Position numbers and translations under genes: made by a program. This document shows positions 1 through 64,000 of a stretch of 64,000 nt of DNA, piece by piece. The number at the start of each line of letters is the position of its first letter. The first letter of the stretch is position 1. Source of the stretch: Gracilaria domingensis (taxonomy: Eukaryota; Rhodophyta; Florideophyceae; Gracilariales; Gracilariaceae); the NCBI GenBank assembly GCA_022539475.1, contig VCMS01000289.1, positions 1 through 64,000 on the forward strand. Reading direction: 5' to 3'. The notes beneath the pieces were generated by a model. The model was not told the origin of the DNA, did no database searches, and saw only the letters and a list, made by a program, of their open reading frames with translations.

Positions 1-129
1 ATTCTTCTCGATAATAAAGTGTCTTGCATTGGTGATCTCTGATCTTCTTTTGTTTTCCGCTGTTAGTTAGTTAAGTTAGCTTTTCGTGTAGGCGTGGCGT
101 TCAACGGGCTTCGATAACCCGCCCCTTCC

Positions 130-2465
130 TTAGGCGACGCGTACGCACGCGAAGCAAATATATACCAGTTGGTGGGGGGCGTTTCGCCCTTGTTTGCGCC
201 AGTATAATCGGATGATGAAGTTGTTAGGGATATGACAGGTGGTTTCCAATAGAGTCGTGCTCGGGCGACCATCCTCCCATCTTTCCCGGGTAGCGCATCC
301 CTTTGTGGTGGTGTTCGTGACGGCTACAAATGGTGTCAATATGCGCACTCCTGAGTGTCCTACTTGATTTGGTGTGACTCTTCCATTTGTCATGGGTCGG
401 TGGCTCCCCGTGGTGGTGTGACCCGTTGGTCCTTGCCGAGGCTCGAATCTCCTGTGCCGCTTGGGTGCGTTTGGGTCGCCGTTACGGCTGCTGTGGGACA
501 GGTTGACCGTCGGCTGAAACTCATCATAGGAGGGGGTATGGGAGACGTTTGCTCCTCTCCGCTCTTGCTGCGTTGGCTCACCTATTGGTTGTGTATTCGC
601 TGTCGTCGGTTGTGCGGCCTTGACAATCCTGTCGATGGAGACCGTGTTCTCCAAACCTTCCCATTATGACCGTAGCGGTATGCTCATCGGAGCGAATCAC
701 CTTGTATGGTCCCGTGGACTTGGGTAGTAAGTTTAGAATTGATATCCTCCTCAAGGCGGATGTCCTCTTCCATCTCCGCTGGGGTTGGTCGCTTACCTTT
801 TGGTGGCACGTCAAGGAAGACCATGTCTCCTGCTACCACTTTGGTCACTTTGCTCACCGTTCGGTCATAGTCCGCTTTATACCGTTCTTGGGCTGCTGTC
901 ATCTTAACTTTGGCAGCAGCCAAAGCGGCGCGTAACTTCTGGAGTATGTTTCTCTTGACCTTCGCCGGTGTGAGTGTCCCGGCCGCTTCCGAGCGGTCAG
1001 GTCCGAGCTGGACGATAATACCATGTGGTGTTCGCGAAAGTACCAGGTCGAATGGGGTTGTTTGAGTGACCCTGTGGACCTGGAGGCTGTACGCATATGT
1101 CAATGGTTGGACATACTCAGACCATGTGGTTTGGTGCTCTTCGACATAGTGCCGTAGGCGTGCCACTAGGGTCTTATTGAAGCGTTCCACTTGGCCGTTT
1201 GTTTGCGGATGATAGGCCGTGGTAAAGTAGTGCTTGACCCCTAGCATTGTACAAACCGCCTCGAAGAACTTAGAAGCTAGGTTCGAACCGTTATCGGTCA
1301 GTAGGTACATGGGAGCACCGTACGGGTAGACCCAATTCTCCAGGAAGGCTGTCGCTAGTGTCGTTGCCGTTTGGTTCTTCAGAGGTATGGCCCTGGTGAG
1401 CTTTGTGAACCTGTCGGTTATGACTACTACAAAGCGATAACCCTCTGAGGTCTTGGGCAGGGGCCCCAGTATGTCGATTGCTACGAATTCCAGGGGCCCC
1501 GCCGCCGGGAATAGCTTTAGGTACTTCCTGTGCTTCCCCACACCACCTCGGGTCTTAATGCACGAATTGCATTGCGCCACATAGGTATATACATCGTTAG
1601 CCATATGCGGCCAGTAGAATTGCCTCCGAAGGGTATAGTACAACCGCGTGGCTCCAGGGTGTCCCGAAAGCCGTGGATTGTGTGACAGATATAACACCCT
1701 TTGTCTTAATGACTCAGGTACGACCTTCTGGAGAGCTCCGTCTAAAGGTGAGCGTCTGATGAGGTACCCATTGTGGTCGACGTCGAAATGAGAATCCTTC
1801 CTTCCAAGTACGTCAGCGAGCGTTTTGCACAACCTATCGGTCGATTGTTCGCGTAAGAATTCCTCACGGGTGATTGGAGCGTGTTCCCCTTCCTCCACAG
1901 GAAGGAGGGTCTCCACTACCACTTGGTACGTACTGTCATCATGCCAGTATCCCTTCAGAACTTCATTGACCTCGTGGTTAGCTGGTTCTATAGTAAAGCA
2001 TGGGATGTCGTCGTCCACTGGGTCAGTGTCCAATCCTTCGGTATTCAACCGGGACAATGCATCCGCCACTCGGTGCTTGACCCCGGGGCGGTACTGCACA
2101 TCGTACTCAAACTCCGAGAGTCTCAGACGCCATCGGGCCAGACGACCCGATGCGTCTGCCAAGCCTAATATCCACCTCAAGGAGTCGTGATCCGTTCGGA
2201 GCGTGAAGCGCACACCATATAGGTAAGGACGTAGCATGAGCATACTCCAAACAACCGCTAGGCATTCCTTCTCCGTTACGGTGTAGTTCTGCTCCGCTTG
2301 GTTAAGAGCTCTACTCGAATACCCAATTGGTGCGAGCTTGCCGTCCTCCTGTTCCTGCATTAGGCAGCAACCTATTTGGGCGTCCGACGCATCTATGTCC
2401 AGTGTATACGGGAGTCCCGTTTTGGGCAATGCCAGTACCGGTGGGGAGAGAAGCGCTGCTTTCAA
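130..2465 (-). CDS. RNase H and integrase region of Gypsy element A (fossil)
   Basis: The main open stretch begins at 2,465 and shows the RNase H core (DIDASDAQIGCC near residues 22-33, EKECLAV near 65, TDHDSLRWIL near 90), then the integrase HHCC zinc-binding domain (a GHPGATRLYY / QCNSCIK pattern near residues 265-305) and the DDE core: AIDILGP, LTDNGSNLASKFF, and PQTNGQVERFN. The integrase C-terminal GPY-like module lies towards 600-820, with a tail continuing to about 130. In the family this polyprotein is processed into RNase H, which removes template RNA, and integrase, which inserts the cDNA. It lies directly downstream of the RT segment. Treated as a fossil; it does not read as one uninterrupted frame to the end. 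Confidence 0.88.
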
Positions 2466-2479
2466 TGTATAGAACGCCT

Positions 2480-3649
2480 CTACCTCGTCTCGTCCTCTTC
2501 CAGGTGGTCAAAGTGTGTGGGCTGCCCCTTCTGCAACCTCCGGTTCAGGGGTGCGGCTATCTTTGCAAAACCCTTGATGAACCGCCGGTAGACGTTGCAT
2601 AGACCTATAAAGGATCGTATGTCCGTCTGCAACGTAGGGAGCTTCGCTTCCTGTACCGCTCGGATATTCCGTTTGGTCACTTCGAGTTTCCCGGGGCTTA
2701 TTGTATGCCCTAGGTACTCTACCTCTTGGTTGAAGAACATACACTTTCGTAGTTTGAGGGTCACGCCTGCCTCCTGTAGCAACTGCAGTACCACTTGGAC
2801 GTGCGAGAAGTGCTCCTCTATGGACCTCGAGTAGATGACTACGTCATCTATGTATACCAATGCGGTTGTCCACTTCACTTTAGACAGTATGATGTCTAAC
2901 GCCCTTTGGAAGGTAGCGGGGGCGTTTCGTAAACCAAACGGCATGCGTAAGAAGCGATACAGGCCTGCGTGGCATGTAAACGCAGTCTTATCACGGTCAC
3001 CCTCTGGTATTTCGATCTGCCAATACCCGCAGTTCGCGTCCAGTGTGGTAAAGATGTTCGCATCTCCTAGGGAGTCGATGCATTCATCCATCCTCGGGAT
3101 GGGGTACGAGTCCCCTACCGTTACGGCATTAAGTTTTCTGTAGTCAATACAGAACCTCATACGGGTCTCTCCTCGTTTTTGGGCTAGCACTACAGGGCTA
3201 GCCCATTCCGAGTTTGCCGGTTCTATAACCCCCTCGCGGAGCATCCGCTCTACCTCCTCCAGCTCTACCTCACGGGCCTTATGTCCCGCGCGGTATGGCT
3301 GTTGGTGGATAGGACGGGAGTCCGGTTTGAGGTCAATCCTGTGCTGGGTGGCCTTAATGGCTCCCAGCTTACCCGACCACATGGTACTGAATGGCTCCAG
3401 GAGTCCAAGGATCCGAGCTCTGAGCTCTTCCCCTTCAAGTCCTATATTCACCTCCGTCTTCCAATTGGTCACTGGGTCGAGCTCCAGTTTCTGGTCTTCT
3501 CGCTCAGCTAGTCGCTGCACCATATGGTCTGTTCGCGACGAATTCAACGAATTGACACTGCCCCCCCCCTTCCTTAGCATCCACGACCTCGTGGGACCAT
3601 TGTGGTACAATTGTAAAGATCGTACGGGGAGCCGGTAAGGCAAGACCAA
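2480..3649 (-). CDS. Reverse transcriptase region of Gypsy element A (fossil)
   Basis: A 389-codon open stretch with the standard RT landmarks: FCIDYRKLNAVT at residues 166-177, TTLDA at 201-205 (first catalytic Asp), MPFGLRNAPATFQ at 236-248, and the catalytic YIDDV box at 266-270. The thumb and connection follow (YLGHTIS, then RSFIGLCNVYRRFIKGF). This is the RNA/DNA-dependent DNA polymerase of a Ty3/Gypsy element. It overlaps the end of the protease frame upstream and abuts RNase H downstream, in the expected pol order. No chromodomain could be recognised in the pol tail. Confidence 0.92.
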   Translation of the reverse strand: MVLPYRLPVRSLQLYHNGPTRSWMLRKGGGSVNSLNSSRTDHMVQRLAEREDQKLELDPVTNWKTEVNIGLEGEELRARILGLLEPFSTMWSGKLGAIKATQHRIDLKPDSRPIHQQPYRAGHKAREVELEEVERMLREGVIEPANSEWASPVVLAQKRGETRMRFCIDYRKLNAVTVGDSYPIPRMDECIDSLGDANIFTTLDANCGYWQIEIPEGDRDKTAFTCHAGLYRFLRMPFGLRNAPATFQRALDIILSKVKWTTALVYIDDVVIYSRSIEEHFSHVQVVLQLLQEAGVTLKLRKCMFFNQEVEYLGHTISPGKLEVTKRNIRAVQEAKLPTLQTDIRSFIGLCNVYRRFIKGFAKIAAPLNRRLQKGQPTHFDHLEEDETR

Positions 3650-4709
3650 TTACGGTGTGCTTTGGCAACTTGACCGGGCGGTTGCTGAAGTTACTCAGGT
3701 AGACCTGAAACGGTTTTGTCGGTATGTTGTCGACTATACCATTCGCCATTAAGGTCATGTGTCGTTCGGCCAACCGTGAATGGTTCTGAATGGATAACAG
3801 GCCAGGTTGTTGGCATGTGACCTTCACTACCAAGTGGTTCATAGGCGGTATTGTTACCGCCTTTGCCAATCGAACCTTGTTGGAGAGTGTGTTTTCCGGG
3901 ACCGGTTGGTGTTGAGTGCGGTTCTCTTTCGTAGAGGCACCCTTGTGGTTACCAATAATGGCGATCCGGGGGCCATTATGGAACAGAACTGTCTTAGAAC
4001 GTGGAAAAATTGCCCTGACATGCTGGTCTATAAAAGTTGTTCCGAGGATACAGTCTGTTGCCAGTTGGTTAACGACTATGAAGCGAACTCGGACCCTCAT
4101 GGTGTCAATCAATACCATTATGGTAAGCGCTCCCATGACGGTTAGTGGTCTGTTGTTGGCGTCAACCAGTGGGTTAGTTAATGTACATGGCTGAAGCTTA
4201 TTAAGTTGTCTGTTAGTTAATAGTTTGGCATTCACCAGATTAGGTCCTGCCCCGGTGTCCAGGACAGTGACGCATGGTATCAAGTGGTTAGAAGTAAACC
4301 CGAGGGTGACGTTTACCTTATAGGTACTATGCTTGAGAAAGCATATCGGTTCGGTGCCGTCCATGAGGCTCTCCTCCCCTGTAACCAATGGGTAATTGTC
4401 CATACTTGCACCACTTGGTTCTGGAAGGCCTTCCGTCTTCGGACAGTTGGGGAAGGCCTCTATCCCAACTGTTCGGCGTTTTCCGCCTGCGGGGCGGGAT
4501 CCGTTTGGTCCTGCTCCGTAACGAGGTGTACCTGATGAGGTGTGGCTGCATTGGGTCGCGCATTTGCGTGTCCCGTGCCTGCGCTCCGCGCCGTGGGCCC
4601 AAATATATCCTGGTGGTTCTGCTGGCGAGCAGTCAGGAGAGCGTTCCTGTTCTGCGGAGCCACACTTGGGCACGCTGTTGCCAAGTGGTGAGGCGACAAA
4701 CAGAACCAA
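3504..4709 (-). CDS. Retropepsin-like protease region of Gypsy element A (fossil)
   Basis: An open stretch of about 400 codons. Near residues 145-165 it carries the aspartic protease signature VLDTGAGPNLVNAKLL; further on, the motif DCILGTTFI matches the second retropepsin landmark (family pattern xxxLGxxF). The protein would act as a homodimeric protease that cuts Gag-Pol. It overlaps the 3' part of gag in another frame and the 5' part of RT, which suggests read-through expression. The function of the first ~130 residues, which overlap gag, is unclear. Confidence 0.8.
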   Translation of the reverse strand: MVLFVASPLGNSVPKCGSAEQERSPDCSPAEPPGYIWAHGAERRHGTRKCATQCSHTSSGTPRYGAGPNGSRPAGGKRRTVGIEAFPNCPKTEGLPEPSGASMDNYPLVTGEESLMDGTEPICFLKHSTYKVNVTLGFTSNHLIPCVTVLDTGAGPNLVNAKLLTNRQLNKLQPCTLTNPLVDANNRPLTVMGALTIMVLIDTMRVRVRFIVVNQLATDCILGTTFIDQHVRAIFPRSKTVLFHNGPRIAIIGNHKGASTKENRTQHQPVPENTLSNKVRLAKAVTIPPMNHLVVKVTCQQPGLLSIQNHSRLAERHMTLMANGIVDNIPTKPFQVYLSNFSNRPVKLPKHTVIGLALPAPRTIFTIVPQWSHEVVDAKEGGGQCQFVEFVANRPYGAATS

Positions 4710-6727
4710 CAGAGGAGATTGCCGGTTGTGGGGTCCTTCATCGCGAGCGATGACGCGCTCGATGGGGGACGGCCTCCAGTAGATACTGCACTCCGTTGCT
4801 GCGGGGGTGGTCCTCGTTCACCATATTGCTTGAATGGTACCGCTAGGACCGGGCTGATCGGTACGGATACCTGTGATGGTGGAGCTGAGGTTTGTCTCGA
4901 GGGTGGCTCGCTGGATAGCGAGCTGGACCAAGAGGTATTACCGTGCGATCGAGTTGTCGGTTGTGCATGCACCAAGTGGACTGGGTGACCCTGGGAGTCG
5001 TATTGTGTGGACGCCTCCTCCGTAGTGGTCTCCTCTTCCTCTATGTCAAACACTGACCGCCTGGTTTTTCCTTTCTCCTTCGATGGTTTGCCAAGTGGTG
5101 CGGAGTCTTTCCTGGCCCCTGACCGAACGGTGTCGCCTAGTGCCTGTGCATGGCGGGCTAGTGCGTTGTAGTCGACCGTGCGGTTGGTAGCTAGGTAGTT
5201 ACGAACCTGTGATCGGATAGACTTCGCCACGTTGTCGGCGTACATCGATTTCAACCTTTTGGTAGTAAAGACGCTTCCACAGCGGGAGGCTAATGCCCAT
5301 AAGGAGCGAGCGAATTCCAATTCGGTTTGTCCCGCGCGCTGGCGGTACGCAAGCACCTCTGCGTACGCTTCCTGGATTACCTCATCGGTCGCGTAGGTTT
5401 CCAGTAGGAAGTTAACCACCTGTGGGTATGTCGTCAACATTTCCGTTTGGTCTTCGTCCACCGCCATGGTGTTTCCTTGGAGGCGGCTGTGGAGCAACGC
5501 TCCAGCCTGACCAGTTAGGTAGAATTGAAACAGCCACATGGCTGCTGCCTCTGAAAACCCATTCTGGTCACAAGCGATCTTGAACCTTTGAAGGAAATCA
5601 ATGATCGCAATAGGGTCATCCCCGCTAAAGCGAGTTTCACCCAGTTGGAAACGAAGCTTCCTATGATGCTTCGTTATCTTCTGAGCTACCTCTTTGGTAT
5701 ACTCAGCCTGTCTGTTCTCTAACCTATAGGTACGATAGTCAACCGCTTTGGTGAATAAATCATTGAGCGGCGTAAGCACCTCTAGGTCAGTCTCCTCGTC
5801 GGAAGTTGAGTCCGAATCGTTATACCTTTTGGTCTTACCCTTGCGGGGATTCTTTCCTTTCTTCTGGCGAGAGTCCTTCCTCTTGCGTCGTGAACCTGTA
5901 CGGTCGTCGTCTCCTGACGAATCCGAATCGGTGTCTGAGGACGAAGAGTCCGAGTCCGACCGGCGACTCTTTCTCTTTCCCCTTTTGGTTTTCTTCTTCT
6001 TACCATTTGGTTTACGTCGACGCTCGTCTCCTGAGCTCGACGAATCTCCATCAGGGTCTCCACCACTTGGTCCTGACGGAGCTACACCAGTAGGTTGGGG
6101 GAGGTAAACGTACCTCGGGCCCTCCATCCCTGGAGGCTCTGCCCCTTTCCCCATGCGGTCGATAAATCCTTCACCAGTCGGTTGTGTAGGAAGGTTAGGG
6201 TGGAGAATACCAAGTGGTTTGGTGGCGTCTACTGCAGGCGGGGGAGCTTGCTTCATGAGCGCGGCCTGGGCCACCATCTCAGGTTGAAGCTTAGCCCCCT
6301 GCTGCTGCAGAGCCAGCATAACCAATCGGTCGATGTGTCCTCGTACCTCGTTCTCGAGGTACTGTAACACCACCACAGGTACCTTGTCGAGGACCTCCTG
6401 GGAGGCTCGATCAACTACCACTCGGGTGACCTCGTCCAAGTCCAGTCGCGGTCCGACTGGCACCTCCATTTGGTCTACCACTGGGGTTGTTACAGGAGCG
6501 GGCTCCGCCCTTGCGGAGCCTGCTCCTCCGTCCACTTGGTCAGCCCGGGGAAGGGTCGAGGGGCCCCCAGCCTCTCGGTCTTTCTTCTTCCCCCTGGGTG
6601 AGCGTTCCTTCCGAATCAGGTCCTCCGGGTTATCCAACACCGGATAGGACACTGAACCCCGTATGGGGTGACCACTTGGTGGAGCGCTCGGCGCCCTCTT
6701 TGGGTAGCGCGCGCCCCGTTTCTCCAT
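4460..6727 (-). CDS. Gag polyprotein of Gypsy element A (fossil, open frame)
   Basis: A 755-codon open frame starting at the ATG at 6,727. The N-terminal third is Pro/Gly-rich, followed by a long alternating acidic and basic tract (Ser/Asp runs and KKKKTKRGKRKSRR, about residues 235-310), then a capsid-like helical region (TRFSGDDPIAIIDFLQRFK, WLFQFYLTGQAGALLHSRL), and near residue 690 a CCHC zinc knuckle with spacing C-x2-C-x4-H-x4-C (CWFCLSPHHLATAC). This is the order found in Gypsy Gag proteins, where the knuckle packages RNA. The frame is uninterrupted. Four exact ACCANNTGGT decamers fall inside it, all read as Pro-x-Gly codons. Confidence 0.88.
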   Translation of the reverse strand: MEKRGARYPKRAPSAPPSGHPIRGSVSYPVLDNPEDLIRKERSPRGKKKDREAGGPSTLPRADQVDGGAGSARAEPAPVTTPVVDQMEVPVGPRLDLDEVTRVVVDRASQEVLDKVPVVVLQYLENEVRGHIDRLVMLALQQQGAKLQPEMVAQAALMKQAPPPAVDATKPLGILHPNLPTQPTGEGFIDRMGKGAEPPGMEGPRYVYLPQPTGVAPSGPSGGDPDGDSSSSGDERRRKPNGKKKKTKRGKRKSRRSDSDSSSSDTDSDSSGDDDRTGSRRKRKDSRQKKGKNPRKGKTKRYNDSDSTSDEETDLEVLTPLNDLFTKAVDYRTYRLENRQAEYTKEVAQKITKHHRKLRFQLGETRFSGDDPIAIIDFLQRFKIACDQNGFSEAAAMWLFQFYLTGQAGALLHSRLQGNTMAVDEDQTEMLTTYPQVVNFLLETYATDEVIQEAYAEVLAYRQRAGQTELEFARSLWALASRCGSVFTTKRLKSMYADNVAKSIRSQVRNYLATNRTVDYNALARHAQALGDTVRSGARKDSAPLGKPSKEKGKTRRSVFDIEEEETTTEEASTQYDSQGHPVHLVHAQPTTRSHGNTSWSSSLSSEPPSRQTSAPPSQVSVPISPVLAVPFKQYGERGPPPQQRSAVSTGGRPPSSASSLAMKDPTTGNLLCWFCLSPHHLATACPSVAPQNRNALLTARQQNHQDIFGPTARSAGTGHANARPNAATPHQVHLVTEQDQTDPAPQAENAEQLG

Positions 6728-7876
6728 TTAGGTAACTGGCGTCGGAGCCAATTGCTTCGGCAACGGGAACCAAACCACTCGGGTATCTCGTGACTTCCAA
6801 ATCCTCCCTTCCCAAAACCACTTGGTAATCCACATATTTCTAGGTCGGGAGACCAAAATATGTGGTATAACCGATCGGTGCGAGCTGCTAGTGGGGAGCC
6901 CTGCGTGGGCTCGACCCGGCGGAGGAGTGAAACGCGTGACACCTAATAGGTCGGCAGCACCCGCCGTTGCCTATAGTGCACGGTGACCAAGTGGTAAATA
7001 CGCCTGCACTGGTGTGCGGCAGGCACGTATAACCCTCGAGGTCAGCAAAACTATTAGAGGACTACTAGACTTACCAATTGGTGACTGTAGAACCGAACTG
7101 GTGTCAAATTAGCCTAGTTGGTGCTTGAGTTTACCATTTGGTGTGGGAGGTTGGCGTCTCGGGGGTTTAGTACACCCGAGCGCCCCTCCGGCTCTCACGG
7201 GCCTAGTGCCACGTGGGCCACCGGGAGGTGCATTTGTGGTGCACCACCCCGGCCACATATCTACACTACCTAGTAAATATTAATTCTAAATTAACGAAAA
7301 TAGACTAATTAGTCCTTGTCCAAGCCTGCGCTTGCGCGTCCCACGTGGTACAGTAGACACACGTGCCCGGGAGCCCGTGACGTCACCACTTGGTCTTGTA
7401 GAGCCCCCGTTGATCTGGCCGAGCTATACTGCAGTGTGCACACGAGACCAACGGAGGGCCACATACTACAACTTCAAGGAGGAGGGCGGAAGACCGGGCC
7501 GCCCGTAGCGAGAAATAAGAAAACGGGGGAGGAGTAGGTTGATGGCAGGGAAGCACAGACCGTGCTAAAGAAAAGTGGTGATGCCAAAGGAGAGGGTCGA
7601 CGACAGAGAGGGAGAGGGATGAGAGAGGGTTGGGGGGTCGTCGTGAGGGGAGAAGTGGTCTGTCCGAGTCGAGTCTGCGGTGAGGTCTCGAACTCGGGGG
7701 TTTATATCTACAATCACAGTGCTTCGTGTACCCTACGCCACATGCTGAATATTGGTCTCCACTGAATACCCTAGCAGTGATGACATGCCATGATGGCACA
7801 AATTCAATACATCTTCCGGCTCACCTCAGGGCCAAAGCCCTACTATGGTCCACCACTTTAGGGTATCTTCCCCATA

Positions 7877-8410
7877 ATGTTACAGGTTCGAGGTACCTAC
7901 GTGTCTTATCACGTTTGTTTTCAGTTTGTACTGTCGTGTCCAAACTCGCTTCTGGTATCCGAGCCGTACTCACGCCACCAGCTCACAATGACCAACGTAA
8001 CGACCAACATTCGTCAACTGACGGACGACGAGACTGGTAAATCCGATATTCCCCGTATGGAATCCACCGTAATCGAATATGAGGCTGAAGAGGCGTCTTC
8101 TAGTGTTAGCTCTAGCCCGGAAGATGATGCTGACGATATGGAGTACACGTGGGACGATGACGCTCGCCCTCCTTCTCGAATAGAAAACTTGGAGCAGCTG
8201 CTGTTGGACATGGTGGCCAAGAAAGTTGAGGTGGATGTGGGTATGTTGGAAATCTATGTAGCGGTTCCGCGTCTTCCTTTGGGCTACACTCGTGGTCTAA
8301 TGGCCGGCTTACTGTTTGCTTGCAAACACTATAGAGTCCTGATGAATGGTCCTTCTCTTCTTGCCAAGGTGTATCGCGCACTTAAAGTGCAGTACGATTC
8401 CTCCAAATGA
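7877..8410 (+). CDS. Hypothetical small protein, acidic N-half
   Basis: Open for 177 codons. A likelier start is the ATG at 7,988 (MTNVTTNIRQLTDDE), giving about 140 residues. The first half is Ser/Glu/Asp-rich (SSSVSSSPEDDADDMEY); the second half could form two helices and contains LPLGYTRGLMAGLLFACKHY. I do not recognise a family. It lies just outside the clear part of Gypsy element A, on the opposite strand, and just before the hairpin array. Composition is gene-like and the frame is clean, but there is no second copy in this window and no identified promoter, so it could be a host gene, a fragment or chance. Confidence 0.35.
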   Translation: MLQVRGTYVSYHVCFQFVLSCPNSLLVSEPYSRHQLTMTNVTTNIRQLTDDETGKSDIPRMESTVIEYEAEEASSSVSSSPEDDADDMEYTWDDDARPPSRIENLEQLLLDMVAKKVEVDVGMLEIYVAVPRLPLGYTRGLMAGLLFACKHYRVLMNGPSLLAKVYRALKVQYDSSK

Positions 8411-8662
8411 CGTCATTGCTTCTAGATAGGTTCTTCTGAGCCCGTGAGGTCGGCGCTTTTGTAAGGTCGTTTCTGCTTGGTTGCATTTGAGCGATTTGTT
8501 TTGATGCGTTACAATCTTGTCCCAAAGCGTCATCGCTCGTACACCATTACAGGGATAGCCAGCACCCTCCCACATAATTGTCACAGCAACGTCCGTAGCA
8601 CCAGCAGCACCCTTCTGGCGCGCCGTTAAGCCACGGCCCGCAGTGATGATTTCTTCTTTGGT
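8411..8662. other. Spacer without recognisable feature
   Basis: Between the small ORF and the hairpin array I see no gene, RNA or repeat. Confidence 0.5.
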
Positions 8663-8883
8663 GGCGAGCGCACCGCAGCGCGCGGCGCGCCACCCTCACT
8701 CAAGTTTTGCAGCTCGCGGGCCGCAGCGCGTGGCGCGCGAGTTTCACTCCTTTCATGCGGCTCGCGCGCCGCACCCCGCGGCGCGCGAGCTTCCTTCTTG
8801 CATCACGCGCGCCACAGCGGGCGGCGCGCGAGCTTCCGTTCTTCAAAGCGGCTGTCGCGCCGCGACGTGCGGCGCGCGACACA
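8663..8883. repeat. 48-bp tandem array of GC-rich hairpins (5 units)
   Basis: Five imperfect palindromes start at about 8,663, 8,711, 8,759, 8,806 and 8,854, a period of 47-48 bp. The clearest unit (8,760-8,791) pairs GCTCGCGCGCCGC with GCGGCGCGCGAGC around a 5-nt ACCCC loop; the last pairs TGTCGCGCCGC with GCGGCGCGCGACA around GACGT. Units are separated by about 15-19 bp of T/C-rich spacer that is itself similar (TTCCTTCTTGCA, TTCCGTTCTTCA). The arms differ between units but pairing is mostly kept. Because 48 is a multiple of three, both strands show 16-residue Ala/Arg-rich periodic ORFs; I take those as a by-product. Confidence 0.8.
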
Positions 8884-9100
8884 ACGCCGAAGGGGGAGAC
8901 GTGAAGTGCAGCTTCCACGCTGCGCTTCATATATCTCCCCCTAGATATATAGAAAAATCGGTGGGGGTGTCCCAGAGGGTGCGGGACAACTCCCCATAGT
9001 CCGCCACTACAGTACAGTAATCACAAATGTAGAGGCGCAGTACATTCATTCAGTAAATTTGGTTCTCCTCTGTAGTATACCTCCAGATATACTGCATACG
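8884..9100. other. Non-coding spacer
   Basis: No gene is recognisable between the hairpin array and the first promoter-like module. Confidence 0.5.
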
Positions 9101-9290
9101 ATGCATTTGTTTCCCTAAATTTCAATTTGCTGGAGAACTACTGATCCAAAGCAGGTTGGGTCTCCAAAAACAAACACAAATGCGCCGTGTGACACGGCGC
9201 ATTTTTTAAAAAATAATATATCATTTTGAGTATGCTATTGAAAAGGATGAGTGCTTTCTATATATAAGCGGGAAGGTTTTGCTAATGCTC
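9101..9290 (+). promoter_or_regulatory. Promoter-like module, copy 1 (palindrome plus TATA box)
   Basis: This contains a perfect palindrome at 9,180-9,202 (ATGCGCCGTGT G ACACGGCGCAT) followed by a T run, and about 57 bp further the TATA-like TATATATAAGCGG at 9,259-9,271. The same arrangement recurs at 10,320-10,510 with diverged flanks, so this is a repeated unit, not a chance TATA. Which transcript it would drive is not clear: no long ORF follows. Confidence 0.5.
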
Positions 9291-10319
9291 CAAAAATCTT
9301 GGGGATCACCAGAAACATATTTTTAGCTTCCGTATTGAAAGAATTTAGTTTCAAATAGCTCTGGAAACTGATCTGCTTGCGAGTTTCCCAGAGTGTAAGA
9401 GCAAAGCTCTTTGAGCTATGCGATTAACCGCATAAGAGGCAGTCGTTAAGCAGAGCTGTCAGGGCTTAGAGAAACATATGTTCCCCAGGAAATGGTTGCA
9501 TTTTTCCTGTGATAATCGGTGCACAACAGTTTTTACTCTTAACAATATACAAGTCGAATTGCTACAAAATTCAATGTTCCTTATAAAATGCTTTTAGAAG
9601 ATATGACTTGTGAAGGTTATTATCGTATGTTTACACAGCAATGACGCGGGTGGTGATCAGGGCTGTAACCTATCAGAGCTCAGAGAAGCGAGCTCCTCCG
9701 AGGAAAGAACCGCAAAGCTTTTTTGGAGAGTGGTTTAAATTCAATGAAATCTAAAAATAAGGTTTAATATTATTCTAAGGAGCACATCCATAATTTGCGA
9801 TATGCGTGAAAAGGTGAATTGTTTGAAATTTTTTTCAAGTTGAGAAAACCATTTTTCTGTAAAACTTTAAAACAGAATTATTGATACAAAACTTTACTCT
9901 CAACACACATACAGCACTAATAATATAGTTTCTAATACGTAAAGCTTTTGGGAATTGATTTTGGTTTTGGTACAAATAATGTACTGTAACGAATTTGAAT
10001 TGCAATTTAAGAGCGTCTAACTTGAACATAATTGATAGTTTTGAATCAATACAGGGTTTCTGCAGTATTATTGAACAAAAAAACATCTTGATTGCGTGTT
10101 GTAAAAGTTAGAGCCTTATTCGAATGACAAAAATTCTGGCCAAACCTTTTAAAGTCGTTCAAGTATCGCGTATTCATGCAAGTTGTTTTTGTTGCTAAAC
10201 CTTGCCAACACTTTGGACATATGTAGAAAGTTTTATATAGTCTGTTAGTAAGAAAGAAACTCGTACGATTTGGGCACTACGTTACGTGCAAGTCCAAATT
10301 CACTGCCAACAAGGATTTT
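9291..10319. other. AT-rich stretch between promoter-like modules, no gene seen
   Basis: About 1 kb, AT-rich, with only short chance ORFs. It might encode an untranslated transcript from the 9,259 TATA box, or be the body of a short LTR-type or tandem unit whose ends are the two modules; I cannot distinguish these. Confidence 0.4.
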
Positions 10320-10510
10320 CGTTTCGCTCAATTTTAATTTGTTGGATGTGTGTTGATCCATTGAAAGGTGTCACTCCAAAAAAGGACCAAAATCCACCGT
10401 GTAACACGGCGCATATCTAAAACCTTTTATTTTGCTGTTTACTAATTTTTTCTAAGAAAAAGCACTTAGTTCTATATATAAGCGGTATAATTCTGACCTG
10501 TACCAAATGG
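10320..10510 (+). promoter_or_regulatory. Promoter-like module, copy 2
   Basis: Diverged repeat of 9,101-9,290: a related palindrome near 10,394-10,412 (CACCGTGT A ACACGGCGC), the shared AGCACTTAGTTC-type block and the identical TATATATAAGCGG at 10,473-10,485. Preservation of the palindrome and TATA while flanks diverge suggests these are the functional parts. Confidence 0.5.
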
Positions 10511-10861
10511 AAGGTTAGAACTTCCTAAACACAGTTTCTCATAGCCAAAAAAGTGTCTTTTACTTGAACAAAAGCGTTGATTAGCCCTACTTTAGCTCAG
10601 CACGGTTGTGAATAGAAGTCTTGCTATTATATTGCAAAACATTGCTGATATTTTGTAATACTCAATACAATACGAATATTGCTCTTTTCCAGCAATATAT
10701 ATTGCAACAATAATAGCGCTTTTGATTCTCAATATGTTTACAATATTGAAAATAGCATGCCAAAAACTGCAAAAGTCTTACCAGGCCAAACTTACTTTTT
10801 TTAATGATATGAAAATTTTCTTACTAACTTCCAATATAATTCTTCAAAAATGGAGGTGAAC
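10511..10861. other. AT-rich spacer, no gene seen
   Basis: Runs up to the outer edge of the Gypsy B 3' LTR. No ORF or RNA gene is recognisable. Confidence 0.5.
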
Positions 10862-11164
10862 TGAAGTGGCCATTTTTGGGAAAAAGAAAACGACCAGGCA
10901 ATTACAAGCCAAAATTTGCTAACGTATCATTTTCAAAAATTATCTGCCCTGGTCGTGCAAATTTATGGATTTGCAAGACGAGTAACAAGAAGTGTCTGAA
11001 CCCTGCTCTCTAAGAACGCCAAAAAGCTAAACAAAGGCAACGAAGAAGGTGATCGAAATGTGTCTTGGAAAACAGAAGTCAAACTATGGTAGTGCGTTAC
11101 AAGCAATATCTGATAACTTAAGTTACCTTGTCTTCAATAAAAATTTATTTGTTCTGTTCCTACA
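10862..11164 (-). repeat. 3' LTR of Gypsy element B
   Basis: Matches 38,414-38,669 and 39,541-39,588 with about 10-15% differences by eye. The element-side edge follows the ...TTCCTACA boundary and the outer edge begins TGAAGTGGC (complement ...CCACTTCA), so the minus-strand LTR has the usual TG...CA form. A clear outer target duplication could not be found. Confidence 0.8.
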
Positions 11165-13625
11165 CACTTTCGTTCTCAGCGCTTGCCTCGCCTGGGCAAC
11201 CGTTGTTGCAAGGCTCAGATTCCTCGTCGCGCGAGGCCAAGACCAGCTTCTCCGAACTCAGAGTAAGTGAACGGATATATGAGATCGGAGCGATTCGAAT
11301 TTGGCTCGAGGTCGATAAAGAATTGGTCATAGCGCCTCAGCTTTCCCACAAATTCAGCGACTTTCTCTTTGACAGGATGTATCTGTACTTGCCGATGACG
11401 TAATCATAGATGAAGTAGATCATAGCGTCCGGTTCAAGCAGGTCCATTCTAACATTTGTTCTCCTTGCAAGCCTTCCAAGCGTGGCGAGCATGTCTCGAT
11501 TGACCTACTGGCCATAAAACCGATAAAGCCCTAAGCATATTTGGAAGACATTGCATACAATTCTGTGCTCCATCTTCTTCTACTTGTACTGGAGCCAGCC
11601 ATTCTCCGAGCAATCGGCCACCCACTTCGACTTATTGATATTTAACCTCTCCGTTTGGATGGTTGAAGTTTACCAAGACTGGCATCACCACCAGCGAAGT
11701 GCTGTAAGATGGTTGCTGCCCGCTCTCCTGGATACAGTTAACCTGCAAAACCTCGGAGTTTCTCCACATGGTACCAACGTTTTGACTCGTGACATACTCA
11801 CGCGGGCCGTATAGTTTGAGTTTTTGAGCCTGAATTCCCTTCCTTGAATAGCGATTCTCAGCCGAAACCATGAAATAGCTTGGGTGATTCGCTCTTACGA
11901 CGCGACATGGCCCGTTGAACTTCGATGTGAATGCTGGCCACTTCGACTTGTCGGGTTTAGAGCTTTTCCATGCATCACGAGAACCTCGTCATCAACGTGA
12001 AACTTATGGTTGTGGCGACTGTCGTCTCTTCTGATGGGCTGATATTCTACACTGCTTGCCCTTCAAACTGCTAAAAATAGAAGTTCGATGTGCCGGTGGC
12101 GTGGTTCGGCAAACCGTATGAGTGGCTGAGGATCCACCGGATCACCCATAAACTAGTAGTTTCCGAAGCGAACAGACTATATTCCACTTTGCAGAACACA
12201 GATAGTGCGTATGCAGAGCTATCCCATACATGAGCTCAAATGGAGAGAATCCACTCAACATATCTCGCCTTCGATACCCATAAAGAATAGAAGACAGTGC
12301 TTCATCTCATTCTAAACCATTCTCAAAGATCGTTCTGGCTATGGCTTTCTTGATAGTGCCACCATGCGTTTAGCGCAACCGTTTGACATTGGTGCGTATG
12401 CCATAACTGGCTTCAGAGATATCTCCATCTTCCTCATGTAGTCTTTCAGCGTACTCGCCATAAATGCGTTGGCGTTGTGTGAGACAGTTACCCTAGGCGC
12501 CCCAAAAGTGGCAACAATCTCCTTCTACACGAATTCTAGTACGACGGATGCCGTTGAAAACTCGCCAGCAATCGCCAATGGCCAGCCGGTCATGTGCTCT
12601 ACGCCTAAGAGCAGAAACTTATTTCGTCTCCTGGTGATCGGCAATGGTCCTGCGAAGTCAATAGAAAAGGTGTGAAAAATTTCTGTCAACGGTGCCCTCT
12701 GATCTGCTCGATAAGGGGGGGGGACGGGAGTCATAAACTGGCAGTTCTTGCAGCCTCTCACATATTTTTCGATCTCCCCATACGTGTTCGGCCACCAGAA
12801 ACGCTTCGAAATGTACTTCTCAGTCGAATCTATGCCCCAGTGTCCAATATCGTCATGGAATGTCTTCAGGATATCGGGCCTTTTGCCGATGGTTGGGATA
12901 AGTCGTGAACCTCCATTTGTCTTTCGAAATAAACGCCAATCCCGCACCATGAATTTCTTGGAGTATTTTTTAATTGCTCCACGAAGTCTGGGGTTAAGTT
13001 CTTTGATCGTCATTTCACTTAGGTAGCGGGCTATGTTGGGGTCGTATGGCTCCAGTCCAGGAAAAGTGCCATCATTTTCAATGTGAGTAGATGCCGTCAC
13101 TTCTAGGCCTTCTTTCCTAGTAACTTCATCATTGGCATAGCGCGAGAGATAGTCCGCGGCACTATTCTTCTTTTCTGATCGATACATGATTTCGAATTCG
13201 AATTCACTGAGGAAGTCTACCCATCGAGCTAGCCTTCCATTAATATCCTTCTTTTGGAATGCATACTTCAAAGCTTGATGATCTGTAAATAACTGGAAAG
13301 GCTTTGACCCTAATAGATACATTGGGAACGTTTTCAAGGCAAAAACCACGGCTAGCGCCTCTTGTTCAAAAACTGCATAGTTTCTTTTAGCTGCTGTCAT
13401 CGTGGGACTGGCGCATTGAAGCGGATGATACATTCCATCTAACTTCTCCTGGGCGATCACTGCACCCAAAACGACAGAGGATGCATCCGTCTCGACACGG
13501 AATGGTACTTCAAATTCGGGGAATGTCAACACCGACGGGCTCGTGAGCTTTTCCTTTAAACCATTGAAAGCTTTGAGCATCTCTTCATTGAATTCGAGCT
13601 TCTTGTTGCCGGAAGTGGCTGCATG
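11165..13625 (-). pseudogene. RNase H and integrase region of Gypsy B (fossil)
   Basis: The best-preserved part (12,525-13,620) shows the RNase H TDASSVVLGAVIAQEK and TDHQALKYAF motifs, then an integrase zinc-binding domain (HDDIGHWGIDSTEKY with GCKNCQFM) and the start of the catalytic core (FSIDFAGPLP). From 12,460 leftwards it decays; an integrase C-terminal-like fragment (KLYGPREYVTSQNVGTMW) is visible at about 11,640-11,860. The 393-bp MITE at 13,626-14,018 lies between this part and RT. Family and order are secure; it is a broken fossil with several interruptions. Confidence 0.85.
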
Positions 13626-14018
13626 CCCTATAAGAAATTTATGAAGTTTGTGGATCACGCGCGGATATAAATTGGATGGATTTTCAAAAATAGGAGCGCG
13701 ATATGTAGTAGAATGGAGGATTATAATCGCCTCATACGACCCCATTCACGGTGCCAAAAGGGAATGCACTCTGAGTGTGGGAGGAATGTGAAAGGATAGT
13801 TCAAGCGTAATATCGCATTCACAGCAGCCTATTACGCGGTGAAAACAGCTTCAGCACACGCTCACATGACGTTCACAAAAGTGAAAAAATTGATATTTTA
13901 TTGTGCACCGTGCCAAAAAGAAGATTTCGCGGAGGGCCTAATGAATGTAATGTGAACGTTTTGAACATCCTATCGAGTTCATTTTAGGTTCACAATTTTG
14001 AAAAATTTTCTTATAGGG
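13626..14018. mobile_element. MITE copy 1 (CACTA-like ends), inserted in Gypsy B pol
   Basis: A 393-bp non-autonomous element. Its ends are inverted repeats, CCCTATAAGAAATTTATGAA at the left and the complement of CCCTATAAGAAAATTTTTCA at the right. It is flanked by the 3-bp direct repeat ATG (13,623-13,625 and 14,019-14,021). A second copy of equal length lies at 55,611-56,004. The ends resemble plant En/Spm-type CACTA termini (CACTACAAGAA) and the 3-bp duplication fits that superfamily or Harbinger. It has no coding capacity. It sits between the RT and RNase H coding parts of element B, so it came after B. Confidence 0.8.
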
Positions 14019-14092
14019 ATGGAGGGCCGCGGATTTTTCGGCGAGGTGACCGATGAACCTTCGATAGTAGCCCGCCAGACCAAGGAAGCTCC

Positions 14093-15013
14093 TCAACTCC
14101 GTCGTAGTTTGGGAACTAAGGCATTACGAATGGCTTCTATATTCTTCATATCCACGGAAACACCTTTTGCGTCGACCACGTGCGCGAGCAGCTCAATCTT
14201 TGGCTCGGCGAAGTGACATATTGAAATTTTGACCTTCAGTCCGTACGACGTACCTGTCTTAAGCACCTCCGTAGCATGTGCGAGATGTTCCTCCAGACTG
14301 CGCAAAAATATGACGACATCATCCACATACACTAGGACGAATGGGAACTTATTGAGTATTGAGGCCATCATTCTTTGAAAGGTTGAGGGTGCATTCATTT
14401 ACCCAAACGGGATTATCTCAAATTGAAATGTTCCTTGTCGACACACGAATGTGGTCATTGGTTTGCAGTTTTCTGACATTCTTATCTACCTATAACAAGA
14501 GAACAGATCCAAGGTGGTGAAAAAGGAGCAACCTCCTAGGTCGTCGAATATCTGTTCCATATGAGGGAGGGGCCACCTATCTGCTTTCATGACCCTATTT
14601 AGAGCCCGATAATCTACACAAAAACGTGGCTTCCCATCCTTCTTTGTGGCGATTACTACCGGAAAAGACGATGGTGACGCGCATGGCTTTATAATTCCAG
14701 CATCTAATATCTTGTTAATCTCTCTCTTGACGACTTCATCGTGCTTGGGTGGGAGACGTCCCACGCTGGAGTGAATCGGCTTTTTTTCTGAAAGGCGAAA
14801 CTCGTGCATAATTGGCACATCCGCCGGGCGTAAGTCATACAGCGACCATGCGACAACGTCGAATTCCATTAATTTGGTGATCAATTGATGCTGCCCTACT
14901 TCCGGCAAATGCGACACTCTTTCCTGAATAGTCTCTTTCTTGTCTGTTTCGCGGTGGTAGTCGCGTCTGTCAAAAGTACGACCATCCCTGTCAATAGCGA
15001 TCGACTCCAACAA
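14093..15013 (-). pseudogene. Reverse transcriptase region of Gypsy B (fossil)
   Basis: Contains FCVDYRALNRVMKADRWPLP and FFTTLDLFSCYR in the right-hand part and NAPSTFQRMMASI followed by the catalytic VYVDDVVIF box in the left-hand part, ending in AHVVDAKGVSVD. This is Ty3/Gypsy RT (the YVDD form). The frame is interrupted, so this is a fossil. It lies between the protease part (right) and RNase H (left, beyond the MITE). Confidence 0.88.
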
Positions 15014-15079
15014 TGACCGTTGAATATCGGGGACTAAACATACGACTTCCTCTCCGTCTTTTTGGTTCTCTAGTTCTTC

Positions 15080-17399
15080 TTAAGAGTCTGTGTTCGAACC
15101 TACCCTTCCGTGTTCTTCTCCTTCACTTCCGCCTACGGGAGGGCTCTCCATTACGGCAGGCGGGGATGCCGCAAGCAGCGAAGGGGTGTCGTCTTCGTCG
15201 GGGTTGATGGGGAACACTTCGTCAAAGACGATGCGCAATTTACCATCATTACCCTCATATAAAGTTCCAATTCTGTTGACTGGCAGATTTTCACTTCTTA
15301 TTTGTAGGTATAGAGCGCGGAGAGGGTCATGGTACAGCTTCTGCACTCTAATGACCATTGTTCTTTCTTGAACCCCGGTGGATTCATTAGGCAACAACCT
15401 GATCTAATTATCAATAATTAAATGGACTCCGAGGTCGTTGAAATGAACCTCGGAAAAAGGGTCAAGCTCTGACGGGGCAATAGAGCTTTCATACTCGCTT
15501 TCGTTATCGTCTCCCTGGGCGTCCGATTGAGCGAGCGAGGAGTGCCCACTTTTCTCTAAGCCGAGCTTTGCCTCCCCTGCTTCAATGATAAGCGGCGGTT
15601 GATGGCGTTCAACTTCTTCAGTGAGTTGCTGTTCAGCCGTTAAGTAGTGCGGGCTTGTTTCTGCCGCACGATCAGGCCCATTCTCTTCAATCGGCCATCG
15701 ATCTCCGAAACCAACAAAATGATCTTCGTTGACATCCACGCTCAAGATTCCCGTTGCTCCATATGGTAATTCGAACAATTCCGGCGGGATTGGATCCCCG
15801 GGTTCCGGTTCGGGATGCCTCTTATAAACCGTAAAGATAAACAAATCTGGCTGCTCCTCTGGATCCTCTGCCCGGAGCAGGACTACGTCGTTTCGTATCG
15901 GCCACAATAACGTGAGATCTTGTGATGAATAATTAGAATCATCATCGTCCTGCGAAAAACCTGCCTCGGAAGTTGGGCCTTCTGATCGGAAATCACGAGA
16001 TTCGAACGCTTCGTCATCATTCGCCTCTTCTTCGGTTTGATCGTTCCGATCCTCATTTGGAGCGTTTCCCATATCTGTGTCACGATCTCCTGTAGACACT
16101 TGTATATCCTCAAGACTTTGACGCAACCTTTCGGCATTGACATGATTGGTGTTAGCTTCATTGCGCCAGAAAGCTTCGTCTTGAACCGTGTCCTCCTCTG
16201 CGGACGGCGTTTCAGGTGGGGGATCACTATCTTCGTTCTCGATCAGCGCTGCCAGTGCGTATCCTGGAGCGTCTCTAGTGCTTTTGTCTCCTTGAGTTAT
16301 TAACATGCTTCAGCTTCATGATCAGACTCGTTTAGTATAGCGTCTGAGTCCGAAGTGATATCTTCGCTATCAGTTTCTGAGAAATTCTCAAACACCTCTT
16401 GTGCGGATCGGTAGTAGTCTATTGATAACACGGTGTTTTTTCCATTGAAACTCATCGACACTGCTGATTTCCGAGATCCAGGCATGCCTGCAGGGCTTCA
16501 AAAGTCGGACACCAAACAATAACATGGAAAGAGGGGTTTTCGACGTCCAAAGAAATCCGGAGGTTTCCGAACTCAACCGGGACACCTTGAAGACTTCCTC
16601 GCATAATTGATTTTGTGCCGTCTTCGACAACTATCTTTCTATTAGTTGGTCGTAATTTCAACGAAAGGCGATGGCAACACTCTGCCGACATAAAGTTTGG
16701 TATGGCCCCGGAATCTAACAATGCCTGTGAGCCCGTCCCATACACGGAGATATTCACCACCTTTAAACTTTTCGGGAGGAATTCGATGTGCGCGTAACTT
16801 GTGCGTCTACTGGAGAATTCTGCCGCCAGAAGACGACCAATGTGTCTCTTTGTTTCATCGGCATCACCTCGGGCTAATTGGCCATAGATCATTCCAGACC
16901 AGTCTTTTGCTAATTCCTCGTAAACGTCATATTTTCCCACGTGCTCTTCGAGTTTCATCTTTCTCGGCTTCAATTTCTTGTCAGCTTTCTTCTTTGATAT
17001 TTTCTTAACCGCCGACCCGCTTTGGGCGTGCATGCTTCTTGGGGGTTGTTCAATTGGAAAAGTAACTGGAGAGATACCGGAGAGAGGCCCAACACGAGGC
17101 TGTTTTGGCATGGGAGCCCCTTCCGAATCCCTTTTTGTAGTGGCGACGAGATCCCCTTCATCCGAGGAGTCTTCCATAATGACGGATACTTGATTTTCAT
17201 CTGGGTCTGTTACTTCGGTACGTAGTTTGTTTTCAGCTGTAGACTCAGATTTCGCTCCATGAAAGAACACCAGCGAGTAAGAGTCGGGCCCCCCTTTCTT
17301 CCAAAAAGTAACGATCGATTGTCCGACCTTTCCACAGCTGCCACAACGTGCGTCGGTGTTCTCGGAAGTGGAAAAGTGAGTGCTAGTTGTGGAATAGTT
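15080..17399 (-). pseudogene. Gag/protease and pre-RT region of Gypsy B (fossil)
   Basis: Part 16,452-17,270 holds a Lys-rich linker and an aspartic protease signature (QALLDSGAIPNFMSAECC). Near 17,330-17,350 there is a Cys-rich stretch (RCGSCGKVGQ) of zinc-knuckle type. Part 15,404-16,306 is a very acidic, low-complexity segment (many Asp/Glu) joining protease to RT, unusual in length. Part 15,080-15,397 (LPNESTGVQERTMV...) also belongs to this stretch. The right end is cut by the terminus of the 20-kb DNA transposon at 17,400, and gag coding reappears at 37,583. Broken; several interruptions. Confidence 0.7.
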
Positions 17400-17415
17400 G
17401 CTAGTTTAGGCCCTG
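17400..17415 (+). repeat. Left terminal inverted repeat of the 20-kb transposon
   Basis: GCTAGTTTAGGCCCTG, matching the complement of the right end (37,563-37,579). A closely related end, GCTAGTTCTTGGCC, starts at 48,300 and continues with strong similarity for over 100 bp (CTCAAAAAATTAA then AATTTTGGAAT). Confidence 0.85.
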
Positions 17416-17762
17416 AAATGGGCTCGCGAGGGGGTAGGCCGCGCTTGCACTCAAAAAATTAACAAATTTTGGAATGACATATTCCACTTTACGTAATTTT
17501 TTCTTCAGTTTCTCTAGTTCTTTAGTAGGTTCCGTTTGCCTTCAACCAGAACTGCATCCTTTTCCAGGAACCTCTGCGTTTATTTCATTCGCCCTAGTTT
17601 TCCTACCCGTTCCATTCAGGAACATAGTGCACATCCCAACAACCTTCCCCACCACACTCGTCCCATGCCACACACACTCAGCTCCAGCTACCCTCAAACC
17701 AACTGGAGCATACCTCAAAACACTTTACTCCTCACGCTTTTCATTCTGCGTATCGTCAAACG

Positions 17763-18561
17763 TCATCTCGTAAAAGTTCTGGGCGCAGCTCTGCCTATTC
17801 TCCTACACGCGCCTCGCTCCCATACGGCTCCCAACCTCCCTCCCTCCCGCACTCTTTTCTCGTCCTGCTCCTCCAGAGTCCTCTCCGCCAACAGCGTCCT
17901 TTCCTTTTTCTCAACCCTCGCCACACCTGCCCTCCTTTTCTTCAAACGGCTCCACCCGCCCTCTTCCTTACCACCATCAACATCCCTCTTGTTCCCGCTT
18001 TCACTCTTTGGCGTCAACGGCGAAGCTTGCCTACCACCTCCCGCCGCCCTCTTCAAGAACCCCTTCATGTCCATCACCTGTCGCACCAGCGCCCCAAGGA
18101 ATTTAAACCTCCCCTTCAACTTCCTATTCTTCTCCCAGACATCAGCAACCTCCTTCGCCAAACACTCTACCATCCACACCACCTTCAACTCTCTTCGCAC
18201 GGTAGATAGCACCTACAGCGATACTCCACCCTCAGAAACGCTCAGTGCAACACCTCTCATCTCCACCACCTTTTTTATTCCTCAGAAAGTCATCCACCTC
18301 CTCCTTCGCCCCAATCCCCATCAAGTTCATACGCTCCTTCATCTCCTCCGCAAACCCCTTCGGCGGAGGTGCTCCCTTCCCACCCCCATTCCCCATCTCC
18401 ATCCCAATCCGTATCTGGCTCAACTGCACCGCCCTACTCTCATCCCCCGCATCAGCATTCCCTAATTACTCCTCCGAAGGCGTCCTGCGTATCTCCTTGA
18501 CCACCTCCTTCCTCTCAAGCAGCGCTAAGAGCTCCTCGTCCTTCACATACCCATTCGACAT
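17763..18561 (-). pseudogene. Transposon accessory protein 'DEELLALL' type, interrupted
   Basis: The likely start is the ATG at 18,561 (MSNGYVKDEELLALLERKEV). Further segments in other frames are a Gly/Met-rich piece at 18,232-18,429 (LSQIRIGMEM) and a basic C-terminal part at 17,763-18,212 with likely coiled-coil helices and ASPLTPKSESGN followed by RLKKRR. The second copy at 48,868-49,631 has the same landmarks in the same order (MSDEYENDEELLALL, then SPVTPK and RLRKRR). Conservation in two family members, right beside the left terminus, indicates an element-encoded DNA- or partner-binding accessory protein. I know no named family. The frame is interrupted at least twice, or contains introns I cannot define. 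Confidence 0.55.
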
Positions 18562-19104
18562 TACGCAGTACACGAACGCGCGCGTTCTGAGACAAAATGC
18601 AAGAGCGCAAATTGTGCCACGAAAGAGAACGCGATTCCAACGCCCACGATCCGGACCCCCACACAGCCCACGCGCATGCCCTTTTCGTCGGAAATACTTC
18701 CATCTCGTTTTCGCGCCAACGCTCTCCCCCGTGGACACTCAATAGCCATCCAATGACCATCCATACGCCTCGAAACCCCTCAACGTGTACCACTTCGCTC
18801 AGTATGAAAACTGCACTACAGGTACTTTTCTCTCACGAGGGGGGAAAACTACACGACAGGTAACTTTCTCTCGTGAAGAAGGCCAAACTCTTTGACGGTC
18901 ACTGCTCGAACCATACGGTACTCGTCTATATGGCCACAGCTTCACACGACAACCAAAGGTAGAGCCCCAGAAGCCTCTCATATCCGCCAACACCTTTCCC
19001 TCTTCAAACTCCACTAGTTCAATCTTAAACAGACCTCTCTCTCAGTAACAACATTCAATAAAGAAAGAGTTTTACTAAAACGTATTATTTCTACCATACA
19101 ACCT
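18562..19104. other. Intergenic stretch inside the 20-kb transposon
   Basis: No conserved gene is recognisable; short ORFs on both strands are unsupported. It contains the upstream region of the DEELLALL gene. Confidence 0.4.
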
Positions 19105-19938
19105 TTACAAACTTACAAAGCGACGCCACTCTCTTCCATTCCCAGCATAAAGCGCTTCCCACACACTTCTTAACAGCGCTCTTTCTTGTAGCTCAACAAC
19201 CGAATACATTACAATTAGAACAAAAAAAACAGTTTTTCCCAGCAATGACGGTACCGCACGGCTGATACGTTTCCGTGAACCCTCCGATAATGAATCGCTC
19301 ACCAATTCCGCATTTAAAATGGGAACAAATCTCTGGAAGAACGGGTTCACGGCCTTTCCAATCCCGTTCATTAACAATGTTGACTTCAATGTGCTCCTTC
19401 CGCTCTGCACAACTATGTGAAACACATTGGTCACTGTTCGCCTCTCTTGCGGCAAATCCATAACATGATTTGAAACATTCCTTGTGCTCCACAGCACAAG
19501 CCATCTCTGCGGATAATAGTTACCCAGTCCCAATAGAAACCTTCCAGAAGAAAAGGCAACAGTGTTAATATTAATCGCATCTAACAGCGTTCTCCCTTCC
19601 TGAAAGAAATGAAAACTCTGAAAAATGCAAATATTCACAAAAAACAATCCACTCAGCTTAAACGCACCAAATGCGTTCAATATCACAGCCCAAATCCCAA
19701 GCTGACGTTCAGATTGAAAGTTCTCTGTCGCCACCGAACCAAACAACCCCTCGCGCACACATTGCAAACCATCTATAAACAACACATGCGGTAGCGACTC
19801 TATTACCGCTACCGTCACGACCCTCCAAGCATACGCGCTCACAGAACCGTCCTCCGACATAAGCACATGCACAAGTGCCGGTTTTATCATTCCATACAAC
19901 AGAAAAAGAGCAAGCATCCACAACACACAATACAGCAA
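19105..19938 (-). CDS. Multi-span membrane protein, unknown function, transposon cargo
   Basis: A clean 277-codon frame from the ATG at 19,938. Hydrophobic segments lie at about residues 1-26 (MLYCVLWMLALFLLYGMIKP), 38-56, 80-112 (LGIWAVILNAFGAFKLSGLF then FFVNICIFQSF) and 240-258 (GKTVFFVLIVMYSVVEL), so three to four membrane passes are likely. Between them is a polar loop of about 110 residues. No catalytic motif or family is recognised. It is one of only two long uninterrupted genes in the transposon (the other is the ParB-like gene), which suggests a recent loss of constraint or continuing use. It is unusual cargo for a DNA transposon; a vesicle, nuclear-envelope or self-protection role would be speculation. 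Confidence 0.55.
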   Translation of the reverse strand: MLYCVLWMLALFLLYGMIKPALVHVLMSEDGSVSAYAWRVVTVAVIESLPHVLFIDGLQCVREGLFGSVATENFQSERQLGIWAVILNAFGAFKLSGLFFVNICIFQSFHFFQEGRTLLDAININTVAFSSGRFLLGLGNYYPQRWLVLWSTRNVSNHVMDLPQERRTVTNVFHIVVQSGRSTLKSTLLMNGIGKAVNPFFQRFVPILNAELVSDSLSEGSRKRISRAVPSLLGKTVFFVLIVMYSVVELQERALLRSVWEALYAGNGREWRRFVSL

Positions 19939-20115
19939 TAACGAATCCCCACAAATCTGGCCGCCCAGTCGCCTCAGGCAACCATGCTACTCCCTTTCAT
20001 GTGCGAAACGAAGGCATCTTGTGAAGTGCACCTTACCAGACAAAACTCGATAGAAATCTGGACCCTCCAACAACATTTCTTCACTATCGATATGCTCTGA
20101 AATGAACTTGCACAA

Positions 20116-20391
20116 TTAACTCATCTCTCTTGCCAACGCCCAGTTTCGTACGTTCCTCTCCATTCCTCTCAACGGCCTTCTTCCTGTTACTCTTTCAAAC
20201 GTTAACAATAAATCTCTGTTGAATTTAAATTCAATTCTATCAGGGTACAATAGAAGCTGCACTTTACATGGCACCCCAACCCCTGCACCTGCACCAGGTA
20301 GCATGAACATGGATTCTTTCGCACTGTACATTGCACCATCCATTCTAATCTGACTTTTATGGCAGAGTCTGGTTTCTATTGATTCACCCAA
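20116..20391 (-). CDS. Hypothetical 91-residue protein
   Basis: An open frame from the ATG at 20,391 (MGESIETRLCHKSQIRMDGA) with a Gly/Ala/Pro-rich stretch (LPGAGAGVGVP) and a possible beta-rich C-half (CKVQLLLYPDRIEFKFNRDL). No family is recognised. It lies on the same strand as the membrane-protein gene and about 180 bp upstream of it, so the two could be neighbouring genes or pieces of one. Low confidence. Confidence 0.3.
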   Translation of the reverse strand: MGESIETRLCHKSQIRMDGAMYSAKESMFMLPGAGAGVGVPCKVQLLLYPDRIEFKFNRDLLLTFERVTGRRPLRGMERNVRNWALAREMS

Positions 20392-20821
20392 ACCAGAGAA
20401 ACAGAAAGTTTCTGTTTACCCCTATATGGATACATTTTGAAGCGGTATATCTCCGCACACCCATCGTTTCCAAACCCATGGCCGTTTTATGAATATGTTC
20501 CTCTTTTATATAAGACCTCAACACCTTTTTGGAGCACACAATACTACGAATTATAGCGGTCATCATGAGCTTGAACCTTGTTCCAACACTAGTTTTTCCA
20601 AAACAAACCGTAGGGAAATCCCAAAAGGAAATAATACATCATCCAACCGCTTACCTCTCGAATTTCACTACGCTCCTGCCATTTTCATATCTAGACTTCT
20701 GCCTACTCTCCCATCTTGTATGAAATACGTTCCTATGATTCATATCCTGTGAACCTTTACTCTTCGATACTTTAAGACAAGAACGACTGTTTCACGCACC
20801 CGTTCTAGTAAGTATTCATAA
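20392..20821. other. Intergenic, no gene seen
   Basis: Only short, mutually inconsistent ORFs on both strands. It separates the minus-strand left cluster from the plus-strand reductase-like gene. Confidence 0.4.
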
Positions 20822-21687
20822 ATGATGTTGCCATCAGAAAGGAACTGGAGACTTCTGTGTCTCAAACTCTATTTAGCTAGCCACCCAGTTCAACCAACAT
20901 TAAATTGCGCTGCCCTCCAAGAGCGAAAGAGAATCCTTTCAATGTCCACCGTCATGAGCTCCGTAGATAAGGAACCGATCCGAGCGACAGTACTACGTCC
21001 ATCAACTTCGGCCGTAGTCGTCGGGAAAGGACGAATAGGCACATTGCTTCCAGATTTCGTTCATTCAGGAGACATTCATGTGTCCACCCCAGGTTACATA
21101 AGCATGAAGCATCCACCTCTAGGTCCGATCTTTCTATGTGTCAGAACGTCTGCCCTACAAACTGTCATTGATTGTACTCCTCCAAAGCGGCGAGAAGATC
21201 CTGTGTTTATTCAGATTGGCCACATTCTCCGGCTTCTTTGTAGACATGGCGTACAGGAATGCACAAGGACCTGTCTTTATGTTGCCGTGCCACTAAGGGC
21301 GCCACATCGGAGAACAGCATAACCCTCTACAGCCCTCTAGGTCTCACAGTTGCGATAGAAAAGTGGGCTGACCCACTCGCGGAACGATTCTGGTCAGCAA
21401 ATCTCTTTTGTCCTATTGTATTGGGTGGAGAATTTACGAGGGCGTACTATGAAAAGCTTGTATGGATTTCGGCGTTCAACCTCGTCGAATCCTGTCATGG
21501 CTACATATCAATGCATGACGTAGGTACCGTGCATAAAGCAGTAGAGTGTACCATGATGAAGGAGCTCCTCTCCATTGTGACCGAGAAGACAAACATTGAA
21601 TTCAATACGGAGGAGGTGGTTCAACGGCTTTTGGCCTACGGCAAATTTCTTGTCAAATTCAATACGTCCATCTCCGAGATGAATTGA
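20822..21687 (+). pseudogene. Ketopantoate reductase-like (PanE/ApbA fold) gene captured in the transposon
   Basis: The first frame (20,822-21,322; an alternative start at 20,942 gives MSTVMSSVDK) shows a Rossmann nucleotide-binding loop, VVVGKGRIGTLL, then GPIFLCVRTSALQTVIDCTP and PPKRREDPVFIQIG. The second frame (21,259-21,687) holds the helical C-terminal domain with YEKLVWISAFNLVESCHG and a following helix with MMKELL, both typical of the ApbA/PanE C-terminal domain. A single frameshift near 21,290-21,310 separates them. Family members reduce 2-dehydropantoate with NADPH on the route to coenzyme A; this divergent subgroup may have another substrate. It has no introns, so it could be a retro-copied or directly captured host gene. 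No partner gene for pantothenate synthesis is nearby. Confidence 0.6.
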
Positions 21688-21996
21688 AGGAACGCCTTCT
21701 TCTCCCAATATTCTCAAGAGGCGAGAATTGCAGGAAAAGTCGACCCCGCACCATTTCAGACAACGCATATCAACGTCTTCCTTCACGACATTCTGCAACC
21801 TCTTTAATAAAATAGACATGAGCCAATAGAAACAACAAATCACCTTCTCCTTCACGCGTATGCGCTTTTAGAAGTTAGGTGCCGTGCGCCCCGTATAAAC
21901 CCAAATCCACAGCCGCCACAAGAAAAAGCACAAACATACTTTATATGAAAGCTTAGTTCAGAACAAAAGACGAGTAACCACAAGACAGTAGGTACT

Positions 21997-23563
21997 TTAA
22001 TCTTCCAAAACCCTTGGGCGTCCTACAGGTTCGAATTCTTCATTCTCATCTTCCTCTTCCTCCTCTACCTCCATCTCGGGGTCCTCTATCCCCATGTCTT
22101 CGTCGTTATCATTCCCACCACTCTCGTTTCCAGCTGTAATACTACTTTTCTCCCTGTTCTCCTCTACGAACTCCTCTCCTTCCCCAAACTCATTCTCCTC
22201 CTCAAATTCAGGATTGAATTCCCTCACACGATGAACGGCATCGGGTAGCTTGTATCCCTCTGGCATCATGTAATGTACATGTGATAACCCATGAATACGT
22301 CCATATCTCGAATAGTATACTTCGAAGCGGCTCCCGCATGTACCACATCTCTCCGCCGAATGAAGATCGAGAATGGGGTACCATCACCTTTTTCATTGTA
22401 TGTCGTGAATGCGAGGTTCGCTTAGTTGCGTCTAGAGTTGCAATTCTGTGACTACCTTCGCATATCCAAAGTGGAAATGGGTTCTCCCCAGACACCATGA
22501 GAAAATAGCCGGGGTTGTCAGTCTCCGACGTTTCCAACGTGACTAGTCCCTTGACGTCCGTGTGAAGTGTCTGGCGCGGACACGCCTTCGTTGTGGCGAG
22601 TAGTCGACCTCCATTCCTGGGCGCATACGTGCTCCTCGATGTCAGTGTCCTGTTGTTCCAGAGTTGCAATGCAGCAACGACCTGTCCCAGTCCAGCATCC
22701 AGGAGAGCTCTCTCCCGTACCGCCCACCTCAGCGCCCGGTCCATCTCAACCCTGTCGACAAGCCCGAGTCTGGTAATCATATATCGAGTCTGAGCAATCA
22801 GCCTATGTTTCTCATCCTCCGTCTATGGACCACTGTCGATGATAGGCATCCAATACATTCTGTTCCCTTCAACTCGGAGGTCTCCTTGAGCGAGAGATTC
22901 GTCTTCAAAATGCTTCAAAAACCTTCCACAAACATCACCAGAATCCTTTCTCGTCCAAACGCCCTCCATATCCGGGATGGTCGCATCTGTAGCAAATCCG
23001 TCTAGTATACAAAACCCTTTCTACCGCACTCCATTGCGTTTCTGCGTAAAAAACTCCAGCGCACACTCATCACGCTCCACTGCTGCCAACCATAAGGTAT
23101 CCTCATCACTTGTACCAGCGGGTCGATTGGTCGGCAACAGGAAACCAAGCACAGGTCTTTTTGTGATTCCCAGCTCTTCTTGTCTCGCCCTGGAGGCATG
23201 CCAATACACCGCGTGATGGACACTTCGTAAACCATCCTCAGGCAGTAGCTCAGACCGATGTCCTCAAGCCCTGTGATTCGCTCTCAGACATGGCTCCCTA
23301 TTGGCAATGTGATTCTGTCTCCCCCATCATCTTAGACAGACAACCGTCAAGTAACACCATGCTGGGTATTCACCTCCATCATACGGTTCTTCTTTCTCCA
23401 GTAAGCCTTCCTCTTCCGGAAGCTCTTCTGGATTCTCATCATCGAAACCCATGTGGGTTTCCGCTTCACTTTCCTCCATTTCTTCATCATCAACAAACGC
23501 GTCCTCGTCCTCCTCCATCACCATCAGCGTAACCTCTCTCTTGCTCATAACCTTTTCGTTCAT
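21997..23563 (-). pseudogene. 2-oxoglutarate/Fe(II) oxygenase-like protein with acidic tails, interrupted
   Basis: Read from the ATG at 23,563: an acidic N-terminal segment (MEEDEDAFVDDEEMEESEAE), a middle segment (RPVLGFLLPTNRPAGTSDED), then a core at 22,208-22,780 with QTLHTDVKG, PGYFLMVSGENPFPLW and ICEGSHR, and after a frame change near 22,350 the stretch DVVHAGAASK before an acidic tail (22,269-21,997, many Glu). HTD followed about 80 residues later by VHAGA matches the HxD...H iron site of double-stranded beta-helix dioxygenases. That superfamily includes the TET/JBP DNA-base oxidases found in some KDZ-type fungal transposons and phytanoyl-CoA-type enzymes; I cannot tell which. Several frame changes; probably not functional here. 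Confidence 0.45.
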
Positions 23564-23729
23564 TTACCTCATAAGGTCATCGACGCCCATCTTCTGAAAC
23601 AAGTCCACCAACTTGGATAGAAGAGATAATTTGCGATTTTTACGGGGGGTTGGGATGGCTCTCTCTCTTCGCCAGACTCTATCTCCTTCTCTATCTCTTC
23701 TAAAGAATCAACAGAACCTCCTTTAGCTT

Positions 23730-25133
23730 TCACCCGCTTCTGTAACTCACCTTTTCCTGGGCGGAGTTGGTGCTTGACTTAGCTGCCATTCTCTGACTCC
23801 TTCGCACACCCGGGGGTCCAGCACCTCCATCTAAATAAACCACGGAACCATCATCATCATCAGATTGCTCTTTTTTCTTCGTGGTTTTGCAAGATGGCGG
23901 CTGAGCACTTCCAAAACCAGGCTTCTTTTTAGAAGCTGTAGAAGATTGAATGCCGAAGAAAGAAAGAAGTATATTTCTTACAATATTGGTGCTTCGCTGG
24001 ATCGATTCTTCGCGAACAGCTCGACGGGGAAGGACCCTCAGAGTGACGGCGTGCCCGAGAACAAACTCCGAAACCAGATTCAGAGGACTACTCTCTCCAG
24101 AAGTTCTGAACGCTTCCTTGAAGTAGCCCTCAAGGATCAGCTTCTTTTCAGCACCGACCGTACGGGCAGCCCGATATATTGCAAGTGCCCTACTAAAAAC
24201 GAATGTGTGCACATCTTCGAATCTTCTCCAAGCATAGGTCTTGGGATCCTTCACCACAAGACGTCGTACGCATTCCACAGCAAACCAAAACTCCTGAGCT
24301 TCCAGTTTGTATAACTCTGTGTATGAGAAGTGAGTGATTGCTATCTTCGAATTGTGCTTGCACATGTGCTCAAACTTCTCTACCATGCCAGGAGTATTCA
24401 CGAGATTCAAAGCAAGGTCTGCATACCGCACGTACTGCTTCTTCTCAGCCCCCGATATCAGATTACTGCTTTGCAGACATTGTGCAACCTGTTGAGAGTC
24501 GAGTTCTGACGCAGATATTGAATGTTTACTTTCAAGAATCATACTGAGACTCACAGTAGAATGAAATTTGTCTGCAAAACTCATCTTCAACAAAGCTTCA
24601 CTCTCGTCATTGAGAACTGCGCCAAGACCCAACACCTCGCTCGCCATGACATGCTGCCCGTCCGTTCTTCTCCAAATCATGACTGTCACACTCTTAGTTA
24701 TAGTCTTCCATCGAGGGTCCTTGTCATGCTCTAGAATATGCAGCAACACCATCAAACGGTGGTGTCCATCCACTATAATGCAGTCCACAAGCACTCTTTC
24801 CTTATCATTCAACGCATTCTCCATCTCCATCTCACGAGCAACTGTCACAATCATCAGCCCAAGCGCACCAAGCAGTCCACACTTCCTAAAGTTCTCAATC
24901 AAGTCTCCCTTGTGACTTTCAATCATACCACGGAGTGTCTGCTCTGATTTCTTTATGTGGGTGATATAGATTGCTACTGCCCGCTGAGTGTAGTCAGTGA
25001 GGTCAATGGAGTTAGCATTGAGGTCCCAGATATTCTTCTTACGCTCCGTTCCCGTCCTCCTCTGTCTCTTCACCTCCACAACGTCTTCATCCGAGCTGCT
25101 CATGACATGAATGTTCTCCTTCACTTTGCCCAA
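23730..25133 (-). CDS. ParB/sulfiredoxin-like domain protein (intact)
   Basis: An uninterrupted 467-codon frame, the longest host- or cargo-type frame in the transposon. Residues 1-50 are polar with basic clusters (KRQRR, RKK). The core near residues 70-200 contains CIIVDGHHRLMVLLHIL (119-135), the DGxHR signature of ParB-type nuclease/CTPase and sulfiredoxin folds, which binds a nucleotide phosphate. A long helical region follows, and the tail (about 400-467) is low-complexity with basic (KKK, TTKKKEQ) and acidic (DDDD) runs. In bacteria and phages such domains bind partition sites or, beside methyltransferases, act in DNA modification. It is divergent from the rightward gene set across the twin hairpins at 25,980-26,393, which might be its site; that link is inference. 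Confidence 0.65.
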   Translation of the reverse strand: MGKVKENIHVMSSSDEDVVEVKRQRRTGTERKKNIWDLNANSIDLTDYTQRAVAIYITHIKKSEQTLRGMIESHKGDLIENFRKCGLLGALGLMIVTVAREMEMENALNDKERVLVDCIIVDGHHRLMVLLHILEHDKDPRWKTITKSVTVMIWRRTDGQHVMASEVLGLGAVLNDESEALLKMSFADKFHSTVSLSMILESKHSISASELDSQQVAQCLQSSNLISGAEKKQYVRYADLALNLVNTPGMVEKFEHMCKHNSKIAITHFSYTELYKLEAQEFWFAVECVRRLVVKDPKTYAWRRFEDVHTFVFSRALAIYRAARTVGAEKKLILEGYFKEAFRTSGESSPLNLVSEFVLGHAVTLRVLPRRAVREESIQRSTNIVRNILLSFFGIQSSTASKKKPGFGSAQPPSCKTTKKKEQSDDDDGSVVYLDGGAGPPGVRRSQRMAAKSSTNSAQEKVSYRSG

Positions 25134-25157
25134 TTCAGTAGTGGAATCGTGCTGGGG

Positions 25158-25731
25158 CTAAGGCTCCACTGGACCTGCAACAGATGTGCGCTGTGCCTCC
25201 GCTGTTGCTGGTTGTGAGTTCTCAAGCTGAAGGGCTCTGCAACGTCTGAGTATTTCTTTATCCCATGCGTACGTCCCGGCTCCAAGTATATCACCCAACG
25301 TCTCGGGGGTTCCCTCGACCCCTCCAAACGTATAGAGATAGAGTAGAGTTCCATAACCTGTGATATCAGTGAGACAAATCACCGCACAACCGGCTTCCAG
25401 CTCAGAATCGTGAAGGGATGTCTTCAAACGCCCATTATCATCAAACGTAGTCGCATGGTCAACAACCTATTTGGCCCCATTTTCTAGAACGATGAGAAGA
25501 TCCACCTCCAGACCAGGAATTATCTGTTCGCTAGACTGGGATACCTTTCTCGTGGTGGTCGTGTGGCGAGAACTGCGAAACGCGTTGACCATGGTATGTT
25601 ACAGATGCTGAGTAACGACGCTGAGGTGTGTGTTTCAATTGCTTCTGCGCACGACTTACAATGGACACCCTCGCTTTTGGCAGCTCCTTCCAATGCACTG
25701 TGCGAGCAAAGAATTCACCTGATAGTAACAT
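25158..25731 (-). pseudogene. Unknown protein upstream of the ParB-like gene, interrupted
   Basis: Two open stretches on the minus strand, 25,531-25,731 (MLLSGEFFARTVHWKELPKA) and 25,158-25,427 (SELEAGCAVICLTDITGYGT then LLYLYTFGGVEGTPETLGDI), seem to be parts of one protein of about 190 residues separated by a frame change and a short poorly conserved piece. No family is recognised. It ends just before and slightly overlaps the start of the ParB-like frame, so the two may have formed a transcription unit starting near the hairpin region. Confidence 0.35.
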
Positions 25732-25910
25732 CTCAGTTTCGCTAAAGGTCAGCGATATAACGAGAATACCAGTGACACGTAAAGAATCCGCTCACGAGAA
25801 CTTAGTTTGAATACAACTGTTAACACGAGTTCTTGTTCAAGTATTTGAACATGGCTTCATTTGTATTAAATACGTTCGTTCCTGTCCATTCGCGTGAAAT
25901 GCACTTTTGG

Positions 25911-26420
25911 GTACCCCTCGTACGGGGAACGGAACATGAAATAAGACGTTTTCGTTGAGGTTGAATTGTTGAATTTTCCCACCCGCTGTCCGAAAGTGCC
26001 CTGGCCGCCAAGGCAGGCACCCAGGCGATTTGGGAACCCCGCAAACTGCATCCGTTTAGGGGGGTGCCCAGCGCGCCTGGGCACCCGCCCCGGCGGTCAG
26101 GGCACTTTGGACCGCCGGTGGGCGGAATGAACGACTTTTTGAACGCAAGGTATGCGTGATGGCAATATGTCTGCAACGTGTCCCATTACGTCTGGAGGCG
26201 GCGTTTGCTCCCCTCTTACGGGGAACGGAACATGAAATAAGATCTTTGACTGCGCCTACCCGCGGTCCGAAAGTGCTCTGGCCGCCAGGGCGGGCACCCA
26301 GGCGAGTTGGGCACCCCCTAAACGGGTGCAGTTTGCGGGGTGTTCAACTCGCCTGGGCGCCCGCCCTGGCGGCCAGGGCACTTTCGGACCGCGAATGAGC
26401 GCAATGAACGGTTGAGTACA
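25911..26420. repeat. Tandem pair of long hairpins with mutually inverted loops
   Basis: Two similar units about 280-296 bp apart, each preceded by TACGGGGAACGGAACATGAA (25,921 and 26,217). Hairpin 1: arms 25,980-26,040 and 26,059-26,122 with several mismatches, loop GCAAACTGCATCCGTTTAG. Hairpin 2: arms 26,261-26,317 and 26,337-26,393, 57 bp each and nearly perfect, loop CTAAACGGGTGCAGTTTGC. Loop 2 is the reverse complement of loop 1 apart from one base, although the arms are in the same orientation, so the centre was inverted in one copy. The region lies between divergent transcription units. Confidence 0.85.
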
Positions 26421-26663
26421 AGTTGTACTCAAAGCGTTACAGGTTCCAAGATAGAGCATCTCAGTAGGCTTCTATTTAACGCTGACAGTTAAGTTTTGTT
26501 GAGATTAGCGGTGTTTCCGCACATATTTCGTCTTCATCGTTCACGGTTGTATAAGCGGGTGTTTCACAACTATTGAGGCTCACGTAATACCGTTCGTTCT
26601 TTACGTCCGCTACTCTCCGCGCTGAAAGCGAGTTTACAATCTCAGCCTAAACGTGGCTACATC

Positions 26664-27867
26664 ATGATGGGCAATACGGACACAGACGCCATGCTTCGTT
26701 TCTATCGAACTTCTCACTTCTTTTTGGCGTTACGAGACGAATACGAAAATGAGGGGGACGCCAGTTCGAATCCTGGAGACGGTCGTTACCGCACTATGGA
26801 CAGTATGCCGCCGAGAAGCACGAACATCTTGACGTGGCACGAGAGTTCCTTGAGCATGAAATACAGTCCCGCAACCTTGGGAACTTCACCGTGAAAGTTC
26901 TAAGGGACTGTGTTGTGGAAAAGAAACCTTTGGAGCACATGTACATGGTATGTAGGCTACTGGATATTACGGATGACAGTTCTGATACTCGTACGAGAGA
27001 ATTCTTCATGATGCTGTCGAGGTCCGCTGAAAGCCTACCGACTCTCTGTTATTTGACTCTGTTCATCAAAGCGTTCTTCTCTCCCGTTAAGAACCAGCCG
27101 GATTCGTTTTTCAGAACGGTTCTTCGACCAGCTCGCTTCGGTATTCTTTTATACCTTTCAAGCCTTCTACACATATGGAGACAAAGGAAACCGCGAGGAG
27201 GAAGAGGAAACGTGTGGCGAGGGATGCTGTTCGTGGTACATTCCTCGAGTGGTTTAGAAACTTTGGAATCAACACATGTCAACGTACTGGATTTGCCGTG
27301 GAGAGAACGATGTATGCTTGGGGCATTTTTGCCAGAGGTCTTGGCTTCGACGACATCAAGAGTATGGTATACCCGTACATACTGTTCGACACGAAGGATA
27401 TGATTTTCAAAGTGTTGGAGAACTGGTCTATTGGATACTGCCCGGTCACTCATCATACTTGTCTGGAGAACAATGCGGAGGCTACACCCCAAAGAGGTGG
27501 TTTATTGGATACATTCAATGGCGAAGTTGATGCGAATATTTGCGTTCTGGTTAAAGAATTATTGGATGACGTGCGCGGTATTTGTACGCATGGCCGTCTC
27601 TATTCGTTGCAAGAAAATAAGAAGCATGAGCGCTGGGTCACTCTGGAGCATCTCACTCCAGACTTGGACCGCAAAGCACAGAATCCCAACCACACTCGTG
27701 ATCTACCGTTCCCTGAACGGTTCGATAGGTTGGCAGAGGACGTAAGAAAACCTATACAGGAAGCCAGGCGAGATATAAGGCGTGAGGAGCAGACCACTGA
27801 AGTGGAAAAAGTGAAAAAGGCTGTGGAGTCCGTCAACTTAGTTTCCTCAGACGAAGATGATTTTTAA
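26664..27867 (+). pseudogene. Unknown protein, first gene of the rightward cluster, interrupted
   Basis: Three overlapping open stretches: 26,664-26,894 (MMGNTDTDAMLRFYRTSHFF), 26,834-27,190 (AREFLEHEIQSRNLGNFTVK, LEHMYMVCRLLDITDDSSD) and 27,175-27,867 (230 codons, ...GFAVERTMYAWGIFARGLGF, DKDMIF-like helices, and a charged tail rich in Glu/Arg ending SSDEDDF). They are in three different frames; either frameshifts or short introns separate them. The C-terminal part looks like a helical domain plus a coiled, charged tail. No family is recognised. It lies directly upstream of the methyltransferase-SET gene on the same strand, so a related role is possible. Confidence 0.4.
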
Positions 27868-27930
27868 CCGGATCTCATTTCCACTCGTTCAAGTTTAAAC
27901 ACCACGGATAGAACTGTTGAGCCTCCGAAA

Positions 27931-29703
27931 GTGGCCAAAGACCGCTTTGTACCGAATGCAATGAAGGAGCTCAACAACTTGATGGAGAGCACTTATTCCG
28001 TTTTGTATAATTGTCATCAAAAGGACCTAGTTCTAACCCACGAGTCTTTGGGAATGAAAAGTAGCCTCACATGGTCAGCTCGTTTTCACAGACCGGCCGT
28101 ACAACATACGTCGCCTTAAGGGAAAGACCAGCAACCATGACCTACTCACTGAAGAAGACATGGAGCGAGCGGCGGCCACAATCAATGACGTTCTGCGCCC
28201 CGGGGGGCACTTCATAATATTCTGTGCAGTTGAGCAGTTCTCGAAGTGGTTCGAAATCATGAATGACACTTTGAAGAAGAGGGAAGTGTCCGTTGTTCGA
28301 AAGGGAATGCGTGTAACTGAGGAAAGATTCAAACCTATATTCCGTGTGGATAAGACTCCAATGGTGTTTATACAGGAACTTGGGAATCTTATTCAGAACC
28401 CCACTCGTATTTCCTCACTGATGTCGGTCACCGATTATTCCATATACGGTGTGAAAAGAGGTGTGAATTCGGAGGAGGAAAGAAGCATGGTCTCATTACA
28501 GAGTTTCAACTACGTCCCGTCTGCACTCGAACCGTACAAGAATGTCTTGGACAACTTTCCGAAGAGATCTAAGGCAGATCTGTTGACCTGGAGAGTGAAG
28601 ACAAAGAATGGTTGGAAGACGCAGAGCATCGGGCCGGAACAAAAGTCTAGAGAGCATATGAAGAAACTCATATCCCGCTTTACAAAGCCCAGGGACAGAG
28701 TGGTTGACCCCTTCGCGGGAACATGAACCACTGGAATGACGAGTTTGTCACTATCGAAGCACAGGAAGTTCATACGGAGCGAGTTGGACGGTGCTTGCTT
28801 CGAGCATGCTAAGCCTCACATGACCCTACAAATGTCCCGTGTCATCAATGACGGAAATACAGATATTAACGTGGATCAGAGCACGCTTTATGCAGCAGCA
28901 CGCGTGGTAGAAGCGTATCCGTTGAACACAAGGTTGAGCAAAGCATGGAGAGCCCCTGGGAAGTTTCCTCCGTATCAACGTCTTCCACTGCATATAATCG
29001 TGTTCCTACAAAACCTGTGGTTTGATCAAAGTTTTCGTGACGTGGTTATCAAGAAAGCTGTTAGTGACTGGCCCAAAACCTTTCGTGGGGCTCTTGATTG
29101 TGTTCATACAGGGTCTTTTTTGGCCCACGATGCTACTCATTGCTGTGTGGTTATATCTAAGTCCACCATGAAACACCCCAAAGCCGGCTTGGGGGTGTTT
29201 GCAGCAGTGCCTATAAAAGAAGGGGAAACCATTTGTCCGTTATATGGCACTTTAGTGTATCAGAATCTGGCCAACCGTATTCAAGCACCTACAACGTACG
29301 GAAAAGGAATACTTGGCGTCACACCGGATCGATTCCGAAGATATTGTATCGAAACGGAATTGGAAGCGGATTTCTTTCCCATTCTCACTGGAAACGGAGG
29401 AGGAAGTAAGAAAAAGCCTGTAGTATGGGTGGTTCCAGCACCATTTTGTGTCGCACGTTACATCAATGACGCCAGGTACAATGAAGGGGATCTCTAGTTA
29501 GATGCCCCCCCACCTGTTAAAGGTCGTCTCGTTAATAATGCTTTTGTTACGAAGTCAAGGGGAAGAACAACGTCATTTAAGTCTTTGGAGGCTCCTGAAC
29601 TTCTCTTTGTTGTCGCAAAGCAACACATTGAGGTAGGAGAGAAAATATTTATGGACTACGGAAATCCGTATGACTGGGGGACATCTCTTTCACACAATTC
29701 GTA
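27931..29703 (+). pseudogene. DNA amino-methyltransferase fused to a SET domain, interrupted
   Basis: The N-terminal part (27,931-28,119) leads to a motif IV-like TDRPYN near 28,090, followed by DVLRPGGHFIIFC (28,188-28,226). At 28,703-28,726 comes DPFAGT, the AdoMet-binding motif I, then TTGMTSLSLSKHRKFIRSEL. Motif IV before motif I is the beta-class order of N6-adenine/N4-cytosine DNA methyltransferases, with DRPY in place of (D/N/S)PP(Y/F). In the same frame a SET domain follows: GLGVFAAVPIKEGETICPLY (about 29,186-29,245), CVARYINDARYNEGD (about 29,450-29,492) and VGEKIFMDYGNP (about 29,634-29,669), the NHS-like and Tyr-containing motifs of lysine methyltransferases. One frame change near 28,080 and two in-frame stops interrupt the gene. 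A DNA and a histone methyltransferase in one polypeptide is very unusual. Confidence 0.62.
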
Positions 29704-29751
29704 GTCTTCATAGTCTCTTCAAGTACTACATGGCATTGTAAATGAATCTAT

Positions 29752-30740
29752 TTATCTTTTGTACCTTATATGAACAGCTCGTAGGAAGGGTGAAGTTCGG
29801 AATAGTTTCATTTTGGCCATAAGTCGTTCACGTGGAAACATGCCATGAAATTCGTCCAAAGTAAGAGTTGCTAAACCGATGCATGGTGGGTTCTCTTCCG
29901 TATCTCCCAGAAAGCTCCACGCACTAACGCCTGCCCGAAACCAAGACATTTTCTACTTGCCAGGGGACAAGAAGATATGGTTGCCGGGAAAGGTAAAAGG
30001 CCTTCTTCTTCTCCTCGTGGAAGTGCAGTGAACCGCCTAAAAACTTCTGGGACAGAGCTCATATCGAAACGAACACAGAGAGGTCGACAATCTCGGCAAG
30101 GAAGCTCTGCGAAAAGAGCCACAAAAGGGACACATCGTAATTGGACAGCACCTCGCGCGGGACTACCACGAAAGGAGACAACGAGGCCTCTGACAACGGA
30201 AAAGAGTGCGGGCAAGCCCGACAATCGGGAGGTCACAGACCTCGGACAACCGACAAGTACTGTGGAGGTAGATAGAGAATTTCTGGGTCATTCGACGATC
30301 CTTTAGGAGAGATACAACCGTCCTCTGCGAGGGCATAATTCTCCGAAAGGAATCGTACCAGGATAGTATACAAAGTCAAGGGAGAAGCAAAAGAACCCCT
30401 GTTGCCGAAGGTGGTAGTAGAAGCGATAGGGAGAGACCCGGGAGAAGAAGGAAGCTGACGCAAACTGAACCGGTGCGCAATCGTTCACCACCCTGAGTCT
30501 GTCGTGCCCTTGAAGAACAACATATCCGATGGACAGCAAGCCCAGTAGCGACAGTTCGACAGCGTGTTCCCCTCTTTCAAGGTATGCATGGAGAGAGGGA
30601 AGAAGACGTTATCGGCGAAATTGAGATTGAAAGGGGAATGGCAGTAGACTCCGGATGGAGAGGGAACGAAATGGATAGAAGAGCAGGGCGGAACTGATCG
30701 AGCTTGTGAATACGCTGAAGACACCTCTACAGAAAAGTGA
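29752..30740 (+). other. Weak coding region with a Ser/Arg-rich ORF (29,977-30,306)
   Basis: The 109-codon frame (MVAGKGKRPSSSPRGSAVNR...) is strongly basic and low-complexity, like a disordered nucleic-acid-binding protein; the following 400 bp show only short open pieces in changing frames. The opposite strand has similar short ORFs. I cannot confirm a gene. Confidence 0.25.
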
Positions 30741-30750
30741 ATCCGCGACA

Positions 30751-31226
30751 ATGATGGCTGGAATATCTATTAAGTATGCAGAGGAGCAAAAGAAAGAACT
30801 CGAACGAAAGCTTCGAGACAGGGACCTAATAATTCAGAGCCTCGTGGTGTGATAAAAGTGAGGATGGAGAAGGTCACTGGTGTGAAAGAGCCACGGAAAA
30901 GTGGTCAAAAGAAGTTGACCATCTCTGTTCGAGATGAATTTAAGGGAGTTGCCTGGGGGGTTTACCACAATATGACGCAGTATGCGAAGAGGGAGACATG
31001 TAGGTTCGTTTTCGAAGAGAAAATTACTGAAAGAAAGTGGAGGAATCCATCTGAATATCTCTACACTGATGCTTCGGAAGAGATCATAACGGAACGTAAT
31101 AGTGGAAGAGGCCTGGTGCCCAAATCGCCCGTCGAGCTGGAGGATGGTCTTGGAGTGTACACACCATCATTTGCAGAAGGTATAGATAGGCTACTGAAGC
31201 ATCTTGTCCATTTAGAATTGAAGTAA
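30751..31226 (+). pseudogene. Small coiled-coil-start protein, interrupted
   Basis: A short frame beginning near 30,752 (MMAGISIKYAEEQKKELERK) is a good candidate for a coiled coil and ends after about 34 residues. It is followed at 30,849-31,226 by a 125-codon frame (KKLTISVRDEFKGVAWGVYH, RETCRFVFEEKITERKWRNP) with a mixed alpha/beta look. They may be parts of one gene. No family is recognised. Same strand as the methyltransferase-SET gene upstream. Confidence 0.3.
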
Positions 31227-31447
31227 GTGATGTGGGACGGTATAAGACTTTGTGGGTTGGAAGAGGTGTGTCTAACGGAGGTTTGCGCGGACCTGTGTCT
31301 GAAACAGAGAATGTGTCAGACAATGAGTGATGTAGTAGGAGCGAGAAATAGAAATGCGAGGGAACGCTATTCTTTTTGCTCGGGTGCGATCTTATCTGGA
31401 GAACGGTGAAGAATACGACAGAGAACACCGAGAAGCTGAATAAATAA

Positions 31448-32011
31448 GTGGAAGAGGCGCAAACAAAACTGTGCAAGAAGGACTCAAATGGTTCTACGGA
31501 CACTTCTTGGTGGCGTAAGGCACCGTTAAGTGAGTTGATGTACTCTGAACATAGTGCATCTTCACAGGACCTCGCAGATGATGAACACGTTGAGTTGTTT
31601 GGGACGTCCGTTGCATTAGAAGTTCTACAGGAATTTAGAGGTTATGACGTCAAAGACGACGACGGCACACAAGTGGATGGTACAATAATTCTGTTGGCAC
31701 GTCTAGATGCATTGGTATACTCGGTGGTGAAGCTGTTGGGAACAGGATTGGGGCGAGGCGGTCAACGTCAGAGAGAGTTTAGTAAGGTTTTTCGAGATTT
31801 ATTACCTGCCTGTATGGAGCAACTACTCCATATCGCCTACAATATTGTCGAAGAAAGACACAGCGTCGAACTCACAAACTATGGCCGAGAACATGATGAA
31901 TGGAGTGGGGTGGGGGGCAATGGTGTGCGAGAGGTCACAGTGGAAATAAGAATGCCTTCCAGAGGAAAGTTCGTTCTGGTGTTGAAGGATACGTTTTTAA
32001 TGACAATATGA
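31448..32011 (+). CDS. Hypothetical 187-residue protein, transposon cargo
   Basis: A clean open frame (MEEAQTKLCKKDSNGSTDTS) with an Asp/Glu-rich first third, a helical segment (IILLARLDALVYSVVKLLGT) and a C-terminal beta-like end (REVTVEIRMPSRGKFVLVLK). The ATG may not be the true start, because the frame is open a little upstream in this decayed stretch. No family is recognised. It is the last rightward gene before the convergent transposase gene. Confidence 0.4.
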   Translation: MEEAQTKLCKKDSNGSTDTSWWRKAPLSELMYSEHSASSQDLADDEHVELFGTSVALEVLQEFRGYDVKDDDGTQVDGTIILLARLDALVYSVVKLLGTGLGRGGQRQREFSKVFRDLLPACMEQLLHIAYNIVEERHSVELTNYGREHDEWSGVGGNGVREVTVEIRMPSRGKFVLVLKDTFLMTI

Positions 32012-32191
32012 GCCGTCGCCTTGGTTCTATTCATGACTGCTTCATCGCTGAATATGAAGAACAAGACATGAAGTGTCACAAGATTACATGCAAAATGAAC
32101 GCTAGTACTGAACTTGTGGAGCAAGATGAACGTAAGTAACAGGGTATATCGTGTAGTTAGGTACTTGTTACGAAAAATTATGTTTTTAAGG

Positions 32192-32494
32192 CTACTTCTT
32201 TGTTGGGTCGTTGTAGAAACGATTAACGTAGAAACGGTGCTCATACCAGTGCGATGGACCTCGAAAGGGTCTGGCTGGATAATTAGAACGAACGGCAAGA
32301 AAGGTACCCAGAATAGCCGGTAGCATTGTCCATCCATACCATGGGGTGATGTTTTGCATGCTTCTCGATCTGGAGATAGTTGCAATTGCCGGTGAAGTAC
32401 GGTCGAATTCGTCATCCGGAGCCCATCGTAAGGACACGTACCCAAGTACTCTTTCTATGTTTTTAACTGGTGAAACCACCTCAAAGTATCGCAT
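32192..32494 (-). pseudogene. Possible protein fragment between cargo and transposase
   Basis: A 100-codon frame (MRYFEVVSPVKNIERVLGYV ... SRSMQNITPWYGWTMLPAIL) with one hydrophobic stretch (WTMLPAILGTFLAV) and an aromatic C-terminus. No family is recognised. It could be the 3' end of a larger lost gene or the tail of the transposase gene region. Confidence 0.25.
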
Positions 32495-32576
32495 GAAAGC
32501 AAATTCTTTTGATATATGAAGGTGCGTCTTTGAAGATGTTCTAACAAGCGATACTGTCTGAGCAAACCATACTGAC

Positions 32577-35385
32577 TCAGTACCTGATGCGTTTTAATCG
32601 TTCCCCTTTATCACAATGGGTGAGAACTTGGGAGTTCGCGAGAGCCCGAATGCTGGGCACGCAAAAACCCGCTGCTCCATTCTCAAATTCTGCTTTGTCA
32701 AGGTGAAGTTGTTTGTTACTTCTTCGTAGTATTCGAGAGTTCGAGGTACGGCTCCAAGTATAAAAGCGGACTTCACAAAGGATAGGGTGATATCTTTCAT
32801 GACGTATTCTCCACGTTTTTCTGAGAGCGGTTCTTCTGTAAGATTCAAGAACGGTGTGATTCCTGTCTCTCCGATTTGAGATAGTACGGTTTCTGTTTCT
32901 GAGCTGAACCGTTTTGCAATGAAGTTGGATAGAACGAAGTCGAACGTGTTTGACCCTGATGATAATATTGATTCGCACTCAGTGATATCCTCGAGCTCGA
33001 TATTGATCCCATCTCTAGACCTTCTGGGAAATGTCTTTGGTGGCATGATTCGAGATGAAATGTTCTGGCTTGCGTGGAATCCTTCTCTCCACTGCGTCTT
33101 TCGTTCTCGATGTTCAATCGATTGAATTGTCTCTGCGACCGCTTAGGTGGTTCGACGAGAAGTATTCTGATAGTTTCTTTTGAAAAGCAAATGAGCGTGT
33201 ATATATACTCCAGCATCATAGTACTTGACACTACCAAGACGACGTATGTCATCCACAATATGGTCTAATAGATGAATTTTGAGTGTTCTAAGCCCAGATG
33301 GATGGAACGCTTCCAGACATTTTGAAGCATGCTGCTTGAAAGACGTAATGTTATTTTGCGATGTATCAAGAGCGAGAAAAGTCCATTCTTGTGGCATATT
33401 GTAACGAAAGATAGAAGCCATGAGATCTGAATACTTGGTGAACACGGTTGTAATGGGTTCTTCTTCAGCTTCCCCGCAACATGTGTCGAAAAAGGACCCG
33501 ATAGAACGGAAGACCATATCGAAAGCTTTGTAGCCCTTTGCTTCAAGCATACCTCTTAGACAATCTTTAGCGAATATACCGTTTAGCGTCTTTCCCTTCT
33601 CTTTTGTTGAAAAATCGACAGTACACCGCGGTGCAGGGGCGTCACTATGGATAGCTGCAAGTATAGAGTTGGAATGGTCGAGGACAAGGGTGCGAATGTC
33701 TAAAACGTTCGAGGGGAACCTGATACAGCAGTGGTAAATAGCGACTCTGACAGTAGTCGCTCCATGGCCGCTGTTTTCAAAAGCTGGTAAACGCCGAGAT
33801 GAAAGTTTTGAAGGGGTTCAAAAGAGAGCAGACTGTACGGGATAAGACTTAGTATCCAATTGAGATTGGGATACACTTCTAGAAAAGAATTAACATGCGA
33901 AAGCACTGTGACTGCAATATAACTTGAGCCTGGAGCTTTCTTTCTCTCGATTGCCGCCGACGGCGGTTTTGGGCATCCTGTTTGGACTTGGTAAGAAGAG
34001 ATGAATATGCTGCTCGAACATCCTTGGTGTGGGTGAAGCTGCGGTCTGCTGCTTCACTGAGGATTGGCTTTTGTAGTTTTTCTCTTGGTATCAAGCAATG
34101 ATGGCATGGAGGCTTAGTGAGGGTGCCATGTGAGACAGAGAGTATATAGTTGGCCTCTGGGATATCAGCGCAATAAGTTACAATAATAGAATGGCAGACA
34201 CGTCTTGTTTCATCGGCCGATGTGAACGGTATTCCACACTTCCAGAGCTGGAGTAGAGGCTTCAGAATAAGCTGCGGAGACTAGTGTAGAATTGAATTCT
34301 TGCTTCTCGAAGGGAAACTAAAGGCACAGAAGGCATGTTATCAAACGACGATTCGCTTTGTATCTCCTCTAGTTCCTTAGGTATGTAGGCAACAATAGTC
34401 TAGTCCTCGGAGATGCACTTCTGACGTAGTGTATCTGAGAGGTTGAGTAGGGTTAATTGAAGCGGATAGGAGGTAACGGAAGATTGCTTCAGAGAGGTAG
34501 AAGATTTATCAGTGTAAAGCTATAGTAGACCAACAAATGACTCAATTCCGCTATCTTCGATTCCATACCACACGTGCTCAACATCAAAGGAAGCCATGAT
34601 ATGAGAGCTAAGATGGCGGTACACGTCTCTTGCGAGGCGGGCGGTCATGGAGTGTGAAAGGGTGCCATGCGGGAAGAGCCCGACATGCGGTTTCTGGAAT
34701 AAAGTGTTCTCGGAGTTAGCTAGTCTGAGTTGTTGCAACAAAACGTTCAATGGTTCTTGGAGTAGAGTTTGGCTCGAAACTTACCGTCACAGGTGGTAAC
34801 GAAGCGCTCCCCAAACCCGTCTGCAATGGCGTATCGTTGAAATATGGAGTCCTTCAGCTCCGTACAACGCTTGAAGGAAGTAATTGTTTCATTGAACATC
34901 TCTTGGGAGAAACGAGGATTACGAAGAAGAGATATGAGCTCGTCCGCAGCCCTATGACCTAGGTTCGATGCAACGGAGGTAAAAACGACCACGGGATAGT
35001 CCATGTGTAGCTCTTGCAACGAGCTTACGGCTGGAGGCGGAGAGGGGAAAGATGCCAAACGTCATTGTGATAGTGAGCCAGAAAGCTCGGAATCCGTGGG
35101 AAGAATGGGTATGTTGGGAGCGGTTTCGGGATGGGCCTCGATAGCGGTGGACGGGATGAAAAGAGGCGCATCGTCGGTACGAGAGTCTGAAGGAGACGGT
35201 GATGATGGAGGCAGGGGTATATGGGTGGCTTTCTGACGCTTGGAGCGTCGTACTTCTGGTTCGGGTGAGGGGGCTTGCCGTCTCTGTGAAAGTCGTCGTT
35301 GGGAGCAGTTGGCGATGTGCTGACGCAGAGACAGAATTCCCCTTGCCCTGTAAGGGCACCCTGGGGCGCGGCATCGGTAAGTCAT
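32577..35385 (-). pseudogene. Plavaka/KDZ-like (CACTA-group) transposase, interrupted
   Basis: The start is the ATG at 35,385: MTYRCRAPGCPYRARGILSL, then QHIANC, a C2HC zinc-finger pattern, followed by RRSKRQK and a Pro/Ser linker. Next come LHMDYPVVVFTSVASNLGHR (34,747-35,058), ANSENTLF and WYGIEDSGIESFVGLL (34,520-34,750) and, near 33,143-33,550, HLLDHIVDDIRRLGSVKYYD with FKRNYQNTSRR, a C-terminal signature of Plavaka-type transposases. The homologue at 58,307-60,200 is open for much longer and aligns throughout. Such enzymes are DDE transposases that cut at the terminal repeats. The gene is broken in at least five places. It starts 2.2 kb from the right terminus and points inward. Confidence 0.7.
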
Positions 35386-35549
35386 GGCCTGGCTCGCTTG
35401 AAAGAAAAGAGGAAAAGGAAGGAAGCAGCGCGTGAATGAGAGAGGAGGAGTTTGTTGCAGAGTTGGTGAAGAGAAAGTGAAGGGTGAGAAACGAAGAGAC
35501 GGTTGCGGGGAATTATTGCGTTCGCCAGTGCGGGGTGCATGGAGCATAC

Positions 35550-36264
35550 GGTGGAAAGGTAACCACGATGCTGTGCGTTCAAACTAAAAAACAGGACAGT
35601 TCGAAAGGTTTAAAATTTTTATTCAACAGGTGTACAGATATTAGAGGACGACGGGAGATCTACAGGGCTGTCTATTTGAGCGATTGACCTGCGTCACTGT
35701 CTCGTCGCCGTTCTGGTGTTCCTCCGCACTAGGGTTCGTTTTCTGATCGTGCGCAGAGGTTCTTCATGCGGGATGCTTTTGCGAATGCGTGGCGAGGTCG
35801 AAGTGAGGCTGGGTGGGATGTACATGATAAGTGCTGCGACCTGTTCGAGCGTCGTGGTGACTTGGTTCGTGATGACTAACGTTGGTTTTGTCTCTCTGAT
35901 CGTGCAGAGAGTTTAGGTATTTGGTTTGTTAGAGTTTTGGGTAATTGGAGAGAGGTGAGTGAAGAACTTTTGTTGTTTTCTATAACGAGGGGGTTACTAA
36001 CTGCAGGGATTTCTGCTTTCTTTTGTACAGGTTTGGGGGAATTGTTTTGGGAGAAATGTGTTGTCCCATCAGATGTTCTTCAATCTAGTTACTCACTAAC
36101 AACCTGAGTTTCTGGTTTTTCTTTTGCTATACATTTCAGCAGATTTGGGCTGTGAGCATAGTACGTGCCCTGCGACACGTTTTCTCGCTCAACGAGGTAG
36201 TCATTCTACTTAGCAGTATGACTACTTTGTTCAGTGCGAAAATGTGGCACATGATGCGTATACT
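35550..36264. other. Subterminal non-coding region, no gene seen
   Basis: Between the transposase start and the right-end repeats; likely to hold the transposase promoter, but I see no clear TATA box or motif. Confidence 0.4.
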
Positions 36265-36272
36265 ATTCTTCT

Positions 36273-36750
36273 GCTTCGTTTTTCTGTGAGCGGCGAGATG
36301 CGTACCAACTAAGTTTCTTTTCTTTCGATTTGGTTTCGGTTCATACGGATCTAGAGGGGTGTGTAAGAAGAGCGTGTGTGATGCTGATGATTTGTCGCGC
36401 GCTGCGTGAGACCTGGGAATGCTGACTGGTGTTCATGTTGTTGTCACCATTGCGTACAGAATCTAGATGGTGGACTGGTGCGGTTGTACTGGCAAGTGTG
36501 GTATCCTTCCGCTTCGTTTTTCTGTTGGCGGCGAGATGCGTACTAACTAAGTTTTTTTCCCTTTGCATTGGTTCGGTTGATAAGGATCTGGAGTGGTGCG
36601 GGGGAAGAGGGTGCGTGAAGCTGATGTTTTGTTGCGCGCTGCCTGAGGTATGAGATTGCTGACTAGCGTTTATGGTGTTGTCACTATTGCGTACAGAAGC
36701 CTAGATGGTGGCTTGGCGTGGTTGTACGGGTATGTACGGGTAAGTGCTAA
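36273..36750. repeat. Subterminal tandem repeat, two ~238-bp units
   Basis: GCTTCGTTTTTCTGT followed by GGCGAGATGCGTAC starts at 36,273 and again at 36,511. Both units continue alike through the CTAACTAAG-type block, a GGATCT block, TGTTGTCAC and GCGTACAGAA, with moderate divergence. Subterminal repeats of this kind are common in CACTA-group transposons as transposase-binding regions. Confidence 0.7.
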
Positions 36751-36884
36751 CTGTTTCTGAGGTTTTGGCTGATGACAAGTATCTGACAAAGGTTTTTCTC
36801 TCTGTTCTGTTATGGTTCTGTGTTGATCTTTGATGTGAAGTGTGTTGCCTTAGTTTGCATGGTGGGGGTTGCGAGTTATGCGGG

Positions 36885-36995
36885 TCGCGACAAGCTGTGC
36901 CATCCGGTGTACTATTTCAGAATACTCTGGAAGGCACGGGTTGTCGCCACTCCTACCAGTAGCGACAAGCCGTGCAGTCCAGAATACTTTGTATA
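36885..36995. repeat. Subterminal inverted repeats around GCGACAA-GCCGTGC
   Basis: GCGACAAGCTGTGCCATCC (36,888), the complement of GCGACAACCCGTGCC (about 36,936-36,950) and GCGACAAGCCGTGCAGTCC (36,962) form alternating inverted copies, each beside an AGAATACT motif. They can form alternative hairpins. Confidence 0.6.
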
Positions 36996-37260
36996 AGCGT
37001 ATACCGTTGCACGTAGCCTGCGGGTGCTGGGAAGGGTATGAGATGCTACGAGTGCGATGTGCAAGCGTAAATTGGGATAGAAATAGAATATAGAATAGGC
37101 ACATGTGAACCATTAGTGAAGAGCACGATTGACCGCAGGAGAGGGCGTAAACCAGCGAGAATGGAAAAGCGCACGAGTCTGAACTACAGGCTATGGTAGT
37201 AGAAACTAGGGGCTAAAATAGCAAGAAAGGAAAACGAGGGAGTTAAAACTGCATGTCTAA

Positions 37261-37450
37261 ATTAGCAGAGATGTAATACTGGCCAGGATAGCATCTGCAC
37301 GTGAACTAGCAAAGACGTAATAGACAGTAGTTCACCATGCGCGCGCCAACCAGCACAGATGTAAAAGAGCGTAGTTTATCATGCACGCGCCAACTATCAC
37401 AGATGTAATACAGCATAGTTTATCGTCCGCGCGCCAACTAGCACATTCGT
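37261..37450. repeat. Subterminal 44-bp tandem repeat (four to five units)
   Basis: AACTAGCA-type starts at 37,304, 37,348, 37,392 and 37,436, an exact 44-bp spacing, with an earlier diverged unit at 37,261. Each unit has the pattern ACTAGCACAGATGTAATA, then AGTTTATCATGC and GCGCGCCA. Located within 350 bp of the right terminus. Confidence 0.75.
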
Positions 37451-37516
37451 AATAGCTGCAAGTAAAAGAGGAACAGGAGCAGCATCTAGCTGTTTTGTAA
37501 TAGTAGATACAAGGAA

Positions 37517-37579
37517 TTTTTCAAAAAATTAACTAGCGGACCAGGTGCAAAGTCTAGCGGAACAGGCCCCTAAACTAGC
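37517..37579 (-). repeat. Right terminus with 21-bp repeats and terminal inverted repeat
   Basis: Read inward from the end, CGCTAG recurs every 21 bp (three units) before TTAATTTTTTGAAAAATT. The terminus at 56,227 has the same build: units of 21 bp carrying TCCAG and then TAAATTTTTTGAAAAA. The outermost bases are the inverted repeat of 17,400-17,415, and GTT follows at 37,580. Confidence 0.8.
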
Positions 37580-37582
37580 GTT

Positions 37583-38413
37583 CCGGAAACACCGACGTGT
37601 GTTATGGTGTGGATTAAGTTCGCAGCGAGTCGCATAGTGTCCTGAATGTTGACAATAAGGGCAAACTTTTCACCTTCACTTCGATTATTCTTTTCCCTTC
37701 CGTTCTGATTATTCCATTCTTTTCCAATTTGAGTCTTCTTCACGATTAATGAAAAATGCGCCATTTGGCTGGAAACCTCATCAACTTTCTTTCCCAAAGG
37801 TGCAGCTCGAGGTGCGGCCACCGGTTTTGTTTTTTTGTAAAATGTGCTTGGGTCCTAGCAGAACATTCAAACCGTCGCAGGAACCGAAGGGTTTCCTGCC
37901 TGAGACGAAAGCTTTCACACATAATTTCAAGTCTTCATAGTTCTCAGCCCCGCGGAAAATGACGAACTGTGCGAGGTTCGCGAATGCCATAACCACGTTT
38001 CGTGGGAGACCAAATTTTGTCTCCGAGTTGAAACCAGCTTGCTCAAAACAGCTGTCCATACTCTTCTACGATCTGAGCAAGTCCACGTAATCTAAACGTG
38101 ACGACACTGCCCGGCGTATATGTTCCTCCGGTTCTTCTATGGAACCAAAACGTTCAATCAAAGCGGCCCTCACAGAAGCATAATCTTTCGCATCTTCTGA
38201 AAGAGAACCATTAACTGCATACTTATCATAATAGAAATCGAAAGTTTCGACCTCAAGATAACCAAGAATTCCCAATGCTTTGTCTTCTGCTGCACGTCCA
38301 GCCATAGCAACATTTTCGAAATAAAATAAAAATTTTCTGACTTCAACTGATGGCCCATCGAACTTAAGAGGACTGCAAATTTCTGCTGCGGACGGCCCTC
38401 CTCGAGAGTACCA
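37583..38413 (-). pseudogene. Gag region of Gypsy B, right of the transposon insertion (fossil)
   Basis: Minus-strand Gag-like stretch: FDGPSVEVRKFLFYFENVAM and ALGILGYLEVETFDFYYDKY (38,066-38,400) are the capsid-like helices, continuing at 37,781-38,059 (KPFGSCDGLNVLLG). Near 37,600-37,660 there is a CCHC zinc knuckle (CPYCQHSGHYATRC). It abuts the 5' LTR on the right and the transposon terminus on the left. With the gag/protease part ending at 17,399 it flanks the insertion. Broken, a few interruptions. Confidence 0.75.
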
Positions 38414-38669
38414 TGAAGTGGCAATTTTTGGGGAAAAAGAAAACGACCCGGCGGTTACAAGCCAAAGTTTGCTCACGTAGCATTCTCAGAAATTATCCGC
38501 CCTGATGGTGCGAATTTATAGATTTGCAATACGAGTAACGAGACGTGTCTGAACCCTGCTCTCTAAGAACGCCAGGAAACTAAAAAACCGCAACGAAGGA
38601 GGTGATCAAAATGTGTCTCTGAAAACAGAGGTCAAGGTATAGTAGTGCGGTACAAGCACTATCTGATAA

Positions 38670-39540
38670 AAGAAAATGTGAAAAATAGGTTTTAGTAAGC
38701 AATAATTTCTAGAAACTAAGTACTGGTTGCTAGCTGAGATTTCTTGATGGCTGTTGAAGGAAGTTGGGTGGGGGTGGCCTGGAGGTGGCTTAAATAGCGC
38801 TTTTCGGCTTTCAGCCCGTCACGATCCAGATTCTGGTGCAAGGGGAGTGCACGAGCCACCGTAGCGTGACAAGAGTCGACAAGCGCCTGGCGCCCATGAC
38901 TCTTGCCATGGTGGGTGTGACACGTGTCACCCGTGCCTGACATGCCGGGCACGCGCCTTAGCGCGTGCCACACGTGCACTGGCATGTGCCCAGCACGGTC
39001 GGTTGGACACGTGTCTTACATGTCAGTAGGCACCTGCACGGCACGGCTCAATGAGCGGCATCGTCCTACTCATGTAAGGCGCTTACATGTCCGTTCCTGG
39101 GGTTAATTGTGCTGGTCCCACTCCGTCTTTGTTGTTTCGGAACCTGCATAAAATCAGACGGAACCCTTTCTCGTGTCCCCTCGTCCCCCGCTACCATCTC
39201 GCATCCATTCCTACTACGCCGATTTTCAATCTGCCAGTCGCTGGTCAACTTACCCCTCAGTATACTTTCTTCCATCCCCACCCTTCTTTGGTTCAGATCC
39301 CGGAGCTGGATCTATTTCTGAGCTTGCTTCTGGACGTGAAGGCCGAAAACGACAGCATGGCCTCCGCGTCCTCGAGCTCTTCTGCTTCGCAGGCATCGTC
39401 GTTGCCGCCCGAGAAGCCCAACAAGACGCTCCCTGGCTATCGTCTGGGATACCGCGATGGGTACAACGAAGCTCTCAAGAAGGTGCAGGATCTCTTTCAG
39501 TGCTTAATTTGCCGCGGTGAACAGATCTACACCGGTAGAA
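38670..39540. mobile_element. Insertion of ~870 bp within the Gypsy B 5' LTR, unclassified
   Basis: Absent from the other LTR, so it arrived later. It contains palindromic CACGTG-rich sequence (for example GACACGTGTC near 38,920, GGCACGCGCC TTA GCGCGTGCC near 38,950, and CTTACATGT / ACATGTAAG-type repeats near 39,020-39,090), a possible TATA-like CTTAAATAGCG (about 38,790) and a small ORF at its right end. No clear inverted ends or target duplication were found; a solo LTR of another family or a gene-bearing short element are both possible. Confidence 0.5.
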
Positions 39541-39545
39541 TCTAA
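39357..39545 (+). CDS. Hypothetical 62-residue protein in the LTR insert
   Basis: MASASSSSSASQASSLPPEK, then TLPGYRLGYRDGYNEALKKV, a Cys pair (CLICRG) and a stop at the junction with the LTR. The frame is open upstream to 39,087 with a Pro/Phe-rich extension. The tail (GYRxGYxxGxxEALKKVQDL) could be a short helix. No family is recognised. Because the stop falls within a few bases of the insert's end, the ORF may be truncated. Confidence 0.3.
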   Translation: MASASSSSSASQASSLPPEKPNKTLPGYRLGYRDGYNEALKKVQDLFQCLICRGEQIYTGRI

Positions 39546-39588
39546 GTTACCGTGTCTTCAATAAAAATTCATGTGTTCCGTTCCTGTT

Positions 39589-40040
39589 TTCTAGGTACAT
39601 AAACAATGTAGAAAGTTTAGTTTAAGAGTATTTTTTCTTTATACGCAAGTTGTTGCAATCGGGTGACAACACGGCCAGATCGAGCTCCGTGAATAGCTTC
39701 TCACACTAAATAGAAGCGCCAAAAACGCTCATTCATCTTAATAAAAATGATAGTTTCAAACATTCCCAGGCAAAACTCGTTAAGGGAAAACTAGAAGGGT
39801 TCTCAGTAGATTCGCAGACAAGATGACTGGTTTAGTAAGATAATATGACTAACGTCATTGAAAAAGTAAGTAAGTTTTTGTTTCACTGACATTTCCATGA
39901 GTGTGATTTTCTGAAAAAATCAAATTCCTCGAAAATGCCCTTACGTTTTATTGAAAGGCAGCAATTTCATTTATTGCCGCATGATGATTCAATGACAATG
40001 GATTTTGCTAGGGATTCGAAGAGTCATTGACTTCCGGTTT
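39589..40040. other. AT-rich stretch, no gene seen
   Basis: Between the Gypsy B 5' LTR and the hAT remnant; no ORF or repeat is recognised. Confidence 0.4.
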
Positions 40041-40044
40041 TCGG

Positions 40045-41053
40045 TCAATACTTTTTTCCAATACTCCACAGCCTTTCCATCTCAGCAACGGATCCTAAAA
40101 CAAAATCGCAGTTCATGTACTTGTCCTTCTTCATAGATGTGTTTCTCTTTTCTGCTGGGCCTTCAGTCATATCAATATAACTCGTAGTTTCTGTGTTTCC
40201 AGAAGCCCCATTCTCACCGGTGTGCTTAACCAAACACTTTAGCCCTTGCATTTACGCTTCTGTAAGTTCGTTTTGCAAACCTTTTTGCAGCTTTACAACA
40301 CCATGCCGAATATGGAGTGTAACACAATAATCGCCGTTGTTTAGAAACAGTTTCCATCAGCACGACGAGATCATCGCGACATTGCGCAAGTGTATGTTCT
40401 CAGGTTTGCGGAGACTTCGTTACGACATCAATTTTTGCCAACATTCTGCAAAAGCTCTGCACCCTGGCAGCAAGCAATGGACTGGAATCCACAGAAAGAT
40501 CTCCATCCGGAGGCTTTTGTACCTCATTCAAATCATCCCGGATGCGTAAAAATCTTTTCAACGTATGAAGTTTCCAGGACCAGCGTGTAGCGTTATGCAC
40601 TCTCGGGGCCACATCAGTCAAGAAACGCAATATCTCAGCGTTGTTCAACTTCTTGGCTGCCTTCATCGCTTCATGCACACCTTCGATGGTACTGTTCAGG
40701 TAACTGTGAACCTGCACAATGTTGTTAAGCTAAAGATTCAATTTGTGGCTGTCGCAACCGACGTACTTCTTATTCGTAATTGCGGACACCTTTTTATTGG
40801 TACTACAGTTATCTTAGATTAGATAAACGCACCACTCCGAGAAGTCCTGCCCAAATATTGGAAATATCTCCCTGGAGAAGTTTTCGTCCGCTTTTGCATC
40901 AAACGTTGCCGTCTCATCAGTGAATTCTTGCTCTTCCTCCTTCTCTGGCACTCGCTCTATACGTGAGAGAGCCAGGAGTGTCAAGCAGGGAGTAGTAGAC
41001 TTCAGTTGTACCGGTAGAAGTATAGGATGCAGACTTAGTACAATAAGAGGCAT
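40045..41053 (-). pseudogene. hAT-family transposase remnant
   Basis: Minus-strand fragments: FPIFGQDFSEWCVYLI (about 40,814-40,865), then a stretch reading NKKYVGCDSHKLNL near 40,740-40,790, the typical hAT 'C-x-SHxLNL' motif, and 40,400-40,717 with LRFLTDVAPRVHNATRWSWK and LHTLKRFLRIRDDL, the hAT 'TRW...ML.R' region. Further left the frame decays. In the family this is the RNase H-like catalytic and helical insertion domain of a cut-and-paste transposase. At least three interruptions. I could not find its terminal repeats or the 8-bp target duplication. Confidence 0.65.
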
Positions 41054-41059
41054 TGATAT

Positions 41060-42485
41060 AGACGTAATTCATCGCATTTCTGCAGTGCAAAATTATTTTG
41101 TAGATTGTTTCCGTGATGCTACTTCTACGGCTTCCGTGCAGACACTCTCGTTGCACACGTGTGCCATGTGTGGCACGGTAAGATGAACCTTGTAAAAGCA
41201 GGCGTTGTTAGACACGTGTGTGGTGATGGCCGGCATGGCCGGGTGGTCTAGATATTTCCTAATATTTTAGTCAGCCTTATATGTAGAAGCACGCCTAACC
41301 CCCGTGTACGGGGGAAGTGAACCTCCAAGGAGGCCTTTGGCTCTAGATTCTTGCCGCGTGCGAACGGTTATTCGTCCCTAATCGGGCTATACCTCCGCAT
41401 CCCCGCAGTCGCTATCCACCTCTATCCTCGAGGAGTTCTAGACCGTCGACACGGCCTCCTTTTCTTGTTTTATCATTATTATTTCTGTAGAGCAAACAAA
41501 GGAATAGGGATGATCCACAGAATGTCCGAGTCCTGCTCCCTATATGGTCAGTCTCAGTGGCACAGCCCTCTGTCCGTGCTCAAGCGAGAAGCAAGCAGGA
41601 TGTAAGGCCGGAGATGGTGACTGGCTATACCTACAGAGGTGCAACCGAGAAAGGAATGGTGCCCAAGTGGGTAACGAGATAGGAAGCTTTAGAGATGGGA
41701 TCACAAGCAAAAACCGTGCGGACGGTGTAAAAGACGAACCGACCACCGGAGCGGAGCTACTGCCCGCGCCATCCGGCGGAAACAAGGCCGACCGCAGCGT
41801 GACGACCACGTAATGGTGTCAACAGGATACACCACCATGGGGCCAAAACATACCCGTACTGGGGCTGAAGCAGTACCTGAACCGGGTAGTCAGAGTGCAG
41901 AGCGACGCCACTCCTGGGCCAAGACGCTCGAAAATAGCCGATATCGGAACAACAGAAAAGAACCAAACAGTTAGTCTAATCAAAGGCTTCCTTACGGATC
42001 CTGAGTGGTAGATATGTCGAGACCAGTCGTGGTTAACCTCCTGGAGGAGTATTGAACCTACGTAGGCAACAATATCTATGGCCTGGTCTTGGGAGACAGG
42101 ACGCGACTCAGATGAGGTTTCTTCGTGGGCTCCACGCCGAGCTGGGCCGAGCTTATATAGGTATCTACCAAGAATATTACTAACTACAGTTGTGGTGCGT
42201 ACCTTTCGAGGTTCAAACACTTGTATAACCCAGTGTCAGGGTGCCATCGAGCAACTCCGGTGAGTACCCCTTGAATGTCTACACTACAAATCGGCCACAA
42301 AGTCCAGAATCCGCTCGGGACCGTGAGCCAATTCTCACATTTACCTACAAAGGTCCCTGAAACATTCTTCCAAAAACTACCAAAAATGGGGTTGCCATTC
42401 AAAGTGTACGCCACGTCACTCTAAGGGGTGGTACTCATTATGAGATGCATCTTGCGTAGATTATCGGATCGTGCTTGCTCCACAT
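41060..42485. other. No recognisable gene
   Basis: Only short ORFs on both strands. It contains a small hairpin at about 41,291-41,307 (CCCCCGTGTACGGGGG) and possible LTR-like sequence before the coding block that follows, but no matching second copy in the window. Confidence 0.35.
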
Positions 42486-42489
42486 ATTG

Positions 42490-44537
42490 CCCTACTTAGA
42501 CCAGCATTCCCATCGCGGGCGAAGAGGAAGGCGCAGTCGGCGTTGGAATAAATAACCAGCCCCCAATGATGGGTATGGCACTTTCGGTTTCATCAATAAC
42601 AGATCTCACAGAGATCTTACAGTGTTCAAGACATTCGAATACGAGAGCAGTTCCTTCTTCAGGCATGAACCCTTTCTCCACCAATCCGTTGCTGGGAGAG
42701 TCGGCGTCCGCAGCTCGGCAGGGTGCGGCGTTAGGGGCTCCCGCAAACAACAATCCATAACACGGTCAGCCTCAAGTTCCTCCCTTCCAAGGGCCTCCGA
42801 TGCAAGCTCATCCGTGATATTTTGGGGGCTTCAACTCCGCGCCACTCTCTCAAGGGCAGCCGTTGCTAGAGCCAGCTTATCACCACCCTGGTGTTCAGTA
42901 TTATCGATTCCCTTACGCAGGTGCTCTGTATCCGATTCCCATGCAGAGCTATCCTCCTAATGCGCCTCGACAGGCTCCCGATATCGAAGCCGTGGCGTGG
43001 AACAAAGAGAAAGCGATGCAGTTGAATGTGAATACCAGGGGTTGGATCTCACGGGAGTCGATACTCAACCGTTCGCCGCGCAGGGATGGTGTTATTTTCT
43101 CATGGGCTGCGTGGTTCCACCTGACAGTGGTTAACAATGAAGATCTCATTAACTCATATGTCGATGCAAACGGAATGCTCCCAGGTGGGATTCGATGCGA
43201 CATGGGGCGCTCTCGCGATTGGCAGACCCGCATAGCGGTTGAACCTCATTTGATACCCCGCACGCGCGGGAAATCGATGGATACAGCTCGAGGAGATATT
43301 GCACGCCTAAGATATGAGCTAGTGAACCGAGTTCGTAGAGAGCATGCCGTTCCGCTGAAGTACGACTTCGATGTCTCTCAGTACCGTACGTACGGTGAAC
43401 GCTCCCATGGAGATGCTTTGGCCGAGTTTCCGGAAGCGGAATATCGTGCAGATACGACGAGGGTCGATACCGACATGCTCCTATGGAGCCGTTCCTTACT
43501 TTAGGCTGAGTTACGGTACCTTCGCAGGCGTCTTAACAGGAATCTGTATGATTTTGAGTGCCAAGTTCGGTTCGAGCAAGATATGCGTTCCCGAACGGTC
43601 TATATGAATCCGTATCCACAATTGGAGACTAAGCGGCTGCGACACAACGCGTTGCAATCCCGTTTCTTCGGTCTTCCCTCCTGTTGGAGTGGTGTTGAGG
43701 TCCCCCGAGGGTCCTTTGTGAAACTTCCTCCGTCGCTCTACTACATCGGTTCTCGATTAATTGGCGATCCCCAGTCGGTTTATTGGGCCTTGATGGCGGC
43801 TCAGTATGGTGCTCGCGTAGCGGCTCATCTCCTTTGGGATGTCTATGACCATTAATGTATCTGGTACTTGCCTCCTCTTCTCCGATGGATTAGCAATCGG
43901 CTAGATTTGACTCTCTCTCTGAGCTCACAGGCAAACAAGGTAAGGTAAGAACCGTTCTGAGGGCGATTGAGCATGTCAACTGGGGCCACATTCCGGTGCA
44001 CTGGCAGCGCGATGGGACTCTGTGGTGGGACGACCGATCGCCGCGGCGAATTTATATCCGCTCGGGAGTTTGGGTCCATTACGATCCGTGGGAACAGCAG
44101 TTCATTTCCGAGCAAGAGGGCGAGGCCATGTTGCAGGTTCAGCGCGCTATTCCCGCCGGTCACCCGATGAGATTCGTCTTCTCTGAGGACTATGCTCCAC
44201 CCATTGACTGAGAAGATCCAACGTTGAACCACGGCGATGGCGTCAACGACGATGCCCAAGCTCTTTTTGTAGGTATTCCGAGTACGACAGGGAATACAAC
44301 GCCGGTTTCGGCTGGTGGAGCTCAGGCCCCTGTGGAGTGGATTATAACTACACCGTCCGTGGGTACTGTGCCGAACCAAGTGGCGGCTCTTCACTCTAGC
44401 CTGATAGGCAGGGGGGTTCCGGTCCCGGAGGATATGACAGATGCAACACAGATGACGGCGCTGGCCACCCAGTACCTGAGTCACAACCAGAGCACGAGCG
44501 GTGCTGGGCCCTCCACGGGATATCGAGAGTACAAGTA
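42490..44537 (+). pseudogene. Unidentified decayed coding block, possibly Gag-like
   Basis: Consecutive open stretches on the plus strand read like one long protein of about 650 residues: a Pro/Gln/Ser-rich start (42,566-42,900, with SYPPNAPRQAPDIEAV), a middle domain (TRGWISRESILNRSPRRDGV, IFSWAAWFHLTVVNNEDLIN, RSRDWQTRIAVEPH), an Arg-rich helical part (ELRYLRRRLNRNLYDFECQV), a part with IPVHWQRDGTLWWDDRSPRR and a Ser/Thr/Gly-rich tail ending GYREYK. I do not recognise the family. Size and layout would fit a structural (Gag-like) protein of an LTR or other virus-like element, so it is treated as a fossil; about three to five interruptions. A decayed host gene is the alternative. Confidence 0.4.
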
Positions 44538-44539
44538 AT

Positions 44540-45850
44540 ATTGGTTGCTTGCTCCCACTGTCGCTTGAGACTGAAACACGGAACTGAACCACTTATGGCT
44601 ACCTTTCCCTCTTAGTCCTCCTTAAGGCACCTTCTTCTTCTTCTTCTTCTCGACTGCGAACTTCATCTTCTTACTCCACTTCCTTTCCAGGATACGTGTT
44701 GGCTATACGTGCCGCTTCGTAGATCTTCTACCACTTCTATTTCGTGGAAACACAGTGTGATGGTACTAAACTGAGACTACGGTGTCATAATTCTCTTTCC
44801 TAATATACATAAAGGAGCTCTTCCACCCACACTCCTCAGAGTCCTTTCCAACTAACCACGGAGTTTTGGTGCTCACTATAGCAGATTATTGGCAGCATTC
44901 TAACCCACCTGGGCATTATCCAGGGTCACGGGGAGTTCTGTCCAAGTTCGGCGATGGTGCGAGAGTACTTTCGACCTCGTAAGGTGCTCGATGGGCTCCC
45001 ATGTGTCGTCCGCTGGGAAATATCCGTATCAACGGATTCCCGCAGAATAGCGTCCCGTCCTGGGCATAATCGTGCTTCACGATGTGGTCAATAACGAATT
45101 ATAGGAGTTCTTTTCCGTCTTCGGATACTGCTTCAGTTCTTAGCGTGAACGGGCTACGTGAGGCTGCATTCAGAGAGTACGGGGAAATGCTATGGTACAG
45201 TCCGGTCTCGGAGACTTCGCAGTGAGCACACCACAGTGGTAACTACCGTCCTGACGGAGTAGCTGTAACTTCCGCGTTCGGCGTTCAATTTACTCCAGAG
45301 GAGGTTTCTAGCGAACCTTCTTCGCATCCGGAGTCCGGCATTCCGTGCCTCTTACCCAAAGGGCCACAGGCCGACGAACTGTCGCGTCTCGAGTCCGAGC
45401 ATATTTTCTTCCTCGAAATAAGAAACCCGTTGTGACGAAGAAGCTTGCAAACAGGCTCACTGAGCAGGGCAGTGGATTGCTGGGCCAAGCGCTGCCATCC
45501 GTTGCTATTAACTGAACGTGGGGGGAGGGCGGGGCATGTGTGTCACACATTCTGACAACGGTTCAAAATATTGCTTGACACCGGTGAGCCGCCATGAGTG
45601 GCACCTGTCCGGCACTCGCCACGGCATGTGATTCCAGTCACCAATCTCCCGTCTCCTGCATGTGCGGCCGCACATGGAGGCCCCGGACGTCGATTTTACA
45701 CCGTTATTTCGGTCTCTGCACTTGCAGTCCTGTGTGCTTCATGCTTCCCCCATGAGAATAATTCTGAATTCATCTTCCGGCTTTCCGGCTTCAAGTTCCA
45801 GTATTTCTAGCTTCATTCGCCTGCTACAGGCCGCTCCCTTTGGGATTCTT
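44540..45850. other. No recognisable gene; short TTC microsatellite
   Basis: A (TTC)n run lies near 44,631-44,651. The rest has only short ORFs on both strands and no match elsewhere in the window. Confidence 0.4.
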
Positions 45851-45856
45851 GTTTGT

Positions 45857-48299
45857 CTACCCCCGCAATGGGTCTTCCGACACTGCTTTCGGCATTCTCG
45901 CGGAACTTTGCGCAATACGCCGACGCGTTGCACTGCGGTCCACGGGTTCGGTCTGGTTCCCAATTGGCTTGCTAACCTGAGCTACTTCTTGCCCTTCATG
46001 CGTTCCTTCTTCCGTACTGACAGTGGTCCTCGCCGAGTCGGCAGTTACTGTGCGCGTGGCCGCGTAAGCGTCACGATTCCCAGCTTGGGTTTCTGTCTCT
46101 ATTGAAGACCGCGTGCCTCGGTTAGGTTCTGACGGTGCTGGAGAGGTCGATATACCAGAGCGATTTCCAGCCTTGCTCCCCCTCCTTAATGTGCAATACG
46201 TCAGCTTCAGAAATAACCGTGTGCGGTGGGTGAACTCTATTTGAGTCTGTAGGTGTAACCTGAAAGAGGGTACGATTACCCTTGAGTGCTTCTGATATTT
46301 CAGGCAGATCAGGAAGACCACGCTGCGTGTGGGGATGAACCGAGGGTTAGTGAACAGTGCCGTCCGAGCGTTCGGCGTCATCCTGCATAGCAAATTCGGG
46401 GTTGTCGGCTACTGCTGTTGAAACGATTTCCTGGAGTGGGCTCCGAGCGCGGTATACGCGATCAAGAAAGGCCCGTTCTTGCTCGTTGTCAATATCCAGT
46501 ACGGCGGTATTTTCCTGTACGGAAATTACCCGATAGGGTCCAATCGCAATTGGCGAGAGCTTGTGGCGCCGTTCCTTTTCAAGATTGTAGTACTCTTTAC
46601 GTAGGAACACTTAGTCTCCATCTTTCAGCTTAGGTAACGTTTTACGAATTCTGCTATCGAAATGCCGTTCCTTGGACGGTTGGGCTTTCTCCATTGAGCG
46701 TCTAGTAACAGGTACCAAATTGGTAAGCCATTTCTTCCAGGCTTCCCGATACATACTCGGTGAGGGGAACGTATCCAATGTTAATTGCTGTTCAATTTCC
46801 AGAGTTGGCGGTATTCGCGACACTACCAACTCGAATGGTGATAATGACGTTACCCTATGAACCTGGATGTTGTACGCGTGGACTATTGCGTCTGTATACA
46901 GGTCCCAAGTTTTGGGAAGACCCGCGACGTAGGATCTCAAAGTCCCGAGTATAGTTCGGTTAAATCTTTCTACCTGCCCTTTCTTCTGGGGATGATATGT
47001 AGTTAAAAACAGATTCCTTACTTCCAAAATCCGACATACGTTTTGAAAGAACTTCGAGGTGAATTGTGAGCCGTTATCAGACAGTAGCTGTACACGCGGT
47101 CCATAGACAAACACCCAGTGGGTCACAAAGGCTTAGGCCACTGCAGCAGCGGTAATCCGTTTAAGCGGGACTGTCCTGACCATTGGAGAATATGCCGGAT
47201 ATGACCAACAAGTATTGGCTACCCCTGGGGCTCTTGATGAGCTCTCCCAATATGTCGATGGCGACAAACTCGACCGGTGCCCGAGCAGGGAAACCTTTAA
47301 ACTCCTTCGAGTACTTGCGGAGTTTAATGTCATTCTTGGAGCAATCCTGACAGGAGCGACGAACTGCATAGCAGTCAAACGCCAAAGCAGACCAGTAAAA
47401 GTCCCTTCGCAAGGTGAGGTACAGCTTCTGACCTCCCGGAAGGGCTCCCAACTTCACGTAGTGTGACAGGTGAAGTAGAAGACTCTGCAGTGAGTGCAGT
47501 ACTACCCTCTGTGGTCAAGATTCTGCCATCCCCACGAGTTGTCCTTAATCGTTAACCTCGAAAGATATCCTGTATCCACCGTTCAAACGGGCTCGTATCT
47601 GAGTACAGAAGGGGTCCGTTTGTTGTTCTCCTTCATCTCCTCTGGAGTAATGGGTAGGAATGAACCGGGCGTCTGTTCTGTCGTTTGTGTGGCGAGTATA
47701 TCGTCACACGCGTCATCCGAAAGGATCTCAGTTTCACCTTCCAGGTTTCCCACCATGAAAAATTGTATGTCAGCGTCCTCCGTATGCTCTGCTTTCGCTG
47801 ACGTGCCCAAACGGAATAGCGCATCAGCCTGTAAGTTAAGGGAGCCTTTCTTGTAGACTAATTCAAAGTCAAATTCCGCCAATCGGAGTCTCCAGCGCAT
47901 CAAACGTTTCGAGTGTTTGGAGATTTCCATGAGCCAACGTAGGCACGCATGATCAGTATGCACCGCGAAATTGGTTCCCATTAAGTATGGCCTGAGTGTG
48001 TACAAAGCCGACATTACTGCGAGGCATTCTTTCTCGGAAATCGAGTAGTTCCTCCTGTGCACGTTCAGTGACCTTGACCAGTACCCGATAGGGTGTCGTT
48101 CACCGTTCACGTCGGTCTGGAACAACTCACAACCAACCTGGTTTGCAATAGCATCCGTGTCGACTTCATACGGCAACCCGGGCTTGGGTAGGGCCAGGAA
48201 TGGCGGAGAGGTTACTGCATCAATCAATGCTGGAAAGACGCTTCTGCATCGTATGTGTTCTGCAAAGTGGAATATTGTCCTTTCGTTTTGGAAAGTAAG
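45857..48299 (-). mobile_element. Ty3/Gypsy element C, RNase H-integrase portion (fossil, truncated)
   Basis: Minus-strand: RNase H at 47,583-48,227 (PYEVDTDAIANQVGCELF, EKECLAVMSALYTLRPYLMG, VHTDHACLRWL), integrase zinc-binding and core at 46,611-47,457 (CQDCSKN, EFVAIDILGELI, LSDNGSQFTSKFFQNV, QVERFNRTILGTL), and a C-terminal GPY-type module at 46,347-46,610 (IAIGPYRVISVQENTAVLDI). A Thr/Ser/Arg-rich tail follows to about 45,857. The right side is cut at 48,300 by the terminus of a large-transposon relative; RT and gag of C are not recognised beyond. No LTR was found. Related to, but distinct from, elements A and B. Broken, several interruptions. Confidence 0.85.
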
Positions 48300-49970
48300 C
48301 TAGTTCTTGGCCTATTTGGGGCGCGCGAGGGGGTGGCAGAGGCTGGCACTCAAAAAATTAAGAAATTTTGGAATATTAAATTCCATTTCGCGCAGTTTAA
48401 TTTTTGGGTCTCCTAGTTTTTGTAGAGGTTCTACTTTGTCGGACAGACACGTTCACTCTTTTCCACGACCCTCTCTCGAATCTGCGCTTGTGCTAGTTTG
48501 CATTTCCATTTTCCCGCGAGTTGCGATGCAAATCGCAACTCATCCCACCTCAATTCTCCCACCACTCTTTCCCATTGGCCACCATCCCCACTCTTTACCT
48601 TTTTCCGCTCATCACGAGTTCGGATCCTTCGTCTCCGTCTCCGCAAACCTCATTTTTTAGAAGTCAGGTGGGCAACTCTCCCCATTCTCGTATACCTCCC
48701 TCGCCCCAAAACGGCTTCACATCCCTTCCATCCTTCTTTCCTGCTGTCCCCTCAGAATCCCCTCCGCCGTCCGCGCTGCCTCTGCTGCACTCTTTAACCC
48801 AGTCAAAACCGGAGCCCTGATTTTCCTCCCGCGTCCCCTCCCGCGGCACTTCCTCCACAACCTTCCTCACTTCTTACGCCTCTTCCTCAGACGACTCTTC
48901 CCATCCCCAACCCTACCACCCTTCGTCTTCGGTGTCACAGGAGAACCCTTCTGCACCGCATCCCTTCCCGCACTTCCTTTCTCCATCTTTCCCTCCACAC
49001 CTCTTTTCACTCTCTTTTTTTCTACCAGTCCTTGCCTCCTGCCTAGCTCCTTCACCTCCCTTTCCAGCACGTCGAAGCTCTCCTTAAGAACCATATTCTT
49101 CTCTTACAACTCCCCATCTTCGATTCCTGCACACTCCATCATCCCATACACATAATTTCTCATCTCCACTCCTAGGACCGACAACGAATTCCGCAGGTTC
49201 GATATCGCCTCAACCGAAACACCACTACCACCCCCACTCAGCACCATAATGCCCATTTCCGTCACAATCTCTACAATGCAATCGTCCAGTCGCTCCTCCA
49301 TCAAAAACCCCAACATCCCCACCTTCGCCTCCATTTCCCTCTCCGGCCCAATTCTCTATCTGGTTTCCAACCTCCAACTGACTCAGATGCACCGCACCCC
49401 TCCTTTCCATTGCGACCCCCTCCACTTCCATTTATACCCCCTTCTCCACACCATCACCATACCCTTTCCTCGCCCCACACATCGTTCCTTCATCAGCTAC
49501 TTCCTTCTTCTGTGACATCCGTCCAGCCGCCGTAATCACGTACTCTTCCCGCTTCGGCGAAGAAGGCGGGGGTACCTCCCTCCCTTCAACAGGGCTAGCA
49601 GCTCCTCATCATTCTCATATTCGTCCGACATCTTCGGAACGCGAACATCTGAATGGGTCGAAAATGTCAGTGCGATACAGTACATTCGAGGGGAGCTGTG
49701 CTGTCCTCCCTCATTGTCCGAGCGCACGGGCTTTATCTGCCACCATACTTTTCGCTGTTTATCTCATCTCATTACGCTCCAAAACATCTACTGGACACAT
49801 CCGCACCTTCCACTACTTAAGCGCCGCCACTCTGTTTCCTCTTTCGCGCTCACATAGCCCCACCCACCCCGTCTCCACCGGCGATACTTTTTTCTTCCGC
49901 CATAACCATATAAACCATGGTTCTAGACGAATGCGTCCGTTGAGTTGCCAAAAAATTCTCAAAAAATAGC
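48300..49970. mobile_element. Left-end segment of a second large-transposon family member
   Basis: It begins GCTAGTTCTTGGCC at 48,300 and matches the 17,400 left terminus over more than 100 bp. It then carries the same minus-strand DEELLALL gene at the same distance (start 1,331 bp from the terminus here, 1,161 bp there). The outer flank is coding sequence of Gypsy C, so this is a true junction, preceded by TAA as the possible target duplication. Similarity to the first copy is lost after about 49,970; the right end was not found, so the piece is either truncated or carries different cargo (the 50-55 kb genes). Confidence 0.7.
48868..49631 (-). pseudogene. DEELLALL-type transposon accessory protein, second copy
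   Basis: The start is the ATG at 49,631: MSDEYENDEELLALLKGGRY. Later segments in other frames: 49,104-49,334 (MEAKVGMLGFLMEERLDDCI then ISNLRNSLSVLGVEM, helical) and 48,867-49,094 (VLKESFDVLEREVKELGRRQ, a coiled-coil candidate, then GSPVTPKTKGG and SRLRKRRKK). The N-terminal acidic-leucine motif and the C-terminal SPxTPK plus basic cluster match the copy at 17,763-18,561, and the part between diverges. A phosphorylatable TPK site next to a nuclear-localisation-like basic cluster would suit a nuclear protein. Interrupted by frame changes, or spliced in a way I cannot resolve. Confidence 0.5.
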
Positions 49971-50746
49971 AATAGGTGCCGAATAGTCCGCGCTATGGCC
50001 GTGTTGCATGGAGTGAGTTTTTCATTTTATTTAATTGGCACGCAACATGTCCGATTGGCAGGCAACGGATTTACGCTGTCCGGAAAGCAGCCGACTTTAT
50101 TGAGAAGAGCATGTCGTAGCCCACTTTTTTGTCTCCTGTGAAGACCAGTGTCTTCTTTTGAAAAAGAAATTGCTGCCATATCTATGGCGTTTGCGCCTGC
50201 CTCGCATTCAATGATATCCGCCTAATTTCGTTCGCCCATACATGACTATGTCGCTTCTCCTTCCTGTCAACAGACGTTACATTACCTCTCTGCAATTTAT
50301 GCCACACTCTTCTTAATGATACTGTGGGCTCATCGCCACCATCTCCCACCTGCGGTCTCCAACCTTGCCTACCACTTTCTCGCCCGCTTTCCCAGATTTT
50401 ACCGTACCGCTTCCGTATTGAAGGCAAATTATATTGCGCTCTTGCATTCCACGTCCCCCGCTTTCTAGTCGTCTTATTTGCTTAGTACTGTGCCGGCGTC
50501 CCTTTCATTCCGCCTGCGAAACACGTTTTGCATCCTATAAGGTCGACATGGTGGGCCACACCCGCTCAGAAGAAGGTTCTGCTGAAGACGTTCGGGGACG
50601 AGCCGTACTCAGAAGTTACACGAAATAACACTGTCTCATTAATTCATCGACGCGCTTCATAGCAAAATTTTTTCAAAATCGCTACGAGGATCTAAACCGC
50701 CCAGACTGCTTTACAGTTTAGCACAATCGCACTCGCCTTACCCTCA
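49971..50746. other. No confirmed gene
   Basis: Short ORFs only (for example 50,182-50,427 minus, basic, unknown). It contains repeated ATTGGCACGCAAC / GATTGGCAGGCAAC at 50,034-50,067 but nothing else recognised. Confidence 0.35.
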
Positions 50747-52221
50747 ATGACTGAGCTGTTAGAACCCGCCATGCCGAAAGTTCCTTGTCTACGATCAACG
50801 TGTGCTTTCAATCGCCGTCATTATGTTGGCAACAATGTCAAAACTGCTATTCTCTTAAGAGCCGCCGAGATATACGTGGCCGTGATCAAGCTGGAGATTG
50901 CTTCTGAGCCTCTCATAAACCTTGCTATCCTCTATAAAACTGGCCAAGGAGTCCCTAAGGATTCCGCCAGGGGGGTGCGGCTATTACAACGAGCTATGAA
51001 GCAACTGAACAATCCAACCGCGATGTATCTTCTTGGTCACTTTCTCCTCGAAGTTGTCGGGCGTAGAGTGAAACCCACGAGGAGCAGCAAAGCTCTTTCG
51101 ACGTGCAATTCGTCAGGACGATCATGTCTGGTCGATGTGGGGCTTGGTCCATCTATGCGAGGGCTCTCCGGGATTCCCAGCTAATTACTGGGGAGCAGTT
51201 AAATGGTATCAATGAGCCATTGATAAGTGCCACAATACTGATCTAAAGTTTTTTTAGCAATGTGGCTTGTTGCTCGCGCACAAGGACTCCATCCGAATCC
51301 GACTCCAGCGCCGCTTCTCTTCGAGGAGGCAATTAAGTCAAAAAACCACGGCTACATTGTCGGTAATGTTGCATCTTTGCTCACTAAAAGAGGTAACGGC
51401 GTTCCTGTCGATATTCCTCGAGCGGTGGAACCAAGTGGGTTCTGTATTGGAAAGGATGATTGCTATAATGCAATGTTCTCGTTACGCTGCATTTTGTCTG
51501 ATGGCGCCGACGGAGTTCCACGAGACGTGAAACGTGCTGTAGAACTATATGAGAAGGCGATTGCGAAGGGCTAGAGCTAAGAAGCTATGAATGAGTTGGC
51601 TTTGCTTCTTGAGAAAGAAGGTGATAGTGTTCCAGCGGACGAATAGAGAGCAGTTCAGCGCTACGAAACGTCGATTGAACGTATGGGATTGGTTAATTCA
51701 ATGATAAACTTGGGCCGAATACTCAGAAATGGAACGAAGACAATACCAAAAAGAGTTGAAAGAGCTCAAGATTTGTTTGTTCAAGCAGTGAGAAAACATA
51801 ACGAGCCTTGGGCATTCGTTCGTTCTGCTGAGATTCTGTCTCACTGGGCACATTCGGTGGACCCGATCCAAAGAGAGCTTTTGAGCTTTGTGAATGAGTC
51901 ATTAAGGAACACAACGAAAAGGGTGCGATTGATTGCATGGCTAACCTCTTAAGCTACGGACACAAGTAAATTTCTATTGACGCAAAACGAGCAGTCATGC
52001 TTTATCAACAGCTTTTAGATGAGGACAACGATGAGGCAGCCATGGTGGGCATAGTAAAGTTGTTACGGAATGGTTTGGTCGAGCTACGCCCTGATCGAAG
52101 AAGAGCCATAGCGATGTGTGAACGCCCCATTAAAAAAGCCGAAAGTGACGGCGGTCCAAAATCTACCTTGGCAGCCATGCTCAGATTACCAGATGAAAAT
52201 GTTCCAACTGATCGAACATGA
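50747..52221 (+). pseudogene. Sel1-repeat (SLR) protein, decayed
   Basis: Successive alpha-hairpin repeats of Sel1 type: PLINLAILYKTGQGVPKDSA (about 50,915), NVASLLTKRGNGVPVDIPRA (about 51,363), FSLRCILSDGADGVPRDVKR (about 51,477), MNELALLLEKEGDSVPADE (about 51,588), INLGRILRNGTKTIPKRVER (about 51,701) and VGIVKLLRNGLVELRPDRRR (about 52,045). Spacing is close to the usual 36-44 residues. Sel1 repeats form solenoids that scaffold protein complexes, often in stress or ER-associated degradation contexts. The frame from 50,747 to 51,644 is kept but has in-frame stops (near 51,182, 51,244, 51,572 and 51,644), then shifts before 51,997. It is a pseudogene of a host gene family or former cargo of the transposon at 48,300. 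Confidence 0.7.
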
Positions 52222-52229
52222 GCCATAAA

Positions 52230-54400
52230 ATTGTGCAATGAATCTAATGATTCTAAGTGTAGGTTGTACGAGACAGGGTCAGAGAGAAAGACACAGGATT
52301 ATTCTGGACTGTATATGTCTACTCAATGTGATATGCAAATGTCCCTTTCATTAAGAGGTGCTCTACATAGAACTGCTTTGATCGTCATCACGTCTGCAAT
52401 GAGCCCCCACTCTGATCAGGTCCGACTGGCTAATGGCATGTATGACATCTCTCACCTCTGATGTCGCACACGCAACCCGAATTCCTATCCCATCTACCAA
52501 TCGTATGCTGCTACACGAAATTTCACTTCTTTTGCACCAAACTACCACCGCCCTGCAGTCCATGCGATTCCTCCTAAAGCATGGAACGCCCCACTATTAC
52601 TATTACAATCGCATGTGGTGGGGGCTGCAGTCTAACCGCTGCGACTCGCCGACTATTTTCTGCAGTTCGATCCCTCCCTTCACGCCCCCGAACAGCGTCA
52701 TCACCCACGTCCGGCTGCGCTGCAACCATAATTGGTACCAGTACCGCTTGTGACTGCAGCTTGTATCCACCGGAAGCGTATGCACAGAGGCGCTGCTCCG
52801 TTCACACTTCTGTATTTCATTGAAGTCCTCTGCGAGAGCTCTTTTAGTTTGTCACATGCCACATCCAAACCGCAGGCGTTCGCCGTGCTAGATGACATGT
52901 TGGTCTTGTAGTTGCTTTCCCACATCTTTTGGTTCAATACCGTATAATATTTGCTGTCCGTGCCCGTCACACAGTCACGCACGCCACTTGTATTCGAGGT
53001 CACCATGCTGGTTTGCACCAAACTCAAAGACACGAGTAGTTGCTTCACACAAAGTTGCTGACCTTTGAAGAGTGACTTTGCAACTATTGCAGTTCACAAA
53101 GCTTCAGACAGACAAGTTTGTGCAACATCAAGGAACAAGGTTATTTTCTTAAAATTCACAAAATTTTTTCCTGTTTAACTTGAAATGCGTTTGCATTGTC
53201 AGCGACGGTTTCACTTCGAAGGAGCGAATTCGTGTATGTCTTAATGAGGTGATGCTCTTCATGAATCTCGTAGGTATAATTGACGCTACTGTTGTTCTTC
53301 TGAACAACAGAATCCTTGGCGGTCGAAGTGCTTTCCTCAGTTGCAAGCGGTTCTCGCTCTCTTAGGCTACTGTCAGTATCCTCGTAAGCTGCAGATGATG
53401 ACAGCATAATTCTGAATTCACAGGATATATTTTTAACGCTGCATGAATATTTCATGCTTTTTGCGAAGAAGAACTGCTTGAATCTGTTGTGGAATAATCT
53501 GCCAGGTTTTAATCGCGTCCAGAACTCGAAAAGGAATTTGAAAAAGAGCCGCTGCGAGCATGATACCGGTCTTTTCTTCTTCGTAACTTTTCTTTGCGCA
53601 CGGTTGCAGGTTCTGCAGCACAAGCAGTTGCAGACAATTTTCGACCCCTCCGATTGTCCTTAGCTCTGTTTTCTCTTTAAATTCTCCATATTTTCTTCCG
53701 TAACGATCGATTACATGGCTGCTTTCTGATATCAGCTAAATTTCCTGCAGCGGTAGACAGCAAATGTATAACTTCTGCCTGCGATTGAGCAGGCTCCGAC
53801 GCGCGAGTTGCTTTGGACACAACTATATTTGTGTTTCCCGGGATACATATCTTCTCCACCGGCAAACGGTGTTCATCGGAAGGCTGCAGCTCCAAGTATT
53901 TTTCACTCATACTTTTTTACCTGTGAGAAAGGATATCGAATCTAGATCGCCCAGACCTCTGCTCGGATGCGACCCAAGAGTGTATGACATCAGCAGTTGG
54001 AATGGTCTCATTCGAGATTTCGTTCGTGCCGCGTTGCGTGGCACGATTCAATCCCAGGCCAACAGTACACGCATATTAACGTGTACCGGTGGGAATTATA
54101 CGCCCTATCTTGGTGTCCAGATGTGTGCCTGTACAAAGTTGGGGCTTGGTGATTGTTCCGATGTTTCACAGTCATCAGCATTTCTCAGTATAGCTGCACA
54201 GCTTTCCCCATTTTTCTTTACATTAATTACCATTCTCCTCTAGAGGGACAGTCGCTCTTCCTAACTCTCTAAAACGCTTTGATGCAAGCGTTCAGAACAT
54301 GAGGTGATGTCTCAAGCATTGCTACGATGTGCAATTGGAAGCGATATGGAATGGAGAATGAAGATTACTCACACAAAGCATGGGAACGATGTTTTAGATT
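52230..54400. other. Short unassigned ORFs on both strands
   Basis: Longest are 52,701-53,048 minus (MKQLLVSLSLVQTSMVTSNT: a possible signal peptide, then a Cys-containing region), 53,156-53,623 minus (Lys/Phe-rich, then Ser/Glu-rich) and 53,764-54,243 plus, whose last 80 residues (RILTCTGGNYTPYLGVQMCA then CTKLGLGDC, ending in the hydrophobic FFFTLITILL) look like the end of a secreted, perhaps lipid-anchored Cys-rich protein. The first and last might be remnants of secreted proteins. None can be assigned. Confidence 0.25.
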
Positions 54401-54409
54401 TGGTACCAC

Positions 54410-55052
54410 CTAAATGCCAGATCTAATACCTTCTAGAGATTCTGCAACCCCTGCAGAGCTTTCGGTTGCTATTTGATTCCTATCGACGTAGTAGCGACGC
54501 CCGGAAATATCTAAGATTCCGATTTCTCTGTCGATGCAGTTAACGATCTCGATGGAATCGAGAACTCTTTGCCATCCCTTCCTGTACAAAAGCCCATAAG
54601 AAATATCTTCAACTAATCCGTACTCCCAAGAGACATCGACGAATACAGGCTCGAATTTTAGCATCTGCCCATTGTGAGCGACTTTCACGACTAACTGAAT
54701 TTTTCTTTATAGACCCGTAGTACATATCTCTACGAATGTCTGCAGAGGCTTGATGAACGCAAGAAGAATGCTGTGAACCTTCCGGCACAAATTGTGCAGC
54801 GATATGATGTTTCTGACGAGCGTTGATTCTCCTTGTACATCTCTGTGTGAAAGATTTTCTGCTCTCTATGACTAAGTTCTTGCCGGGCTTTGGTATCGTC
54901 GCCGTCTGAAATCTACTCGCGGACTTGATTGAAACCGGTGATGCCTTCTGATGGAAGTTTGCTGCAAGGAACCTATTCAAAGCTTTGATTACCTTCTCCG
55001 GAACATGCTCGTAAACATGCTGCAGCCCATGACATGTCACACCGATGTCCAC
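54410..55052 (-). pseudogene. Unidentified decayed coding fragment
   Basis: Two overlapping minus-strand stretches: 54,609-55,052 (DIGVTCHGLQHVYEHVPEKV then IKALNRFLAANF) and 54,410-54,688 (EPVFVDVSWEYGLVEDISYG, IVNCIDREIGILDISGRRYY). Composition is protein-like but I do not recognise the family. It could belong to a mobile element, given the setting. Confidence 0.3.
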
Positions 55053-55059
55053 ATCTTGT

Positions 55060-55605
55060 ATTTCATGGACGTCATTGACGCTCCGGGATGCGCTCCTATG
55101 CCATGAAACGCTAAGTTCCGGAATAGGGATGGTTCCATTATTTGCAATTTGGAGCGCCAGCAGACGAAAGTTTTTGTGAAGCAGGTCGGAGGTTAACTGA
55201 GACCTACTCTGTATCCGTTTGTCTACTTCTCGTAAGAGTCTCTCAATAACAAATTATGAAGAGACTGGAAGTGGTCCCCGCTCAAGAAGCACCTCTGGAA
55301 GATGCAGAATCGCGTGTGTCGTAGGAGTGAAGCAGAATGAATGTGAATCGGATAAGTAGAATAGATCACAGGACATCGCCTACAGCTCTTCAACCAACGA
55401 TCGCAGGTGACTCACCGTTTTGGTGCCATAATTGTAACAGAAGCAAACTGAAGCAAGCCCCGATGTTTTGCAGCAAAAAAATTATTATCTTCTTCGGCAC
55501 CTTGTATCGATGTAGATATGGAACGATGTACATCTCTACATGTCGTTTATAATCTCCGGCCTTAAATTTCGACAGATGTTCTAATGATAGTGGCGATCAA
55601 CCCCA
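55060..55605. other. No gene seen
   Basis: Short chance ORFs only, up to the MITE copy. Confidence 0.4.
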
Positions 55606-55610
55606 TGAAT

Positions 55611-56004
55611 CACTATAAGAAATTTTTGCGGTCTTTGGAGCAGGCGCGGATTTTAATTGGATGTTTTTTCAAAAGCTTGAGAGCGATTTGTAGTGAAATG
55701 GATCAATAAAATCGTGCCATACGGCCCCGTCTAGGGTATCAAATGGAAAGGCGATAAGAACATGGAAGGAGGGTCGAAGGATAGGCTTGGTGGTACATGA
55801 CACTAAAAATAGCATAACGTGCAACGAGAACAACCATAATGCACCCTCCAATGACACTTACAAAATTGAAAAAATTGAGAATTTATTATGCACCGTGTCA
55901 AAAAGGAGGACGCGCGAAAGGCTGAACGAGTGTAATGTGAAGGTCCGGCACATCCAAATTTCTTCATGTTACGTTCACAAAATTGAAAAATGTTCTTATA
56001 GGGG
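55611..56004. mobile_element. MITE copy 2 (CACTA-like ends)
   Basis: Begins CACTATAAGAAATTTTTGCG and ends TTCTTATAGGGG. It aligns along its whole length with 13,626-14,018 (394 against 393 bp), with shared blocks GGATTTTAATTGGATG, TATGCACCGTGTCAAAAAGG and GAGTGTAATGTGAA. A target duplication is not clear here (AAT against AAC). The initial CACTA supports assignment to that superfamily. Confidence 0.75.
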
Positions 56005-56629
56005 AACTTGGTATTCCTCCAGAACACTCGCTTAGAGACTTTTTAATAGTTCTCAGTACCTCCTCTTGAATGCAGTACTTCGATTTCACTGGTGTCAGTC
56101 TGTAGTTAGGGTGCGATCTCGAGATCAGTGCTTCACCCAACCTAGCAGAATCGGATGCATTGCATCATATGGGAAGGAGAACACATAGCTCAGTGACAAT
56201 CGGGATAACGTCTGTCTCTTGCAGATGCTAGTTTTTGGCGAGGGTCGTCCAGAAATTGGCAAGGGTCGTCCAGTAAATTTTTTGAAAAAATATCGAGATC
56301 AATTATTTCAAAATTTGCAGATAATTGCTTGGGTCGTCCAGAATCTCTGTGGAGTAAATACTGGGGGGTTTTCCACTCGTGCTAGTTCTTTAGTCGAGGG
56401 CTACCTGAACCGTATTTCGCGAAGTCTAGGTTCAGTTTCCATTGAGGTGCACATTACACGATACCTTCTGCGGAATGATACCCTGCAACGCATGGAATAC
56501 TAGTGCTAGTACAGATGATCCCCATTATGAAATCATACCGTTTTATTCGTATCTATTCTTCTATCGACCGCTTTTGCTAACCACTACTTCGCTATATTAC
56601 AGGTACCATTTCCCCATAATGGAGCGGGT

Positions 56630-56791
56630 GTAGGCGCAATCTGCGGCAGATGCCGCAGACTGCACCTCCACCATAGTGCTGGATCGGTAGAACACATACG
56701 CACTCCGAGAGGATGAGGCGCGAAGCGCCTCATCCTCTCCGTTCCTCATGTAGGGAACCATGCCCAGATGCATGGTTCCCTACTTGAGGAA
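56630..56791. repeat. Three consecutive hairpins in the subterminal region
   Basis: Hairpin 1 at about 56,650-56,670 centres on TCTGCGGCAGATGCCGCAGA. Hairpin 2 pairs GAGAGGATGAGGCGC (56,707-56,721) perfectly with its complement at 56,725-56,739 around GAA. Hairpin 3 has 22-bp arms at 56,742-56,763 and 56,770-56,791 with one mismatch. They lie 0.4-0.6 kb from the terminus. Confidence 0.8.
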
Positions 56792-56825
56792 CCTGCACCT
56801 GCAACTCGTGAGCTACGTCCGCATC

Positions 56826-57615
56826 AAAAGTCATTTACCTGTATACGCAAGCAGAAAGTATCCATAAGTTAGTCAATGATCCGTTAGATACATTTGAAAT
56901 GCGATGGAACGTACCATTGATAAAACGAAACAGAAACGTTGCGCTAGAAAAGTCGAGGGACCTGGTAACTCGCATACGGAAGAAGAAGCAGGAAAGGGAT
57001 CGGTTAGATTACCAGCCGACCATATCATCGTAAACCGCGAAAGGTGTCGAAGCGAGAACTCACAACCAAGGACACCGAGAATGCCCATGCAGCAAACATA
57101 CCGCAAGACGCGATAAACGAGAATCTAGCCTATATCCCAAACAAGTACCAGAATCGCCTATCCCGAACAGTCAGACAGTAAAACGACCAATTTCATTTTG
57201 TCTCTCAAGATCGATGATGGATCTGGAGAGATGAAATAAAATTGGTCGTTTACCTGTATACGCAAGCAGAAAGTATCCATAGGTTAGTCAATGCTCCGTT
57301 GGAAACATTTGAATTGCGATGGAACGTACCATTGATAAAGCAAAACAGAAACGTTGCGCTAGAAAAGTCGAGGGACCTAGTAACTCGCAAAAGGAAGAAG
57401 AAGAAGGAAAGTGATCGGTTAGATTACCAGCCCACCATTCATCGTAAAACGCGAAAGGTCTCGAAGCAAGAACTCACAAGCAACGACACCGAGAATGCCC
57501 ATGCAGCAAACATACCGCAAGATGCGATAAACGAGACAGAAACCTATGTCTCAACCAAGTACCAGAATCGCCTATCCCGAACAGGCAGAGCTAGAGCCTA
57601 TGGCGCAACGAAATG
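56826..57615. repeat. Tandem direct repeat, two ~412-bp-spaced units with a central hairpin
   Basis: TTTACCTGTATACGCAAGCA occurs at 56,834 and 57,249 and both units run about 355 bp with few differences (for example GATGGAACGTACCATTGATA, GAATGCCCATGCAGCAAACA). Between them, 57,181-57,251 forms a hairpin with arms of about 32 bp (AAACGACCAATTT... on both sides, inverted). A 124-codon ORF (57,242-57,616, Lys/Arg-rich) crosses the second unit and part of it is also open in the first; whether it is coding is uncertain. Confidence 0.75.
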
Positions 57616-57862
57616 AACTATTGGTCGCGTACTTACAGTCGTCGGTTTGGGTTACCGGGTTCCCGTTTTCACCCTTCAACTCGTTCTATATCTTGAACAA
57701 ATAGAAGAAGTTGAGGGTGATTAGCTTATTTCCTGCCGTTTCCATGTCGCAGAGCGCGAAGAAACGCGGTGAGGATTGGTTAGTTTAGAGCAAAGATACG
57801 TGGAAGGATATGGGAGAACGTACGAAAAGACTGCACGGAATACATCCCTGAGATACGGATGA

Positions 57863-57937
57863 CTCCGTCCTACTTTCTTCCGCCCTCTACTTTATGGAGC
57901 CTCCATAAAGTGGAGGGCGGGAAAAAGTACGACGGAG
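57863..57937. repeat. Long near-perfect hairpin upstream of the transposase
   Basis: Arms of about 37 bp at 57,863-57,899 and 57,901-57,937: CTCCGTCCTACTTTCTTCCG on the left pairs with CGGGAAAAAGTACGACGGAG on the right, with TTTATGGAG / CTCCATAAA at the centre. It sits about 370 bp before the transposase start and might be a transposase-binding site or regulatory palindrome. Confidence 0.75.
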
Positions 57938-58306
57938 CGGAGTATAACGCGATGATATCGATGGCATGGCTCACGACGGTAACGGAAGTTCGGACGTCGG
58001 AGGCGCGGCGGCGGCGGCGAAGGGAAGAGATTTATTTTTCTGTGCGAGATTGGACAAGTGTACAGCGTACAACGTTGGGAAACCACAGGTTTATAACTAG
58101 TGGTAGATAATACGAGAAGTACACCCTTGTGTTGAGGTCGACGTGTACCTACGTTCCTTTTTGAACGAAAGCACGTGATTTAAACTCAAAATATATTCTC
58201 CGTTCTGAGCAACACGTCGATATTGACTGTCGCTCGACCTCCTTCTCCCTTCGGACGCCCTTCCCTTGCAGTCTTTGTCGTCGTTTCTCGTTCATTTCTT
58301 CTTCCC

Positions 58307-60230
58307 ATGGTCTACTACTGTACACATAAGAAGCGTGGGTGCCCCTTCGTTACTCGCCGAGGAGTCTTATCCCTTCAACAGCATGTCAACCATTGCCCGT
58401 TTCGTCTGAAAGCAGCGCTGGAAGACGACAATAGCCGGCCCATTCGGAGAAGCAAGCGTCTCAAGCTTTCCGCACCCGCGCCCGCATCTTCCAAAACGGT
58501 CACTGCCCCTTGTCGCCTTCCCGAGCCTCCAGTGTCCGAGGACATCGTCGACCCCACTCCGTGCGCCCCTCCCATTCCGGACACTTCGCATTGTGTTTCT
58601 CCTTCCCCGGCTCCCGCGTCATTAGAGCGAGAACACGGAAGCAGTTCCCGCCCAGTGCCTTCTGAGGAGGCCCTCGGTGATTTGCATATGGATTATCTCA
58701 CGGTTTGTCTGGCTTCAGTAGCTTCCAACCTTGGTCATCGTGAGGCGGACGAGCTAATTGGGCTACTTTGGGACCCGCGATTCTCGCAAAAGCGATTCAA
58801 CGAGACCATAACAAGTTCCAAGCGCTGTACAGAACTGAAGAAGGCCATTTTCGAACGATACGCCTCAAAGGACGGTTTCAATCGCAGAACTGTCTCGCCA
58901 GAAGGATGTAAGTTCAGCGCCACCCTCTACACGAGAGACCCCGTTCAGACACTTGTGAAACAGCTCCAGTTGGCTAACAACGAAAACACATTTTTCCACC
59001 CTATACCTCAGAACCACTCCACGAAAATATCTCACCCCATGTCCGGCTCTCTCGCAAGAGACGCCACCTCAAAACTTAAGGAAATGGTCATGGGCTCTTT
59101 GGATAGTAGAATAGTGTGGTACTCCCAAGAAATAAGTTACAGCGAATCTTTCGTAGGTCTTCTGCAGGTATACACCGATAAGTCTTCAACAACTCTAAAG
59201 CAAACATCGGTTACCGCCTATCCTCTTCACCTCATATTTCTCAACTTCTCCGACGAGCTTCGCCGTAAGTGTATCCGTGATGACCTCACAGTAGTGGCAT
59301 ACTTCCCTACCACACTGATCGAGGTTTCCGCATCTGAAGCAGACGCAATGCCATTCGTTTCTAGCAAGTCTCTACGCGAGTCCAGGATGCAAATCCTTCA
59401 AGAATCTCTTCGTCAAGTCCTGGAGCCCATTCTAAATCTCACGCAGAAAGGTTTTCAGTTCATCGGCGAAGACAAACTAAGTCGAGTGTGCCATCCTCTG
59501 CTTGCAAGTTATTGTGCGGATATTCCTGAGGCTAAGGACATTTTGTCCATTCTTCATTGGACCAAAACGCAAAGCCCTTGTCATAGATGCAAAGCCCCTC
59601 CCTCATCTTTATGCAGTAATGTTCTTACGTCATTCACTGGACCCTCTCAAAACCACACTAAAAGAGTCAGAAAGACATACTCAGTCATTCTCGAATATGC
59701 AAAGAAAGGCGAGGGAGAAAGAAGTTTACGTCGTGCAAGGGAGAGGAGATCTAAGTCTCATACTCTCATGCGTTCTAATTCCATATCTCTTATTCTGTCG
59801 TCCATCAAAACCTCCTTGACCGTAAGATTCATCCAGGGGTTATTTACATGCAGTCTGTTCGGAACAAGGAGAGCTTTCTTTGAACAGTTACGCAACCTGC
59901 ATCTCGGCATATTGAAATCGATTAATACTCCAGAAATCAAGAGAGTGTAGTCAGAGACCCTAAGCACTGCAATAGAATCATCCGCGTCACGTTCATTTCG
60001 AACGATACGTACTCAAATCCGGAACTTTACAAACGCAAATCTATCTCCCATGCCATGCAACGTTTCTGCCAGAAGTTTGCATATAGATTTGTCCACGCCG
60101 AAGAAAGGCAGGTTACTGAATGAAACCTTCACCAAGGCTGATCTCCTTCGAATGACGGGGGCCAAAGCATACAAAGACATTGACATGTTTTTCCTTTCAT
60201 GATGGAATTCTTTGAAATCTGATAGGGAGC
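58307..60230 (+). pseudogene. Plavaka/KDZ-like transposase, second copy (long open frame, C-terminus decayed)
   Basis: Open from the ATG at 58,307 to 59,950 (548 codons; 575 from 58,223). Residues 1-30 form a C2HC zinc finger (C5, C12, H26, C30); the basic RRSKRLKL near 48 may be a nuclear signal; a Pro/Ser linker follows to about 145. The conserved body has HMDYLTVCLASVASNLGHRE, SARD-like helices, ESFVGLLQVYTDKSSTTLKQ, TAYPLHLIFLNFSDELRRKC and IHWTKTQSPCHRCKAP-type Cys motifs, ending near FEQLRNLHLGILK. This is the layout of Plavaka-type DDE transposases of the CACTA group. The C-terminal part continues as a decayed trace to about 60,230 after a stop. Better kept than the copy at 32.6-35.4 kb. 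Confidence 0.7.
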
Positions 60231-61516
60231 GCAGGACACGGCCCCAATGAGAACAATTTTCTCTCAGTACTCGGACGTCGCTTGGACTACTTATAGGGGC
60301 AATCGTGGCCCATTATGTAGTGAAAGCTCTATTTCGTCTCTTCGGTGGCAGATTGAAGCCTTTAAATGCTCCTCGACGAAGTGGTCGGCAGCAATTCATA
60401 GCATTGGAAGTGGAACTCTGAAGTTTTATCACGGCTCTTAGCAGAAGAAGAACTAAAACCATTGGCAGCATTTTACAGTATCTCCACAACACGTCGATTT
60501 ATGTCTTCTCTTGTAATGTTGGTGACAGGCCTTGTTAATGGGAGGGGAAGCGATGCGATTTCAATATTGGAACAATTGTCATGTGCTACAAGCCCAAGCA
60601 CGCCGGGCTGAGGGGTTTTCATGACTACCATCTGTTTTGCTTTCAGCTACGACTCTTGTCGCGTTTTCCTTCCATAGAGTTTTATACTGAATGAATGTAG
60701 CATATAGGAGCTGTTACAGCCCCCGTTCTCTAGACCTGTGAGGATCATGTAATAGTTAGCTTGTCAGAACTCCATTTATTTCTTTTTAGTGTTCCGCAGA
60801 GAAATCCACTACGACTATAATTCGGAGATTCTATGGTCGTTGAAGGCCTTCATTGCCTTTTACCACCCGTTCGGAACGAACCAATTAAATTCAGGTAATA
60901 ACATAAAACGCCAGAGCTGGTGCGCTCATGCTAGACGATATTACCTCTTCTAAATCATCGGTAGAATTTGTTTCTTCACCGGAAACAATGGTGGCGAGTA
61001 TTTTAGTTAGCTATCTACTGTCGTCACTCTGTTCACCTGCCGCTCATCCCGGCGAATTACTGCTTTCGTGCGTGCGGCTGTTGAGGCGCTTTTGTAGTTC
61101 GTCACCTTGCTGCTTTGAGGAGTGTAAATAGTGTAGTGTGTTAAAACGTACACAACGTGTAGAAAACACATGGTCGTGAGTTCCCTTATTAGGTGAGCAT
61201 TAATTGTATACGAAAACTAGCTGAGTCTTGTCTGATGAATTTATATTGTGCTTGCAACAAAAGGACTGTGAGTAATGCATCAAACTGTGTTTTTGGAGGT
61301 TTTAAAACGCTGAAAAATGGTTTTAATACGAGTAATGGGTGCGTTCTTGAATCGTACTCTTTAAGCGCTCATAATAATGGAGATTTACTCTCATTTATGT
61401 ACAGACGGCGTTGTCTGTACAGCCCTTTTACCTCCCGCCAATTTACGTGGCCAGCAGCGTCCACGTGTTGGCGGGCGGGTGCACCGTAATGAATGCGGGA
61501 AGTGTCGAGGAAGGTG
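60231..61516. other. No recognisable gene
   Basis: Only short ORFs. AAAACTAGC at 61,212-61,220 resembles the complement of the GCTAGTTTT family end, but similarity stops there. Confidence 0.4.
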
Positions 61517-62006
61517 TTTTGGGAGGTCTCGGCATGGTGCCAAAATGTGGCCAAAATGTGCCCGCGGGCGTGGGGGGGTCGGTTGTGTTAGGGTGGCTAC
61601 CCTAACACAGCCGGACCCCCCCGCCCGCGGGCACGTTTCGGCTGGTTTTTTAGAAAATGTGATATTTTATGCCCGCGGGCGCGGGGGGTCGGTCGTGTTA
61701 GGGTAGCTACCCTAACACGACCGGACCCCCCCCCCGCCTGCGGGCACGTTTTGGGCGATTTTTTGAAAAATGTGCGATTTTATGCCCGCGGGCGGGGGGG
61801 TCCGGTCGTGTTAGGGTACCTACCCTAACACGACCGACACCCCCCCGCCCGTGGGCACGTTTTCGGCACATTCTGGTAGCGCCCACAGACCTCCCAAAAC
61901 ACACACCGCACGCAACGCCGTCCAAAACGTAACCTGCCCGCGGGCACGGTGGTCAAGTTGTGTTAGGGTAGCGACCCTAACACAACTTGACCTCGCCCGC
62001 TGCCAG
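61517..62006. repeat. Array of four GC-rich hairpins with TTAGGG-type centres upstream of the ATP-grasp gene
   Basis: Hairpins at 61,560-61,632, 61,671-61,745, 61,784-61,856 and 61,936-62,004 each start GCCCGCGGGC and centre on GTTAGGGTAGCTACCCTAAC or a close variant. The first three are about 111 bp apart with similar spacers (GGCNCGTTT... ATTTTATGCCCGC). The outer flanks are also inverted: GGTGTTTTGGGAGGTCT at 61,513 and its complement AGACCTCCCAAAACACAC at 61,888, so the first three hairpins sit inside a larger fold-back structure. The array ends about 20 bp before the ATG of the next gene. Confidence 0.85.
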
Positions 62007-62028
62007 TACGACAGAATGACATTATGAC

Positions 62029-63348
62029 ATGTCTGACGACGCGCGTCTGCAACAACCCGTCGCCAGCGAACCGCCTTCAACGCGTTCGCGTTCCCGCCGC
62101 GCCTCCGCCGCCACAAACCCCGTCCGCGGCCGACTTCCTCGCGCAGCCGCTTTCCGTCCCACTCGTTCCGCACACCAGTTCATAGAGCTCGATTTCACAG
62201 CATATGACAGCCTGTTCGAGCGCGCTATGGAAGCTATTCTAGAATCCACTGTCGAAGGCGAGTTTGATGCTGTCACCACCTGTTCCGAAAACGCAGTCCC
62301 TTTGGCCGCCCGCATTGCCACCGCGCTTGGAGTGGAGACAAACTCAATCGAAAGCTGTGAGAAGGCTCGCAATAAGCGTAAGACTCGCCAGACCATGGCT
62401 GAGGCTGGTTTGTCTGTGCCGCGCTTTAGAAGAGTTCTCAAAGTCGATGACATTCCGGCTGCGTGTGATTACGTTGGATTCCCCATCATTCTCAAGCCTG
62501 TGTTTGGCGCTGCCTCGATGGGCGTTACACGTGCCGAATCTGTTCAGGATGCCATGCAATCATATGAGAAACTGTTTGGTACATTTGATGTCGAGGAGGA
62601 TACTATCTGGGCTCAGGGAACAGAAATGGTAGTTGAGAAATATTATGACGGAGACGAGTTCGATGTGGATATTTTACTTTCTGAAGGCACTGTTGTCTAT
62701 GCTAAGGTTTCGGATAACTGGGCTTGCTGGGAGCCATATTTTCAAGAAACAGGCACCAACTGTCCTTCATCCTATCCGGAGACGAAACAGACAGAAATCG
62801 TCAAGCTGGCCATTGACAGTACCCTGGCTTTGGGCTTCCGAAACGGCTGTTTTCACGTAGAATTGCGGTATACCAAACGTGGTCCCCGTCTAATTGAGGT
62901 TAATGCTAGAATGGGCGGTGTCTCTGTTCGCGATGCAAACCTGTTGGCATGGGGGATAGACTTGGTTGAGGAGCACTGCATGACCGCTTTAAAGATTCCT
63001 ATACGACCGCTTATCCCGAAGGAGCCGCTCAAGTTTATGGCAGAGTCTGCTATCAATGTTCCATATTCTGGTGTTATAAACGATGACGACTGGCTAGCAT
63101 TTGCTAGGCAAAGCAAGTTGGTGCTGAAGATTGCTTATCTGAAGCATAAAGGAGATAAGGTTTGTGGGCCGGAAGACGGTATTCCCCACTTTATGGCGGA
63201 AATTATCGTTGTCAGCGAACACAGCACGGAGGAGGCAGTCATGGAAATCAAGAAGATTATGGACAGTTGCAAAGTTCCGATTACCCCGCCAATCCAAGGT
63301 AGCGAGCGACCATTTTTCTTCCCGAGCTCCAGTCATCCTTTTTGCTAG
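62029..63348 (+). CDS. ATP-grasp ligase, carnosine-synthase-like (intact)
   Basis: A single uninterrupted 439-codon frame. Residues 1-50 are Ser/Arg/Pro-rich and probably not conserved; 51-105 match the end of a pre-ATP-grasp domain (TTCSENAVPLAARIATALGV); 110-340 form the ATP-grasp fold with lysine in PIILKPVFGAASMGVTRA (152-169), VVEKYYDGDEFDVDILLSEG (201-220), the metal-binding HVELR (276-280) and IEVNARMGG (289-297). In this family (carnosine synthase and bacterial L-amino-acid ligases) the enzyme activates a carboxylate as acyl phosphate and joins it to an amino acid. The substrate here cannot be told from sequence. The pre-ATP-grasp domain seems shorter than usual, so the true N-terminus may lie in an upstream exon or have been replaced. 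The hairpin array directly upstream may affect expression. Confidence 0.85.
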   Translation: MSDDARLQQPVASEPPSTRSRSRRASAATNPVRGRLPRAAAFRPTRSAHQFIELDFTAYDSLFERAMEAILESTVEGEFDAVTTCSENAVPLAARIATALGVETNSIESCEKARNKRKTRQTMAEAGLSVPRFRRVLKVDDIPAACDYVGFPIILKPVFGAASMGVTRAESVQDAMQSYEKLFGTFDVEEDTIWAQGTEMVVEKYYDGDEFDVDILLSEGTVVYAKVSDNWACWEPYFQETGTNCPSSYPETKQTEIVKLAIDSTLALGFRNGCFHVELRYTKRGPRLIEVNARMGGVSVRDANLLAWGIDLVEEHCMTALKIPIRPLIPKEPLKFMAESAINVPYSGVINDDDWLAFARQSKLVLKIAYLKHKGDKVCGPEDGIPHFMAEIIVVSEHSTEEAVMEIKKIMDSCKVPITPPIQGSERPFFFPSSSHPFC

Positions 63349-63784
63349 CTGCCAACTATCCATTGAAGTTTTGACCAATTAGAGTGAAACCCCAACAGGA
63401 CATGAGTCGCATGACATTAGCTTAGCATCTTGTAAGCGAATAAGGGATTCTGACTACCTGCAATGTCTCCAATAAACATACTACGGTGCAAAACTCTTGC
63501 TCCCCACAATTTCTGGCCTCGGAGATTCTTTTTTCCTTTTAAGGCGTTCATCCCTTTGTTGATAGTGTGTCAGGCTGCCAACAGCATTGAGTCAATGAGG
63601 GTGCCTCCGGTGCGTAAGAAATGATCGAACTAGTGGTGAAGACAATCGTCATGACCGTTGGTCGTGTTGAAAAAATGCAAGTTTAGACATAGTGTTTGCT
63701 TTATGTTTTTTGATATTGGTTAGATAAGTTTAGGCATGTTCTGAATGTTACGGCTACACTAATTGAGACCGCGAGCTAAGTTGT
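63349..63784. other. Intergenic region between two convergent genes
   Basis: 3' flank of the ATP-grasp gene and of the minus-strand gene at the edge. No further feature is recognised. Confidence 0.5.
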
Positions 63785-64000
63785 TTAGTCAATATTATCG
63801 CTATCAGTGAACCAAGGAGGAAGCTCGCTAGCCCTCCTGGATATTCCTTTCCGAATGTTTTTGTCGGCGGCATTGTTCTTCAAACGAAGAGCATTATACA
63901 CCTGCTTCCTCTTTTCCTTGGCTTTTTCCCTGGACTTCTTCATTCGTTTCCTAATTACCGGTGCGCTTCGCAATACTTGACCGTCAAACCGATAATCCGA
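63785..64000 (-). CDS. 3' end of a gene, basic C-terminus (partial at window edge)
   Basis: The minus-strand frame is open to the window edge and ends at 63,785. The visible C-terminal ~70 residues read FDGQVLRSAPVIRKRMKKSR, then a Lys/Arg-rich helix (EKAKEKRKQVYNALRLKNNA) and RRASELPPWFTDSDNID. This looks like the basic tail of a nuclear or nucleolar protein; no family can be named from this piece. The internal ATG at 63,973 is unlikely to be the start. Convergent with the ATP-grasp gene. Confidence 0.45.
   Translation of the reverse strand, partial: SDYRFDGQVLRSAPVIRKRMKKSREKAKEKRKQVYNALRLKNNAADKNIRKGISRRASELPPWFTDSDNID

What the first reader, a model, noticed from the sequence alone, without database searches (positions are those of the whole stretch)
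17400..37579. A complete 20.2-kb DNA transposon nested in a Gypsy element, with exact limits
Seen: inverted termini GCTAGTTTAGGCCCTG / GCTAGTTTAGGGGCCTG (complement), GTT on both outer sides, and on both flanks minus-strand gag of one Gypsy element, whose LTRs (10,862-11,164 and 38,414-39,588) I could match across the gap. Known: CACTA-group elements make 3-bp duplications and can capture genes. Inference: this is a single large transposon of about 20 kb carrying at least eight genes besides its transposase, a size and gene content beyond ordinary Plavaka/CACTA elements.
Basis: partly seen in the sequence, partly recalled or inferred. Interest (0 to 1): 0.92.

Follow-up and report, generated by a model that had tools for sequence, protein, structure and literature searches.

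The report
Giant self-marking transposon in red seaweed
A 20-kilobase jumping gene in a red seaweed, now a decayed copy, belongs to a group that carries enzymes predicted to chemically mark DNA and histones, and a close relative of it has left hundreds of fresh ends in the same genome.

Summary
The host is the red alga Gracilaria domingensis. Seven other left ends and six other right ends continue past the proposed termini. Two other complete copies have TA/TA. Removing the element plus one TG gives a continuous gag reading.

It is Plavaka-type (PF18759). The window copy is dead: its transposase, ParB-like and methyltransferase genes carry stops. Relatives hold longer open versions: a Plavaka transposase, a ParB-fold protein, and an N6/N4 DNA methyltransferase fused to a SET domain.

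A sister family, nested inside the C6 copy with an exact empty site, has 576 left and 570 right ends in the genome; 64 related methyltransferase-SET loci were scored. In both families long palindromes lie between the divergent ParB-like and methyltransferase-SET genes. Giant red-algal elements of this kind are in print; this gene arrangement I did not find there.

The parts
17351..37597 (+). Complete but decayed giant Plavaka-type DNA transposon, 20,247 bp
   Evidence: ends fixed by comparison with other genome copies; about 91% identical to C20 and C6 copies over the aligned length
17349..17350 (.). Target site duplication TG, left copy
37598..37599 (.). Target site duplication TG, right copy
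17351..17367 (+). Left terminal inverted repeat CGTCGGTGTTCTCGGAA
37581..37597 (-). Right terminal inverted repeat CGTCGGTGTTTCCGGAA
17400..17415 (+).
37563..37579 (-).
37292..37467 (+). Four tandem 44-bp subterminal repeats at the right end (64-70% alike), possible transposase binding sites (inference)
17853..18699 (-). Accessory gene 1, coiled-coil-like (by eye), frame-shifted; 38% match in sister family
18940..19824 (-). ORF of doubtful standing; 71% identical to the C20 ORF, no sister-family match
20903..21945 (+). Accessory gene 2 (VVGKGRIG protein, function unknown), frame-shifted; 49% match in sister family
22087..25598 (-). Accessory gene 3, ParB-fold protein with a C-terminal HTD..H region that looks like a 2-oxoglutarate dioxygenase (by eye only); 8 stops over the matched pieces plus frameshifts here, 1,186 codons open in C20
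25984..26408 (.). Long GC-rich palindromes between the two divergent genes
26664..29701 (+). Accessory gene 4, N6/N4 DNA methyltransferase fused to SET domain; start placed by eye; 10 stops in the matched part here
30843..31720 (+). Accessory gene 5, unknown (52% match to the 832-aa ORF of the sister family), frame-shifted
32462..35609 (-). Plavaka transposase, broken into six matched pieces with 7 stops; 1,048 codons open in C20
10862..17350 (-). Host Gypsy element, left part (LTR at 10,862-11,161; RNase H and integrase zinc-binding domain; weak reverse transcriptase and protease; 3' part of gag)
37600..39585 (-). Host Gypsy element, right part (gag zinc-knuckle part and the other LTR, interrupted)

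Best explanation
17,351-37,597 is an old, inactive copy of a giant cut-and-paste transposon of the Plavaka type in Gracilaria domingensis. Shown: paired ends, 2-bp target duplications, and continuous gag when the element is removed. Also shown: relatives encode a Plavaka transposase, a ParB-fold protein, and an N6/N4 DNA methyltransferase-SET fusion, and palindromes sit between the last two genes in both families. Inferred: the transposase cuts at the CGTC..GACG ends, using subterminal repeats, and joins at 2-bp staggered sites. The ParB-like protein recognises the element's own DNA (possibly loading at the palindromes), and the methyltransferase-SET protein methylates that DNA and nearby histones. 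Such self-marking would keep the element expressed, or tell it when to move. Internally shortened copies would move in trans.
Confidence: 0.62

Rival explanations
1. Same transposon, but the accessory genes are passenger cargo with no role in the element's own marking: captured genes kept by chance or for a host-related function.
For: Sister copies of 9.1-10.9 kb have matching duplications in 12 of 12 pairs, so mobility does not need all cargo in cis; the C20 copy and the nested C6 sister copy lack the methyltransferase-SET block.
Against: The same five accessory genes recur in both families at 37-52% protein identity in the better copy, and a methyltransferase-SET relative occurs in Chondrus at 33%; 30 of 64 sister-class loci have no stop in the matched stretch (counted by hand).
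Confidence: 0.25
2. The palindromes are unrelated hairpin insertions (for example MITE-like units) that happen to lie in the gap; the ParB-like protein has another role, such as helping transposase or DNA repair.
For: Palindrome sequence is unrelated between the two families (no match of the window arm in C171); arm number varies: 4 in the window, 5 in C20, 6 in C6, 2 in C292.
Against: The position between the same two divergent genes is the same in both families, and few other long palindromes were found in them.
Confidence: 0.35
3. One reading: limits 17,400-37,579 with a GTT duplication, a CACTA-type element.
For: The inverted repeats and GTT are literally present.
Against: Thirteen other ends (two of them identical) continue past these limits; the gag zinc-knuckle reading is continuous with the outer limits.
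Confidence: 0.02
4. A composite of neighbouring smaller elements or an assembly join rather than one mobile unit.
For: Sister-family pairs of about 22.8 kb show no matching flanks, 0 of 4, so long units in this assembly may be misjoined.
Against: The window copy has matching TG, continuous gag across the site, and two colinear complete copies elsewhere with their own matching TA.
Confidence: 0.03

Closest known systems
Plavaka DNA transposons of fungi (PlavakaA / PlavakaB; Kojima 2025, PMC12730594)
   Same: Plavaka transposase (PF18759), C(2)C and H(3)H motifs readable in the C20 transposase, 2-bp target duplication, epigenetic-type cargo carried by some families
   Different: Ends are CGTC..GACG instead of TGT..ACA or CATCA..TGATG; cargo is a DNA methyltransferase-SET fusion and a ParB-fold protein, no TET/JBP Pfam match in the proteins scanned; host is a red alga
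Giant EnSpm/Plavaka elements of red algae (Petroll et al. 2025, Bostrychia moritziana; not held here, known from citing passages in PMC12477816; the word Plavaka for them is recalled)
   Same: Giant size, several accessory genes, red-algal host
   Different: Cannot be judged gene by gene: the paper could not be read
[quoted passage not shown]
   Same: Same two prokaryote-like domains carried by a giant algal transposon, same proposed idea of binding and marking its own DNA
   Different: There one 1,104-aa protein; here two divergent genes, the methyltransferase fused to SET, the ParB-like gene with another C-terminal region, palindromes between them
Plavaka giant repeats of Amoebidium (PMC11244446, passages)
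   Different: Many of the genes described there encode tyrosine recombinases

Membership tests
Plavaka | Transposase matching Pfam PF18759 | tested here: met
   window fragment 6.8e-08; C20 ORF 7.8e-22, sister 9.5e-18
Plavaka | C(2)C and H(3-4)H motifs between second D and last E (Kojima 2025) | tested here: met
   CHRC and HLLDH read by eye in P0002; the catalytic acidic residues themselves were not mapped
Plavaka | Target duplication of 2 bp (A) or 2-3 bp (B) | tested here: met
Plavaka | Termini TGT..ACA (A) or CATCA..TGATG (B) | tested here: not met
   CGTCGGTG..CACCGACG; so it is Plavaka by transposase but neither described fungal subtype by ends
CACTA/EnSpm in the narrow sense | CACTA-like termini and 3-bp duplication (recalled) | tested here: not met
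ParB/Srx superfamily | ParB N-terminal fold | tested here: met
   (low-confidence model outside that domain); sequence support weak, best PHROG ParB-like hit 0.0023 with the sister protein piece
ParB partition proteins | CTP-dependent loading at a specific palindromic site (recalled) | not testable with these tools
   palindromes present, binding not tested
N6/N4 amino-methyltransferases of DNA | PF01555 domain with DPPY-type and FxGT motifs | tested here: met
   the base methylated (A or C) is not shown
SET-domain methyltransferases | PF00856 above cut-off | tested here: met
   8e-06 in P0003, 1.5e-07 in C171, 9.3e-06 in Chondrus; in the window copy only 0.017, below the cut-off
SET-domain methyltransferases | Catalytic NHxxxPN-type motif (recalled) | tested here: inconclusive
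   the column reads IND..Y in six relatives
2-oxoglutarate dioxygenases (including TET/JBP) | HxD..H iron site in a double-stranded beta helix | tested here: inconclusive
   HTD..H seen by eye; no Pfam or useful PDB sequence match; model too poor to use

The most novel reading that the evidence does not exclude
A eukaryotic transposon family that carries a ParB-palindrome system for recognising its own DNA: the ParB-like protein loads at the palindromes between the two divergent genes, spreads along the element, and brings a dual DNA- and histone-methylating enzyme that marks the whole element so that it escapes host silencing or times its transposition.
Probability: 0.18. Interest if true: 0.88.

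Novelty: new variant of a known kind. Interest (0 to 1): 0.6.

Why it matters
The window copy is a fossil, but it fixes the exact ends and duplication of a red-algal Plavaka group. It also leads to a sister family with 576 left and 570 right ends and many open methyltransferase-SET genes in one 78-Mb genome. That makes a general question testable in a single organism: do giant transposons mark their own DNA and chromatin? Native long-read sequencing would show 6mA or 4mC directly, and the palindromes between the ParB-like and methyltransferase-SET genes give a concrete binding site to test. The pairing of a bacterial-type DNA methyltransferase with a SET domain on one protein links DNA and histone marking in one mobile element.

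Tried and rejected
CACTA label: ends and duplication differ. Fungal host (my own first thought from the Plavaka literature): rejected when two proteins matched G. domingensis records whose contig lengths equal C20 and C6. Purifying selection between copies: windowed dN/dS (only windows with a best frame under 0.6 printed) gave similarly low values in unrelated frames, so it is not used as support. Dioxygenase domain: no Pfam, NCBIfam or useful PDB match and a model of mean pLDDT 31; kept only as an observation by eye. PDB sequence search for the ParB part gave one hit, a beta-lactamase at E 1.3. The C-terminal piece of the ParB-like protein matched none (50 stretches matched a pattern). Empty Gypsy site elsewhere: the right flank has no other DNA match; the left flank was not searched. 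Homologue searches are word-based and capped: the methyltransferase-SET search found 4 proteins among 3,615 candidates, the ParB-like searches 3 among 7,996 scored. Searching the ParB-like protein in the genome did not complete. Expression, methylation and population data were not available. Literature: 10 searches; a methyltransferase-SET transposon was not found in print by these, but the library is open-licence only and the key Bostrychia paper was not readable.
Full report
Host. The window is contig C289 of a 77.9-Mb, 680-contig genome. The ParB-like protein of the C20 copy matches 'hypothetical protein FGB62_20g211' and a second record, FGB62_6g410, of Gracilaria domingensis, on contigs of 373,691 and 542,291 bases, the lengths of C20 and C6. 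A paper passage gives 78 Mb for this species (PMC10388701, passages). So the host is a red alga, not a fungus.

Limits. Aligned outwards, the eight left ends fetched keep CGTCGGTGTTCTCGGAAGTGG...AATAGTT, or close variants, outside 17,400, and seven right ends keep GTTCCGGGAACACCGACG, or close variants, outside 37,579 (an eighth right end, L014 on C8, did not match the anchor used there but has the end sequence with 2 mismatches). Flanks differ only beyond those points, except in C131 and C292, whose flanks are identical to each other. The element is therefore 17,351-37,597. Flanks read ..ACG TG | CGTCGG ... CCGACG | TG TGTT in the window, TA/TA in C20 (14,849 bp) and TA/TA in C6 (41,820 bp including a nested element). 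With the element and one TG taken out, the minus-strand gag reads on through a zinc-knuckle region, CPYCQHSGHYATRCELNPHHNTRCGSCGKVGQ; further upstream that gag frame has stops, so the Gypsy copy is decayed too.

Copies. C20 and C6 are about 91% identical to the window copy. C20 lacks window 26,815-32,387, the methyltransferase-SET block; C6 is interrupted at window-equivalent 32,632. With C292 as outgroup (8,697 four-way sites, left part of the element only) the window copy alone has changed at 4.9% of sites, C6 at 1.6%, C20 at 1.3%, and C6 and C20 share a further 1.4%. So the window copy is on the longest branch of the three. The three-way count (7.1%, 1.9%, 1.5%) has no outgroup and mixes two branches for the window copy. 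The LTRs of the surrounding Gypsy differ by about 13% over 256 columns, so the Gypsy insertion is of the same order of age or older (inference).

Accessory gene count. Five accessory genes of the window family have a sister-family match: coiled-coil-like gene 38%, VVGKGRIG gene 49%, ParB-like gene 37% in the nested copy and 32% in C171, methyltransferase-SET 44%, unknown gene 52%; the transposase is at 52-55%. One more ORF (18,940-19,824) matches only C20 of the sequences compared. The sister element has two HAD-type hydrolase genes (7.1e-13 and 3.6e-05) with no match at E 0.01 in the window, C20, C6, C292 or C171 sequences held.

Sister family. The element nested in C6 (458,664-480,015, 21,352 bp) begins CGTCTGTGTT and has GA/GA flanks; the window copy preserves the matching empty site GAACTTGGGAGTTCG. 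Its left 30-mer occurs at 576 places and its right 25-mer at 570 (up to 3 mismatches; the reversed control gave 0). The 40 scored 200-base end matches of each end (of 644 and 611 candidates) are 99-100% identical. Searches list only the first 100 places each, all exact matches. I transcribed 96 of each, leaving out the last four of each list (left: C66 and C67; right: one on C65 and those on C67-C69). Of the 96 left ends, 51 have a same-orientation right end within 45 kb, with clusters near 10.3 and 22.8 kb; with the wrong orientation 10 do. The 45 unpaired may have partners with mismatches that were not listed. Two-base flanks match in 13 of 20 pairs, against 36 of 380 cross-pairs: 12 of 12 pairs of 9.1-10.9 kb and one of 15.4 kb match; 0 of 2 of 11.2 kb, 0 of 1 of 14.3 kb and 0 of 4 of about 22.8 kb match. 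I take the misses as misassembly or recombination across long near-identical repeats; this is not shown.

Methyltransferase-SET copies. A protein search gave 72 matches from 70 scored candidates of 717, so the number is a lower bound. Eight rows are window-family (seven at 67-100% identity and one at 59%, some being parts of one copy); 64 are of the 42-47% class. By my count 30 of those 64 show no stop in the matched stretch. Of 21 such loci on contigs whose right ends were at least partly listed, 13 lie 5.8-8.0 kb upstream of a same-strand sister right end and none at that distance from an opposite one. The protein collection of 5.8 billion gave four relatives: P0004 (55%), Chondrus crispus P0005 (33%), P0006 and P0007, all four with both domains in the precomputed Pfam column. 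DPP and the SET columns IND and E..Y are invariant in six sequences.

Palindromes. The four longest inverted pairs of the window element lie at 25,984-26,408, between the ParB-like gene (minus) and the methyltransferase-SET gene (plus). Related arms are found in C20 (5), C6 (6) and C292 (2); none in C170, C246 and C236, whose matched parts do not reach that far, and none in C171. C171, a sister-family copy, has other palindromes in the same gap (L042:875-1190). Folded as single strands, four pieces score z from -6.5 to -15.2 against shuffles, 0 of 200 shuffles as good in each. Two families, one of them seen in one copy, are a small sample.

Literature. Read: PMC12730594 (first of seven parts, section 3.2.2, passages): Plavaka A and B ends and duplications. 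PMC12477816 (passages; [quoted passage not shown] PMC11244446 (passages), PMC10388701 (passages), PMC12633428 (passages). Petroll et al. 2025: not held, its subject recalled. So giant red-algal elements with such enzymes are a known kind. What I did not find in print in ten searches is the methyltransferase-SET fusion and the ParB-palindrome-methyltransferase arrangement; the Petroll paper may contain them.

Verdict. The element is real and its limits are now exact, but it is a dead copy of a known kind of giant transposon, in a variant with a notable cargo arrangement. The interest lies mainly in the sister family and the testable self-marking idea.

Noticed in passing
window 48250-62000: Rearranged sister-family debris: a left end with CGTATGTGTTCTGCAAAG at 48,250-49,907 (82% to the nested sister), a right-end piece at 56,210-56,502 (98%), and a Plavaka transposase match at 58,307-60,429 in a frame open from 58,184.
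   Followed up: partly
window 56830-57589: Tandem duplication of about 415 bp (93% and 90% identical parts) that matches the sister element next to its transposase gene.
   Followed up: no
window 61514-61902: Inverted and tandem repeats of about 113-120 bp that match C171 at about 16.2-16.7 kb, the sister palindrome gap.
   Followed up: partly
window 38670-39542: About 870 bp of extra sequence inside the right Gypsy LTR, with no counterpart in the left LTR.
   Followed up: no
G000 contig ends: Many sister-family ends lie 8-11 kb from a contig start with the element running towards it (for example C1, C2, C40, C46, C51, C60, C414, C330, C239), as if contigs break inside the long element.
   Followed up: no
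L024:3326-4282 and L024:4341-5408: Two HAD-IIB hydrolase genes in the sister element, with no match in the window-family sequences held or in C171.
   Followed up: partly
L041 (C171:6001-12807): A third, more distant Plavaka-type element with its own right end (..AACACAGACG) at C171:12,807, inside the ParB-like gene of a sister copy; transposase 5.8e-23.
   Followed up: no
C131 and C292: The left ends on C131 and C292, with their flanks, are identical over the stretch shown, suggesting a duplicated or haplotype contig.
   Followed up: no
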